64,000 nucleotides of DNA, taken from Cinnamomum chago (lineage: Eukaryota; Streptophyta; Magnoliopsida; Laurales; Lauraceae). Each line of letters begins with the position of its first letter. Position 1 is the stretch's first letter. Below, piece after piece: positions 1 through 64,000 of the stretch. Under the pieces are notes generated by a model. That model saw nothing but the letters and a program-made list of their open reading frames with translations, was not told the DNA's origin and did not search any database. The DNA lies in the NCBI GenBank assembly GCA_038049695.1, contig CP142456.1:74051422-74115421 (forward strand), given 5' to 3'. The position numbers and the translations under genes are program-made.

Positions 1-526
1 GATTGTGGCACACAAATCGGTTGAGAAACCGATATTCAGCAGTTAAATTTCCATGTAGAATGATACCGCCTAGCCAACGAGTAATGACACCGCAGAGAGT
101 CGTGGCAACAACGTCATAATCGATGGGGGCAGGTAACTCATCAGGAATGGGGTAGTCAGCCTCTTCCTCTTCCGGTATGTTAATAAAATCAGCAATATCC
201 GCTACTGAATTGCATACCCATTTGCCTCTCACAAAGGACCTAACCGAGCCATTTTCTAGAACTTCCAAATTACAATAAAATTCTCTAACCAAGTCCACAT
301 GAATCTTCTTCGAGTCAAACTTCATCAGCGGGTACCAATCCCGATTAGCCAAGCTTCTGCAGACTGACTTGGTATGCAACTCCTCAGCTACTTCCCTTTC
401 GGATTCAATGTTTCTTGTGGCAAACTGTTCATAGTACTGAGTTGATTTCCCTAAGGTAGGGAACCGAGTATGATCAAAAGAAGAGGAGGAGGATGCCTCA
501 GCATGAGGTCTTTTCTTTGGAGCCAT
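1..526 (-). CDS. Retrotransposon-associated 'putative plant transposon protein' ORF, open at window edge
   Basis: An uninterrupted frame starts at ATG 526-524 and runs off the left edge, giving about 175 residues. The N-terminus is basic and serine-rich (MAPKKRPHAE followed by a Ser run). A globular part follows, with phrases such as WYPLMKFDSKKIHV, VREFYCNLEV, and VRGKWVCNSVADIADFINI followed by an acidic EEEE stretch. This pattern is familiar from the PF20167-type 'putative plant transposon protein' domain found in accessory ORFs of plant retrotransposons. The assignment rests on recognition of the pattern only. No stop occurs in the visible part. The C-terminus and any intron lie outside the window. 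It could belong to another element than the copia remnant to its right. Confidence 0.55.
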   Translation of the reverse strand, partial: MAPKKRPHAEASSSSSFDHTRFPTLGKSTQYYEQFATRNIESEREVAEELHTKSVCRSLANRDWYPLMKFDSKKIHVDLVREFYCNLEVLENGSVRSFVRGKWVCNSVADIADFINIPEEEEADYPIPDELPAPIDYDVVATTLCGVITRWLGGIILHGNLTAEYRFLNRFVCHN

Positions 527-1920
527 GAGAGTAACTGTCAAAAAGAGATATCAACACAAGTAACCATCATTTCCTGCAAAAAGAAACTGTGGGTATCTCC
601 ACCCATTCCAAAGATGCCATAAGACAACTACTCCAACCACAACCAAGCAACAGAGCATCAACATCCAAATGCTATCACAACCATGTAGTAGCACAGAGCC
701 ATAAAACAATTTCAGAAGCACTTATCTCCACCAAAAAAAAAAACTCCATGCTGTCGAACAAGTTTCCATCCATAAATAGCCCTTCATGCAATCCATCCAA
801 AAGATATCACAGAAAAGAGCCGCTAGGTATAGCACCATTTCATCCACAAATGTGCCAGCCACATTTATCAAAGACACACAATCTCAGAACCCCAAACTCA
901 TATATGAAGAAGACAATGAAAGAGATCATTGTGCAATAGTCTATGACAATTAATGAAGAATGTAAAAAAAATGTATCTCTGTAGAATCCAATCCAAAGTG
1001 AAAAGGATGTGTATGCAAATGTCTAATACGTATGAGGAAAAGAAAGATGCATAAGGCATTGGGCAAATGAGGGTAAAAGAAAAACTAACTAAAGCAAGGA
1101 ACTTATATATGCATAATAATAATAAAAAAAATAGAAATGAACATAGAGGAAAAGAGAAAAAAAAGATTTTAGGAGGAAAACAGAATAAAATACCTTGGAG
1201 AAGGGAGTTAGGGCACGAGGATGAAGAAGGCGAAAAAGGGAGAACAGACACTAGGGATTGCCGGAAACGAAGGAGAAGAAATGGGGGAAAGAAGAAGATC
1301 GTGCGCGATATTAATGCGTGGGTTCGCTCGAGCGACCAGTCAAGTTCGCTCGAGCGAACTGCCAAGAGTTCCAACTCTTTGAATGCAGCGCGGCAAAAAT
1401 ACTCTAGCGTCTCATTTTCGGTCAAATCTCTCCATGAGCAGTGAAAAGACACCACTGTAGTAAATTTTCACAAGTCTAAGCATACAGTGATGAGGTGAAC
1501 AGTAGGAAAAAAATGTGTGCTCTACTTCTTTTAAATCTCCTCAAGATGCACTATTTCTAGCATAGGGAGCACACCCATCTATAAAACAGTTGAGCAGATG
1601 AGTTTCCCTTTTTTTTTTTTTTTTGGGAATAAGAGAACTCTGTAGAGTAAACCCTTTTTTTTTTTTTTTTAAAACAACGGGGACAGGCTAAACCATCATG
1701 GGCGACTTTCATACTAACGAACATGGTAGCCTTCTCCAAATGAAAATTACCAGACAATTGGAAACTTTCACGCATATTTGTAGGTAGCCCACTTCCTCCA
1801 GTTTAACTGTATTGCAACATCTCTCAAAGAAAAAAAGAAATAGAAGTGAGAGAATAAATTCGTGCAGTAATAAAAATTGCATGTGATAGTGTGAGTGTGC
1901 ACTTAGACGAGTAAAAAAAA
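527..1920. other. No convincing gene; possible 3' LTR region of the copia remnant
   Basis: A/T-rich sequence with poly-A and poly-T runs (for example 1611-1625 and 1657-1670) and only low-complexity Lys/Arg-rich or Phe-rich open frames. Lying downstream of the copia RNase H end on the - strand, it may include the decayed 3' LTR, but no LTR pair or terminal TG/CA could be fixed. Confidence 0.4.
1324..1358. repeat. Pair of perfect 12-14 bp palindromes (core TCGCTCGAGCGA)
   Basis: TCGCTCGAGCGA occurs at 1324-1335 and, extended to TTCGCTCGAGCGAA, at 1345-1358. The two centres are about 22 bp apart. The motif is GC-rich in an A/T-rich context. A comparable palindromic repeat (GGTCGACC core) lies in the gypsy LTR at 5.9-6.4 kb, so such motifs may be an LTR trait here. 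Confidence 0.8.
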
Positions 1921-2415
1921 TTATGGAGTGTAGGGAATTATTGAAATCCCTAACGATTTACGCAAAGATTCAAACCAGGTCGCATCCAAAGGTTTGGTAA
2001 AGATATCCGCAAGTTGAGCATCGGTTGGAATATGATGAAGTGAGATTGTACCTTCCTCTACCAGATCACGAATAAAATGATGCATAATATCTATATGTTT
2101 GGTGCGTGAGTGTTGGACTGGATTCTTGGAGATATCGATTGCGCTTTGATTGTCACAGAAAACAGTCATAGTTTCTTGCTCAATTCCATAATCTTGTAGC
2201 ATTTGTTTCATCCATAGCAGTTGTGTGCAACAACTGCCAGCAGCGATTTATTCAGCCTCAGCAGTCGACAGAGAGGTCGAGGTCTGCTTTTTACAATGCC
2301 AAGCCACGAGATTATTCCCAATAAAAAAACATCCACCAGAAGTACTTTTTCGATCATCAACGCATCCAGCCCAATCAGCATCAGAGTATCCAACCACAGT
2401 CGTGTTGGTATCTTT
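1921..2415 (-). pseudogene. copia RNase H domain
   Basis: The frame continues past the stop at 2416-2418 and carries YSDADWAGCVDDRKSTSG and LSTAEAE, the standard copia RNase H blocks. After an in-frame TAA (2248-2250, where the family normally has Tyr) come FCDNQSAI and SRTKHIDI ... ADIFTKPL to the natural stop at 1921-1923. RNase H removes the RNA strand during reverse transcription. Acidic residues of the active site (SDAD, EAE, CDNQ) are visible, but the domain is split by a stop and cannot be made as one protein. It follows directly on the RT segment in the same frame. Confidence 0.9.
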
Positions 2416-3498
2416 TCACATCCAAATTCCAAATTCAGTAGTGCCACAGATGTATTTCAAAATACGTTTCACAGCTTGAACATGTGACAGCTTTGGTTTG
2501 GATTGGAATCGTGCACAAACTCCAACACTATAAGCAATATCTGGACGACTCCCAGTGAGATAAAGAAGACTGCCTATCAGGCTTCTATAGGCTTTCTCAT
2601 CAGAGTCCTGTCCACCAACATCAAGACTGATTTTGGCGGTTGTACTCATTGGTGTCCTTGCATGCTTCGAAGATTGCATTCCAAATTTCTTCAGTAACTC
2701 TCTGGCATATTTTGGTTGAGAAATAAAAATACTAGACGGAGTTTGTTTGATTTGAAGTCCCAAAAAGAAAGATAGTTCACCAACCATGCTCATTTCGAAT
2801 TCACTCGCCATTTTTCCAGCAAATTTTTCAGCCAACAATTCAAAGGTAGATCCAAAGATGATGTCATCTACATAGACTTGTGCAATGACAATGTTGCCCT
2901 TGTCTTGTTTGATGAACAATGTTTTATCAACGCTTCCTCTATTAAATCCATGCTCAATGAGAAAAACTGTTAGCCTTTCATACCATGCTCTCGATGCTTG
3001 TTTCAAACCATACAGTGCCTTTTTCAATTTATAAACATGATCAGGAGAATAAGGATCTTCAAATCCTTTCGGTTGTTCAACATACACTGCCTCATTCAAA
3101 AACCCATTAAGGAAAGCACTCTTCACATCCATTTGAAAAAGTTTTATATTCAGGAAGCAAGCAATAGCAAATAACAATCTTACAGATTCAAGTCTAGCAA
3201 CAGGGGCAAAAGTTTCATCAAAGTCTATACCTTCAACTTGGGTATAACCCTGAGCTACTAGACGAGCTTTGTTCCTAATAACCTGACCAGATTCATCGGT
3301 TTTGTTTTTTAATATCCATTTTGTACCGATGACATTGAAGTTAGTAGGTCTAGGAACAAGCTCCCAAACACAGTTTCTTTCAAATTGAGCCAATTCTTCA
3401 TGCATAGCATTAATCCAAGAATCATCATCAAGAGCAGCTTTGACATTTTTCGGTTCAAAAGAAGAAACATAACACACATGACTTACCTCATCGCGTAC
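2416..3498 (-). pseudogene. copia reverse transcriptase domain
   Basis: A 353-codon open segment carries the copia RT blocks: WELVPRP, GTKWILKNK, KARLVAQGYTQ, FAPVARLES, QMDVKSAFLNG, VYVEQPKGF, YGLKQASRAWYE and the catalytic YVDD at 2863-2874. The C-terminal part (TPMSTT ... YRSLIGSLLYLTGSRPDI) connects RT to RNase H. The RT fold itself has no stop, but the polyprotein is broken on both sides (TAG 3499-3501, TGA 2416-2418). RT copies the element RNA into cDNA. Little frame decay inside the RT suggests a moderately old insertion. Confidence 0.93.
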
Positions 3499-3990
3499 CT
3501 ATTTCCGTGTTTTCATAGGCGCTGAGACCTCACCTATAACAGTATCGAGAGGATGATCCTTGATGACTTGACCCCTTTGCGATCGAGGATGAACATGTAG
3601 AGGAGATGCACTCTTCTCTTCAAAATGCCTAATGATGTTTGGAACATTGCTTTCAGAAGAGTTTTTTCTTGGACTTTTTGGTTCAGCAGATTCAGGTTCA
3701 CCGTGTTTCATATCGGAATCGGGTGCAGCATGGCTTTCAATCAAGTTTTCAATCTGTGCAGGGGATGGGGAAAAAGTTAGTCCCTCATCATCATCAGAGA
3801 AATGATCAGAGGTTCCTGCATCATTAACAACAACATTAATGGACTCCATGACAGTAGAATTCTTCAGATGAAAAACCCGATAAGCTTTACTTGTTGACGA
3901 GTAACTGAGGAAGATTCCTTCGTCACTCCTGGAATCAAATTTTGTCAAGTGTTCTCTATCACGAAGGATATAACACTTGCTGCCAAAAGT
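3499..3990 (-). pseudogene. copia integrase C-terminal part and linker
   Basis: The segment in the same frame reads FGSKCYILRDREH, then KFDSRSDEGIFLSYS and KAYRVFHLKN, the conserved end of plant copia integrases. An acidic, Ser/Pro-rich linker follows (about codons 50-130) that leads into RT. The stop at 3991-3993 (TGA) cuts it from the integrase core and the stop at 3499-3501 (TAG) cuts it from RT. The TAG lies where a CAG codon would be one transition away. Confidence 0.85.
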
Positions 3991-4893
3991 TCAAAAATAT
4001 TTTATGTTTGGCTTTACTCCAGTCCATAATTCATATGGGGTTGTCTTAGTTCCTGGGCGAAGATAAACACGATTGATCACATAAACTGCCGTATTGATAG
4101 CCTCAGCCCAAAATCTTTGAGGGATGTTTTTGCTGTGTAACATTACTCCCATATCTTGGACCACCCGATTTTTTCTTTCCACAACCCCATTCTGCTGAGG
4201 TGTTTTGGGTGTAGAAAACTCATGTTTAATTCCATGTGTTGTGCAAAAGGTAGAGAAATCCGAATTTTGAAATTCGGTTCCATGATCTGATCTTATTCTG
4301 GAAACTCCTCCAAATTCTTGACCTTTATCTTTGTCTTTAGATGTGGAGGCGCCATGAACGTATCCAAGACCAGTTTTCGATGTTGGAGGTAATTGGCTTT
4401 TCAGGATTTGATTCAGCTTTACGGATCCAGTGTTCATCCTGTTGATTGAAGCTTTAGCCGATTCCAACTCAACTAGCACCATTCTTAACTTTCCAGCAGA
4501 ATTATCTCTTTCAGATTTGCAGACATTCAACTCTTTTGGCAGATTCTCCAACTCAGATTCAGCTTTTAGATTTTGTTGTTGGAGCTGAGCATTTTCTTCA
4601 CCTGCAAGAATCAGTTTGTTAGACAAAATTGCCCGTTGTTCTTCCAATTGTCTTACCTTTGACTGAGAGTCTGTCAAGGTAGTCTGCAGAGACAAGTTCT
4701 TCTCTTCCATGACTTTTAATTTTAAAGCCCTCTTTTCACTGATTTTCGACATTCGGAGGGATTCTTGCAGCAGCTTATGATAGTTTTCGTCACCCTCCAG
4801 TTCCTCATCAGAAATGTCATTAAGTTCTAAATCATCTTCGGATTTAGATTCCTGCGCAGATGAAACATTAGACAAAGCAACAAAAGCAACATA
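3991..4893 (-). pseudogene. In-frame gag/integrase fusion produced by an internal deletion
   Basis: The upstream (right) part encodes an acidic, heptad-rich coiled coil (ESKSEDDLELNDISDEELEG, then EEKNLSLQTTLTDSQSKVRQ) typical of Sirevirus-type gag C-termini. Around 4300-4330 it passes without a frame change into integrase core sequence: RIRSDHGTEFQN (second catalytic Asp), TPQQNGVVERKN (catalytic Glu), and RFWAEAINTAVYVINR. The zinc knuckle, the protease and the HHCC/first-Asp part of integrase are absent, so a large internal deletion has joined the two. The right boundary at 4894 is where the gypsy LTR begins, which removes the start of gag. Confidence 0.85.
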
Positions 4894-7800
4894 TGTGAGG
4901 CCCCATCCCTTGTGGGCCCTCAATTTGAATTTTGAATACTATTTAATAGAGTATATTAGCTAATTATACTAATTAATGGGTTAGTAAGGGTAGTTATGTA
5001 CTTTCCTAAGTTTTAGTTAGATTAGTCTAGTTGTGTTAGTAATAGAATTAATAGGGGTCTTTTACAATTTCTAGGGTTAGTTAGTGAGTTGGAGGCCCTA
5101 GCTAGATATTAGTAATTACTATAGGGGGGTATTCACTAGAGAATCTTCTAGAACCTTACCCAAAGACCAAAATGCCCTCTACCCTAACCCTAATCCTATG
5201 CAAACTAAAAGGGTATTTTAGTCCCTAGCCCAAACCCCCAACTTAGCTACTGTTCATCTTCCTCAATTCCCCTCTCCTTTCTCTCTCTCTAGAAATCTAA
5301 GAAGAAGAAGAAGAAGACCCACAATCTCAGTTACAACTTCTATCTCTCTATCTATCTTGATCATCTCTTATTCCTCTTCTAGCCAAGGTAAGAACCCTCT
5401 TGTGATTCAATTTCATTAGAATCCCTCTTTCTCTCTCTAGATTCTTCTTCCCTATAGAAATTCTCTGTGGATGTGGGAATAGGAGTAGAGATCTCTTCTA
5501 GATCTGAGATTCTGGGCTGGTTTTGTGATTGAGAAGACCATAGGAGCTGAGATTTCTTCTTATATTGGCTTGGTTCTCTCTTCTCTCTCTACAACGTTGC
5601 ATTTCAATCAAGGCAAGTACAATATACATATTTAACATAAAATGTATGTTTCCTTTTACATTGATTCTGCAATTTCAATTCAATTAATGTACATGTGTTA
5701 GATCTACCCTTGAGCTTAGTTTTGATGGATTTTGGGCATTGATGGATGAGAACTCTCATTTGGAAGATCAATGGCCCGTTTGGTGATGGATGGTGGAGCA
5801 TTGAAGTGCTTTTGAGTTTTATGTGGATATGGTGATGTTTGGGCGAGATTGGAGGAGTTTTGGTGGAAAAATTGGATTGAAGGAGATGAAATCCAGAAAC
5901 CTGCAGTCTGGTCGACCGAGCACACTAAAACCTGAGAAAAACAAGTCTCAGTTATTTTTCCTGCAAGACAGACACCCAGTGTACTCGGTCGACCGAGCAC
6001 ACAAATTCCTGTAGGAAATAACTGAGAATGGGATTTTTACCTCAGACCCAGATTTGTGTTTGGGCGGTCGACCTAGCCCTGTTCCAGGTTGACCGGGCAC
6101 AAAGGAACTTGGGATTTGGACTGAGAGCTGGGACATCTAATTCACACAGGATTTCAGTATGCGCGGTCGACCGCCCAGGCCAGGAGGTCGACCGAACACG
6201 CGTGAAGTTCTTGAGACCAGGACTTGCCTGCCAGGTGCCTGACCCCAGTTTCCTAGTGTACTCGGTCGACCGACCAGGCCAGGAGGTCGACCGAGCACAC
6301 TGCACACATGGTGGACCTGGGAGTCAACACCCTGACAATCCAGTGTACTCGGTCGACCGAGCCCTGTGCCAGGTCGACCGATGACACTGAATTCAATGCT
6401 TTTCCAGTTTTCACATTCTGAGGTTGTGATTGTTTGTGGGGCCCATTGACCATTCAAATGGACTTCTATTGATGTGCCAAGCCCGAGTCAATGGTGTGGC
6501 TCAACCTTGACTCGTGGGGACCACCAAGTAAGGTCTTGGTTGTATAATCTACGATGATTCGATCTTTAAACGTTGTCAATGATGCCCGTAACTTCAGGAG
6601 CACCAGACACAGTATCCATTTGGCATCTGAGACTCCATTTAGAGATCAAATTACCTGAGATGAACTCAGACTCGAACGTGGCCATTACCTACGATGGATT
6701 ATTGATATTTCCCTATTGATTCTTATACTTGACGTTCACACTTCACTTATCTTATTACTGTCGCTCTTATGTCCTGACCATAGCTTATAACTGTTAATTA
6801 AATGGAAATGGATGACCTGAACCTAGGATATCTTAGAGGTGACCCGATGGTGTGATTGGGTGAACACTGACCCGTATCTGTGGCTAGGCGGGTCCTTTTA
6901 TGGCCTAAGTATGGATGTGTTATACCCTTAGAATGGAGAGGTGGATTGTATTAGGCTCATAGCTCATTGTGGATGAGAATGAACTGGTTATCATTGAATA
7001 TAGACTTGTTACCTCGTTTGAACTGTTTTAGACCAGGCCATGTATTTGATGGGCCTTGGTACGGATCCAACGAGTGGACTTGGACTTGGATCGAGACCCT
7101 TGGACTGAATTGATATTTGAATCTCTTAGAGACCTTGTTAGGACCTTGTTCACGCAAGGCAAAGCCTAGACAGACACAGACCTTTAGAGTTTTCTCGAGT
7201 CGGCATAGACATTCACTCAGTTGATTTAAGTTCAGCCTTTGGACTGATCATCACTGGTAGGAGCTATTTATGAGTGTTGAGTAAGCTATCATGATGAACT
7301 ATGTTTTAGACGGACGGTGTGATACTGAGTCCAGTCTCCCCGAGTGATGAGTGTGGTGAGACTGTTGAGTATGACTGTTTGCGGGGCTAGTCATTCCCCA
7401 ACACTGGTGAGATTCCCCGCCGTAACTGTGTTCAGTATGGGAGGGCCGCGACATAATATCCCGCGGTATCCAGCTCGTGTGAATGTGCCATATTGTATTA
7501 GACTAGATGCTATATTTTTCCTGATTCTATATGTTTATCTTGCTCAATTGCCTAGATCACGTATCTTGATACTCTTTAACTATGTAACTGTCTTTACTCT
7601 TTTGATACACATGTCCTATGTTACTTGTATACTGTGACTTGCCAGATCTTTAGATCTGACCCAATTTTGGTGCTTAGGTCTTGCTCCCGAGTACGAGGAT
7701 GATGCGCTTGTGCTCATAGAGGCACCCGTAGCAGGAGATTACGGCATTGGGGACCGGCCGACCAAGAGGTCGAGCCGGAGGTTGGAGAGCCAGTACCTGG

Positions 7801-8131
7801 GCTATGAGTGTTTATCTTTGTTTGGATTTTGAGCGATTACTGTAGTGAGCTGGGTAGCAGTCAAATATTAATTAAATCTTTGTTCTTATTAATTGATACT
7901 TTTAAACTGGATTACAGTTCCGCTCATATTTGATATATCATGATACCTATTGCTTCTGCTTCACTTCTTATGCTTCCGCAATTTAACCATTGCTATTATA
8001 TTGTTCAAAAGTTTTAAATTGGACCTCACTGCGGACCTACGATCTTGGAAGTTCTCGGATTTTTCGGGAAGTAGCGTGCCAAATTCAGATATTCTGATGA
8101 CTTTCTCGGTATCCGGAATTGGGGCGTTACA
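4894..8131 (+). mobile_element. Long 5' LTR of a Ty3/gypsy (Tekay/chromovirus-like) element
   Basis: The left end reads TGTGAGGCCCCATCCC and abuts copia coding sequence. The right end reads GGGGCGTTACA at 8121-8131 and is followed six bases later by a primer-binding site. TG...CA termini 3,238 bp apart plus the PBS define the LTR. It includes a pyrimidine-rich leader-like stretch (about 5260-5400), ten GGTCGACC-type repeats (5910-6379) and the block around 7430-7480 with GGGAGGG and ATATCCCGCGG. A similar block, inverted, occurs at 38.57 kb. Long LTRs are known for Tekay/Del-type chromoviruses; lineage assignment is inference. No second LTR lies in the window, and the internal region stops at about 8363. 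Confidence 0.8.
5910..6379. repeat. Ten palindromic GGTCGACC-core repeats inside the gypsy LTR
   Basis: GGTCGACC (once GGTTGACC) starts at 5910, 5986, 6066, 6087, 6165, 6186, 6264, 6285, 6351 and 6372. Copies from 6066 onward fall in pairs about 21 bp apart. Outer copies are embedded in GTACTCGGTCGACCGAGCAC. Paired spacing and palindromy suggest a binding site array or hairpin-forming motif, not random decay. Confidence 0.85.
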
Positions 8132-8136
8132 TCTTA

Positions 8137-8148
8137 TGGTATCAGAGC
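8137..8148 (+). other. Primer-binding site (initiator Met-tRNA type)
   Basis: TGGTATCAGAGC, the common plant retrotransposon PBS complementary to the 3' end of initiator methionine tRNA, lies six bases after the LTR end. It sets the element's orientation as +. Confidence 0.9.
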
Positions 8149-8300
8149 TGAACTAGTCTCTAGGAAATAAAACACACTAGAAACTTTAGAACGTAGTGAG
8201 GATTTCAGTGACGGGATACGTGTAAGGACGATGGATTGGGTAGAATCAGTGTAGTCCTAAGTATTGGACTCGAACTGACACAATTCCCTTCTCTTGACAG

Positions 8301-8363
8301 ATGTCGGCAGATGAGGCCCCACCAGCAGATCCAGTAGTCGGCAGTCAACCCGACTATGAATGA
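8301..8363 (+). pseudogene. Truncated gag start of the gypsy element
   Basis: After a leader of about 150 bp ending in TTGACAG, ATG at 8301 opens MSADEAPPADPVVGSQPDYE and then a TGA at 8361-8363. Retrotransposon-like sequence ends here. The element is therefore 3'-truncated: LTR, PBS, leader and 20 codons only. The boundary with host-like DNA is within a few bases of 8357. Confidence 0.6.
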
Positions 8364-8722
8364 TGGATGAATACACTTGAAACTTCCCCTATATATATGC
8401 ATGCAAACACATTATGCATATATCCAAAATTGCAATTATTGAACTTTCAAAGAAAATATTTCCCATTTTTATGTCCTTGCATTATGAAATCTTTGATCCT
8501 AGTTCAATCATCGTCATCATCACAGACAGGAGTCTTGTCTCAAATACGCTGAGGTCAGGGACTTTAATTCTATTCTCTCTGCATGCTATTTTCATTCACT
8601 CACCTCAATAAGCTGTATGTACTTGCTCTTCTCTCCGCATGCTATTTTCATCCATGTCCTCTTACTCCTAATTTATATTAATGTGTCAAAAGGCTAACTA
8701 TATATTCTGTTATGTAAAACAG
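8364..8722. other. Non-coding, probably intron sequence of the PF03407-like gene
   Basis: A/T-rich sequence without a supported ORF. It ends with TTATGTAAAACAG, a plausible splice acceptor directly before the exon at 8723. Confidence 0.4.
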
Positions 8723-9131
8723 GATATGGATGTGATATGGCTGAGGAACCCATTTGAGAGATTGATCCATCTAAGTAGTGGACCTCCAAATCAGCTGTGA
8801 CCACTACAATGGCCGTCCATCGGGCAACTACATCAACACTGGCTTCTACTTTGTGGTCTCCAACAACAAGACTAAATCTTTGTTCGACAAATGGTACGCA
8901 GTTAGAAATGATCATTCCTTTCGTTTTGATGATCAAGTTGTGCTCCAATGCTTGATAGAAAAGGGCCTAATCCAACAGTTGGATCTGAGGGTAAGGTTCC
9001 TGAACCCCTTTTACTTTGGAGGGTTTTGTATCAGTGGCAGAAATTATGGGAAGGTGGTGAGCATGCATGCCAGTTGCTGCCAAACCATCAATGCAAAGAT
9101 TAGGGACTTGAGGGCTATCCTCGATGGTTGA
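8723..9131 (+). pseudogene. Last exon of a PF03407-type nucleotide-diphospho-sugar transferase (At4g15970-like), frameshifted
   Basis: The exon begins after AG with DMDVIWLRNPFERL, the metal-binding DxD block of Nucleotid_trans (PF03407) proteins. It continues in a different frame with QISCDHYNGRPSGNYINTGF, then RFDDQVVLQCLI, RVRFLNPFYFGGFC and MHASCCQ, ending at TGA 9129-9131. A 1-base indel near 8770-8782 breaks the frame: the first frame hits TGA shortly after the block and the second has TAA upstream. Family members are Golgi type II glycosyltransferases. The exon phase (0, after ...FIFT) matches the donor of the exon at 49476-49847, which encodes the preceding domain. It is most likely the end of one tandem copy whose upstream exons are gone. 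Confidence 0.85.
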
Positions 9132-9535
9132 AATATCAAGTTCAAAGGACAATCCAATGCTACATCCACCGTCCAGTGGCCCAACCACAATAATTGCATC
9201 AGATCCTATTCTTATAATCAGACATTGACTACTTCTAATTACACTTCTTCTCTTTAGAACTCTCGAGTCTGGAAATTTTGAATCCTTCTGTGGGGCTGAC
9301 CTTGTTGCATATCAATTATAGGTCTAGGAGTGGGTACAAAACTCAAGAGCCCCATATTTTAGCAACATTAATAGACTTTAAGGGCTCTTAAATAGACTGT
9401 TACAATCATCAGATCTTATAGTTTAATAGAAAAATTATCCTCTATATATGTATCCATTAATTGAGTTTTATTTTTCAAAAAATCATTTTATACTGTTTTG
9501 ACAGTGTACTATTGGGGTGACCTTTTGGGCGGATA
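9132..9535. other. Non-coding flank up to the CACTA insertion
   Basis: 3'-untranslated/intergenic-like A/T-rich DNA. Nothing coding was found. It includes the segment 9449-9518 that recurs at 37404-37472, and ends with the ATA target duplication of the CACTA element (9533-9535). Confidence 0.5.
9449..9518 (+). repeat. About 70-bp segment repeated at 37404-37472
   Basis: Both copies share the order ATTAATTGA/CTTAATTGA, TTTTATACT, TTTTGA and AGTGTAC with about four-fifths identity by eye. The 37 kb copy lies just upstream of a membrane-anchor ORF. This could be the promoter-proximal part of a duplicated gene or a dispersed repeat. Confidence 0.6.
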
Positions 9536-9690
9536 CACTACAAAAAAAATGACTTTTAGTCTCGCTTTTAAAATGACCTTTTGTGTCGCTTTTACAATAA
9601 AGTGACACAGTATAGTCTGATGTGTCACTTTAGAGGAAGAGTAAACGAAGAGGAGGTTTGTTGTGTCACTTTTCCATATAACGCGACACA
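9536..9690. repeat. Left subterminal repeat region of the outer CACTA element
   Basis: Direct and inverted copies of a TGTGTCRCTTT motif alternate (for example 9590s, 9603-9611, 9629-9640, 9660-9671, 9683-9690). The right end at 30390-30691 has the same motif, typical of CACTA subterminal arrays. Confidence 0.8.
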
Positions 9691-9699
9691 TAGCTGTCG

Positions 9700-10146
9700 C
9701 TAAAGCCCTAACACCCCCCACCCCACCTTTACTTCCCACGTTTTTTTCCACTTTCCTTCCAACGTTTTTTTTTCCTCTTTTCCCTTTCCCCTTTTCCCCT
9801 CCCGCGCTGCGCTCGATCTGCTCTCCCGCCGCACCAGCGACGATTCCACCGGAGCCCACCTGTGCCGGAGATCCCTCCCTCCCTCTCCCTCTCCCTCTCC
9901 CTCTCCCTCTCCCCTCTCTCTCTGTGTGTCTCTCTCTGCACTATGCCGCCCTCCCGCTCGCCGGAGCCGCCACCGGCTCTCTCCCTCCCTCCCTCTCCCT
10001 CTCCCTCTCGATCTGCACTGTGCCGCCCTCCCGCGCGCCGGAGCCGCCACCGGTTCTCTCCGCCATTAAAACCTCGAAGACGAACAACAACTTCTGAAAC
10101 AAGCTTCTTTCCCTACGCTGAAGCTCTGCATCAAAATCATTTCCAG
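9700..10146 (+). promoter_or_regulatory. GC- and CT-rich leader, putative first exon ending in a splice donor
   Basis: This block is strikingly richer in C and G than the surrounding DNA: CCCTCC/CTCTCC runs at 9874-9930 and 9983-10010, and two copies of a CGCCGGAGCCGCCACCGG-like unit at 9959-9976 and 10034-10052. It ends with CATTTCCAG followed by GTACGTTAATG at 10147, a good plant donor. It looks like a plant 5' leader exon, either the element's own or captured. No ORF with credible protein character was found; open frames here are low-complexity. It would place + strand transcripts across the captured exons downstream. Confidence 0.45.
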
Positions 10147-13100
10147 GTACGTTAATGATCCATTGATTCCATTCCCACTTTCCAGTTCTTTCCAGATCTT
10201 GCATTTTATTTTATTTTATTTTTTGAAATGTAGTTTAGAGCTTCCAAGTGATCGTCATTGCAATCGATCTTTCCACCTTTTTTGTTTTTGTTGGAAAAGC
10301 TGAGTTCTTTCTTCTCTTTTTCTGAGATTTGGGTTATTGTTTTCTTTGGTTGTTCTTGTCTTAGTCAGTTATGTGATAGGTTTCTGTTGGAGAATCTTCT
10401 AGGTTTCTTCCCCCACTTTTTAGATTTTCATTATTTTCTTGGGCTGTTCTTGTTTTAGCAAATCTGGGTTTCTTGGGTTGTTCTCATTATAGTTTTCTGT
10501 TTCTTACTGATTACTTGGTGGGACTTAATGGAAAGTAACAACTTGATGTTCTCATGTTGAAAACAAGAAGGCGTTTGAAGATGGTTAAAGAAAAGGGCTT
10601 TGCCATAAAGTTGATTTTTTTCTTTTTATCATCTTCTTATGATATAGAAGGTGAGAAGAATTATTTTGGAACTCATCAACTGTTTCTTTTTTGCTGTAAA
10701 ACGTGCTGATTTTACCAAACTTGTTGAGAAAGCAAATAACAAAAAAAGTTGATGTTTTTGGGTTTCCTTTGCCTCTGTTTTTGAAGATATCTTAGTTGGT
10801 TATTCATTTCAAGGTATTCTGAATCACATTATCAAGCATAAACATTAAATACAACAAGTGGATATTTTGTTTGAGACATGTTTCCTAGGTTAGTTTCTCT
10901 GACAGATTATGTTATAGACATCATTCTGAGACGATCTAACAAAATAATAAGCTGTTTATTTATCGGATGCTGTAAAATCACTAATTTTTGTAGTTAGAGA
11001 TTGCTATGTGTGTATGTGTGAATTTGTTCTGAAGTAATTGTCTTTCCATTGAACCCCACCTGCCCCCTTCTGTGATCAATTTGATCCCTTCACATGTTTA
11101 AACCTTGTTAATCATCCCGGACCCTTTAAGCAAGTTTTTGCACCCATCCAGCTCTAACACCAAGGTTTTGGATGACTTTGAGGCCCTCAAGATAGTACAT
11201 CTCTTGATCGAAAGTTTCTCACTTTTTGAGTTTTTTCAGACGAGTAGGTTGCAAGGAGACCTTTCAAATCCCTATGCATTCCATTATTGTGCGGGTAAAA
11301 ATGAACCCAAAAGCCAGAAGATAGTTTCCCCTAGTCCCATAACTTTTCTCCTCTTGGATGTGTTTACTTACCATCTACTATTCTATTTTATGGGATATCT
11401 TTCATTGCATGTTATGATGATATGTTATGATGCCTGATTCATAGACTCTTATTACTGAAACTCTAATATGTTACTTGTCTGGATCTTTGTTACTTCATTG
11501 TAGTGAGATTTGATTTCTATTCTATAGAATCAAAGTTAGAATTCCACTTATGTTTTGCTTTCTCTACTTGTTTTACCCAAATGCTTTGGGTTATACTAGT
11601 TTGACTTGGCCAACTCAATTGAAAACTCTCTTAACAAAATAGTCTTTTAGAGTTTTATACCATTTTACATCCATGAGCTACATCTTTTCTCTGAAATATT
11701 AAATTTCCACCTTCTTAATCAAATAAATTCTTATTGTTTATAGAAAATGTCAATGATCACTCAAATTGTGGTTTTGCCACTTACTATTAAATTAGGATCT
11801 TTAGGACTTAAAGATTGTAAGCAACCTTAATCTATTACACTGGCATGATCTTTCACTCTTTCAACTCCTTTGATAAGCTCTCATTCAACAAATTATTGGA
11901 TCATGTTTGTTGTGCTTCTTTTGGGGTATTTATAGATGAGATAAAAATGAGCAATTCAACTTTATTCATTGTTCTCTGTTTCCTGGTCCTTAAGTTTATA
12001 GAGAACTCACACACACGCACACGCACACTCAAAGTCAAAAACACCAAGTGGCCATTACACTTCATTAATGTGATTATTGGTTCCACTAAATGGGATGATG
12101 ACAATGACAATTGTGGAAGAGGGTACCCTTGAGAGATGATATTGTGATAGACACTCATGAAAGGCAGGCATATGAGCAAGGAGATCGATTTAACTGCTTG
12201 ATTGGTGGTTTAGTGAAACTTGTTGCAATTACTTTTCCAAGCATGTTTGGAACTTGATGCTGTATGATCAAGTGTAAGTTCGATTAACAGCTTGCACTGG
12301 ATATAGAATAAAACAGGTTGAGAGTAATTTACCTTTTATCTGCTGTAAACGCGGTGGAAACTTTTATCTGCACACTTTCACATATTGACTGAACACAATG
12401 AACAATCAATATATTAGATTGTTGTGTAATGTTATCCCAGTACCAGATAGCTTACAGTTTCTACAAATGCATGCTAATAGAGATGATCCGCTAGTCCTTT
12501 TGCTCTACATCTCCCTTATTTTTTGTGCTCCATCAACTATATCACTGATGATTGCGGTTAGACTATTTCAGTTTTCAGACATGTACTTTGGTTATCATGA
12601 ACAATAGCCTTTGGAAGTTGGCCTCATGATGAGCCAATCATATTAATCAGTCTCTAAAATCTTTCCTATATTATTCAGTGTCTCTAAAATCTCTGCTTTC
12701 TTTTTCCATGTTATGGTGATGGCTATTTTCAATTGAATATGCAAAATGACCTAAATTTGGCTGTGTGTTCTTTGTTATTGTCTTATACTGTTTGATGGTT
12801 ATCTAGACATTGATCATGTCTCCTTTTATCTTTTCACTTTGGGAGGTGAGAATTTATCAAAGCTATAGCATTCTCATTGCCTTATTGTTTTACTATTTTC
12901 CTTTTCTATTATCAATTTATCATTTTCTCTTCATCCCTGTTTAAATTTTAAATTAGTCCCTATGTTGATTACTCTTCTTTTTTTATCCTGTTGTTTTGTT
13001 TGCTAGCACTTCGATCGGACTCACCTGAGGAGTAACTTCAGGAAGACATATAAGAAGGGTCATGGCTGCCTTGGGGAACTCAGTTCTATTTGTTTAGTTG

Positions 13101-13510
13101 TGCTTGATGTTGTCAGGATACTGTCATGGCCTGAAAATTTTTCAGACAATCTTATTTTGAGGTTGGTAATTAGATAATGACTATTATCACACTGAACTAA
13201 TTCAACTTCTTTCCTTGCCAACCAAATTTGGATGTTTTGCAAACCTTTGCTTGCATTTAAATAGCAGTAGATGGATATGTGCTTTCATTGGAAAACCATT
13301 AGTGTATCATACTCTGTATTTTTCTCTCCACCTGAAGGTGCATCATGCTGCCTTCTTCTCCAATTCCAATGGCTTAAATGGTAGCAGAACCATGGCCCTA
13401 TTTGAATTCTATCTTTCTTGTTTGGTTGATGGATTTCAAATTACTAAGGATGGAGGCATAGTGATAATGTCTTATATTTGCAAATATCAACATCCTGTTC
13501 ATGAGCATCC
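10147..13510. other. No recognised gene in the left arm of the outer CACTA element
   Basis: T-rich, intron-like sequence with short open frames (for example 11105-11437, 11845-12132, 13215-13553) lacking recognisable domains. Captured exons too short or diverged to recognise may be present; a possible one is around 13014-13140. Confidence 0.5.
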
Positions 13511-13565
13511 TGCTATCGCTATGACATGTCAATTGAAGAAGCTGCTAAATTAGCTAGACGACATC
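13511..13565 (+). pseudogene. Captured fragment resembling 20S proteasome subunit beta type-5
   Basis: CYRYDMSIEEAAKLARRH can be read from TGC at 13511. It matches the wording of the segment before the ARRAIYHATFRDG block in plant PBE (beta5) subunits, which form the chymotrypsin-like site of the proteasome. The similarity ends abruptly after ARR and the frame stops soon after. Only about 18 residues are recognisable, so the call is weaker than for the other captured fragments. It lies in the outer CACTA element, + strand. Confidence 0.5.
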
Positions 13566-14149
13566 TCTTTAACAAATGCTTGCTGGGGCATATTTATTAT
13601 TATAAAGCATGATGATCTAGCATGCAGCCATTGCTTTTACCTCCTTTTTTAATAATTTTGTTGACTGCTTTTGGAAACAATATAACCTAATTCATACCTA
13701 ACTGATATATTCCCATTGATGCTTATCAACATCTATGCCTGCTTTTTTTTTTTTTTTTGCTACATTGTTGCTTTAGCTCATGCTCACATGCCTGCCACAC
13801 ACTCATGCATGCACAACATGTTCCTAACCAGCTGAAAACAGATGCCTGTTGCCTGCTTTTGCAGAATTGCTCTTTCCTTCTGGTTTTTTATCTTCTTGAA
13901 CCATATTTATGATTGTACCATATTGATCATAATATCCTTCATGTCTAAGGGCATGTTTGGATATCCCATGCATGGTAGGGAACTAGTAACTGGTGTTCTG
14001 TTCCTACGAAGTCAATTTTTTATGAGCATCTTAGGTTGACATTGGAGCTCATCAAACCCAATTTTAGGGCATAATTACTGGCTCGTACTGAGGAGATTGG
14101 TGTTGTACTGGTACTGCCAGATGCCAGCTTCTTTTGTTTTGGGTCAAGT
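13566..14149. other. Non-coding part of the outer CACTA element
   Basis: A/T-rich, with a poly-T run at 13744-13759. It ends with AGT (14147-14149), the left target duplication of the nested CACTA element. Confidence 0.5.
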
Positions 14150-14560
14150 CACTACAACAAAAATCATTTTTCGCGACAAATATTCCGCGACGTTTTGAGA
14201 TTTTGTCACTAAATGTTGCTTTTAGCGACGAAATATTCATCTTGTCGCGTAAAAAAAAACCGCAAATTATTTAGCGACGATAATTTTCAATTGTCGCTAA
14301 ATATTGTCGCAAAAACCTTGGCGCCAAGGAATGGAGTTGGCGCCATCTAGAGGTGAAGTTTTTCCGACAAAACTATTTATTTGGCGACGTTTTATTTTCG
14401 TCGGTAAATCTTTTGCACCATATTTTATTAAGAATTTTTCGCGACAAAAATATGTCACCGCATAAATTAATCCACGACGAAATTATTTCGTCACAAAATA
14501 CATCAAATTTGGGGTCGCGCGGGTCGTCTTCGCGGTTCATTTTTTAGCAATGTTGGGCGA
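14150..14560. repeat. Left subterminal repeats of the inner CACTA element
   Basis: About a dozen copies of TTTAGCGACGA, TTGTCGC and variants in both orientations (for example 14223-14232, 14271-14281, 14392-14399, 14566-14572). They are the counterpart of 24040-24698. Confidence 0.85.
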
Positions 14561-15508
14561 CGAAATGAAATCGCACATTGGACAGAACATAACCACATCG
14601 CAACTCCCTCTTTTTCATTTCTCTCAACGAAATCCAATCGCAGAAGATTTCTTCCTCTTTCATTTCTCTCAACGAGTCTCTTTTGCAGAGGATTTCTTCC
14701 TCTTCCTTAGATCTCAAAATCCAAGAGGTATTCTGGTTTTCCCTTCTTTCTCTGAAAATCTCTGGTTTTGTTTATGTGTAAAATTTCTTTTGGAGATACA
14801 TACGAATCGTGTACAGTGATGTTCTTCTTGTTAAGGTTCTGAGAAATCTTCACCCTGCAAGAAGAAGAAAGAGAAGAAAACCCTTCCCTCAAAGAGGCGA
14901 CAGCAAGAAGAAGAAGGAAAAAGAAGTAGAGAAGGGGAAACCTGTCTTTTGAGGTAAGTGTTTTCTCATTTCTATCTGAAACCTACTGTTTTTCTATGTT
15001 GGTTTCTTTTGATGTTGGTTTCGTTTGAAACAGTAACAAGATTTGTCTTTGTCTTTCTCTGTATTAGTGTATTGGTTTCGTTTATTGAGCAATGTCGATA
15101 TAGATGGTGAGAAATCCCTAAATCTGCTGGAACACCAAATCCCAGCCACCACCTCCTCACTGCCAGCAACCCAAGCATTGAAACCCTACACATCTGACCC
15201 ACTAATAGAAACAGAGTCATAAAATCGAAGCTCCTCCCTGGATTAGGTTAGTGGATGTGTTTTGACATGCATTTGGTTATTGATTTTCTATGATGCATTT
15301 TGTAGATGTTTGATGTTCTTCCATTCATGTGTTAAAAAAAAATACTCTCCTCTGCTTTCTAGTTGATTTGCTTTTTATACAAAATTTAGGGTTTTTCGAG
15401 TTTATCAGCAAATGGGTATATACATTGTGTTTGGTTTTCTACCGATTTTCCTTTCTTCTCTTAAATATATTGTGTTTTTTAGTATTTGATTTTTGATTTA
15501 TCAAACAG

Positions 15509-15690
15509 GTGTATCAGCAATCGATTGCTGTGACTTGCAATTTGGATGGGCCCAAGGTCAAATTTGCTCATCCAGATTCTGGATGATTCAGATGACCCAA
15601 TTACTCGGATTCTGGTGCTCATAGGGAATCTCAAGTCGGCGATGAATTGCAGCTACATCAAGGACTATGAGTTTGTCGCAGTCTTTGACA
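15509..15690 (+). pseudogene. Captured, internally deleted fragment of a CSLA/CSLC-type glycosyltransferase 2
   Basis: After an AG acceptor at 15507-15508, one frame gives VYQQSIAVTCNLDGPK. A second frame gives LIQILDDSDDP and then GNLKSAMNCSYIKDYEFVAV. These are consecutive landmarks of plant cellulose-synthase-like A/C enzymes (Golgi GT2; mannan or xyloglucan backbone synthesis), including the DDSDD metal/UDP-binding region. The roughly 35 residues normally between DDSDDP and GNLKSA are missing, a frameshift separates the first two blocks, and the next catalytic Asp motif is replaced (VFDRF). It is clearly non-functional and lies in the inner CACTA element. Confidence 0.85.
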
Positions 15691-18600
15691 GATTTCTGAC
15701 ACTTGTCTGATTTCTTAAAGAGAAAAAAACATTCCCTATTTCAAGGTATATTTGATACCTCTGTGCAATTTACAGATTTTGTGAAGTGGGGTGTTCCTAA
15801 TTCTTACCATGTGCACTAATATTTTTCTTGAAAAGCAATTGAATTGATACATTTTTTAAAATTCTGACATCAATCACTATCTTGAATTGGAAGTTTGATG
15901 AAAACTTGGACATCCTTGGGTAATCTGCCATCTTGTCATGCTTATAGCTTTTCCGAATCACAAATGTTTATTTGATGTACCATTCTCTGTAAACTGAGAT
16001 TTCAAATGGGTTTTTATGGGGTTGATGAGATTTGATGCAGATTGCTTAAATGTCCAATTAGGGTTTTTGGGATTGGGATATTGGATTGAGATTTGGGTTC
16101 CAGTTTTGGCTTCACTTTCTAATGAAAATCCTATGCCTAATCTAAGCCTTTGAGAACCAAACAAGATGAAACATACTACAATCTTAAACCAAGGTTCATA
16201 ATTCAGTCGAAATTTCTAATGAACTAATTATATATGATTAGTAGTACTTGTTCAGTCGAAATCTCTAACTGCACTACATAGATCCATTGGCTTTCTTTGT
16301 CCCACTTTGTCTTGTCTAGGTACTCAGTGAACTTGGTGTTTAAAGTGAAAACATAAATATGAATCATGAAGGGGATGGATGCTTAAAGTGAAAACTATGA
16401 TGGATTCTTCAAGCACACAAATTAGCATCTTAATATTTTACAGTTGCAGCACATATTGTTCATAGTGAAAATAGAAACATCACCTTTTTGTTTGATACAG
16501 CCATACAGGACACATATCACCTTATGGTTGTATTGAAGCCTTGAATTGCTCATTTGATATGAACCAAAACTCATTATCTGTTATGTTTTTTATATTTACT
16601 TTTTAAGTACTCATTTCCCTTCCTTCCCACTGGTTAACTTCTGTAATTTCAGTGCCTCTAGTCGTCTCACAAGTTCAGCGCCATTGTAATTTCAGAATCC
16701 TCATATTTATTTTCTTTAGGACGTTGAGTTTCTTCTTCTCTTTTTCCCATTGTCTTCATATCGCTTCAGGGGCAGTCTTTTTCTCTGTTCATATTTTGAT
16801 CTTAACATCGTTAATGGTAAGCATATTCTCTAAACATTTGATATCTACTTTTGGTTTTAGAATATGTGATCATTTTTTGTGTTGTACTTTTATATATGGT
16901 ATATGTTGTAGTTATCTTTGTTGTGTGGAATTATTGTAGTCATCTGGTTTCTTGAGTTACACAAGTTGGTTTAATTATGTTTTATTTTTATTTTTTAAAA
17001 TGCTCTTTCGTAGAGGGGGACTTGTTCTAGTTGGGTGGTGTAACTATGCATTGGCTTTTGCCTAATGCATAGTACATAGATAATGTTGCATACTTTTCAT
17101 ATTTTATGTTTTTTGAAACCAGATATGAAATCAAGATTTGTATTTTTAAAAGTTACTATCAGTTGTTTTTAATGTTATTATCAAATCATTATTCATATTG
17201 ATAACAAGAATATTTCAGTCTTTTCCCATAATAATTACACCCACACAACATTCTTTCACTGTTGACACTTTATTAGAAGCCACTTCAAACAACCCAAGGA
17301 AAAATAGAACTCTTAAGGAGCTGGTCTTACCCCATCTTCCACCTAAAAAGGGACACATCCACCCTCCTAAAAAGGGACACATCTTTTTCTTCTGTTATAC
17401 ATTTGTTTATTTTTATTAAATATGGAATTCTCTAACCTCAAAGCTTCACAAACAGATACTCAGATTTATTTTGAGATTATCCAGTGGATTATTTGGGTTG
17501 ACCTAATGATGGAACCTGGCTAAGATGAAAAAAAAAAAAAACAATTGGGTTTGGACCTAATTTTTCAAATGAACTCAAATTCCAAACTTGACTCTCAGTA
17601 TCATTCATTTCCTCAAACTGTTAAACTAAATGTTTGACAAAAACAGAGCAAAAGATTGGACTCATCCCATGGAAACGGTGGGACCAACAATAAAATAATT
17701 GACAGTCAGCACTGGCACATGGGGAGTAATCTCTCCCCCACTAGTTCAGCAAAAGAAGACATAAATAGTATGTGTATGTATGTATGTATGGGTATCATTA
17801 GAAGACAAAAGGACTAAAACAATTACAAGTATTTTATCATATCTTTTACCATTGGAGTGCATGGACAACATGATATGCATTTGGATGGAGGTGTTGAAAG
17901 GAATTTTAGTGGAAGGGGATGTTTCCAAACACAATCTTGTAAGATTGTCTTGTCTAAGGTACCTGCCAAATGATACATAGAACTTGCATGTGTGTGTTGG
18001 GCATTGTTGTTCTGATTCCATCCTTGTGTGATATCTCTTTGGCTGGCATGAGGATATACAAGAGTCTTTTCAACTTTGCAATGTTGTTGTAGTACAAGTA
18101 ATCACTGATAAGCTGGCAGTTGTGATGCTGGTTGGAAGGGTGTTGGGGGGTAAAGGATTGAATTTTGTTTTCTAAGAAGTTACGGCTCTTTCGGATGGTA
18201 CAGAGAACTCTGCAACCTGAATGCTTGGAAGTGAGGCACATACATTTATGCCAACTGGGAAAACATGAGCATGAGCATGGGATCCAAGGTTGGCACTGGT
18301 GGCCATGTCATGGCAGGATTAATGGTCAGGTTCTTAGGTTTTGGTTTCACCTAACTAGAATTTACATATCAGGATTTTAAGGCCACCTTTGTGTGAACAG
18401 GGGATTTTGCGCTTGGTAATTTTTAATGTAGCCCACTCTTCCGTTGTTTAGTGCTCTTTGTAGAATAGCATAGTATTGTTGAATTAACAGTAGCTTTTAT
18501 ATGAATGCTGAATTTGGAGCTAAATGCAATATGGTCTTTCTTAGTCATCTTGTGGCGAAACGTGAAAAGGAAAGAGAGGAAACATGTGCATGAAGCCATA

Positions 18601-20847
18601 TGGTTTCAGTCAATCTAGTGGTCATTTATACTCTTTCCATCATGATAATATGATATTTACACACACATACATACACTCATTAGAATTTTTAGGTGCACAG
18701 TGTGCATGGTTCTTACAATGCACACCTCCTAGTGGGGCCCTCCTGATCACCTATTCGAATGAACCACACACATACACCCTGCCAGTCACTGATCCCTTGA
18801 TTATTATGCTGTAGTGGTATTTAGGGACAGTTTTTTCATGTAATTCAATACATAGGAATCAATTCATCTTGTGGTTTTTTTGTGGCTTGTTAGAACACTG
18901 AGATGAAGATTTTGACTTTACTCTTTTTTTTTTGTCATGATCATCTGGTGTGTTCAGCAGATGCTGAATTGTATGACTATAATGAAGAGAAGGTATGTTA
19001 TAATGCACCATAAGTATAAGATAATTGATAATTTATAGTCTATACCTTCACTAATAATCCCTACATGTATTGGCAAGAGAACAGGGGCAGTCCTTGAGCT
19101 CTGCTGATGATTTTTACAAGAACCTGTTGTCAAGAGCTACTATAAGAATCATGTCAAGGTACTGAGAAGATTGAATGTGAATGCGTTTGCTTTTATTTCT
19201 TTTGCTAATTTATTGTTCTGTTACCTGTGAATGAGATTTATTGCTTTTTATTGTCATTATTTCCTTCTTACATCTTTCTGCAAAAGGGCCTCAACTGCTT
19301 CTCAGTAATTGTAACCTGCAAAAAGAAATAAGAAACGCAGCAGTTAGCACCTGCTGCTAACCGCCAGTGCTTTTTCTGTTCTTCCTGTATGTTGTGGCCC
19401 TATTGTTCATGAAAATTAACAGGCCTTTCTTCATTGGTAAGCAAGAGAAACTGCGTTGCTTACATATTTGAAAATGAAGAATAGAGATATCAACTTCCTC
19501 ATGGGAATTATCATTGGAGCAGGGATCCAGGTTAGCTCTACCCACTCCTGAAACTGCATTCAATATTCTGAATAAATGTTATAATGAGAATAGAGCCCAA
19601 CTTAAATGATGGAATCTATGTAGCTAGGAATTTGTTCTAAAAAAATAGAAAGTTCTTCATGTTGGTCCTGAATTAGTGGCTTATTAAATTATGGTTACAA
19701 ATAAAAAACAGAAATGCTATGGATCACAGAAAAATTGGTGTGGCATGTACATCTTGGATGAAATGCAGAGACTATACATTTGAAGCAGCACAGAACCTTA
19801 GTTGGATATATGGATCTCCTTATCTATATACATTTATCTATACCATCTGATTGCCCAAACTCAATTTCATGTATCACATCTTTAGTGTTAACATGTGTAC
19901 CCACATTTAACACATGGTTCCCAATGCTGTCACTTCATATCTACATAGAATACATGGTTACCATGTGATAGTTATCTGGTGCTAATCCTAGTCTTGAGAT
20001 AATGTGATTCCAAACTGTGTTCATGGTCCAGGTCAAATGTAAAAGTGTTCCACATCTGTGATCTCATGACAACTTCCACTATCTTCATATTATTCACCAC
20101 AGATTCGGTTATGGAATCACATTAACTCATTGCCAGCTGATGAATCCATGGCCAATAGATTTCATACAATGAAAATCTAAAATAAATTAATTCATGATTC
20201 AGATCGGTTAATCATTTGGATTACACATCTCATTGATGAATCGCATTGATCAGTCAGTTGAAAATTAGAGTGAGATGAGTTCTAAAATAATTTGTAATCA
20301 AACAATTCTCATATATCAAAAAAGGACCCACAGATTCCAAGTTTCCAAATCATCATGACTAATAGAAATTTTGGTTTTTCTAAATATCTGACGAGTTGGT
20401 GTTGATATAAGATATTTTGTGTACTTATACAAACATGGCAAATGTGTACATTCATTTGCACATAAGGGCCTCATATTGTTGCTTTCAATGGAGCTTAATT
20501 TCCACTTGTTCAAAATAATATAATTGAGTGAGATTATTCATTGACAGTGATCATGCTCTTTTTTGTTACTCTTTTTTTACAATTTGCAGTATTATCTTGT
20601 TTCCTATAGCGAAAACTCTCTATACTACCGAGTGGTTTATACATTTTGTGGATGGTTTTGTTCTCTCTGATCTACACTCAACTTGGGATTAATATCTTCG
20701 GTAAGTTCCATCTTCATCTCTTCATGTAAAAAACCAGTCATTCATTTCATTTTGCTGCTTACTCTCTCTCTCTCTCTGTCTCTGGTGCCTTTTGCTTTAG
20801 ACTTACCAAAATTTTATTTTGTTGCTTTATTTGCTTTTATTTTGCAG
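15691..20847. other. No recognised gene in the inner CACTA element
   Basis: About 5 kb of T-rich, intron-like sequence. Short putative exons flanked by splice-like sites (18958-18996 ending GAAGAGAAG; 19467-19530 encoding a short hydrophobic stretch) could not be assigned. Poly-A and poly-T runs are present at 17529-17541 and 18926-18934. Confidence 0.45.
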
Positions 20848-21057
20848 AATCTCCGTTTGCAGAAGGTCGATGGCCAGCTCAATTCTATACATGAGCTTTC
20901 AACTGTGATGCTGATTGATTTCTATGAGATAATGAGTGAAATTCATCCTAGCTTGGTTGATAGTACCAAGTCAAAGAGCATAAGCAATGACACACTAGCT
21001 AGGCTGGCTGGAAAGGTTCATTCACTAAAGCACGAGAAACAACAAAGACTACAAAAG
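20848..21057 (+). pseudogene. Captured exon of a MAP65 microtubule-associated protein
   Basis: The exon is flanked by TTTTGCAG and GTAATA. It encodes 70 codons with LQKVDGQLNSIHELSTVM, VSEIHPSL-like MSEIHPSLVDS, SKSISNDTLARLAGKV and a coiled-coil C-end. These match the N-terminal half of the plant MAP65 family (PRC1/Ase1-type microtubule cross-linkers), where the SEIHPSL...SISNDT segment is diagnostic. The exon has no stop and both splice sites look usable. The preceding and following MAP65 exons are not visible nearby. It lies in the inner CACTA element. Confidence 0.85.
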
Positions 21058-22542
21058 GTAATATAAATGAGCATATCCGTTAAAATTGGAACAAAATTGT
21101 TTTTCGTAACCCGCATATTTTCTGTTAATCACTGTTTGAGTTACATGAGATGTTGTATATTTGGTTCTGTTTGAGTTAAATAACTTGTTTGAGTTAACCA
21201 GAAGCGTGGTGTACTTACCAAATGGAAAAAGGACAAAGTAAAAGAAAATGGTCTGTGGATATTTTCTGTTAATTGTTTGTACTTTGTAGTATATGGAATA
21301 TGAACTGTGGACATTAGTTGTGGCACAATTGTATTAGGTTCTTCTTGGAGTGACTGTATCCTATCTTGGTGTGCATTGCTCTGGCTGAATCAAATTAAAT
21401 GCTTGTTACATCCCTTTTGATCATATGTGGCTACTGCACCAGGTTGACAAAGGTGAGCCTGCAAGTTTTTCCACTAGTTTTGATATTTTATTCACTTTTT
21501 TTTTTAAATTATTGTGAAAGAAGCTATGGATTTTTTTTCCTGATCTGGTGGTACTGTTAGTTTTCATTTTTTTTCCTGATTTGTGAAGGGATTTGACATT
21601 GGATTTTCTTTTATGTATTTATTTTTTAATGATATTTTTTAAGTATTCATTGCTCTTACCTTTCATAGAAATGATAAGATTATTTATAAATGGTTGCTCA
21701 CAGTTATGTCAATGTTGAGAGGCCATTATATCATTTCCCATGTTAGAGTTTCCTATGTATTTAGTCAACATTAACTTCTATATGTAATCAACTATGCACA
21801 TGATCTTTGGTGCAGTTACTAATGTGAAGCTGGAAGTTAGTTTATTTTTCTCAATTATTACTTTTCAAAAATTGTTTCTGATCTTTAATGTTGTACTGGC
21901 GCGGAGTCCATCCTTTCCTGTAGTGGCGGTATTTGCATAAGATGTGAGCAATGATTATGTATAGCATATGGCCTCGTGATTATGTATACCTGTTCTTATC
22001 CATTACAATTAGTCATAATTAACTGCAGTTTTATACTAACAAGTCAATAAATTGTAGAAGCCTTCTCTTTATGTTCCTTCTCTGTTTCTTCCCCATCTTC
22101 ATTTTCTTGAGGGCTTGGGGCCTTTTTCTTTATCAATTTTTTAGTTTACCCTGATCTCTTGGGGCTGGACTGTTAGAAACTTTAACTTATGGCCCTGTAC
22201 CTCATTATTACCTAGTGTTTACCTCGCATGTTCTATTGTTGCGTTGTTGACGACGACGACAACGACAACATCAATGTTAGAAATTATAACATTTTGTTTT
22301 CTCTGTTTTAAATTTTACTCTTGTGAGTTCATTGCTTGATTAATGCAATTCGATTTAGATTCCCACATAATTTTTTTTTTAATTTTAATTTTTTCTCATT
22401 CTACTCTAGTCTTTCCCAGATAGCAACATAGATACCATAACTGAATTTTTTTTTTGGACACACATATATAGCTCATAAATGGATTCAATGCATTTGTTTC
22501 TATTGCACTGTTTTCAATTTGTGACTTGTGTCAATCATCCAG
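21058..22542. other. Intron-like DNA between captured exons
   Basis: T-rich sequence with several T8-T13 runs. No ORF of note was found. A short GAC/GTT trinucleotide run lies at 22240-22270. Confidence 0.5.
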
Positions 22543-23432
22543 GCATCGTTGTGGACTTGTTTTCTGATGGAAAAGTCTTACCACAGTTGCAGGCGGTGCG
22601 CATTACTGAATTTTGATTAACCATACAGATCATATGCTTGTGTCAGGTCTCCTTTAGTTTAAATATGGTATTTCCTATGAAATAGTATCATTACAAACTA
22701 ACTGCATGATCAAATCCCAAAAGGTTTTGATTATCAATTTATATAGAAGAAATCTTCTTTATCAACCAGTTCTCCATTGAAGTGGACAGTCTAACATGAT
22801 TAGGTCAAATTCCTTTGACTACTGTTGATGTTTTATCTTTTGGGTCCTATTTAATACTCTTATCCTTTTTATTGACTAAAATTTTTATTGTTACCAATAC
22901 CCAAAAAAAAAAAAATCAACAAAACCTTCTATGTATTTGATCAGTTTTAGTTTCAGTTTCATTAACAATTCATGATTCTGGGTTACATGAGCATGGCTAT
23001 TAGTATTGATAAATAAATGGTATTCTAGGATCTATTTATTCTTGTCCTCTTTTGATTATCATGCTGGTTCTTTTAAAGTTACATTTTGTTTAATCCTCAT
23101 GTGTTTTTTGTTTATTTATGCATCTCTGCTCTGTTTATTCAGCTACCTTTTATATTTTAATGCTGTTTACCTTGCTTAACTATGTTTAAAAGATCGATAG
23201 TTTCTCTAAAGTTTGTGGCTGCATATTCTTGTATGTGTTTTCTGATTGCACATCTAAGGCTGCAACATGGTTGGAACTTAATGAAAAGTTGATGACCCAT
23301 GGGCGTATAATGGTGAATTGTGGCGGGACCCATGCCGAAGCAGCCAAAGCTGGGGGAGTAGTCTATTCAAATGTTAGCTCCTGGATACAGAATTCTACCA
23401 TTAAGGCATTGTGCAAAGCATTTCCAAAAAAT
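22543..23432 (+). pseudogene. Captured two-exon fragment of a spermidine-synthase-like SAM-dependent methyltransferase
   Basis: Exon a (22543-about 22595, after CATCCAG, donor GTGCGC) reads GIVVDLFSDGKVLPQLQ. Exon b (23259-23432, after ATCTAAG, donor GTAAGT) reads AATWLELNEKLMTHGRIMVN, then CGG and NSTIKALCKAFPKN. The order 'VVDLF.DGKV...LQ / ATWLEL...RL.P.GR.MVNCGG' is that of a plant SAM-methyltransferase-like family with a spermidine-synthase fold. The two exons join without loss of frame. The N-terminal SAM-binding part and the C-terminus are absent. Family assignment is from memory of the pattern and less certain than for TBP or UPF1. Confidence 0.6.
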
Positions 23433-24039
23433 GTAAGTTACTCCTTACAGTCAATTAAATCTTAACTCCTTTGATACATGACCCTAGTTTGTGATCTTGA
23501 ATCAACGGTTTGTGATCTTGAATCAACTGTTTAGGCTCAAGTGCACTTTTATTTTTTAATTTTCTCAGGATTTTATTTTGTTGCACTTACTTTGCTTTTG
23601 ATTCCAATGTTTAATTCCTAACAAATTTTTTTTTTTTTTACCACAGGTTGGGACTGAAGATCAATGTAATAGAGGCCAATTGCTTGAACATCTTTTTGTT
23701 TTTCATAAGAATATTGTACTTACACTATTTTGGATGCTACATTTTTACTTGAATTAGTAACGACAATGTGGCTAAGCTTGTGGGTCGTATTTAATAGTTA
23801 TATGTTTCCTAATATGTTGAAAGAGCATGTTTTGTACATTTTCATTAGTTAAATGAAGATACTTTATTGTACATTTTGTTTGAGTTGAATGGCCATGTTT
23901 TATTGTACATTTTGTTTTTGTTGAATGTGAAGGTTTTATTATACATTTTATTTTAGTTGAATGAGCAGGTTTTATTACATTCAGCGTAAAAGAGGTTTTT
24001 GAGGTAGCATGTGGTAATTTAAAAAAAATATATTATTTT
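23433..24039. other. Non-coding, with imperfect TTTTATTGTACATTTTGTTT repeats
   Basis: Between about 23830 and 23980 a unit of roughly 47 bp (GTTGAATG..C.TGTTTTATTGTACATT) recurs three to four times in diverged form. The remainder is A/T-rich. Confidence 0.5.
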
Positions 24040-24698
24040 TAGCAACGAATTTTATTCGTCTCCTAAAAGGAATAAATATATCCCCGACGTATATAATTTG
24101 TCGCCTAAGAGAAATTGTGGCAAGGTTAAATATTGGGCGAAATGTCTACAAACTATGCGCGGCAAAACTAATTCGTCACCTATTATAATTTATGGCAATT
24201 CATGCACTATTTGGCGACAATAAAGTTTTGTCGGTAAAAAATTATAATTCAGCGACGACTCCATTTTGTCGCCAAATTCCTTTTTCACCATTTTTTATCC
24301 ATTTTCTCGTAATGAATTATGGACATTTGGCGACAAAAAATATCATTTTTGCCGACATAATGCGTTGTTGTAGAAAATTGATATTTGGCGACGATAATGT
24401 GTTGTCGCAGAAAATCATTTTAGCGACGATAATGTGTTGTCGTAGAAAATTGATATTTAGCGACGATAATGGGTTGTCGCGGAAAATTGATATTTAGCGA
24501 CGATATGGAGTTGTCGCAAAAAATGTATATTTAGCGACGATTAATTCTGATCGTCTGCAAAAACAATCTGATCGTCCGACACGTAATGGGCGACGAACGG
24601 GCGACGAAACCATTTTCGTCGCAGAATATATTATGCGACGATTTTGTGATTTTCTGCGACAAATATTTACGTCGCGAAAAATGATTTTTGTTGTAGTG
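24040..24698. repeat. Right subterminal repeat array of the inner CACTA element
   Basis: Tandem 32-35 bp units with the core TTTAGCGACGATAATG followed by TTGTCGC run from about 24380 to 24545. More scattered copies lie on either side. The last 28 bp are the inverted terminal repeat. Confidence 0.9.
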
Positions 24699-25131
24699 AG
24701 TGGCTCTTATTATTTCCTTGGGATGTGAAAAACTATTGCTGGCCTAATGCAGAGTCCCAGGGGCCAAGATCTAGCTTGACTTGGGATGTGAAATAGTGTT
24801 TGCGTGTGAACTTGAGAGCAAGAGGTAGCTTGACTTGAGCTTTGCTTGAACATTAAACAAGCTACCTTGATCTATAGCCAAGCTGAACTAACCCCAGCCT
24901 GAGCATGGCTTGAATTAAGTTGAGCTTGGCTTGATAGTACTAATTGATCTCAAGCTCAAGCTCTAGTGCAAGCTTTACTAGAAATAAGGCCCAACAGTGC
25001 AATGTTGTACATCTACTTTGCAATGCATATTGAGTTTGAGCTTGAGTCAAACTCAACTCAAAGATTACCAAATACTGAAACGTTTTCTTCTTGGTACCAT
25101 TTACATGACATGAGAGTTATTAGATAACCAC

Positions 25132-25165
<34 letters not shown>

Positions 25166-25703
25166 AGACCTGTGTATGGATACGGGATATCCCAAAATCA
25201 ACCTAATTGGGTCTTATTAGATGTATGTACTGAGGCATTGAAGATCAATGATGAAAGAAGTGTTAGAAGTAATATATATTTTGTATTAAATCATTCTTCA
25301 AAATGCAATTGTCCAATGTGATCCGTGGACATTTTTCTCGGCCTTTGTTTTGTCCACTTCTCATTTGAAGACCCTAAGCTTCTTTAAATTGCTTGAAAAC
25401 TTAGATGCTTAATGCGTTCATCTTCTTTATCTGATTACTTTTGCTCATATCTCTATTTATTTGTGGATTTCCCTCTATCTCTCTCTCTAAACCAGGATTC
25501 CAATGGTCTTTGAACTGCTAGTGTTTCAATTGCTCTTTCTCTAGTGACAAAATGTTTTCTCTTTAACATGAATCCTTTAATGATTATAAATTTATCCCAA
25601 AACTACTTGTGGTTGTGTCACATTGAATGATGACTAAAGAGCTCCTAAATCTTAGCTGTACAGAAAGTTTCTAGTCTGACCATTATTACCTTGTTTTTCC
25701 CAG
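24699..25703. other. Outer CACTA element, non-coding; carries one copy of a 73-bp repeat and an (AG)n tract
   Basis: AGT at 24699-24701 is the right target duplication of the inner element. 24792-24864 is identical to 30215-30287. An (AG)n run occupies about 25132-25162. GCTTGA/AGCTTG words are over-represented at 24770-24980. No ORF is supported. Confidence 0.6.
24792..24864 (+). repeat. 73-bp direct repeat (copy 1; copy 2 at 30215-30287)
   Basis: The two copies, AATAGTGTTTGCGTGTGAAC through to CATTAAACAAGCTA, are identical by eye over 73 bp and 5.4 kb apart in the outer CACTA element. This suggests a recent internal duplication or the flank of a repair event. Confidence 0.9.
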
Positions 25704-25749
25704 TATGCTCGGATTATTCAAAAACTTGGCTTTCCTGCTAAATTCAAGG

Positions 25750-25794
<45 letters not shown>

Positions 25795-26120
25795 GATGCA
25801 TTCCTTATTTGAACGCATATTCTGTGTTGGTTCTTCTAACAGTATGAACCAGAACTATTCCCTGGTCTGATATATCGAATGAAACAACCGAAGATAGTGT
25901 TGCTTATATTTGTATCTGGCAAGATCGTTCTTACAGGAGCCAAGGTCACACATTCATAACTCTTTGGTTTTTTAATCTTTGGTCACATTGTCCTTTTCTT
26001 CTTCAAACTTTGATTGTTATCTTCAATTTTTTTAATCCTTCTTCAGGTAAGAGACGAGACTTACACGGCCTTTGAGAACATATATCCTGTCCTTACAGAG
26101 TTCAGGAAAAGCCAACAATG
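25704..26120 (+). pseudogene. TBP: Captured C-terminal exons of TATA-binding protein (TBP), lacking one exon
   Basis: There are three exons with GT-AG borders. 25704-25748 reads YARIIQKLGFPAKFK. 25843-25944 reads [16 protein letters not shown] and [18 protein letters not shown]. 26047-26120 reads [20 protein letters not shown]. These are essentially identical to plant TBP, the core promoter-binding subunit of TFIID. The exon normally between the first two (the start of the second saddle repeat, beginning DFKIQNIVGS) is absent, although the flanking exons are phase-compatible. The intron at 25749-25842 is only 94 bp, beginning with (TC)n(AC)n. The first saddle half and the true C-terminal stop are missing. 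It lies in the outer CACTA element. Confidence 0.95.
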
Positions 26121-26481
26121 GTATGTGACTTTACTTTAGATGGTGCTTATTAATGAAATTTGTTATTCATATTAGTTTTAAGAATTACTTATTTGAAGGT
26201 ATTTTTTCCTCTCTGGATAACAAGAAGGATTCATTAAAGATGGAAACATGGAAGTTTGTGAAAGAGAATAGGAATTAGTCTTTGTATATGAGCAGTATAT
26301 CGATACAAATAAAAGCAAGAAAGAAAAAAAGAAGATTACAACAATTGGACTAAAGATTCATTATTATTCCTTGCTATGGAAGCATGGAAGCAAATCTTCC
26401 TTTTTATCTCCTCCCCTCAATATATGATGAATCTCAATTTGTAAAGGTTTACTGTTTACATAATGATTTAATCTTGTTCAG
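26121..26481. other. Intron-like DNA between TBP and an unassigned exon
   Basis: Purine-rich in the middle, with no ORF. It ends with ATCTTGTTCAG, a plausible acceptor. Confidence 0.5.
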
Positions 26482-26629
26482 GATCATTCAAAAGGGTGAG
26501 CAAAGCCAGATACATGCTAGCTATATTACATACAAGATACAAGACCTGTTTAAGTCAAGAGATGGCAACTACAGTGCTTTCGCTCCAATATTGTCACAGA
26601 TCAGAAGCCATCATCCCATGAACCCATGA
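26482..26629 (+). pseudogene. Unassigned captured terminal exon (about 48 codons)
   Basis: After ATCTTGTTCAG the frame reads IIQKGEQSQIHASYITYKIQ, DLFKSRDGNYSAFAPILSQI, then RSHHPMNP and a stop TGA at 26627-26629. The composition is that of a real soluble protein, and the exon has an acceptor and its own stop, so it looks like the last exon of a host gene. I do not recognise the parent gene. The neighbours on both sides (TBP, UPF1) are captured fragments, which supports the same origin. Confidence 0.5.
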
Positions 26630-27321
26630 AACCCTTTCATCGGCTTAGCCACCTAATGACTTGAGTGCTGGCCTCGCGCACAGCTTCATCCTTTCTGTCA
26701 ACATATTCTGGAAAGTTAAATAATTCATCTCCAACCAAATTGGCTCGTGTTGCATTGAAAATATTCTTATGCCCTGAATGGGTTTTATCCCAATGGAAAT
26801 TTTGCTGAATTGACCAATTTTATTAGTATTATACATCTATCTGATGTCGCACAATTTGATGAGGGCCCTGCTTGATACTTGGCAGGGAGTGGTTTTTGAG
26901 TTGTTGGCAAAATTAAGAAGGTAGGCTTACAGGTAGCATTAGGATCCAAGCTCCATAGTTAAAAATAAGTGACGAGTTCATGTTGGATTGTGTAGCAAAT
27001 GGTTGCTGAGTTGTGGTTGAAGAAAACAATGGTGTTTGTTGAAATGATGGTGGTTTGCATTATGAAATGAATAGAGATGATGTGATGGTAAATGTTAGTG
27101 TGGAGAGTTAGAATGAGGTAGAATTAGTGGCAGAGGTAGAAGACAATCAAGGTCTCAAATTACACTTGTGAATGGTGTGGAATCTGAAGATTTGATGTGT
27201 AGTAGTACAAAAAGTATAGGATTCAAAACCATCCATTACTCACTCTGCGTGTGTATGTGCGTCTTCTCTTTCCTCCTTTAATTGACTGTATGCTTATTTA
27301 TAATCAAAATTTCAAGTTCAG
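26630..27321. other. No recognised gene
   Basis: A/T-rich sequence with GTTG/ATGG-rich imperfect repeats around 26980-27180. It ends with the acceptor TTCAAGTTCAG before the UPF1-like exon. Confidence 0.5.
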
Positions 27322-27472
27322 TATCGCATGCATCCTTGCCTTTCAGAATTTCCTTCTAACAGCTTCTATGAGGGCACACTGCAAAATGGAGTGACCATCA
27401 ATGAGAGGCAATCAACTGGGATTGATTTTCCATGGCCTGTGCCGAACCGTCCCATGTTTTTTTTATGTTCAG
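27322..27472 (+). pseudogene. UPF1: Captured exon of the RNA helicase UPF1
   Basis: After TTCAAGTTCAG the exon reads [20 protein letters not shown], then [20 protein letters not shown] and PNRPMFF. This is the helicase superfamily-1 motif (QYRMHP) region of UPF1, the nonsense-mediated decay ATPase. It ends at a GTATTT donor (27473). The last codons are out of phase: in plant UPF1 the exon ends ...MFFYVQ, and here an eight-T run with one extra T shifts the final three codons. Otherwise it is nearly unchanged, implying recent capture. It lies in the outer CACTA element. Confidence 0.93.
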
Positions 27473-28205
27473 GTATTTTTGAAACTGTTAGTATTGGGTA
27501 TCTTTTGCTTTTGGGCATTTTGCACTCCTTAGGCTCAATGATTTTTCTTTGGTTCAAACTAGTGCCATGTTAGTAGGGGACCTTGTGTTACAAAAGGTGT
27601 TAGCTGTGGGATGTAATGTATACACCATTTGTTTTGACATAGTAACATAAAAGGATACTAAATTTGATGTAGAACCCATATAAAATCAAATCAAACTAAA
27701 ATATACTGTAGATGAATTATTCATGTATGAAAATATGTTAGATCTGAACTCATTATCTGTTCACTGTTGTCAAATGAGGGAGGTTCAAAGAGTTAGAATT
27801 TCATTGATCTTAATTAACTCATCCGCTTGTATGCCAATTGGCAAAAGATCAAAAAGTTAGCATTTCCTTATCTGGGAGTCTTTAGAACATCTTTCATCCA
27901 AGTCCTTTAGATACACAGTTGATGTAATTGAACCATGGGCCACCCAAATACTGAGTCCAGTGCGTTTGTAAATTTGCCGATGCTGATGACCTGATACTTC
28001 CTCATTTTCCCTTGTTTAATTCTAATGAACATACAATTTTTTATGCAGTAAGTTTATTTCCTTACCTTTCATTATCATCATTTGGCTGCCAGGTGAATGC
28101 CTACTGGTGTTGCTATGTCAGACAACACCTGTCTATGTTAGATGTAGATACCTGTCCTTGGTAGAAATAAATTCATGCTATACTCATTGTTAGCTTGTTC
28201 TGCAG
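27473..28205. other. Intron-like DNA between captured UPF1 and MetRS exons
   Basis: No ORF with protein character; A/T-rich sequence ending TTGTTCTGCAG. Confidence 0.5.
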
Positions 28206-28783
28206 GATTAGGCTATGATTCTACCATTCCTGATGCTCTAGATGCAGAGTCGCATCCCTTAACTAAGAGCCTAGCAGAGAAAGTCAGTAAATATGTTGAT
28301 CAGTATCTTGAAGCTATGGAGAAGGTAATTCACTGTATCCTTGAATAATATGATATTCATAGATGATAAGCTTTTCAGTTTGTACATATAGCCAGAAAAA
28401 TGAGTAGCTTGGATTGGTGATTTTACTCAATGAAATCACTCCTAACAGTCGTTTGTATGTATTGCTCGACCTAGGCTAAGCTAAAACAAGGTCTCAGAAC
28501 TGCAATGAGCATTTCCAGTGAGGGCAATTCATATTTACAAGTAATATACGTCTCCCCCACCCCACCCCCCGCCCCCCATCACAGAGTGTTATTTGTTTGT
28601 TAATTTCTTTATCATGCAACTGAACTGTAACATTTTACCCTTTTAATGTCTAAAACATAGGACAGTCAATTTTGGAGACTTTACAAGGAAGACCAATCTG
28701 CTTGCTCCATTGTGCTGAGGACTTCAATTGGGCTCGTGTATCTTCTAGCTTCTCTGCTAGAACCATTTATGCCATCTTTTTCT
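28206..28783 (+). pseudogene. Captured three-exon fragment of cytosolic methionyl-tRNA synthetase
   Basis: Exon 1 (28206-28324) reads YDSTIPDALDAESHPLTKSL, then AEKVSKYVDQYLEAMEK. Exon 2 (28475-28540) reads AKLKQGLRTAMSISSEGNSY. Exon 3 (28661-about 28783) reads DSQFWRLYKEDQSACSIVLR and LVYLLASLLEPFMPSFSV. These are the anticodon-binding helix bundle of plant MetRS, in order and in phase, with GT-AG introns of 150 and 120 bp. The catalytic Rossmann domain is not present. The end of exon 3 departs from the family at SFSVAVIHL and no clear donor follows. It lies in the outer CACTA element, + strand. Confidence 0.88.
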
Positions 28784-28866
28784 GTTGCAGTAATACATCT
28801 GGTTCCATTTTTCTATGGTTGCTCAGTAATACACCTTTATTAGTTTAATTATCCACTGATCTGCAG

Positions 28867-29034
28867 GTTAGAAAAGAAAATTGCTCAGACAAATGCAAAG
28901 ATTGAGAAAATGGAGTTCGATATGAAGATCAAAGAGGATTTAAAGACTGTAGCGTTGGGCACATCAAAGATCAACTACCTTGATCCTAGGATATCAGTTG
29001 CATTGTGCAATTATTGGACCAAATATGAACTAGG
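28867..29034 (+). pseudogene. TOP1: Captured C-terminal exon of DNA topoisomerase I containing the catalytic Tyr motif
   Basis: After CTGCAG the exon reads [40 protein letters not shown] and [17 protein letters not shown] is the active-site tyrosine signature of type IB topoisomerases. After LC the sequence NYWTKYELG departs from the family, so the extreme C-terminus is lost. It is not a functional enzyme because the core domain is absent. It lies only about 85 bp after the MetRS fragment, so the junction between the two captured genes is inside 28784-28866. Confidence 0.93.
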
Positions 29035-29515
29035 GTTAGTATGTTGACATTTTCTGCTTATAGAATCTTCAGATTCCTCTTTGTTCCATAATTACATCTA
29101 AACCATTTTTGTATATTACTTGAAGTCTTGAACTGAGCATGTGTGGCCCCGGTGATTATTTAGAATCCACATGGTTGCCCTTCTTATTTTTTTTTCTTTC
29201 CTTTTTTTTTTATCCTTTCCCGTTTTGCTTTAATGATTGGACCCCACTTGGGCTGAATTAACGTTTCTTTTCCCTTCTTTGTTTGTGCAGTTATTGTAGA
29301 TGACTATTAATTCCATTCTCATGTTCCTATTGTCTTAAACTTTCAAGTTTAATTAAGTGTTAGGATTTGATAGTGTTCTATTACACTTGCTTATAAGTAG
29401 TCTGATTTTTGTGAGGTGTTTTGGTTTGGCAATGTTCAATTAAGTCTTGCTTACACTTGATGCACTATGGTGGTTTTGGCGTTTGCTTATTCTGTTTGCA
29501 CCGTGTTGATTGCAG
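29035..29515. other. Non-coding DNA between TOP1 and exportin-T fragments
   Basis: A/T-rich, with poly-T runs. It ends GTGTTGATTGCAG, the acceptor for the next exon. Confidence 0.5.
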
Positions 29516-29680
29516 CCGAAAGAAATGGTTGATTTTCTTTTACTAATCAATCAGCTCATAAGCAAATTTGATACTTCGGTGGGTGATATTTTGGAGGAAA
29601 TATTTCCTACTATTGCACGCAGAGCTCTCAACATGCTTCCAAGAGAGGCATTTCCGTCAGGACCTGGAAGTAACACCAAG
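29516..29680 (+). pseudogene. Captured exon of exportin-T (PAUSED-type tRNA exportin)
   Basis: A 165-bp exon with AG acceptor and GTATGA donor encodes PKEMVDFLLLINQLISKFDT, then SVGDILEEIFPTIARRALNM and LPREAFPSGPGSNTK. It matches the central HEAT-repeat part of plant exportin-T, a karyopherin that exports tRNA from the nucleus; the NILPRDAFPSGPGSNTEE segment is distinctive. The frame is open throughout. It is the last captured exon recognised before the right end of the outer CACTA element. Confidence 0.85.
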
Positions 29681-30389
29681 GTATGAGGATTTAGTTATTT
29701 GTCAGTATGATTTATAAAATGCTCGTTTTATTAGGAAAATCATACTTTCGTCAAATGTATTAATGCCCATTTTTTTTTATTATATCCCATTTTTATGACA
29801 GAATTATCACCCCTTTTTTTTTCATTTTTAATCGTCAATCCGATTCACCTGAATGCTGTAGGTTTAGACATAAAAAAAAAAGGAAATTTCGAAAGGATTT
29901 GATGGTGGGTTAAGCAGCAGGTTTAGACATTTATCTTATAATATGTTGGTCATAATATTGGACATTGCCTCATAACGTATTATTGGAAATTTACCTAGAG
30001 GTTATGTTGGTCTGTCATTCCTCCATTATTTTACATGAAGGTGTCAGTTTCATGGTTTGTGGAACTTTTATTTGTCGTTCCTAAATTTGTTATGTCTTCT
30101 CATATCATTGATTGATTAGATTCATGTAGAAATGGTTGTGATAGTGTTGGTTTTTTATCAAGTACTTGTAAACTTGTGATTTGTTATAATTTTCTCCCTG
30201 AAACTGTAGAATCTAATAGTGTTTGCGTGTGAACTTGAGAGCAAGAGGTAGCTTGACTTGAGCTTTGCTTGAACATTAAACAAGCTATTATTGCATTTTT
30301 ATTGAAAGTGTATCATACTGCAGCATATTATTAGTAATGTATATATTACATTTTTTTTTTAAAAATGGATGGTATCTCGCTTCTATGGA
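29681..30389. other. Non-coding right arm of the outer CACTA element
   Basis: A/T-rich, with poly-T and poly-A runs. It contains copy 2 of the 73-bp repeat at 30215-30287. Confidence 0.5.
30215..30287 (+). repeat. 73-bp direct repeat (copy 2; copy 1 at 24792-24864)
   Basis: Identical by eye to copy 1 over the full 73 bp; the flanking sequence differs on both sides. Confidence 0.9.
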
Positions 30390-30691
30390 AACTGTCACAA
30401 CTGATGACTACTTGTGTCACTTTTGGTCCGAAAACAACATATTGATCATCTTTCTTGTGATGCTTTTAAGTTATTTCAGTGTCACTTTTGGGTTTAAAGT
30501 GACACAAGTAACCATTTTTTTGTGTCACTTTGATAATAGAAACTGACACAACAAATGTATTTCTTGAGACGCTTTTACGAACTTTTAGTGACGCTGGCAG
30601 ATAAGACGCTTGCATAGTAATCAGAAAAGCGACACAAACCACTTTTTAAGACACTTTAAAAGTGACTCATTAAGACATTTTTTTTGTAGTG
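30390..30691. repeat. Right subterminal repeat region and end of the outer CACTA element
   Basis: Copies of TGTGTCACTTT and the inverse AAGTGACACAA recur (30412-30422, 30479-30488, 30498-30507, 30521-30531, 30543-30551, 30627-30637). The element ends TTTTTTTTGTAGTG and is followed by ATA. Confidence 0.85.
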
Positions 30692-32804
30692 ATAGGTCAT
30701 CCCAAAAAGGATTGCTGTATTGGCTTTCCATTAATTGTTTAAGATGTTCAGCATATTTGTTGTTATTAAATAGCATAATCACTTTTCCTTATTAATTATA
30801 ATAGAATGAAAGATTTTGAGCGGATTAGATGTTAAGATGTGGGCCCAACGTTAGTCTTTAAAAATTATATGGTACCTACCTCTATGAACTGCAACCGGGG
30901 GCCATGTTTATAGGAATTAAAAGGTGGGCCACCTTTCTATAAATGTGCATATGGGTCCGACTGTTAAAAATCAGAACATGATCAATCCACCTTTAGAAAT
31001 TATAATGTTACCTTACATTTTAGGAATTATAGTACATGTGGGGCCACCTTTATATTACAAGTTAAAATTTCTAAAGGGCAGTATTGAAATGAGTTTTGTA
31101 AAGAAACTAACAAGGATAATTTTGGAAGAAATTAGATATAATTAAATGAGCTGGTTTGAAGAAAAGTTGAAAAATAAGGTTCTCGATTTTATCCCTCCAG
31201 TCTGAGTTGGGGTACTCCTATTTGAGAGTGCAAGACGCTGCATTATTTTATTATGCAGAAGTCGCTCCCTTTCAGGGGTGAATGGAACCACGTAGCAACA
31301 GTGGCAGCACCATCACTTGGTTCAGGTTCACTAGCAGACTCACGAAAATGGCCGCCTTGAACCAAATGGCCCAAAGACTAGTTAGCTTCACAACCAAGCA
31401 CGTCAGAATTTCACCCAACCAAACACACTAAAAACATGCTGTGTCCACCTAAATAAACAGCCAAAATTCCCTAAACAAACAGCCCGTATATTCGCTGCAA
31501 ATGGGTAGAAGATTCAATTCAAGTTGTGGCTCCAAATTGGTCAGGAGACGACCCAAATATTGTCTGAAAGTGGGTTGAAAAACCCAACCCAAATTATGCA
31601 CCTAAGTGGGCTAGAAACTTGGACCAAAGTTTTGGCCTAAATGGGTTGTAAATACAGCCCATATAGATATAGTGGCCGGAATTGGGCTGAAGTATAGCCA
31701 AATAGTGGCTGGAATTGGGTTTCAAATGGCACAAACAACAATGAGCCCAAAAATAATACAACAAATAGAGGACCCATTTCATGAGATTTTCCAATGTATG
31801 TACTCATTTATTTCATGAAATTTTCCAATGTTTGAACTCATTTCATGAAATTACCTCCATGTATGTGTGAATTCTCTTTAAGAAAGGAATTCATTTCAAG
31901 AACACACTCCATAAAAATGAATCCAGGTCTTAAACCCATTTTTGGAAATAGATTTTGGTCTGAATCATAAATGAGTTTAAATTGGCATTAGACATGGGTT
32001 GCAAATGTCCCAAACAGTGGCCTGTTATCAGCATGCATATGGGATGCTACTGTAGGCCAGTTATATGACCTGTAGGTTCCTTTTAAATATGGACTCGACA
32101 TGTGGGCTATTGTTTTTATGAACTTGACATGCGAGTTGCGCCAGGCTTGTCCTAACGGCTACAAGTTGGCCTATTAATGTGGTTGTTGTTATGACCCCGA
32201 CAGATAAGCCAATGTGAACTCGACATGCTATGAATTTGACATGTGGGCTGCATTGGGCCACACATATGACGTGTGGGTTGCCTTTAAAATAAATATAGGT
32301 CTGATATGTGAGTTGTGTGAAGCACTTTGGACGTGGGACCTAAATATCCCCATGACCTACCATGAGTTGAGCTGCCCACCAGAATCCTTTATCATATATT
32401 GTTGATGAATTATGAGTTTTCATCAACTCACTAGTGCCCATTTGGTAGAGCCAATATTTAATTCATCCCAGGTTGCATTAATTACATGTTAAGTGAACGC
32501 TTCCTGTCATGATATGCATCAATGATGAGAAATATATAGATCGTCAGTCTAATAGTGTAACCATCACAAATCATCAATCCAATGATAGACGACATGGATT
32601 TCTGATCATACGGCCGGCGAAACACCTCGGATTAGATTATTCAGCCACTGTTAAAAATATGTGGATATATAGCCAACCGCATAATGGAAACAACTCAGAC
32701 TGTCGATCCAAAGATGAAAGACGTGAGGATTGCCCACCTATCGATGAAAACATCACATAAGTTGACCCAATGATAGAAAATGTGTTGATTACCAAATCTA
32801 TCTA
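30692..32804. other. Repeat-derived, gene-free stretch
   Basis: No credible ORF. 31490-31740 contains repeated GGGTTG/GGGCTG-AAAT words, and 32080-32320 a decayed tandem repeat built on GACATGTGGGCTG. Degenerate transposon or satellite debris is likely. Confidence 0.5.
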
Positions 32805-35800
32805 TCTACTCTTATAAAAGAGAGAAAGATGATGTCTTTTTTTCACTACACATATAGCCAATAAAATGAAAGTTATGGGGCCCACCTTATATATATTTAT
32901 TATGGATAAAGATATGGATAAAGATGGGGACATAATGAGAATTTCCCAACTTCTACTCTTATAAAATGTCTTAAAAGAGAGAAAGATAATGTACTTTTTT
33001 CACTATACACATGCCCAATAAAATGCAAGTTGTGGGGCCCACTCATATATATATTTATTATGTACATGTATTTTATGTATGGATAAAGATAGGGACATAA
33101 TGAGAATTTTTCAATTTGTCTAAAATAGACTTTGGACCAGGCTTGGATTTAGAGGGGTTTTAAGGATCCGGATCATGATGATCTAGAAGACTAAAGTTTA
33201 GGAATTAAAAATATATAGCCAACGGTAACATAATCTCATAAATCTAAAATTACAAAAAAGACCCCTAAATTCTCTAGAAAATTGCTAACTACCTCCCTAC
33301 TATACCCAAATTAACTCGAATACAGACCAAACTTCGCACACACGATCCTAATAATTTTTTAATCTCTTATATTGAGTAGGTGTTGATATTTTAAACGTAA
33401 TAAAATTTCGTTTTAATACATTCCAATAAATTGAGTAATTTTTATTTATTTCTTTTTTTTAAGGTGGTGAAGAAAAGAAAAGGAAAATGTGGATAAGATT
33501 GGAATCTATCTCAAATCAATATCTCAAGTGTTTTTTTTTTCCCTCTTTTTTTTTCAATTTTCTTTTAACATTCTTCTTATTCATATACTACAAGATTTTC
33601 AATGTAGGAAATTTTGTGGGTATGAGGTTTTTCCTCTATGAATAATTGTGTAAGGAAGAACATAATATTTTAACAAATTCTTCATTGACTCTTAGCTTCT
33701 TTAGGAATGGAGGGAGTTTTCATACATGTAAGTCTGTCTACTGAAATTATTATTGTTTGATTGTGTCTTCTTCTTTAAATTTTTTTAATGTAAACTTTAT
33801 ATTGTTTTGTTATGTGAGATAGGAAAATGGAAAACTAAAACAGAATGTGTCCTGGTTGAGAAAAGCAAAGTAGACAATAACTAAAAGGACGATGCTATGA
33901 GGCATGAAAAGGCTTTACATTATCTGTCAGAATTTGTTTTCGTTGTCCATAAAGACGAAGGGGAAGGGGTTTTTTTTAAGCAGTACAAGTGTAAATATTC
34001 AAAAGGCCAAAAACATAATCCATATTTGTATAAGAATCTGACATTTTATTTTGTTTATTTTTCCTGTTTAGTTTATGTTAGTTAAATTCTTACGTTCTAG
34101 ACCAATGCCTCTTCAATCGTCACCCTCCAAACCCCTCAAGAGTGGGATAAGACACATAAGCATTCATTCGTAGTTCTCATTGAACCATTTTGTTCACTAA
34201 TTTCCAAATTTTTATTCATTTTTTTTCCTTTTGTAAAATTAATTATGAGATATGGTGCTATTAAAGAATCATGTCAAAGGAAAAATATTTCAGATTCTAT
34301 TATTCATAAAGTTTTTTTAGTCTTTCTTGGCACTATTTTGTCCACCCCAGTTAATAAACTAAGCCAAGGTGGGAAAAACAAAAGATTTTAACTATGTACT
34401 ATTTACTCCATTATGTGATTCATGGTGTACATACTGCTTTTAACTCTTAAAGCCTAAATGCCATGTGCTTTTTCAATAATAAACCTTGAACTAAGACAGG
34501 ATGAAAACAAAAAAGAAAATGAATAGTGTATTTTATAATGGATCAAAAGAAAAGGAATCAAGTATGTTTTACTTACTACTTTTTGGTGTTCAATACTTAC
34601 AATCTTGTGGGCACTTTAAATACTTCGCCATTAGCTTAAAAATTAGTTTAAAAGTCGTGATAAAATGTATTAGTTAGCTTGCTACTTTTGTTATTGTTGC
34701 TGGTGACCAATTGGTAGTTGTATTATAATTCAAATACCAAATTGACTACACACGAGAGAATTAACATTCTCTTCTTCTTCTTTTTTACCAGAAACAATGC
34801 TAATTATGCAAATAGTTTCTATTTATTTATTTATTTTTATTTTTATTTTTTGGTAGAACTAAAAGATACTTGAGTGGTATTTGTATTTGAAATTTGAAAT
34901 TTGAAATTTGAAAGTTAAGAACATCAGAGGGCTCCGGGATATTTCCAGAATATATGAGATTATTTTTTTTATACGGATGTAACCCTTTGTTATTATTTTT
35001 TAAATATTAACCCTTTAACCTTTTGTACACTACCTTAAATATTTGTAATTTGATGTTCCTTTAGTTGTATATTATTTATTATGGCCTTTGAAAAAGGTAT
35101 TGGAACCTCCAAAACTTATAAGCACATCCCATATCTACAGGTTTTTCGTTTGCATTATTGCTTTATGTTTAGTTTTTTTTTTTTTTTTTAGAAAAAAGTA
35201 GCAACTGAAAAAATATCATAAATAAGAAAGTGAAAGGTACAAACTTAAACTCATTTTATGTCCTTTCTATTTTTTTCTCTCTTTTAATGAAAGTTACCAT
35301 TAAAAAAATTAAATATTCTTTTCCTTTTTGCTTTATGTGTTTGTATTTTATTTAGTTAGAATGATTGAGCTTTCAATCTGACATAATAGTTGTATTGATC
35401 TTTGATTTATACCCCTGTTGGAAGAATAATCACAAGTTTGATAATGTGATAACTACTACTAAATATTAGTCCTCTTCCAATATTAGTGATTGCTCAAGAT
35501 AATTCCATAAATGCAATTTAGTGGTAGGTCTTATGGATTGCTATCGTAAAATTGTTGTTCTTCTGTACAGTTTTTAGTTTCTTAATATACAACTTTTGTG
35601 AATTTTCTTATTATAAAAGGTCATTTCAAGGGCATGAATATATTTATTTATTCTTGCTCATACTCAAGAGATTTAAATTGAAAAACTTTGATCATTTTCT
35701 AACACATTTATTTCTTTCATCATTGCAAGCTTCTTCTTCTTGTTGTTCTTGTCTTCTTTTCATATATTTCAATGAAGCGTCATGCCTTTTCTTAAAGGGA

Positions 35801-37060
35801 AAACAAGAATCTCATAGAAACTGCTTGTTATGCTAGCGTTAGTACTAATTTCAGAGTCAGTGAATGAAGTAATCATTTTAAGAGTAAACAACTAAAATAA
35901 GTCTTTGATCCTGAGATGCAACAAATTCTGTTTGTCTTTGTTTGTTTTGAATTTTTCTTACTTTGATCAACACTCCCATCCTCTATACAGAACAGAGTAG
36001 AAGAGTTGATTTAGAATACCTGGGTTACATTCTTAAGTATTTCTTAAGAGGAATGTCCAATTCTTTTGACAGATTTGTATTTGTAGTTTTTTATTTTTTG
36101 GTATTTTTTCCCTATGGTTATCTCTTTTTGTGAGCTTCCATTTAATTGAACTTCTATGATTACTTTGTATTATCAATTTCTTAAAGGGTATAAAATATAT
36201 CACTTTGTATCAAGCAAAAGAAGATGCTGACTCTTGGAGATGTATTGCCTTTTTTGACCTGATAGTGGTTCATCTTATAAAATAAAACAAAGCACATGTT
36301 AAATACTAATATTGATGAACAGGCGCTCTGCAATTCTTACCCGTCAAAGTTCATATCATAGTTTCACCATTGTTGATCCCTGTCGCTTGAGGACAAACCA
36401 GATTACTTCATTATTCGTGAAGGACGGTGTGAGATGTTATTCTTCTTTGTAAGTTAAGACTAAAACCGCCGTCACAGTTTTGTTATTCTGATGTCCTTAG
36501 GTAAGATATAATTAATTTTTTTCCTTAATAGAATCTGATTTGGTATTCAACATATAATGTTCATGGTAATTGGTTAAAACAGTAAGCCCATCTGGTTCTT
36601 AGTTTTTATTTTTATTTTTTTATAAAACTGTAGAATATCAATTTGACTATACTTTCGACTGGACTCCAACTTTAGTATGTCAAGTCTACCAGGAAACTGA
36701 TAAGTTGACCTGACAGGTTTAATAAAGTAAATTTAAATTTCTTTGTACACATTCATGATTAAATATCTTGAAATATGTGTTTATATCCTCAAAAAAGTTA
36801 TATAAATTCCATATCGATTGTCTTTTGAGATCTCATTTTTCTCACTATATCATTGTTTTATTGTTTTCAAATGTATAGGAAAAAAGTAGTGTCAGCTGCA
36901 TTTGGACACTGCACGGGCCTTGCAATTTATAATCACTCATTTTATGTTGAAATTTTATTTTTAAATGTATTGAAGCTTCTATTAATTTTTTTAATATTTT
37001 TTTTTTTTTTTATTTTCTTAGTATAACTGTGTGTCCGGTGCACATGCAGGGCTCCACTAG
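32805..37060. mobile_element. Candidate non-autonomous Helitron (4.3 kb)
   Basis: The left end is TCTACTCTTATAAAAGAGAG preceded by A, the TC-type 5' end common in plant Helitrons. The right end is CTAG (37057-37060) followed by T, preceded by a GC-rich stretch with GTCCGGTGCACATGCAGGGC. The AT insertion context fits. The 5' end is partly duplicated about 146 bp inside (from 32952), and a second 3'-like block (CACTGCACGGGCC) lies at 36906-36918. No Rep/helicase sequence is present. Helitron boundaries are easy to misjudge, so confidence is moderate. Confidence 0.45.
33150..33356 (-). repeat. LTR-like fragment related to 40420-40645
   Basis: The end of this block (CCAAACTTCGCACACACGAT then CCTAATA) resembles 40619-40645 (CCAACTTCGCATACCCGATC then CTAACA). 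Upstream words also match (GACTTTGGACCAGGCTTGGA versus a similar string near 40394-40440). It appears to be a truncated gypsy LTR start carried inside the Helitron candidate. Confidence 0.45.
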
Positions 37061-37403
37061 TAAATGGTAAAAGCACTCTTCAATAGTACAAAACAAGTGA
37101 ATCATTGATCTAAGGCCCAAATGACGTTAAGCCCTATGGCCCTGAAAGCTCTAGAAGAGATTGAGAAATCAAATACCAGGAAGCAAATTGGCCATTTATG
37201 TGGTTCATTTTATTTTACTTGTAAAGAAAGAAGTAGGTCAAGGACTAGAAGCAAGCTCTTTCTTGGATTATGATATTGTACTTTTGGTTTTGAGCGTTCT
37301 AATCCACCATCAATAAAAAGAAAAAGGGAGTTTTCTTGTAATATTGATATATTGATTTAATGATATTCAATGCAAGAGTATGTCTCCGTTTTTGTCCATA
37401 CAA
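37061..37403. other. Non-coding
   Basis: A/T-rich, with no ORF or repeat recognised. Confidence 0.4.
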
Positions 37404-37472
37404 TGTATGCCTTAATTGATTTTTACTTTTCCAAAAATTATTTTATACTATTTTGAAAGTGTACAATTGGGA
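37404..37472 (+). repeat. Copy of the 9449-9518 segment
   Basis: See 9449-9518. This copy directly precedes an open frame starting within it. Confidence 0.6.
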
Positions 37473-37569
37473 GACAGTTACTCTCCTCTTCTGGGTGGTC
37501 TCAATTCTTCAAAAGAGGAGACTGAAAGCAACCAATTTCCTGTTGGAAGGGCCCTCAAATCTCACCAAA

Positions 37570-37884
37570 ATGAGTTCTAATGCAGACTGTGAAGAGAACA
37601 ATTTTTGTAAGTTGGTTGCAGTGTCTCTAATGCTCTCTGTAACTCTTAATCTGTGGGTTTGGAGTCTCAAGTTGGACAAGGTTTTCGCTCCCTTTCAGCA
37701 AATCTACACAAGTTCACCTAACATGATTAGCTTTTTTCCATTATTAAATTTATACATAGCCTCCTTTGTATTCGGTTGGTGTGAATCAGGCCTAGGTTTA
37801 CTTTCAAAAATAGTGAACCAATTGCAAATCTACACAATGGGGCTAACCTGTGATCAATTCAAACCCTCATACGCACATTCGTAA
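37570..37884 (+). CDS. Membrane-anchor ORF, possibly first exon of a PF03407-type glycosyltransferase
   Basis: ATG at 37570 (AAAATGAG context) opens MSSNADCEENNFCKLVAVSL, then MLSVTLNLWVWSLKL. This is a short polar tail followed by one hydrophobic segment (about residues 14-31), the layout of a type II Golgi membrane protein. After about residue 47 the sequence loses protein character, suggesting a splice donor in that area. The frame is also open upstream to 37453. The next PF03407-type exon found is 12 kb downstream (49476). Linking the two is inference from topology and order; it may equally be a spurious ORF. Confidence 0.3.
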   Translation: MSSNADCEENNFCKLVAVSLMLSVTLNLWVWSLKLDKVFAPFQQIYTSSPNMISFFPLLNLYIASFVFGWCESGLGLLSKIVNQLQIYTMGLTCDQFKPSYAHS

Positions 37885-37932
37885 CAATGAACTGGCAGGG
37901 ATTCCAATTTAACACCAACCTAATTGGTACTC

Positions 37933-38401
37933 TATCACGCCCCCATTTCATAAAATGGGGATTATGTGTGAGATTAATGGCCAATTAAAATTTTCCACAC
38001 TAATTAACCAAGAACATATGGCCCCCAATCACGTCCCATAAGGATCAAAATCCACTGTGAGGTACAAGTATTTTCTCGGTTTCCACAAAATATAGCAAAA
38101 GCTTCATAATGTAACAAATGGCATCGATGATAAACATTTTAGAGTATGCACGTTTTTCATTACTATAGTTTAAGTTAAACTATAGATAAAAAGAAGTAGA
38201 TTAATTAAATGGCCTCTAGCAAAAACCGAAGCCAACAAAAGAGTAAATACTAACTGTTTAAAAGTAAGAAGGCACTCATGTGCCGGTCACAACGACATGT
38301 CGCCAGCACCCTAAATCGCCTGAGGCAATGCCTCTGCTTCCCAAGGTAGATGGACCCGATACCTATGCAACAAGTGCAGTATCAAACTACGACCAGTCGG
38401 C

Positions 38402-38444
<43 letters not shown>

Positions 38445-40645
38445 ACAACAACAAATATGCTGTAGTAGCAGAATTATGGATAACATGATTATCAGAGTTG
38501 CATTGCATATCGAATCGTAATAAAAGACCTAACATAAACATCTTAACAAAATAGGCAGTCCATATATGCTAATTACCACGGGATATTATTATATCCCTCC
38601 AACTCGTACTGAGTCATGGTAGAGAGAACGCACATGAGAATAGTCCGGCCAGAACATTGATAGCATGGTACAAACAAACGAACCGCAAATCTCTATTATC
38701 TTTGGTATCCAAGGGTGTACATCCCTCCAAAACTACACAATCTGCAATAAATCAGAAATAGTCCTATCACAGTGGTGCTCCAACATTGTCGAATAGTACA
38801 ACTGAGTGGTGTCTGACACAATAGCCCTAATCATAAAACAGCGGGGGGCTACGCTTATCTTGTGTGAACAAGATTCATCAAAACGAAAGAGAGACTACTC
38901 TACATCGAAATCAAATCAAATAAACAAACAAATCTTCAAATCCTTACAATTAAAGCCACCTAGCCTCAACACTTTGGTCAAATCCCATCAAACAAATGGA
39001 ATACAAATGTGATCCTAAGTCCAATCATATAAGTTTCATAATTGATCCTAACATAAAGAATAGCAAAATAAAGCTAAGGAACATGTTCGAGACATGAAGA
39101 AATTGATATCCAAATGTACAATTTGGAATCAAAGCAGATAAACAATCCAAACCTAAGTACATAGTTATTCCTAACCCTTTAAATTTAGCTACTCACTCAA
39201 TGGAGGGGGATGGGGTCCACGATACTCTAACAAATCATCTTAATGCACAGTGCAACGATGGTATCCCAACGCACTGTACCGTCCACAACGGACATAGTCC
39301 GTATCCCGAAACTGTCGGAAATAACAATGAGGGCAATGTTGCTAAAAACGAATGGTCGGATGTTTATATTTTAATAAAGAAATGCAAAGTTATCGATTTG
39401 GTGAATAAACAAAAAATAAAAAGCACACTTTCGATTTGTTTAATAGTTTTTCCATCTAAAGCCCTCTCAGTCACCTGCACATACTCATGTTTACCGTGAG
39501 GCCTCAACCATGACATTACAGAAACCGAGCCTGGGTTCATAGGGGGAATTTCCTCCTTTAATCATTAACATTTCACATGGGCCAAGCCCTCTCCAAAACC
39601 ATACAGACAACCTCCAATCAATCCATCTTAATTCTATTCAAATTATAACCTAACCTAGCATATTAATCTCCAATTTAACATAGAATCAGCAAATCGATGT
39701 CTAGAGCTGAAATTAATTACTTGAATCATAAAGAAAATCAACATATCATAGTATCCACTTGCCTTTGGTTGGAAAAGATCCAAACCCATAAAATCTAACT
39801 CAAATGCCTAAAAATCTAAACCGGGTGTGTTTGGATGTATGGTGAATTGAAGTAAAGTGAGGTGAAGCATCAAATCTAAGAAAATAAAATAAAATATAAG
39901 GAGTCATGATAGTCTCTTCTTTTTAGTTGTTTGATAGAGAATTTTTTTTATTTTTTGCAAAAAGATGATTGTTTTTCTGTCATTTAGTGGAGAAAGGAGG
40001 TTGATAAGACCCTTTGTCTTTTCTTATCTGAATAATAAAGGCTTTACTTCACTTTAACTTTACTCGTTAGTTGCGAGTCACGCAATCATAAAATCAAATC
40101 AAATCAATACACAAAATCAAAAGTTGGAAAGGCTATAAGCTAGCCTATGCCATTCGTAAACCCAAAACACACCAACACTAGCTTAAGGAGAGAAAAAGGC
40201 TTACCAAGAGAGAGAGATTGGGAGGGATGGCTTGAAAAAGAGATGATGGAGCTTCGGTGGTCCATTGACAAGGACGGAGGAAGAAAGAAAAAAACAACCA
40301 AAGAAACAGAGAAGGAGAAAGCAAAGAGACAGAAATGAAAGTGAAATGCTTGTGGGGGAGGGGATTCACGCGGATAAAACGTAGGATTTGACTTTTGGAA
40401 TTTATAAAACAGTCTTAAATGGGCTTCGGGTCAGGCCTAGATTTAGAAAGTTTCGAAGGTGCAGGTCTAAATGACGTAGTAGGGAAATGTTCATGAAATT
40501 AGGTGAGCTCTCCTACCGTGGCAAAATCTCGGAACTATGAAATAATGAAAAAGCCCTCGAAATTTTCAAAAAATTGCAACACACACCCCTACTGTGGTCA
40601 AAAGGGCTTGGATCTTAACCCAACTTCGCATACCCGATCCTAACA
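37933..40645 (-). mobile_element. Decayed solo LTR of a Tekay-like gypsy element (inverted)
   Basis: The left edge TATCACGCCCCC resembles the inverse of a ...GGGGGCGTGACA LTR end with one transition. The right edge CCCGATCCTAACA is the inverse of TGTTAGGATCGGG. Inside, 38567-38600 (inverted GGAGGG...ATATCCCGTGG) matches the block at 7430-7480 of the 4.9-8.1 kb LTR. A purine-rich stretch at 40190-40340 mirrors the pyrimidine-rich leader near 5260-5400. No PBS or internal region adjoins either end, so a solo LTR is the simplest reading. No clean target duplication was found. Confidence 0.45.
38404..38445. repeat. (TA)n microsatellite
   Basis: An uninterrupted TA run of about 32 bp followed by TTTATATATA. 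Confidence 0.95.
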
Positions 40646-42289
40646 ATTATTTGGACCTGTTTGGCTTCTAAATGAGTTTAGTTAGCTAAAAATATAATTA
40701 ATTAGGCTAATTACATTCTTGGAAATCTGGGACCTTACCTACCTTTTTGCTCAAAACATTTGGTCGTCCAAATGACTAAACCTATCTCAGGTAAAAGATT
40801 TGGTTACTCCTGCTAAACTCGGTTAATGAAGTCTGAGGGTGATAACCTGCGATGAAACTCAAGGTAGTGCCCATTGCTACTTACAAACTGACCCAAAATT
40901 TGCTCATAGCCGTACCTCTCTACCTGACATTATTGAGACCGGCGTACCATGCAATTCGATCCCTTGTCAATATACTTCTGAGCTAAATATCCATAGGAGT
41001 TCTCGTCGTCGTCGGTATGAAGCGTGCCCAGGGTTCAAACCATGGGTATGCTGTCTTTTCCCACATGTACGGGCTTCCCATGTATGTGGGTTTTCTTCCC
41101 ACGTATGCGGGCTTTCTTCCCACTTTAGTGGGCTTTCTTCCCGTATGTGTTCGGACTTTCACATGAGTCCCAACTCCCATGGCTGGGTTAACGGGAAAAG
41201 AAAAAACTCATCTTCGATTAAAGGTGATTATGTGGACACCAGGTGTGGTATGAATAACATAATTAAACCCTTTATTAAATATGAAGTCTATTTTCAATCA
41301 TTTCTGATCTTTATAAACTTAAGCAAGAATACAGCATCTAAAAACACGTACTTCTCATTTGATATGAGGACCAAATTGATCGTTGCAAGCATCTGGTCAA
41401 TGTGGGGGCAATCCACGTTGTTTTCTGGGAGTCATGAGGGTGCATTAATAATATATAAGGTTGACCGTTTGGTATATATGTTAGATCCAAACCCACCAGT
41501 AGTACATCACAACTCATGATATATGGCCCCCACTTCCTGCCGGATGAGCTTAAAAACCATACAAGTGGGACCACACGCAATGTTGATTCCATTAGCAACT
41601 TTTATGAAATTGTGTGAGATAGAGATGATTGATATCAATCTTTTCATAAAATAGTACATTCAAGCTGTATATATAGGTGGTGAAGAGGTTAGTATTTATG
41701 GAAAAGGGAGAACTCGAATTCTGAACGCATCCATTTTCCTGATATTACAGTTTTCTCTTTATTTATTTGGGTCTGGACTCTTTACAAGAGGAGGTAAGGC
41801 TGTAAACCTGGTATGGATTCCTCAAAGATCTATGTGGGTTTGTGGTTTGGGTTAGCATCTCTGATGGTGCTTGATTTGCTGTGTTCTGGTTTGTGGAATC
41901 GACCTGTTTGGACATCTATCTCCTCATTTCCTCAACAATACAAGGTAATGATCAAAAGATACAAAATTGAAGAATATTCTGGTGTTTTTTTAATGCTCCC
42001 ACCATATTGGATGACTTGGGGAGGGCCATGGTGGATAGTGTGACCCAGTTTAAGAAAGGGAGAATGTGGATCGAATGAAACAGTATCTTCCTGTTTCATA
42101 ATTAGTGGTAGACCTAACGTCACTTTTAAGTTCAATCACATCACCATTTAAGGTCTCAAAATTAAATGATTTTACAAAGATATATTTATCATGGTTCAAT
42201 TAATTGATGGACAATTGCCAAAGTGCCAATTCATGGGACAAATGTGTGTGAGGGTTCGGATTAATCATAGGTTGGATTCACCATATGTA
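40646..42289. other. No recognised gene
   Basis: It contains a 226-codon open frame (40839-41519) without recognisable domains. Part of that frame is made by the short repeat at 41055-41150. The rest is A/T-rich intergenic DNA. Confidence 0.5.
41055..41150. repeat. Four imperfect tandem units of about 23 bp (GGGCTTTCTTCCCAC...)
   Basis: The unit GGGYTTTCTTCCCACGTATG repeats with changes. Each unit contains a small inverted repeat (CCCAC..GTGGG / CCCACGTATGCGGG). Related words in the opposite orientation occur at 49090-49165 (GTGGGAAGAGAAAGCCCATA). Confidence 0.7.
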
Positions 42290-42480
42290 ATAATAAAAAA
42301 AGTATGCTTGTTTACTTCAGTTTTATTCTTATGTCTCATAGATTCCAATGGCATTCATATTGTTGGCACAACAAATTCTCTCCTAGAACAATTGGTTACA
42401 TCAACGGATTGGATTGGTGATCTGATTCATATTTTATTGACTTTTAGACATCTACATATTTGTAGTGAATTGAAGAAGAA
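42290..42480 (+). pseudogene. Decayed copy of the intron/exon border of the PF03407-like exon 2
   Basis: Aligns by eye with 49330-49500. Shared anchors are TCATAGATT.CAATGSCATK, CTCTC, AGA.CAATTGGTTA, and the acceptor TTTTAG/TTTCAG followed by ACATCTACA. Downstream of the acceptor this copy hits a stop within about six codons, so only the exon border survives. Confidence 0.55.
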
Positions 42481-43045
42481 TGAAAGCGATCGATCTTCGC
42501 TTCTTTAAAAAATCGAGCTGTTTATCTTCTGCACCTGATCCGAAACCCTAATTCCGGGAATCTGCCGTATATCCCCTTTAAGAAACTCTCAAATCCTTGG
42601 AATTCTTCATGTTTTGAGAAAAAAAATTCAAGAAATCGATTTGTTCGAATGCCCTAAACACGCGTTTGAAGCACTGTTTGTTGAGAGAATCTCGGTTTTA
42701 TACAATGATCAGCAGTTCCTATTTAAATCTCATTGATGTTTGTTTGCTCTTGGTGATTTTAGTGTATTTCTAGTTGCTGGAGTTTGAATTAGGGTTTTAG
42801 TGATGAAGATCGAGTTCACTTGGAAGCCTGGATCGAGAATGTAGGTTTTGATCCTCCGCATCCGCTAGATCGGAGGTTGTTATGTAGTTCTTGTGTGTGT
42901 GTGTGTGTATTTTTTCCTATTGTTGCTGAGTTGTTCATGTTCAATTTTTCCTTTATATTATGTATTTGAAGCTATTTGACTCAAACCATGGCTTGATTGC
43001 AGCCGTGAATTTCAATAATTTGAATTGTTGTATAATTTCCTTGTC
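42481..43045. other. No recognised gene; (GT)n tract
   Basis: 42530-42850 reads like a 5' leader with a short ATGAAGATCGAGTTC start at 42804 and a GTAGGT donor-like site at 42841. Nothing recognisable follows. (GT)n lies at about 42892-42909. Confidence 0.4.
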
Positions 43046-43267
43046 GCTGACCCGGTCTTTGACCCAGCCAACTCAGCGTCGTTCGCCGGTGTGTCCTGCC
43101 AATCGTCAATCTACGGCCAACTGGAGAATGCCGGCTAGTGCCGGTATGAGGTGTCCTATAGTAATGGATCCTATACCAAGGGCACCCTAGCCCTTGAGAC
43201 CCTCACCTTTGATGACACCGCGGTCCACATTGTAGCCATTGGTTGCGGCCAAAAGATGGAATTGTGA
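43046..43267 (+). pseudogene. Fragment of a pepsin-like aspartic protease (ASPG-type)
   Basis: The frame from 43046 reads DPVFDPANSASFAGVSCQSS, then GQLENAG followed by an in-frame TAG (43136-43138), CRYEVSYSNGSYTKGTLALE and AIGCGQ. These match the N-terminal lobe of plant A1 family aspartic proteases of the ASPARTIC PROTEASE IN GUARD CELL type (cysteine-rich insert, RYEVSYGDGSYTKG flap region). The DTGSD catalytic motif would lie upstream and is absent. In the flap, GDG is replaced by SNG. The parent genes are often intronless, so this is a truncated pseudogene fragment. No promoter or continuation was found. Confidence 0.88.
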
Positions 43268-44869
43268 TAGCTTACTCTTATACAATTTATAATTTTATTT
43301 ATCGCTTTATTTTTATTTTTGGATATTCTTATGTTTGCTTTATAATCTTTGCATGTCTTTATTTCAGATGTCACTTCTTTTCACTTTTCAACTCATTCTC
43401 AGATTTTTTTTTTATTAGTGTTTTTTTTTTCTACTTCTATCATCAATCAACGTTTTCCCTTTGTTCTTTATTAAATCCAAATCCAAATACCATTACATTA
43501 AACCATCAGGACCACAAAATCTGAACAACAATATAAAGTAACCGCCAACCTATTATTATATATGAAGCGAACTGCTTCTAATTGAGACATCAGTGACATT
43601 GTTTATAATTGATTTTGACTGTTTGCAAATTAACATTGACTCCCCTGTTTTTTATAACGAATTAACATTGACTTCCCCGTTTTTTATAATCAAACCATTC
43701 ATCTTCTTTTTGCGTTTCAAAATGCTTTCTATACGTTCTCGACCCTAAACATAACTGAACCGATGAACCCTTTTCACTTCTCTCCATCCCCTCTCTTTCC
43801 TCTCTTATCTCTACGCACCCCCTGCCCCCTCTATGTACAAAACCTTTCTTTTTTCCCCTTTTATTTTCATTTTGCGCAATTGAACCCTGTCCTCCTCTCT
43901 GTCCCCTCTGCTTCCTCTCCTGTTTTCTCTACGCATCCACCCTCTCTACGTACAAACCCTTATGTTCTCCCACAACCAAATCCATTGTTTTCAGAAAGCC
44001 GAGACCCCCAAATCACAAATCTTTATTCCATTGGGTTGACAAGATGATAATGAGATAATGACGATGACAAGGATAATGATGTGCTGAGATTACGGCGGCT
44101 CTTCACATGGTCCAGGTCTGATGAAGGTAACCATACCCTAACACTTTATTCTAATGGCATGTTTGGCTACTCTAAATGATTAGAGATGAAAATGTATTTT
44201 CAAGGTAATTCCCTAAATAAACTCTTTCACTGAACTCACCCCATTTCATATCAGTTTCCTCTTACTAGATGTTTTAGTAAAATAAGCGCTCTGAAATGCT
44301 AACATCTGGTAAAAAGCCTAGCCAAGCATTGCTTTTCTCAATTGATTTATATTTCCTTGTACTTGGCTACTATGAAAAAAATTGAAATCGTTCAAATTTA
44401 CTCGACAGCCGTGGAACAGTGGATTTGAACATTCATGAGGGCAAATAGTTTCCTCTAGGGAACAAAATTAAAGGATTTAGAGAATTGGAACGTGCATATC
44501 AAGTTACTGTTGATTCTGTTTTTCTAATGTGACATCTCTCTCCATATATTAACTTTGTTATTTCTGTATTTTTTATTGTGTTTTTGGGTTTTATCTTTTG
44601 CAATAATTGATGGATACAACAAGAGACTCACATAAGCTGTATATTACATTTGTACTATATCTTCTGGCATCTCAACTGATGTTGAAATCTCCATATCAGG
44701 TTGAACACTTTTAAGATTGTTGATGAATATTCTAGACTACTTCTGGTGATTTTTTTTAATTTTATTTTAGGCTTTTGAATTACAGATACCCCGCTATATA
44801 TTAAATTTTAAAAAAATTTGAATAATTAGCATTATGATGCCGGTTGACTTTAGCACTTGATATTTGGTT
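43268..44869. other. No recognised gene; possible upstream exon near 44055-44130
   Basis: CT-rich leader-like DNA spans 43740-43960. One frame over 44060-44130 reads DDDKDNDVLRLRRLFTWSRS before a GTAACC donor, which could be a short exon of the gene whose exon is duplicated downstream. No start codon was found in that frame. Confidence 0.3.
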
Positions 44870-45746
44870 GAGTCTTAGATTTATGGATTCCATACCCATA
44901 TCTATTTATGTTCTCGTGTCTACATCCATTTTATTATATGTATGTGTATAACATAAGACACATTGTCTTTTCCGGCGTAAACTTTTCGATATAAGTTATC
45001 TCCAAAACCTTGGGGCTACATTATGAACAGCAGTTTCTTGGTGACATGTATTTATTCATCTAAATTAGGCGTTGATTGTTTTTTTTTTTAATTTCCATAT
45101 CTGCTATCCTTTGTTGTATCTTAATTACTGTATATTTTTAGAATTCTCAATTCATGCTCATGTTTAAGAAATATAAAATTTTCTTTTATGCACTCCAATA
45201 CTGAAAAAAAAAATATCATTACCGCTGGAAAAAAAATTTGGTTGGTCTGCACGGTATGTGGAAGTAGAAATTTTACTTATTCCATTGCAGGATGGAGCGT
45301 CAACATCAGCTTCCTCTCCGACTGCATCGCATGATATATTGCATAGCAGAGCCTCCTCTCCGATTGCATCACCGACTGCATCGCATGATATATTGCATAG
45401 CAGAGCCTCCTCTCCGACTGCATCCCATGATATATTGCATAGCAGAGACGGCTCTAACATCGTCGCCATTGATACTATAAAGAACACGGTAAGTTTGACT
45501 CAAACATAATTCGATTTTTTGCTTTTGACGATTGATTTAGATTTATATTTAAGATTTTTGAAAAATATTTGCCTTTATAAAAAAAATCATGCCATCCATA
45601 TATAGGCATTTGACCAACAATTACTTCCTATTTATATTTTAATTTACTTTCAACTAACCTCTCTCTATCAAATATCCACGCCCCATGAATGGGAAGGCAA
45701 AAGGTATATGAGGTTTTCCAAAATATGGTGACCAATCTTGAATTTT
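44870..45746 (+). repeat. Segmental tandem duplication, copy 1 (with exon 45291-45488)
   Basis: Highly similar to 46068-46919 over about 0.85 kb, starting at GAGTCTTAGATTTATGGATTC and ending at GTGACCAATCTTGAATTT. The offset is about 1.2 kb. Confidence 0.93.
45291..45488 (+). CDS. Putative cassette exon (66 codons) of an unknown gene, copy 1
   Basis: Borders are TTCCATTGCAG and GTAAGTTTGAC, both strong plant splice sites. The open frame encodes a Ser/Ala/His-rich, repeat-built peptide: the 14-residue unit ASSPTASHDILHSR occurs three times, one copy with a short insertion, and then DGSNIVAIDTIKNT. Length is a multiple of three, phase 0 at both ends, so it could be included or skipped without a frame change. 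I do not recognise a parent protein. Flanking exons were not identified. The pattern is compatible with a real exon or with a non-coding RNA exon. Confidence 0.45.
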
Positions 45747-46067
45747 CAAGCCTGTTGCAATTTTTTTATATATTTATTTTTCTTATGATATCTGCTCAAA
45801 AAATCCCCAACATAGTTGGGACTTGGGATAAGGCTTTAATGATGATGATGAAGACAATGATATTCGCTCAAAAAAAAAAAAAACTTTCATTAAATTACTC
45901 TTGTGAAAATTTATCAGCATTATCATGCTATAAGCCTTTAAGGACTGCATAGTTCAATGAAACTTAAAAATATTTTAATAACAAGGTAAAATGTTTCAAC
46001 TCAGAAATCATAATACTGTATCCAAATAGTATTTCCTGAGTGCAATAGTGCTTATCCATGTTTGTAT

Positions 46068-46919
46068 GAGTCTTAGATTTATGGATTCCAGACCCATACC
46101 TATTTTTGTTCTCGTGTCTACATCCATTTTATTTTATGTATGTGTATACATAAGACACATTGTCTCTTCCGGCGTAAACTTTTCGATTTAAGTTTTCTCC
46201 AAAACCTTGGGGCTACGTTATGAACAGCAGTTTCTTGGTGACATATATGTATTTATTCATCTAGATTAGGCGTTGATTGTTTTTTTTTTTTTTTAATTTC
46301 CATATCTACTATCCTTTGTTGTATCGTAATTACTGTATATTTTTAAAATTTTCAATTCATGCTTATGTTTAAGAAATATAAAGTTTTCTTTTATGGACTC
46401 CAATTTTGAAAAAAAAATTATTATTACCGCTGAACAAAAAAATTGGTTGGTCTGCATGGTATATGGAAGTAGAAATTTTACTTATTCCATTGCAGGATGG
46501 AGCGTCAACAGCAGCCTCCTCTCTGACTGCATCGCATGCCTCCTCTTCAACTGCATCGCATGATATACTGCATAGCAGAGCCTCCTCTCCAACTGCATCC
46601 CAAAATATATTGCATAGCAGAGACGGCTCTAACATCGTCGCCACTGATACTATAAAGAACACGGTAAGTTTGACTCCAACATAATTCGATTTTTTGCTTT
46701 TGACGATTGATTTAGATTTATATATAAGATTCTTTAAAAATATTTGCCTTTATAAAAAAAAACATGATGTCCATAAGCATTTGACCAACAATTACTTCCT
46801 ATTTATATTTTAATTTACTTTCAACTAACATCTCTCTCTATCAAATATCCACGCCCCATGAATAGGAAGGCAAAAGGTATATGAGGTTTTCCAAAATATG
46901 GTGACCAATCTTGAATTTC
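46068..46919 (+). repeat. Segmental tandem duplication, copy 2 (with exon 46496-46663)
   Basis: See copy 1. A 27-29 bp direct repeat (AGTGCTTATCCATGTTTGTA then TGAGTC) lies at about 46046-46072 and again at 46968-46994, bracketing this copy and marking the duplication joints. Confidence 0.93.
46496..46663 (+). CDS. Putative cassette exon (56 codons) of the unknown gene, copy 2
   Basis: Same splice borders as copy 1 (TTCCATTGCAG, GTAAGTTTGAC). The frame is intact and encodes DGASTAASSLTASHASSSTA, then SHDILHSR and one more ASSPTAS...ILHSR unit before DGSNIVATDTIKNT. It has one repeat unit fewer than copy 1; length is still a multiple of three. Preservation of frame and splice sites in both copies despite unit-number change argues for selection or for a young duplication. 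Confidence 0.45.
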
Positions 46920-49371
46920 TTATATAATGGTATTAAATGTAGTATGTTTGTTTATCCATGTTTGATAATAGTGCTTATCCATGTTTGTATGAGTCCACAA
47001 TACTACTGTAGTAGGATGAGAGAAGAATGGCAATAAGAAGACAACTACAGTCCAAAATCACTCAAACCGATAATCATACAGATCATCATTTGCTTACCAC
47101 TACCGCCTATTGTAAGCCCGTAACCCCAGCAGCCCCGCTTGATCAATGTTCTTGTAATGCATAAGTTCAACAATGAGACCCCAGAAATGAGTCCTTGTCT
47201 TTATCAATAAAAGTGCCTTCACTCTCCTAAAGCGATCTCATAATGAGGTGGATCAGATGATGGAGATTTACCCTTTTGAAGGAAAGTCCAAAATAATGAG
47301 AGAGGTTTAGGGGAGGAAATTGGGTGAGATTGTTGTTATTATTATCTTAATGGGAGTAAAAGAGGGAGAGATGATAGAGATCATAATAGGTATTAAAAAT
47401 TTAAGACTTAAGTCTCGGGAATGAGAGAGGGATTTTAGGGGAGGTGAATGGGTTGAGATTGCTGATATTATTAACTTATTAGAGAGATTTAGGGAGGAGA
47501 TTCTGAAATGAGTAGTTGTTCACAATGCCAAAGCCAAAGCATTGTATGACTTTCTTAGTATTTCTTCGAGAAGAGGACTCCCTACATGCGGACTTGGCAC
47601 TTCTTCCCTGTAGCTTTAATATATATATATAATGGTCGGATAAGAGATGGTCAAAAAAAAAATTTTATATTGATCAAAATTTCGACAGGATTATGTTTGT
47701 GTCTAAAACTGATACCAGACGAAGTTTTTAAAAAAAAATCAGTTGGGCGGGTGAAGGTGCAGAGTTTGATACAATGAGGGCTTTCTTCTTCTTGCAGGTC
47801 TATTTGTCTGGTTTGAGTTTATAATGTAGTGGGTACTCTTATTTTCTTGATGTACTTCGATCCTGAAAAAAGATATTATGATGTGGGTGAAAACAGAAAA
47901 GAAAGAAGAAGAAAATGAGTAAAAAACAAAAACATAAATTCTGATGTGGGTAAATATTCTGATGTGTATACACTTTTGCCGATCAATCGTGACCACCCAT
48001 CGTCATGGCAGTTTTATAAGCTACACAAATAAAATTTTCCAGATTGAGTTGGGCGATGAACCAACTGACCTATTTATACAAATGATCTAAACTCAGAATG
48101 AATGGATTAAAAATAAGAAGCTGAAAACCAACCAACCAACCTGTATATCTGATCTAAAAATAAGGCTGTAATTTATCAAGTTTTTGTGATTATTTTGATT
48201 AGCATCTTTTTTAATCTTGTATAACATGGACGTGTGATTTATACTTTTTAATTTATAAGTTGAATTTATGAATATTTATAATAGAGTTAAATTCAAGGTT
48301 GAGTTTAGGGGTTTTGACATATTAATCCTTCTTAAAGCTAATTTTTTCAATTTAATGACCGGAACTCAATTAATGTCACGAAAGTCGCTCGACTGTGGTC
48401 AACATTTTTTTTTTTAAATTTTGCCCCATATCCGATGATATCATGGGAACAGTATAGGTAACATAAATTGATTTTTATATATATTATGGGATTCTCTCTT
48501 GATATGATGTCTTTTATGCAGCATCTCTGGGAGAAATTTTTTCAAATGATAGAACCCGAGAAATGGTAGTCAGATGTGTACCTTTTTACAAAAATGTCAT
48601 CTTTCATGTTCTATAAAAAAATAAATTCGCTTAATGCTTACAAAAAATTTATTATAAAGAAACTGACAAATCCCATGGCATCATGGGATTTGGGGTAAAA
48701 AAGTTTTAAAAAAATATTTACCAGAGTCAAGTTGACTTTGGTGACATTATCTGAATTTCAGTCATGAAATTGGAAAATCTAAATTTAAGGAGGATTCATA
48801 TGTCAAAATCCCTTGATTTTATTCCCCAAAACAATACCGACAGTATCATTACCAAACAAGTTCATGTTACCAAACAACTTCTCCACAGCTCAATCTCAAT
48901 ACAACATATTCTTTGCACGGCCCCATCTCAGCAAAAAATTGGGAACAATAAAGGAACAATGCCAAATAGACTCTTATAGACTAAAAGATCTTACACAAAA
49001 AAAAAAGAAAAAAAAAAAAAGCGTTAAGAGGGTCTACTTTTTTAGTACCCCGACCTATGAGGTTGGGACCCAAGAGAGCCCCCCGCACAAGTGGGAAGAG
49101 AAAGCCCATAAAATGGGAAGGATATCTCACACAAACATTGGAGAAAGAGAAGCTCACAAAGTGGGAAGAGTGACATACTCGATCGATCTTCGCAGCTAGG
49201 TGACATGCGGGGTTGCCAACCAATTGAACAAAACCCTTGTTGATTAGAGGGTCTACTTGGATGATCATATTCTGGTTGTTGTTTATTAATGAGTGTTGAT
49301 CGTATCTGCAAATTATTATACCTACTAATAATAAAAGGGCAGAGCGTTTTAACTTCATGAATTTCATCCTA
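46920..49371. other. No recognised gene
   Basis: A/T-rich intergenic DNA. 49060-49170 holds GTGGGAAGAGAAAGCCCATA-type words, related in inverse orientation to 41055-41150. Poly-A lies at 48998-49020. Confidence 0.5.
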
Positions 49372-49475
49372 TGCCTCATAGATTACAATGCATGGCATGT
49401 TGTGGTCACGGAAAACTCTCCCTGTTAGACCAATTGGTTAAATATATGAGCTTATTATCTTTCATTGGCTTTCAG

Positions 49476-49847
49476 ACATCTACAATCCCTAAAGATGAGC
49501 TAGGAGCAGCTCTAGAGGGAACTTCAATGGAGAATAAGACTCTTATAATCGCAGTCGCAAACAAAGCTTGTACAGAAGAGGGGAGCTTTCTAGATCTCTT
49601 GTTGCAAAGCTTCCAAGTTGGTGAAGGTACACAGTTATTGAGCAATCATCTTCTCCTCGCAGCCATTGACCAGACAGCTTTTGAACAGTGCAATCTGAGG
49701 ATGCTACATTGCTATAAACTGATGACTGATGGTGTCGACTTTTCCGGGGAGAAAACATTTATGTCTTCTGACTATCTAAAAATAACATGGATGAAAACTC
49801 TCTTCCAAGCTACTGTACTAAGACGCGGATACAACTTCATTTTTACA
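49476..49847 (+). pseudogene. Middle exon of a PF03407-type nucleotide-diphospho-sugar transferase
   Basis: The exon follows TGGCTTTCAG and ends at GTGAGT (49848). Its 124 codons are fully open: KDELGAALEGTSMENKTLII, then VANKAC, LDLLLQSFQVGEGT, LLLAAIDQTAFEQC, LHCYKL, TDGVDFSGEKTFMSSDYLKI, and VLRRGYNFIFT. This is the first half of the PF03407 domain (At4g15970-like); the next exon should begin with the DxD block, as at 8723. That exon is absent because a LINE in the opposite orientation begins about 50-75 bp after the donor. Probably a disrupted gene copy. No stop occurs inside the exon. Confidence 0.85.
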
Positions 49848-49921
49848 GTGAGTTCCAAGATAGAAGATCTTACACAATAACTTTTCCTAAATCTCTTAAT
49901 TACTCTACTATCTATATTTTG

Positions 49922-50185
49922 CTAGACTAACCAAACCAAACATTTTCCCACTAGGTGGTGTTTAATAGTTTCTTTCCAACTTCTCTTGGGTCTCCCTCTC
50001 CCTCTCCTACTTCTGGCAATCTCCATGCTTTCATACATTTTAACAGGTGCCTCCGTTGGACGCCTTCTTACATGGTCGAACCATCTCAGTAAATTTTCTC
50101 TCATTTTATCTACAATCGATGCTATTCCTACTTTGCCCATAATTTCCTCATTCCTAATCCTATCTCTCCTCATGATCCCGCACAT
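49922..50185 (-). pseudogene. LINE C-terminal segment
   Basis: Encodes MRENLLRWFDHVRRRPTEAP, RGRGRPKRSWKETI and KHHLVGKCLVWLV, the standard C-terminus of plant RTE/L1-like non-LTR ORFs. It is in the same frame as the palm segment but separated by stops near 50330-50428. Confidence 0.85.
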
Positions 50186-50425
50186 CCATCATAGCATTCT
50201 CATCTCCGCAACTTCCATCTTCTTAACATGATTATGCTTTATTGTTCAACACTCTGATCTATATAACAACGCAAGACGTACCGCCACCTTATAATACTTT
50301 CCTTTAACCTTGAGGGGGACTTTCCGATCACACAAGACCCTCGAAGCACTCCTCCATTTGGTCCACCCGGCCTGAATCATGTGACTTACATCAATATCAA
50401 TTTCTCCATCATGTGGCACCCTAAA

Positions 50426-51007
50426 TCAAAGGTACCTAAAGTTTTCTTTCTCTATAATCTTTTGTATGCCCAAACGTACTTCTATGTTACCAGGTGTCCT
50501 ACTTTGATTAAACTTGCATTCCATATATTCTGTCTTGCATCGACTTAGCCTAAACCATTTTGTCTCTAACGTTTTCCGCCACAATTCTAGCTTAGCATTC
50601 ACTCCTTCTCTCGTCTCATCCACTAAAACAATGTCATCTGCAAATAACATACACCACGGCACCTCATCTTGAATATGTCTTGTAATCTCATCCATAACTA
50701 GGGCAAACAAGTATGGGCTTAATGTTGAGCCTTGGTGTAGACCAATCGTGATAGGAAACTCTTTAGTCTCTCCGCCAGTCGTTCTTATCAATGTCACAAC
50801 TCTATCATACATACCCTTTATTGCCTCAATATATGCGACACACACTCTTTTCTTTTCCAATACTCTCCATAGAATCTCCCTATGAACCCGGTCATAGGCC
50901 TTCTCCAAGTCAATGAACACCATATGTAAATCTCTCTGACCTTCTCTATACTGTTCCATTAACCTTCTCAGGAGAAAGATAGCCTCCATGGTTGACATCC
51001 CAGGCAT
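50426..51007 (-). pseudogene. LINE reverse transcriptase, palm segment
   Basis: Encodes STMEAIFLLRRLMEQYREGQ, VFIDLEKAYDRVHR, VVTLIRTTGGETKEFPITIG, LHQGSTLSPYLF and MLFADDIVLVDET. These are RT blocks A to D of plant RTE-type LINEs. The catalytic Asp pair (FADD) is intact. The family starts much further upstream, so the apparent Met start is internal. A frame change separates it from the fingers segment (51133-51675) and a stop from the C-terminal part. It would have driven target-primed reverse transcription. Confidence 0.9.
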
Positions 51008-51132
51008 GAACCCAAATTGATTCTCTAAAAGTTTGTTGTTCTTCTTAGTCTTCTCTCAATAACTCTCTCTCATAATTTCATCGTATGGCTCATCAATTTA
51101 ATCCCGCGACAGTTCGCACAGTTCTGAATATC

Positions 51133-51675
51133 TCATTTGTTCTTGTATATGGGTATAAGACTTTTCCTCCATCTATCAAGCATATTCTTGCTCTTTAGCA
51201 CTACATTAAAAAGCTTTGTCAACCAACTTATGTCATCCTCCCCCAAGCACCTCCAGACCTCAATAGAGATACCATCTGGCCCAACCGTTTTTCCATTATT
51301 CATCATTTTCAATACTTTTTTAACTTCTTCTCTACTGATTCTCCTATAGAACATATGATTCGATTCTTCCCTAGAAATGGTAAGTTGCTTCAATTGTATA
51401 TCACTACTACTGCTTTCGTTAAATAACTTGTAGAAGTAGCTCTTCCAACGGTCATTTATCTCCTCTTCCTTTACTAATGCATTTTCATCATCATCCTTAA
51501 TACATTTAACTTGGTTTAAGTCCTTGGTCCGCCTATCTCTGGCTTTGGCAAACTTGAATATCTCTCTTTCGCCTTCCTTAGTGTTGAGGCGCTTATATAG
51601 CTCCTCAAATGCCTTTGCCTTTGCCTCACTAACTGTGTTTTTTGTTTCTCTTTTTGCTTCTTTATACCTATCCAA
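51133..51675 (-). pseudogene. LINE reverse transcriptase, N-terminal (fingers) segment
   Basis: Encodes a basic helical part (YKEAKRETKNTVSEAKAKAF), then IKDDDENALVKEEEINDRWK, REEVKKVLKMMNNGKTVGPD and GISIEVWRCLGEDDISWLTK, the region upstream of RT block A in plant RTE LINEs. It lies in a different frame from the palm segment; the joint region (51008-51132) still reads FGFMPG-type RT sequence in the palm frame, so at least one indel lies there. Confidence 0.85.
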
Positions 51676-51813
51676 ATTCGCTTTATTTCGAACATTTTGT
51701 CAAGTTTTAAAGCACTATCTTTTAACTCTTATCTTGTCTTGGACGGCCTCGCTCCACCACCATGCCTCTTTCTGTGCCGGAGCACCCCCTTTAGATTCTT
51801 TTGCTAGACTATT

Positions 51814-52037
51814 ACTATAAAAAAAAAGAGAGACATTTAGCTGTGGAAAAACAATTGTCTTTTGCGGTGGTTTTTTTCTACCACCAAAAGTGGGTTTTTT
51901 TTTTCAGTGGAATTTTTTTCCCACTAAACCTACCATAATGGTATCTTAATAGACCATCTTCACTACACTATTACGGCAGTTTTAACCGCCTCTAAAGGCA
52001 ATTCTTTTCGTTGCTAAAAGTCTCCTTTTTTTAGTGT
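51814..52037. mobile_element. MITE-like element with CACTA-type ends (about 220 bp)
   Basis: The left edge CTATAAAAAAAAAGAGAGAC and the inverted right edge CACTAAAAAAAGGAGAC, each followed by TTTAGC, form an imperfect 25-bp inverted repeat. Inside are ACCACCAAAAGTGGG and CCACTAAACC-type words. It contains no ORF. Edges are approximate. Confidence 0.45.
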
Positions 52038-52158
52038 ATATTACATGATGCAATTTGTTTTTGTGAACACGTTACTAGAAATGCAAATTTAAATTGTTGT
52101 TGTGTATTGAGATAACACATATTGCAATGATCTAAGCATGACATACATATATATATAC

Positions 52159-52400
52159 GGGGCCAGCTCTCCTAAGCTGAAGCTTATCTTATCCTAAGAT
52201 AAAACATTGTTGGTCTCACAAATCAAATTCTATTATCATTGTTTTTTGCACGATGATTGTCTCCAAAATCAAGATAAATCCAATCAGAACTGGATTTTTT
52301 AGTTTCATCATGCAAAAAACAAATTTAATCAATTTTAATTTGTGGGACCAGCACTATTCCAGTTTAGGATAAGGTAAGCTTCAGCTTAGGAGAACCCTGC
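52159..52400. mobile_element. MITE with long terminal inverted repeats (about 240 bp)
   Basis: The left arm GGGCCAGCTCTCCTAAGCTG continues AAGCTTATCTTATCC and pairs with the right arm, whose sequence includes GGATAAGGTAAGCTTCAGCT then TAGGAGAACCCTGC. A second inner pair (TGGTCTCACAAATC / TTTGTGGGACCA) extends the palindrome to about 60 bp. TA-rich flanks suit a TA-type target site. Confidence 0.8.
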
Positions 52401-53442
52401 TCTCTCTCTATATATATATTTATTTATTTATGAAATACATGGTGACAATGGAACTCCTTTGTAAACCATGTGAGTTAATTTGCTTATGATATGTGATGAG
52501 TGTTTCGGGCACCACCGGTCAAGTGATATGCAATTAATGTAAAAATTAATGAAGAGAGAGAGAGGGTTTATAGTGGTTCGGTCGGTGTGACCTACGTCCA
52601 CTTTAACTGATGATGACTTTACTGCTCTGGAGAAGAGATTACAAAGTATGAGATTACAATGATGGTCTGAAAGTAGATAAAAGTTGTTTGTCCTCTAGTG
52701 TTGATAGGACTCTCTTTTTATAGTCTTCCCCTAACGGACGGGGGCGATTCCTCAGCGACGTACGCTCCATTCTGGTGGAGTCTTCCGAACCGTCCTCAAC
52801 AGACGAGCATGTAAGATTTCATCCGCAGGACTTGGCAAAGCTGGTAGATGGAACGACGCGCGCGCTGACTTTGTCATTCAATGGATCCGGACCTGACCCT
52901 TAATGGGTGGGTGAAGACCCGGGCTCATCATGGACTTGAGTCAGTTCGACCTGACCCGCTGTCATGGACTGAGCCGTTTGGGCCTAACCCGTCATTGCGG
53001 ACCGAGTCATTTGGGCCTGGCCCATCATTTGGCCCTCAATGTCTCGCGCCAAAGAAGATTTTGAAAGGGAGATTTTTGGAATATCCACGCTTTTTCATGC
53101 CAAGCAATTTGTAGCTTTTCCAACAGAGTCCTTCCGGTGGTTCTTTCCCTCTTTGAATTTCCCTTTTAATATATGTACTCCGCAGAGGGGGTCCGGGGGT
53201 GTCCCCCGGCGGTTGTCGAGCTGAACGGTCAGCTCGCGGGGGCCCAGGGGGCAGCGCCCCCGGCGGGGGTTCGGGGGCTGGCCCCTAGCCTTCGTCAGGC
53301 GGGTCGACCTAACCCTCCTCATCTTCCTTTGGAGTTGGTCATTCTTCTTTTGAATTTCACAGAAGTGTTCTCGTGGCTCAGGGCTGTTCTCCTTTGTTCT
53401 TTTGGCTTGGTGTTCTTCTCCTTGAAAACCCTAGTGCATAGG
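52401..53442. promoter_or_regulatory. Upstream region of the antisense gypsy ORF, probably LTR-related
   Basis: No gene. GC-rich in its second half: repeated GACTGAGCCGTTTGGGCCTA / GACCGAGTCATTTGGGCCTG units at 52970-53020, and a G/C-palindromic block at 53185-53290 with GGGGGTCCGGGGGTGTCCCC and GAGCTGAACGGTCAGCTC. Such palindromic GC blocks are common in plant LTRs. Because the gypsy pol lies on the - strand to the right, this should include that element's 3' LTR in inverse orientation, but boundaries could not be set. Confidence 0.4.
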
Positions 53443-53450
53443 CTATAAAT
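53443..53450 (+). promoter_or_regulatory. TATA box of the antisense ORF
   Basis: TATAAATA in the context GGCTATAAATAGAGAGGG, 175 bp before the ATG at 53625, followed by a CT-rich leader. Confidence 0.6.
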
Positions 53451-53830
53451 AGAGAGGGTTTTTTGCCCATTTTGCTTTTCACTTTGGGTTCTTTTTCTTT
53501 TTATCTTCTTCTTGCTAAAAGGAAGAGAGAAGGGGCTGTTATTCATCTTCCCTTGGGCTGCTGTTCATCTTCTTTAAGTTTTCTTTTTGTTCAAGAAAGG
53601 AAAGAAAAAAGGACTACCATCACCATGGAGCATCAGCCTACTGCTACCGGAGCATCGTCGTCGTCTGCCCTCACCACGCCTGGGGCGCCCGCGCCTGGGC
53701 GACCAATGCCCTTGTCGCCCACGCCAGCTGCCGTGTCGTCTGTTGTCACCACGCCAGGGGCGCCCGTGCCTGGTCGATCAGCGCCCTTGTCGCCCACGCC
53801 AGTCACTGCGTCATCCGCCTTCGTGCCTGC

Positions 53831-56800
53831 CAGGGGCGGAACCAGGAATTTTGTTTAGGGGGGGCCAAAAAAAAAAAACTTGAAACAAAATTGTAAAATT
53901 TAGTAAAAAAATATGCAATAATCAAGTTATTGAAGTTGTGCTCGACGTTCTTTCATTGAGTTGAAATCATCAATTATTGTTTCAATACTGAATCTCTCTA
54001 CAATCTCTTTTTCAATATATACAATTAAATAATCCGTAAGAAATTCATCTTCCATTTTGTTGCGAAGTGCAGTTTTAACAATCTTCATGGCTGAGAATGC
54101 TCGTTCTGTTGTTGCTGTTGAAACTGGAAGAGTTAATATAAGACATATCAATCGATATATGAGATGATAGATGTTTGACTTTCCCATTTCTACTAATCCA
54201 TTGCAAAGTTCGGATGTGGTCTTCATTTCCTTCAAATATGGATGGTGAGTTACATCACGCTCATAATGTTGTAGCTGGAACTTCAAATGGATTTTTTCTT
54301 GATCATTAAAATCTTGAGGATAAAATTGACTCACAAGATTACAAATATCATCAATCTTGAATGACATGTAACCATTCCTGGGATCCAAGGCAGAACTAAG
54401 AATGAGAAGTTGCATAGTACGATCATTAAACTTTCTATTTAACTCTTGTAATTGAGAGTCCACTACAGCAGTAAAGACATCCACTCGATAATGATGCTCC
54501 ATTGTAACTGGATATTGTTGATGGCGAACTCGACCTCTACCTGTAGTATATCGAGCATCCATATCAGGAATATGTATGTCATGTTCTTTGCAGAACAACA
54601 ATACTTTATCAAGTAATTTATTCCAGCCACTTTCCCTCAACTCTTGAATGATCGCTTTTGTAGTAGAGACTAAGTGCATAGCATTTAAAATATCTTGAGA
54701 TTTGAGTTGTAAAGCTTGGCACAAATCATTAGTAACTCCTAATATTTCTTTCATAAGATGCAAATTAAAGACGAACTCAAAAGATGTTATTGTATCATAA
54801 GCTGAGTCTGCATCCCCACGTTGAGTATATGTAGATCCATCATCAATAATATTCTTAAGAACTGAACATGTTGCATTATACATATTTAATAAGCTGCATA
54901 AAGACTTATAATGAGAACTCCAACGAGTATCGCATGCCCGTTGCAAAGTGCCAATTTGATTAAGCCCTTTACCAGTTTCAACTTTATCAATGGCAATCAA
55001 ACGTTCAAGTTCAGCAGCTTGAGCAGCTTGTAATTCATCATGACGCTTGCAAGATGCACCAACAATATTGATGATAAAATTTAGTTTCGAGAAAAACTGG
55101 TGGATATGAATAACTTCGCTGGAAGCCGCAACCAAAGTCAACTGGAGACGATGAGCTAAACAATGAACATAGTATGCATATGGGCAATCATTCAGAAATA
55201 AAGCCTGTAACCCATTCCATTCACCACGCATGTTACTTGCACCATCATATCCTTGCCCCCGAACATTTTGAATGCTTAGATTATAATGAGAAAGCACCGC
55301 TGATATCTCTTTTTTGAGAGTTTGTGATGCTGTATTTTTAACATGAACAAGACCAAAAAATCTCTCACGTATAAACCCTTTTTTGTCAACAAATCTTAAA
55401 ACAAGAGCCATTTGCTCTCTCTTAGATTGATCTCGAGCTTCATCCACAATAATACAGAATTTTGCATCATCAATTTCCTCTCGAATTGCATTTCGAACTT
55501 TCTCTGAAAAAATATGTAAGATTTCTTTTTGGATTTTAGGTGAAGTATATGTAGCATTTCCAGGGGCTTTATCTAGTACAACATCCGCAACCTTTTCATT
55601 ATATGATGCCAGAATTTTAATCATTTCAATGAAATTACCGCGGTTCTTAGAGTCTGAATGTTCATTGTGACCTCTGAAAGCACACGCTTGAAAAGTAAGC
55701 CAACGGACAACATCTATAGAGGTCTTCAATCGCAATCTGTTGTTTGCAATTTGGATAGAAGACTGTGTATGGAGTGCCTTCTCGATATGTTGCAATTGAT
55801 TCATCAAATCTCTACAAGATTGTTCAGATGCATTATGCGGTGAGTTTGGATCTTTTCCTATATGATTTAAGAAAGCACACTTCTTTCCATCATTGACTTT
55901 CTTCCAGTTACGAAATCCTTCAACAATAAATGCACTTGCTCCAAAACGCCCAGTTGTCTTTTTATTAAAGAGAAAGCATGGGAGACAAAATGTTGCATCT
56001 TTCACAAGAGAATACTCTAACCAAGAAGGAAACATTCTAAACCAAGAAGACTGAAATCGCCGTGGATGTTTTTCCGATCCAGAAAGCGGATAAACAAAAA
56101 GCATATGTTGATAAGGCCCAGCTTTGATGTAAGCATGTCTAATTTCATCTTGTTGATCAACATGATATTCCCAAATTTGACGGCGCAATCCTGGATCACG
56201 CTCTAAAGAAGCAATATCAATTTCTCTAATTTCAACTCTTGGAGATTTTGATGGGCGTGATCTTTGTGGTTCTTGAGATAAATCATTGGTTATAGAGGGC
56301 GATATTGTACTATCTTCTAAATTTTGAGCATTTTTCCTCTTAAAAAATGAATCAATAGTTGATGATTTAACCATGGTCAGGACTCCTATAAAAAAATCAG
56401 AAATTAAAATCATATAAAATTATTATTAACTGCAGTAATTAAAAAAAACAAATAGAATTCAATTAATTACTAAAAAATAAAGAAAACACAAAGCACAAAT
56501 ATCCTATTAGGAGATTTATATTACACATCAAAAAGGACAATATAACAAATTAACAATTAGCAAATCAAAAATATAAAACGTCCCACTCAGTCACTCACAT
56601 ATAAGTGAAATAAAATAATACAAAAGTTGAAAGTTGACTCACGTATAAGTGAAATAAAATAATACAAAAGTTGAAAGTTGAAACACATGAGTAGATGACA
56701 GGTTCAAGATGAGTCTGCCGGTCCGGCGGTCCCGGTGGTGACTGCCGTTGATAGCGTGAATCGCGGTGCGGCCGTGCGGGTGGGTTGAGATTGAGAAAGT

Positions 56801-57259
56801 GAAATGGGGTTTTCTAATGGCTGGCTTTCTTGAATCAGATGGGTTTTCTAGAATCAAATGGGTTTTTTTTTTTTTTTAATTGCAGAGATTTCTTGAATAT
56901 AATGGGGTTTTCTAATGGCTGGCTTCAACAGAAACGGAGGTGCTGCTGCCTGCCAGGGGAGGGAGGGGGATGTGCAGGAGCCTGGAGCTAAGAGGGCGGC
57001 TGGGCAGAGATGGGTTTGGTTTGATCGCAGGGCATGGAAGAATCAAGAATGGAAGAAATCTTAATCCTAGTGCAGGCTGCCCTTTCTTGATTTATTTCCT
57101 TCCATTCCACCGAAGATTGTGGGAATCACAAAGATTGTGTAAATCACAAATCTTAAAAAGATTGGGGGGGCCAGAAGATTTCTACACCAGGAAAGTGAGG
57201 AAAGTCTTAGATCTTTGGGGGGGCCATGGCCCCTGCCGGCCCCCCTAGTTCCACCCCTG
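53831..57259. mobile_element. hAT transposon, 3,429 bp, apparently complete
   Basis: Ends CAGGGGCGGAACCAGG (left) and, inverted, CAGGGGTGGAACTAGG (right) form imperfect inverted repeats with two mismatches in 16. The 8-bp target duplication GTGCCTGC is perfect (53823-53830 and 57260-57267). Length, end sequence and duplication size define the hAT superfamily. A single uninterrupted transposase ORF lies inside on the - strand. G-rich/C-rich subterminal blocks (GGGGGGGCC near 53859; GGGGGGCCATGGCCCC near 57219) could pair. Insertion is recent relative to the host gypsy element because the ends and the ORF are clean. Confidence 0.97.
53927..56374 (-). CDS. hAT transposase with TTF-type zinc finger and DUF4371 (ZMYM/FAM200-like), full length
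   Basis: ATG at 56374 is preferred over the in-frame ATG at 56413, because MVKSSTIDSFFKRK is the usual start of this group. The product is 815 residues with no stop or frameshift. Residues about 105-140: TTF-type zinc finger (FRMFPSWLEYS...FCLPCFLF). About 170-420: DUF4371/RNase H-like part with IVDEARD (Asp311) and GQGYDGASNMRG (Asp377), likely the first two catalytic acids, then CLAHRLQL. The middle carries CDTRWSSHYKSL. The C-terminus carries ILTLPVSTATTERAFSAMKI (Glu757) and NKMEDEFLTDYLIVYIEKEI, the hAT dimerisation region. It would cut and paste the element in the nucleus. An AG acceptor-like site just upstream suggests a 5' leader intron. Stop at 53927-53929. Confidence 0.95.
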   Translation of the reverse strand: MVKSSTIDSFFKRKNAQNLEDSTISPSITNDLSQEPQRSRPSKSPRVEIREIDIASLERDPGLRRQIWEYHVDQQDEIRHAYIKAGPYQHMLFVYPLSGSEKHPRRFQSSWFRMFPSWLEYSLVKDATFCLPCFLFNKKTTGRFGASAFIVEGFRNWKKVNDGKKCAFLNHIGKDPNSPHNASEQSCRDLMNQLQHIEKALHTQSSIQIANNRLRLKTSIDVVRWLTFQACAFRGHNEHSDSKNRGNFIEMIKILASYNEKVADVVLDKAPGNATYTSPKIQKEILHIFSEKVRNAIREEIDDAKFCIIVDEARDQSKREQMALVLRFVDKKGFIRERFFGLVHVKNTASQTLKKEISAVLSHYNLSIQNVRGQGYDGASNMRGEWNGLQALFLNDCPYAYYVHCLAHRLQLTLVAASSEVIHIHQFFSKLNFIINIVGASCKRHDELQAAQAAELERLIAIDKVETGKGLNQIGTLQRACDTRWSSHYKSLCSLLNMYNATCSVLKNIIDDGSTYTQRGDADSAYDTITSFEFVFNLHLMKEILGVTNDLCQALQLKSQDILNAMHLVSTTKAIIQELRESGWNKLLDKVLLFCKEHDIHIPDMDARYTTGRGRVRHQQYPVTMEHHYRVDVFTAVVDSQLQELNRKFNDRTMQLLILSSALDPRNGYMSFKIDDICNLVSQFYPQDFNDQEKIHLKFQLQHYERDVTHHPYLKEMKTTSELCNGLVEMGKSNIYHLIYRLICLILTLPVSTATTERAFSAMKIVKTALRNKMEDEFLTDYLIVYIEKEIVERFSIETIIDDFNSMKERRAQLQ

Positions 57260-59294
57260 GTGCCTGCTGTCGTCGTGTCTACGCAGGGAGCGCGCCAGGG
57301 CAACCAGCGCCCGCGCCTTGGGCGCCTGAGCTCGCCGCGTCTGGGGAGTCCGCTGCGTCCGGGGCGCCCACGCCTGATGCTCGCCCGTCTGAGCCTGGGC
57401 CTGCTGCTGCCCGCCTGCCTGGGCCTGGGCCTGCTGCTGCTCGCCCGCCTGGGGCGCCTGAGCTCGCCGCGGCTGCTGGGGTGACTGCCCGGGGCGCCCG
57501 TGTCCGCTGCTTCCTCATCTGGGCGACCAGCGCCTGGGGCTCCCTCGCCTGGGACTTCCTCGCCTGGGGGGTCCACGCCCGGGGCACCCGTGGGGCCCGC
57601 GCCCGAGCCCGTTGTGTCCGTGTCCGCGCCCGCGCCTGCGTTTGTCCTGCGTCCTGCTTCGACGACCGAGGGATGGGGCTCAACGAGGGCCATGGATGAC
57701 ACGGGTGAGGGCTGCAGCGCCCCTCAGGGGCCTGAAGAGGTGAGTACGGGAGCCGCGGCCGTGGTCACGTCACGTCCTCGCCACACAAAGTATCGAGGGA
57801 AAGTAGTCGTCGGAGACAACGGGTCTAAGGTGAACACTATTTTCAGCTTGCTCACTACTGATAGTGATGTTTTTAGAATTGTGTCTGCCTATCACATTCC
57901 CCCTACTGTGTTATGCCGTCGGGCTGAGGCGGATGAACCCGCTTGCGACGACTCCTCTGGTGAGATCACCATTTACGAAGAGATGCTCGAAGCTGGGCTT
58001 AGGTTCCCCATGCCCTCCCCCGTTTGTCGCGTTCTTCATTACTTCTCGCTGACTCCGGGGCGGTTAGCACCCAATGGTTGGAGGGTTCTGCTTGGCTTTC
58101 TTGCACTATGGAGGAGGGTTCATCAGGAGGATGCTTCTCCTGCAGAGTTCCATGCGGCTTTTAGCCTGATTGAGTCTCCGGCCCCGAACAGAGGATGGTA
58201 CTACCTTACCCTTAGGGGTGGCAAGCTGCTTACGGGTCTACGTTCCAACTGCCACAGTTGGAAGTCCCGTTTCTTCTTTGTTGGCGGAGAATGGGCCTCT
58301 GAGACAGACCGAATATTGGTGCCAACTCGATGGGGAGACGCCAGGAGACTTGGTAAGCCACTCTTTTGCTACTTTTTCCCCTTATTAATATTTTCTATGT
58401 GCTCACCCGTTGCCTTTTTGCAGACGCGCCGGTGCTCTCCACGAGTCAGGAACGGAAGCTACAGGCCGTGAGAGACCATCTTGAAAAAGACTTGGGTGTT
58501 CTTTTACCCAAAGAAAGTGGTGGAGTTTGTGGCCCTTCTCAGGCACCTCCCGCGAAGAGAAAAGGTATTTGACTTCTGCTTTTTCTTTCTCTCTTTCCCT
58601 TCCTCTTTTTTTTTTTTTATTTATATGCACAAGTAATATTGGCTTTTGCAGCAGTGGATAGAGGGATGATCGGGGCTCTCCTTTCGAGTAAGAGTACCCC
58701 TCCTTCTGGTGCTCGCCCTTCGAGTGGGAATGCTCCTCCATCCAAGGCGGCGAGGGTAGACGGCACCTCAGGGGGGAACTCCCCGCCAGTGACTTTCAGG
58801 ACTAGCTCTCTTGCATCCACCCCTTCAGTGGGGGCACCCACAGTGCCGCCCCAGCCAGCGACCTCTTCTACCCCGATTGTTATTCGAGAGTCTTCCTCTC
58901 CAGCTACACCTCCTGCCCCTCATTCATGTCCCCCACGCCCGGGGGCTCCTGCAGGGGCTAGTCAGATGTTGGGCAACCCGTTGGTGATCCAGGAGAGGCT
59001 TGGGGGGTTTGTGTTTCCTCATGAGGTTACACGGATTACTTCTTTGGGTACTGAGAGGGTCATAGATACATTCCTGGAGGGTCTGGCTCAGGTAAAGGCT
59101 TTTTCCTTTTCTCCAGACTATCAATTTTTTTTTTTTATGTCTCATTTCTTTTCTATTGCTCCAGGCTTCCACTGCATCCGTCAGCTTGCTGTCAAAGGCC
59201 AGACAGAACGTCCAGCTGAAGAGAGAGAATGAGAGTATGCGGAAGGAGCTCTCCATTGCTCGATCTTGAAGCTGCTAGGGGAGCTTCTGAGGCC

Positions 59295-59625
59295 GATCTT
59301 GGGACTGCCCGCGAGAGGGCGTCCAGGTTAGAGACTGAGCTCTCGTCAGCCAGCGAGAGGGCTACCAGGGCAGAAGGTGAGCTCTTGACTGCCCGCGAGA
59401 GAGAGTCCAGGTTCGAGACTGCGCTTTCATTAGCCCGCGAGAGGGCAAGGAGGGCAGAGGCTGAGCTGGTGGATGCCCGCGAGAGGGCTTCACTTAGGGA
59501 GGCTGAGTTGGTGGAGGCCCGCGAGAGGGCTTCACTTAGGGAGGCTGAGCTGGTGGAGGCCCGCGAGAGGGCTTCACTCAGGGAGGTTGAGCTCGTGCAG
59601 GCCCGTTAGAGGGCGTCGCTCAGAG
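59295..59625 (+). repeat. 42-bp minisatellite encoding a two-heptad coiled-coil unit
   Basis: The unit encodes ARERASLREAELVE and variants (ARERESRFETALSL, ARERARRAEAELVD) about seven to eight times. The last three copies are nearly identical at DNA level. Fourteen residues equal exactly two heptads, so unit gain or loss keeps the coil in register. Confidence 0.9.
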
Positions 59626-60073
59626 AGGTTGTTGTGGCAACAGAGATGAAGGCGGCGCACGATAAAGCTTCTCAGGCTGAGAAGGAGCTAGCGGAGGGCG
59701 TCGCCTATGCCTTCATCGATGGGTATAAGGAGCTTCGAGAGAAGATTGCTGCTGCTTTCCCTGGCCTTGACCTTTCAGGCTTTTCGCCTGCCGAGGAGCC
59801 TGATGGAGGTCCTGATGACACAGAGGATGGCGAGGAGGATGAGGAGGATGATGAGGACGACGAGGGGAGCCATGAGAGTGGTTAGGGTGTGGGAGACTTT
59901 GCTATGCTTTATTACATGTAGTTTTTTTTTTTATAAAGGCAATTGTTTAGCCTAACATTTGGAATGAATAAAATATAAACTTTATTTATTCACTGCACAT
60001 GATAAAAGAACATTTTACAAGGTGCTAAAAAAATTGAACTACCCCTTTCCATTGCTTTTTTCCCCTCCATATG

Positions 60074-60718
60074 TCACTGGTAGTATTTCTTCAGATGTTC
60101 TGCATTCCACGGATGAGGTAGGACTTTCCCTTCTGAACTCTGAATCCTGTAAGTGCCTGGTCTTACCACCTCCGTTATGAGGTAAGGACCTTCCCAATTC
60201 GGGCCCAATTTGCCTTCCCGAGAGTCCTTAGTGGCGAGGATTACCTTCTTAAGGACCAGATCTCCGGATTGGAGAGGGCGAGGCTTTACCCTTGAGTTAT
60301 ATTATTTTGTCATGCGCCGCTTGTATTCTGCATTGCGGACGTTGGCCATCTCCCTTGCTTCATCCACCAGATCGAGGTTGATGCGAAGTCCCTCCTCATT
60401 GGTGTCGGGGTCATGGTACTGGACCCTAAGAGAGTGGACCCTGATCTCCACAGGGATGACTGCCTCAGTCCCAAAGGCGAGAGAGAAAGGTGTTTCGCCG
60501 GTTGGAGCTCTCGGCATGGTCTGATAGGCCCACAATACCCCGGGAAGTTCGTCTACCCAAAGGCCCTTCACTCTTTCAAGCCTTGCTTTCAAGTTACGGA
60601 GGACTGTTCTCACCATGACCTCCGCCTGCCCGTTCGCCTATGGATGTGCCGGGCTGGAATGGGGCTGTTTTATCTGAAGGTCAGAGCAAAATGAATTGAA
60701 GGGTCTGTTGTCGAATTA
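60074..60718 (-). pseudogene. Gypsy integrase, C-terminal half
   Basis: Frame-matched continuation of the integrase core. After TAA (60716-60718, where the family has Gln in DNxxQFDN) and TAG (60638-60640, family CAG in PQANGQAE) it reads ANGQAEVMVRTVLRNLKARL (catalytic Glu), VDELPGVLWAYQTMPRAPTG and ETPFSLAFGTEAVIP. A further stop at 60302-60304 is followed by VKPRPLQSGDLVLKKV, KLGPNWEGPYLITEV and HPWNAEHLKKYY up to the natural stop at 60074. Catalytic Glu and the GPY/F-like module (WEGPYLI) are visible. It is convergent with the antisense ORF that ends at 59885. Confidence 0.9.
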
Positions 60719-61960
60719 CTTCGCATTGTCACTAACAATGGTATGTGGGATCCCAAAGCGGCAGACTATGTTTTTCCAGACAAAATCTTTCACTTTGGAG
60801 TCTGTGATCCTCGCCAGGGGTTCCGCCTCTGCCCACTTCGTAAAGTAGTCTATGGCGACCACTACGAATTTACATTGTCCTTTACCCAATGGAAGGGGGC
60901 CTAGGATGTCGATCCCCCACTTGGAGAAAGGCCATGGGCTCATGATGGTAGTGAGTTCCTCTGGGGGCTGCCTTGGCACAGTGGCAAAGCGTTGGCATTT
61001 GTCACATTTTCTGGCAAATTCTTTGGCGTCCGCCAACATGCTGGGCCAAAAGAAGCCTTGCCTAAGTGCTTTGTGAGCAAGGGAGCGCCCGCCTGAGTGG
61101 TTCCCACAAATTCCCTCGTGGATTTCCCTTAGGGCATAGTCAGCCTCTTCGGGAGAGAGGCACCTCAGCAGGGGTAAAGAGTAACCCTTCTTGTAGAGGA
61201 CATCTTGCAAGAGTGTGAACTTGGAAACTCTCATCCTCAGCTTCCTTGCCTCAAGGGGGTCCTCTGGCAGTGTACCCTCCTGAAGGTACGCCCTTATCGA
61301 GGCCATCCAGCTCGTTTCAGCTGTAGCGCAATTGATGTTTGCAATGCTTTCATTCAACTGGCTTGGTTCGAGCTGGTGCCCAAGGAATGCTAGTTCGCCT
61401 GGTGAGGTCTCTATGGATGAGGCGAGCCTGGCTAGTGTATCGGCAGCAGCGTTACTCTCCCGGGGGATATGACTGATTTGGAAGTGCTGGAATTGCGGGA
61501 TCAATTTTCTCACTAGGCTGAGGTAATCCTGCATTCTGGCTTCCTTTGCTTCGAACTCGCCATTTACCTGATTCACTATCAGCTGAGAGTCGCTGTAAGC
61601 GATGAGATATCGGGCGTTCATTTCTAAGGCCAACTTCAAACCAAAGAGGAGAGCCTCATACTCAGCTTCATTGTTGGAAGCTGGAAAGTGGAACTTCACT
61701 GCATACTTGAGGGGTGTGCCATCAGGGCTAATCAAAACGAGTTCCGCTCCACCTCCATTACTGGTCGCGGAGCCGTCAACATAGAGTTTCCACTGTGGCA
61801 CCAAGGGACTCTTGGCGCCAGGTTGAGAAACAAGGAGCAACGGGGCGCCCGAGGTAGGAATTGCTTGGGCACCCAGGGCTGCTGGAAATGCCTGGGCGCC
61901 CATAGCTGTTGGGGGAGCCTGGGCGCCCAAGGCTTGGGTGCCCAGGGGTGCTGGAGAGGC
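60716..61960 (-). pseudogene. Gypsy second RNase H (aRNH) and integrase N-terminal half
   Basis: After the Ala/Pro spacer comes LYVDGSATSNGGGAELVLIS, NNEAEYEALLFGLKLALEMN, IAYSDSQLIVNQVNGEF and PRESNAAADTLARLAS. This is a complete archaeal/plant-type RNase H with the D-E-D-D residues (VDGS, EAEYEA, SDSQ, AAADTLA). Then follow the HHCC zinc-binding part of integrase (HEGICGNHSGG...CDKCQRF), and the core with WGIDILGPLPLGKGQCKFVV (first Asp) and GIPHTIVSDN (second Asp). The open segment ends at TAA 60716. An additional aRNH beside the RT-linked RNase H is characteristic of the Tat lineage (Ogre/Retand/Grande-type) of Ty3/gypsy. Confidence 0.92.
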
Positions 61961-62165
61961 CTAGGCGCCCAAGGCAAGAGATGCCTGGGCGCCCAGGGGT
62001 GCTGGAGAGACCTGGGCGCCCAGGGGTGCTGGAGAGACCTGGGCGCCCAGGGCAAGAGATGTCTGGGCGCCCAGGGGTGCTGGAGAGGCCTGGGCGCCCA
62101 GGGCAAGAGATGCCTGGGCGCCCAGGGCTACTGGAGAGGCCTGGGCGCCCAGAGCTTGGACGTCC
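61840..62165 (-). repeat. GC-rich minisatellite encoding an Ala/Gln/Leu/Pro spacer between the two RNase H domains
   Basis: The core GGGCGCCCAGG, itself palindromic, recurs about 13 times in units of 27-30 bp (CTGGGCGCCCAGGGGTGCTG then GAGAGAC). On the - strand the units read LGAQASPAPLGAQ, LGAQASLALGAQ and variants in one frame across about 110 codons, interrupted only by TAG at 61961-61963 (from CAG by one transition). Its position is exactly the linker between RT-RNase H and the second RNase H. The antisense ORF of the same element has similar GGCGCCC-rich low-complexity DNA at its start. Confidence 0.92.
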
Positions 62166-62888
62166 AGGGGTGTCTGGTCCCCCGCGGAGGCTTGGAGATC
62201 TGGAGTTGTGCGGGCGACCTCTTGGTTGTCCTCTTCTGGTGGCGACCTGCCTTGTATGGGCGAGGCGAGTTCATCCGTCTCCCCCTCTGCTCGTGTAAAC
62301 TCAACTACAAAGTCTGACAAGGCTTGCGCTTTGATGGCTGACCTTGGCTGGTACTGGACATCAAACTCTCCCAACTCTACTGCCCATTTGATGAGCCTCC
62401 CGGATACATCCGGCTTTACTAGTACTCTCTTCAAAGCCTGATCAGTAACAACAACAATTGTGTGACTCTGGAAATAATGTCGCAGCTGCCTTGCTGTCGA
62501 GCTGAGCGCGAGCGCCAGTTTTTCCAACTCCGTGTATCTGGGCTCTGCCCCTCGGTATGCTCTGCTTACATAATAGATGGGTTTCTGCACTCCATCATGA
62601 TTTCTGATGAGGACAGAGCTGACTGCTGAGGGTGAAGTAGAGAGGTACAAATATAACACCTCTCCGAGTGCAGCATGTGAAAGAAGAGGGGGAGCGGCCA
62701 AGTAGGCTTTAAGCTTTTGGAATGCCTCCTCCGCCTCGGGCCCCCACTCGAAAGCTTTCCTGAGGATTTTAAAGAAAGGCAAGCACTTGTCTGCAGACTT
62801 GGAGACAAATCTGCTAAGTGCTGCAACCCTTCCATTGAGGCGCTATAGCTCCTTTGTTGAAGTGGGCGATCTCATGTCCAATATAGCC
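61961..62888 (-). pseudogene. Gypsy RT connection and first RNase H domain
   Basis: This frame reads LNGRVAALSRFVSKSADKCL after a TAG at 62843-62845 (family CAG), then PFFKILRKAFEWGPEAEEAF, QKLKAYLAAPPLL, YLYLSTSPSAVSSVLIRNHD, PIYYVSRAYRGAEPRYTELE and VVVTDQALKRVL. This is the RT thumb/connection and Ty3-type RNase H. Segment WAVELGEFDVQYQPRSAIKA followed by QALSDFVVEF ends the domain and leads into the minisatellite-coded spacer. The family's first catalytic RNase H Asp (usually TDAS-like) is replaced by STSP-like sequence, a change often seen where a second RNase H takes over. Confidence 0.88.
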
Positions 62889-63426
62889 TTAATTTTGTCG
62901 GGATTCGCCTCTATCCCTCTTTGATTGACCATGAAGCCCAAGAATTTTTCCCGACCCCACGCCGAATGCACACTTCTCAGGATTCAACTTCATGCGATAG
63001 AGCCTGAGAATGCTGAAGGTTTCTTGGAGATGGTCGATGTGATCTGTGGCGGCGAGGCTCTTCACCAGCATGTCATCAACATAAACCTCCATGGTCCGCC
63101 CAATCTGTGAGTGAAACATTTTGTTCACCAGGCGTTGGTAGGTTGCACCTGCGTTCTTCAACCCGAAAGGCATGACCCTATAGCAATAGGTCCCCTTCGG
63201 GGTGATGAACGACGTCTTCTCTTGATTTGGGGGATGCATGCTAATCTGGTTGTATCCAGAATAGGCATCCAGGAAGGAGAGGAGTCCATGTCCCGCTGTG
63301 GCGTCGATGAGGAGATCAATCCTGGGCAATGGGAAGCAGTCCTTCGGGCACGCCTTGTTAAGATCAGTGAAGTCGACACATAGGCGCCACTTCCCATTTG
63401 CCTTTGTCACCATCACAACATTCGGG
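62889..63426 (-). pseudogene. Gypsy reverse transcriptase, central part
   Basis: Encodes KANGKWRLCVDFTDLNKACP, PLPRIDLLIDATAGHGLLSF, LDAYSGYNQISMHP, KTSFITPKGTYCYRVMPFGL, KNAGATYQRLVNKMF and the catalytic YVDD at 63072-63083. Upstream, about 11 bases are missing at about 63418-63425, with a GAATG word left at the joint, which shifts the frame (family PEWLSNVVMV; here PE then out of frame). Downstream, an A5 run near 62944-62950 has one extra A that ends the frame after GVGSGK. So RT is broken on both sides, although its palm is clean. Confidence 0.92.
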
Positions 63427-64000
63427 GTATGCCACCTCCCTCACAGCCCCATTCTCTATCAGCTTCTCGACCTCTTTGTCCATTGCTTGGGCCCTTTCAG
63501 TGGAGGCGCCGCGTAGCTTTTGTCAGATAGGCTTGTGGCGGGGGTCGACATTGAGGCGGTGAGTGGCGACTTCGGGATCAATCCCTTCAAGATCCGCATG
63601 TGACCATGCGAAGATGTCCATGTTCCTCTTCAGAAAATCGGTCAAGCGGCGGACCAGATCCTCAGAGAGAGAAGAGCCAATGTACACTCTTCTGTCAGGA
63701 AGGTCCTCATTTAAAATTACAGGGGTGAGTGCTTCAACTGGTTCCCCCCTCTCTGTAGTGGCCTCGTCTCTCGGGTCCAAGACTTCGACTTGCAACGCCT
63801 CCTGCGTTTTCTTGGCCTTCATCGAGGAGACGTAGCATTCTCTTGCTGCTACTTGGTCCCCCCTTACCTCCCCGATCCCATTCGGGGTTGGGAAGCGAAG
63901 GATGAGATGGTAGGTGGAGAGGACGGCTCTCAATGCATTAAGAGTAGGCCGTCCCAGTATGATGTTGTAGGCTGAGGGCAGTCTATCACCAGGAAGTTGA
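63427..64000 (-). pseudogene. Gypsy protease end to RT start, open at window edge
   Basis: From the edge: FLVIDC, then after a 1-base deletion near 63970-63980 [40 protein letters not shown] and [12 protein letters not shown]. These are the end of the aspartic protease (ILGRPTLN block). Next come [40 protein letters not shown] and VDPRHKPI, the RT entry region, ending with TGA at 63523-63525 (family CGA). After it QKLRGASTERAQAMDKEVEK continues in frame to the deletion at about 63420. The main protease body and gag lie beyond the window. Confidence 0.9.

Follow-up and report, generated by a model that had tools for sequence, protein, structure and literature searches.

The segment from 9536 to 30691 of the window (the whole 64,000-nucleotide stretch of DNA analysed here) is very probably a non-autonomous Pack-CACTA of about 10.6 kb, split by a second, different-ended Pack-CACTA of 10.5 kb; both were probably moved in trans, and the cargo may have been gathered stepwise. 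The nested structure is firm; the route of capture is what we infer from comparison of the copies. A preliminary description had rightly recognized a CACTA element carrying pieces of unrelated host genes, introns included. Its claim of one 21-kb element was wrong because a complete second CACTA, overlooked at the time, occupies 14150-24698.

Two CACTA elements, one inside the other

The outer element runs from CACTA to TAGTG between two ATA triplets, exactly where the preliminary description had placed them (Table 1). Inverted termini beginning with CACTA were found in both the outer and the nested element. Three-base-pair target-site duplications flanked the outer element (ATA/ATA), the nested element (AGT/AGT) and the sister copies H (ATA/ATA) and D (CCT/CCT), while sister copy C lacked a matching pair (CTG/TTG). 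Short subterminal repeats clustered at both ends of each element, with single strays elsewhere, and the motifs differed between the two. Those of the outer element were located at 9583-9690 and 30414-30635, with a lone stray at 25615, and those of the nested element (GCGACGA/GCGACAA) lay close to both ends. Helitrons have 5'-TC...CTRR-3' ends and make no target-site duplication, so a Helitron was rejected given the CACTA ends with 3-bp duplications. The same features of the window, H and D copies stand against a Helitron or Pack-MULE in general, which we consider extremely improbable, even though gene-fragment cargo is well known there (excerpts of PMC13317346).

Table 1. Features of the nested CACTA elements and their cargo, in window coordinates.
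Feature	Position	Strand	Remarks
Left target-site duplication, outer element	9533-9535		ATA
5' terminal arm, outer element	9536-9575	+	CACTACAAAAAAAATGAC...; 40 nt, 80% complementary to 3' arm
5' subterminal repeats, outer element	9576-9690		GTGTCACTTT / GYGACAC
Outer 5' half	9691-13510	+	Module mosaic common to different sister copies; no assigned gene
Possible proteasome beta5 scrap	13511-13561	+	About 16 codons; tentative
Left target-site duplication, nested element	14147-14149		AGT
Nested Pack-CACTA	14150-24698	+	10,549 bp; perfect 28-bp inverted ends
MAP65-5 fragment, nested element	20845-21060	+	97% to Persea and Cinnamomum proteins
Methyltransferase/spermidine-synthase-like fragment, piece 1, nested element	22536-22592	+	
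Methyltransferase/spermidine-synthase-like fragment, piece 2, nested element	23241-23441	+	Start approximate
Right target-site duplication, nested element	24699-24701		AGT
Outer module	24702-25577	+	Parts 3'-subterminal in sisters H, L029, L030, L034
TBP-locus fragment with introns	25577-27199	+	Gene on C5; exons 25704-25748, 25843-25944, 26047-26120
UPF1 fragment	27190-27608	+	Gene on C6; single exon and flanking introns
Short stretch	27604-27735	+	Ends in GAAAATA
Methionyl-tRNA synthetase (MetRS) fragment with introns	27736-28826	+	Gene on C8; exons about 28206-28324, 28661-28790
Filler, MetRS/TOP1 join	28827-28833	+	7 nt
Topoisomerase I (TOP1) exon and following DNA	28834-29732	+	Exon 28867-29010; ends at junction before TATTAGG
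3' module with subterminal repeats, outer element	29733-30651	+	
3' terminal arm, outer element	30652-30691	-	Ends in TTTTTTTTGTAGTG
Right target-site duplication, outer element	30692-30694		ATA

Further properties of Pack-CACTAs were also seen. The element contained host-gene DNA whose parents lie elsewhere in the genome (TBP, UPF1 and MetRS, aligned with their introns), and its several copies with differing flanks indicated mobility. No Pfam transposase domain was found in the three plus frames of 9536-30691, the three minus frames of 9536-28600 or one of the three minus frames of 28500-30691; in the frames scanned, there was thus no transposase of its own. Elsewhere in the genome, Transposase_21 gave 150 matches, many in frames of 700-850 codons, and such TNP2-type CACTA transposases may have mobilized both elements in trans. 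The minus strand showed one sub-cut-off Pfam match, to Transmemb_17 (E 0.027). PDB scans returned no match in the three plus frames of 9536-24534 or in one plus frame of 24600-30689.

The nested element was missing from four sister copies of the outer one (L015, L016, L031 and L032), which read through the insertion site; however, these copies show AAGCACTGG there, whereas an untouched site would read AAGTGG. Its 5' 3.2 kb was present at four other places with 98% identity. Two further genes, missed in the preliminary description, were both represented inside it. The name MAP65-5 depends on the protein match, because Pfam missed the exon and the PDB search was unhelpful, the peptide giving weak, histone-like matches only. 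The other fragment resembled an S-adenosylmethionine-dependent methyltransferase or spermidine synthase, and its nearest proteins were from Persea and Cinnamomum. Proteins of these two genera being closest to both fragments hints at a host plant in the Lauraceae. The firm cargo was divided, with TBP, UPF1, MetRS and TOP1 in the outer element and the MAP65-5 and methyltransferase-like fragments in the nested one.

The first 665 bases of the outer element had full-length matches at 11 other places (83-98%), and breaks in the mosaic of its 5' half fell near 10936, 11119, 11340 and 11966. The putative beta5 scrap lay at a module boundary, and other copies broke at 13517 and 13561. It was matched by a beta5 protein query with a tblastn E of 1.3e-4 against the 21 kb alone, and its best PDB match was 7qve, 'Proteasome subunit beta type-5' (E 0.0097).

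The gene-fragment cassette and its sources

Alignment with the parent genes, introns included, gave identities of 97-99%. The TBP fragment matched the C5 gene over 172 and 389 aligned bases (97.7 and 96.9%), UPF1 matched the C6 gene over 418 bases (98.3%), and MetRS matched the C8 gene over 1,094 bases (98.8%). The end of the TBP fragment, to about 27199, corresponded to DNA roughly 2.5 kb farther along the TBP locus. The N-terminal exons of the TOP1 gene were located at C3:127.697-127.702 Mb. Of the cargo named in the preliminary description, these four genes stood, the beta5 assignment was weak and exportin-T found no support. Exportin-T had no Pfam match in the three plus frames of 9536-30691, the three minus frames of 9536-28600 or one minus frame of 28500-30691, and an exportin-T protein query reached a best E of 1.0 against the 21 kb; a short or diverged exon could escape these searches. 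The reading frames, described as near-intact, were less so: one TBP exon was absent at about 25808, and in the window copy the UPF1 fragment had its acceptor AG changed to AA and an extra base near the exon end.

The fragments are clean and those named are all on the plus strand, as might be expected of a true gene cluster, or of a chance row of pseudogenes between unrelated CACTA ends. The source genes of TBP, UPF1 and MetRS lie apart in the genome, on C5, C6 and C8, and the block recurs elsewhere with shared ends and differing flanks. This explanation is contradicted by the dispersed copies and scattered source genes and deserves almost no credence.

Overlaps at the joins were short. TBP and UPF1 overlapped exactly by 3 bp and UPF1 and the next module by 2 bp; a 10-bp TBP/UPF1 overlap suggested by the search coordinates was discarded when reading of the bases gave 3 bp. 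At the MetRS/TOP1 join, CAGTAATACA repeated the CAGTAATACA about 40 nt upstream. Such overlaps, together with a filler similar to nearby sequence, the introns retained in the fragments and what may be a beta5 scrap where modules meet, could mean that template-switching repair of an excision gap copied pieces of unlinked genes directly, without nested carriers. We regard this as possible but doubtful. The MetRS-TOP1 join was common to a family holding 2.57 kb of MetRS, so the two probably arrived pre-joined, and three copies have a CACTA terminus at the left border of MetRS-TOP1.

Sister copies and the route of capture

Other copies of the element, whose existence the preliminary description had proposed to check, were found dispersed in the genome, many of them rearranged. 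The segment 26046-30691 was present at five other places, whole or minus one base, with 98-99% identity, and further places carried parts of it in a differing order. Sister D occupied C1:22348808-22357373. Sister H (C12:25753390-25760636, 7,247 bp) lacked the TBP-UPF1-MetRS-TOP1 cassette, its common 3' end lying at most 0.9 kb after 25577. TBP stretches at C3, C12 and C5:55.69 matched at 98-99%, versus 96% for the TBP gene, and the UPF1 stretch also occurred at seven other places (96-98%). Because other carriers matched as closely as the genes or closer, the pieces may have been taken directly from other repeats rather than from the source genes.

A third CACTA terminus was seen at the MetRS border. 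In the copies at C1:59.53-59.54, C4:94.447-94.456 and C11:21.262-21.269 Mb, the match stopped at 27736, and GAAAATAT was followed directly by a CACTA terminus, CACTACAAGAAAAGAATCC, where MetRS begins in the window. The far side of the cassette in these copies resumed with TAT, as a 3-bp duplication would.

The sister copies suggest that cargo comes in by nested insertion and is fixed once the ends of the inner element vanish. Stepwise growth would begin when a gene-carrying CACTA inserts into another CACTA. The inner ends would then disappear through aberrant excision and repair, leaving the cargo fixed in the outer element, and additional pieces might attach by microhomology and template-switching repair. 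Tentatively, and with somewhat less than an even chance of being right, we propose that serial nesting of this kind builds the multi-gene cargo of CACTA elements, the inner carrier shedding its two ends in turn as it is aberrantly excised and the break is repaired at microhomologies. On the same tentative reading, several stages would be co-present: H lacking the cassette, the C1, C4 and C11 copies having a cassette still bordered by the terminus, the window having the cassette but not the terminus, and 14150-24698 being a fresh carrier, the present nested element perhaps being the next cargo piece at an early stage. However, in the C1, C4 and C11 copies MetRS starts only at 28785, and the window, L010 and L028 have MetRS, not the terminus, at 27736. 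If a third CACTA carried MetRS, CACTACAAGAAAAG ends would be expected on the MetRS-TOP1 family (C10:49.55, C6:30.30 and C1:74.43 Mb); no matching end was found in 1 kb farther along the family at C10.

In the published Pack-CACTA model (described in parts of PMC8903248 and PMC13317346), close related insertions lose their facing ends, become a single element and trap the DNA between them. Applied here, an H-like element would be the left parent, and the TBP locus would supply what was trapped. Parts of 24792-25577, internal in the window, are 3'-subterminal in H, L029, L030 and L034, and 24792-24864 is duplicated exactly at 30215-30287, which speaks for such a fusion. The model accounts for TBP but not for UPF1 and MetRS, which came from unlinked places, and does not explain why a CACTA terminus marks the MetRS junction. 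As the whole explanation fusion is rather unlikely, although it could well have contributed one of the steps.

Comparison with known systems

The window element itself is unsurprising, because multi-gene Pack-CACTAs are already known, and its earlier description as exceptional was too strong. In excerpts of PMC1947982, Tgm-Express1 of soybean, a member of the CACTA superfamily, holds pieces of five unrelated host genes, with introns, in 5.7 kb, inside a gene intron, and its exons are spliced into chimeric transcripts. The window element shares the superfamily and the intron-bearing fragments of unrelated host genes. It differs from what is given there in its 10.6-kb length, its nested gene-carrying CACTA and its many rearranged sisters. 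It has no evident role in the plant; by analogy with soybean, chimeric transcripts are possible.

CACTA elements of Chenopodium likewise hold captured host-gene fragments, but in the portion of PMC8978399 at hand these are few (e.g. 80 bp of AP2) and lie in elements having transposase domains. The same study cautions against mistaking nested elements for a new element. Pack-MULEs and maize Helitrons differ from CACTA in their ends and transposition machinery. Like CACTA, they capture and multiply host-gene fragments (excerpts of PMC13317346). A passage of that 2026 review allows that an undiscovered mechanism might remain for DNA transposons capturing fragments of unlinked genes. Serial nesting, if true, would answer how such fragments assemble in one DNA transposon. 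The value of the present case is that one genome holds a series of very similar, differently rearranged sisters whose source genes are 1-3% diverged, making the capture mechanism testable in this family by copy-by-copy reading of junctions.

According to parts of PMC8903248, Pack-TYPE elements of maize, Pack-CACTAs foremost, contain DNA of several loci, and element size correlates with locus number in the Pack-CACTAs of Arabidopsis, rice and maize. That work describes a route through fusion of neighboring insertions, to which the family in the window adds signs of nesting and of inner-end loss.

Two CACTA elements, one within the other

The outer ends and ATA duplications claimed in the preliminary description proved exact when the sequence was read at both borders. 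The terminal arms of this outer element spanned 40 nt with 80% complementarity in a repeat scan, and short GTGTCACTTT/GYGACAC repeats were grouped directly inside both ends, with a single stray at 25615. The scan also revealed a second pair of perfect arms (14149-14177 and 24671-24699), which represent the ends of a nested CACTA element, 28 bp each, together with one flanking base. Its subterminal motif, GCGACGA/GCGACAA, was located near both of its ends and differed from the outer-element motif. The 21 kb previously taken as one element thus comprises two nested CACTAs, the outer one measuring 10.6 kb without the insert (9536-14149 plus 24699-30691).

Features of the CACTA pair and of the neighbouring sequence (window positions)
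Feature	Position	Strand	Remarks
Outer CACTA element	9536-30691		5' end CACTACAAAAAAAATGAC, 3' end TTTTTTTTGTAGTG; ATA on each side
Nested CACTA element	14150-24698		10,549 bp; starts CACTACAACAAAAATC...; AGT on each side
MAP65-5 exon	20845-21060	+	in nested element; matches proteins of Persea and Cinnamomum at 97%
S-adenosylmethionine-dependent methyltransferase or spermidine-synthase-like gene, two pieces	22536-22592, ~23241-23441	+	in nested element; 90% to a Persea protein
hAT-type transposase frame	53930-56419	-	830 codons, uninterrupted; 69% to a Tetracentron protein, named from that protein's listed Pfam domains (PF14291, PF27073, PF05699) and a match name
Putative copia-type frame	2419-4938	-	named by eye
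Putative LINE-type frame	50429-51699	-	named by eye
Putative gypsy-type frame	60719-63999	-	named by eye

Four sisters of the outer element (L015, L016, L031 and L032, on C8, C6 and, twice, C1) continue across the nested insertion point without a break, and the absence of the insert from these copies proves the nesting. They read GGGTCAAGCACTGGCTC at this site (AAGCACTGG), while the filled site in the window reads GGGTCAAGT-element-AGTGGCTC. A pristine site would be GGGTCAAGTGGCTC; the insert-free copies are three bases longer, with two changes relative to the doubled AGT. The surplus bases could be an excision footprint or a change on one side. Parts of the nested element were found elsewhere, mostly at 94-100% identity and once at 86% (14150-24149 searched, 36 of 635 candidates scored); this search listed neither a whole copy elsewhere nor the window's own copy, and is uninformative on the existence of whole copies.

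No transposase was detected by Pfam in the three plus frames of the whole 21 kb, the three minus frames up to 28600, or one minus frame of 28500-30691. Elsewhere in the genome, 1,658 Transposase_21 candidates were found; all 150 scored passed the cut-off, many with open frames of 700-850 codons. It would be natural to suppose that both elements moved in trans. Putative retroelement frames lie on both sides of the CACTA pair.

Captured gene fragments and their sources

Of the host genes previously assigned to the element, TBP, UPF1, methionyl-tRNA synthetase (MetRS) and topoisomerase I (TOP1) were upheld by Pfam or PDB matches and form the cassette of the outer element, while exportin-T was not found in the scanned frames of 9536-30691. 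TBP and TOP1 were named by Pfam (E 3.2e-15 and 2.4e-14) and UPF1 by a PDB match, 'Regulator of nonsense transcripts 1' (E 7.4e-18). The MetRS anticodon-binding domain gave a Pfam E of 7.1e-5 on the exon alone, its 23.2 bits lying below the cut-off of 23.5. The proteasome beta5 scrap is tentative: about 16 beta5-like codons ending at 13561 gave E 1.3e-4 by tblastn against the 21 kb alone and 0.0097 against PDB, and coincide with a boundary marked by breaks in other copies (13517, 13561). The six firmly named pieces of both elements together are all on the plus strand, which is only suggestive given how few pieces the two elements hold.

The source genes are located on C5 (TBP, 75.224-75.232 Mb), C6 (UPF1, 2.916-2.924 Mb, 98%; a second locus on C3 reaches 86%) and C8 (MetRS, 6.98 Mb). 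In base-level alignments, introns included, identity to the gene was 98.8% for MetRS (1,094 aligned bases), 98.3% for UPF1 (418) and 97.7 and 96.9% for TBP (172 and 389). The continuation through introns indicates capture at the DNA level, and the identities indicate that it was recent. Capture need not have been straight from the genes. TBP stretches at C3:96.95, C12:43.09 and C5:55.69 Mb matched at 98-99%, the TBP gene at 96%. The UPF1 stretch (27190-27608) recurs at seven further places (C8, C3, C7, C5, C2, C1 and C6; 96-98%), where the matches end at the borders of the piece, and which are perhaps another UPF1 carrier.

The TBP piece lacks one exon at ~25808 and has a gapped continuation into DNA about 2.5 kb further along the TBP locus. 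The UPF1 exon carries a surplus base near its end (157 versus 156 bases in the gene) in the window copy and 11 of the 12 other loci; no matching donor was present in the remaining locus. The exon's acceptor, AG in all 12 (10 distinct copies), reads AA in the window copy.

TOP1 N-terminal exons also lie within a repeat that extends over 3.2 kb or more and is 99.3-99.5% identical at four loci (L055-L058; C3, C8, C4 and C4), perhaps a separate high-copy gene-fragment carrier. A search with the TOP1 N-domain, in which 150 of 241 candidates were scored, yielded at least 159 matches at exon level, in many cases two at one place. Six TBP-fragment matches in C11:37086625-37360951, tens of kb apart and each with two internal TAA stops, possibly reflect local amplification of one carrier.

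Sister copies and assembly of the cargo

The outer element is a member of a family rather than a single element. Its first 665 bases matched at least 11 other places at full length (83-98%; 40 of 857 candidates scored). The stretch 26046-30691 was complete, or short by one base, at no fewer than five other places (98-99%), and parts of it occurred in other orders at many more (40 of 752 scored). The flanks of the copies differ from one another: CCT/CCT in element D (C1:22348808-22357373), ATA/ATA in element H (C12:25753390-25760636, 7,247 bp) and the imperfect pair CTG/TTG in sister C (C1:75500699-75509363), which lacks an exact 3-bp duplication. Element H consists of 9536-14148 in pieces (with ~0.8 kb added near 13561), 25250-25577, ~450 bp that L029, L030 and L034 contain as well, and the common 3' end. 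Since its ~600 bp between 14148 and 25250 are too short for the cassette, H does not carry it.

Close to the outer 5' end, 9700-10150 is GC-rich, with a 74-bp unit occurring twice (84%) and then a donor-like site, CAG|GTACGTT. This stretch is present in other copies and might serve chimeric transcripts as a leader exon. In one family branch (L010, L012, L013, L014, L021, L027 and L036), ~570 bp extra, which neither the window copy nor the TBP gene contains, lie inside the TBP fragment at 26047.

The MetRS/TOP1 join is common to another family (L022, L023 and L025), with 2.57 kb of MetRS in L022 and at least 1.5 kb after 29732 without a counterpart in the window. This suggests that the piece arrived already assembled, or that it was handed on. 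At the left border, the window, L010 and L028 read GAAAATA and then MetRS from 27736. An isolated match to 27604-27736 occurs at four places; in all three read (C11, C1 and C4, the weaker C6 match being left out), GAAAATAT leads directly into a terminus belonging to a third CACTA family, CACTACAAGAAAAGAATCCAGC. The coincidence of this terminus with the start of MetRS in the window is strong. At the right border, 29732 is followed by TATTAGG, as expected had an insertion there duplicated TAT, a three-base match with a chance of about 1 in 64. A gene-carrying CACTA of the third family, the putative MetRS carrier, would have inserted at TAT; loss of its far end would have followed and, in the lineage leading to the window, loss of the near end as well. 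In the C11, C1 and C4 copies, MetRS begins only at 28785, implying a more complex history of those copies.

Template-switching repair may also have acted at the joins. Short shared bases and copied filler are the pattern of such end repair; exactly 3 bp are shared at TBP/UPF1 and 2 bp at UPF1/next module. Between MetRS and TOP1 lie 7 nt of filler; their context, CAGTAATACA, is a repeat of sequence ~40 nt upstream. Fusion of two neighbouring elements, after a published model, may have contributed as well. Parts of 24792-25577 are internal in the window and 3'-subterminal in H, L029, L030 and L034, and 73 bp of it are repeated at 30215-30287, a sign that two element types were joined. These two processes and nesting may all have been at work; we prefer a route of cargo build-up in which one element inserts into another and the inner one then loses its ends.

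Comparison with known systems

By every defining feature testable, the window element is a Pack-CACTA, a non-autonomous CACTA carrying host gene fragments; the exception is the duplication of sister C. The preliminary observation was real, while its inner bounds were wrong: two nested Pack-CACTAs together hold six firmly named fragments. The open literature, in the portions accessible to our search, held no account of nested Pack-CACTAs losing ends, which does not prove absence. The main interest lies in the graded set of sister copies, which makes the capture route testable. The kind of element is already known; the nearest case among those compared is soybean Tgm-Express1, a CACTA of 5.7 kb whose fragments of five unrelated genes are spliced into chimeric transcripts (PMC1947982).
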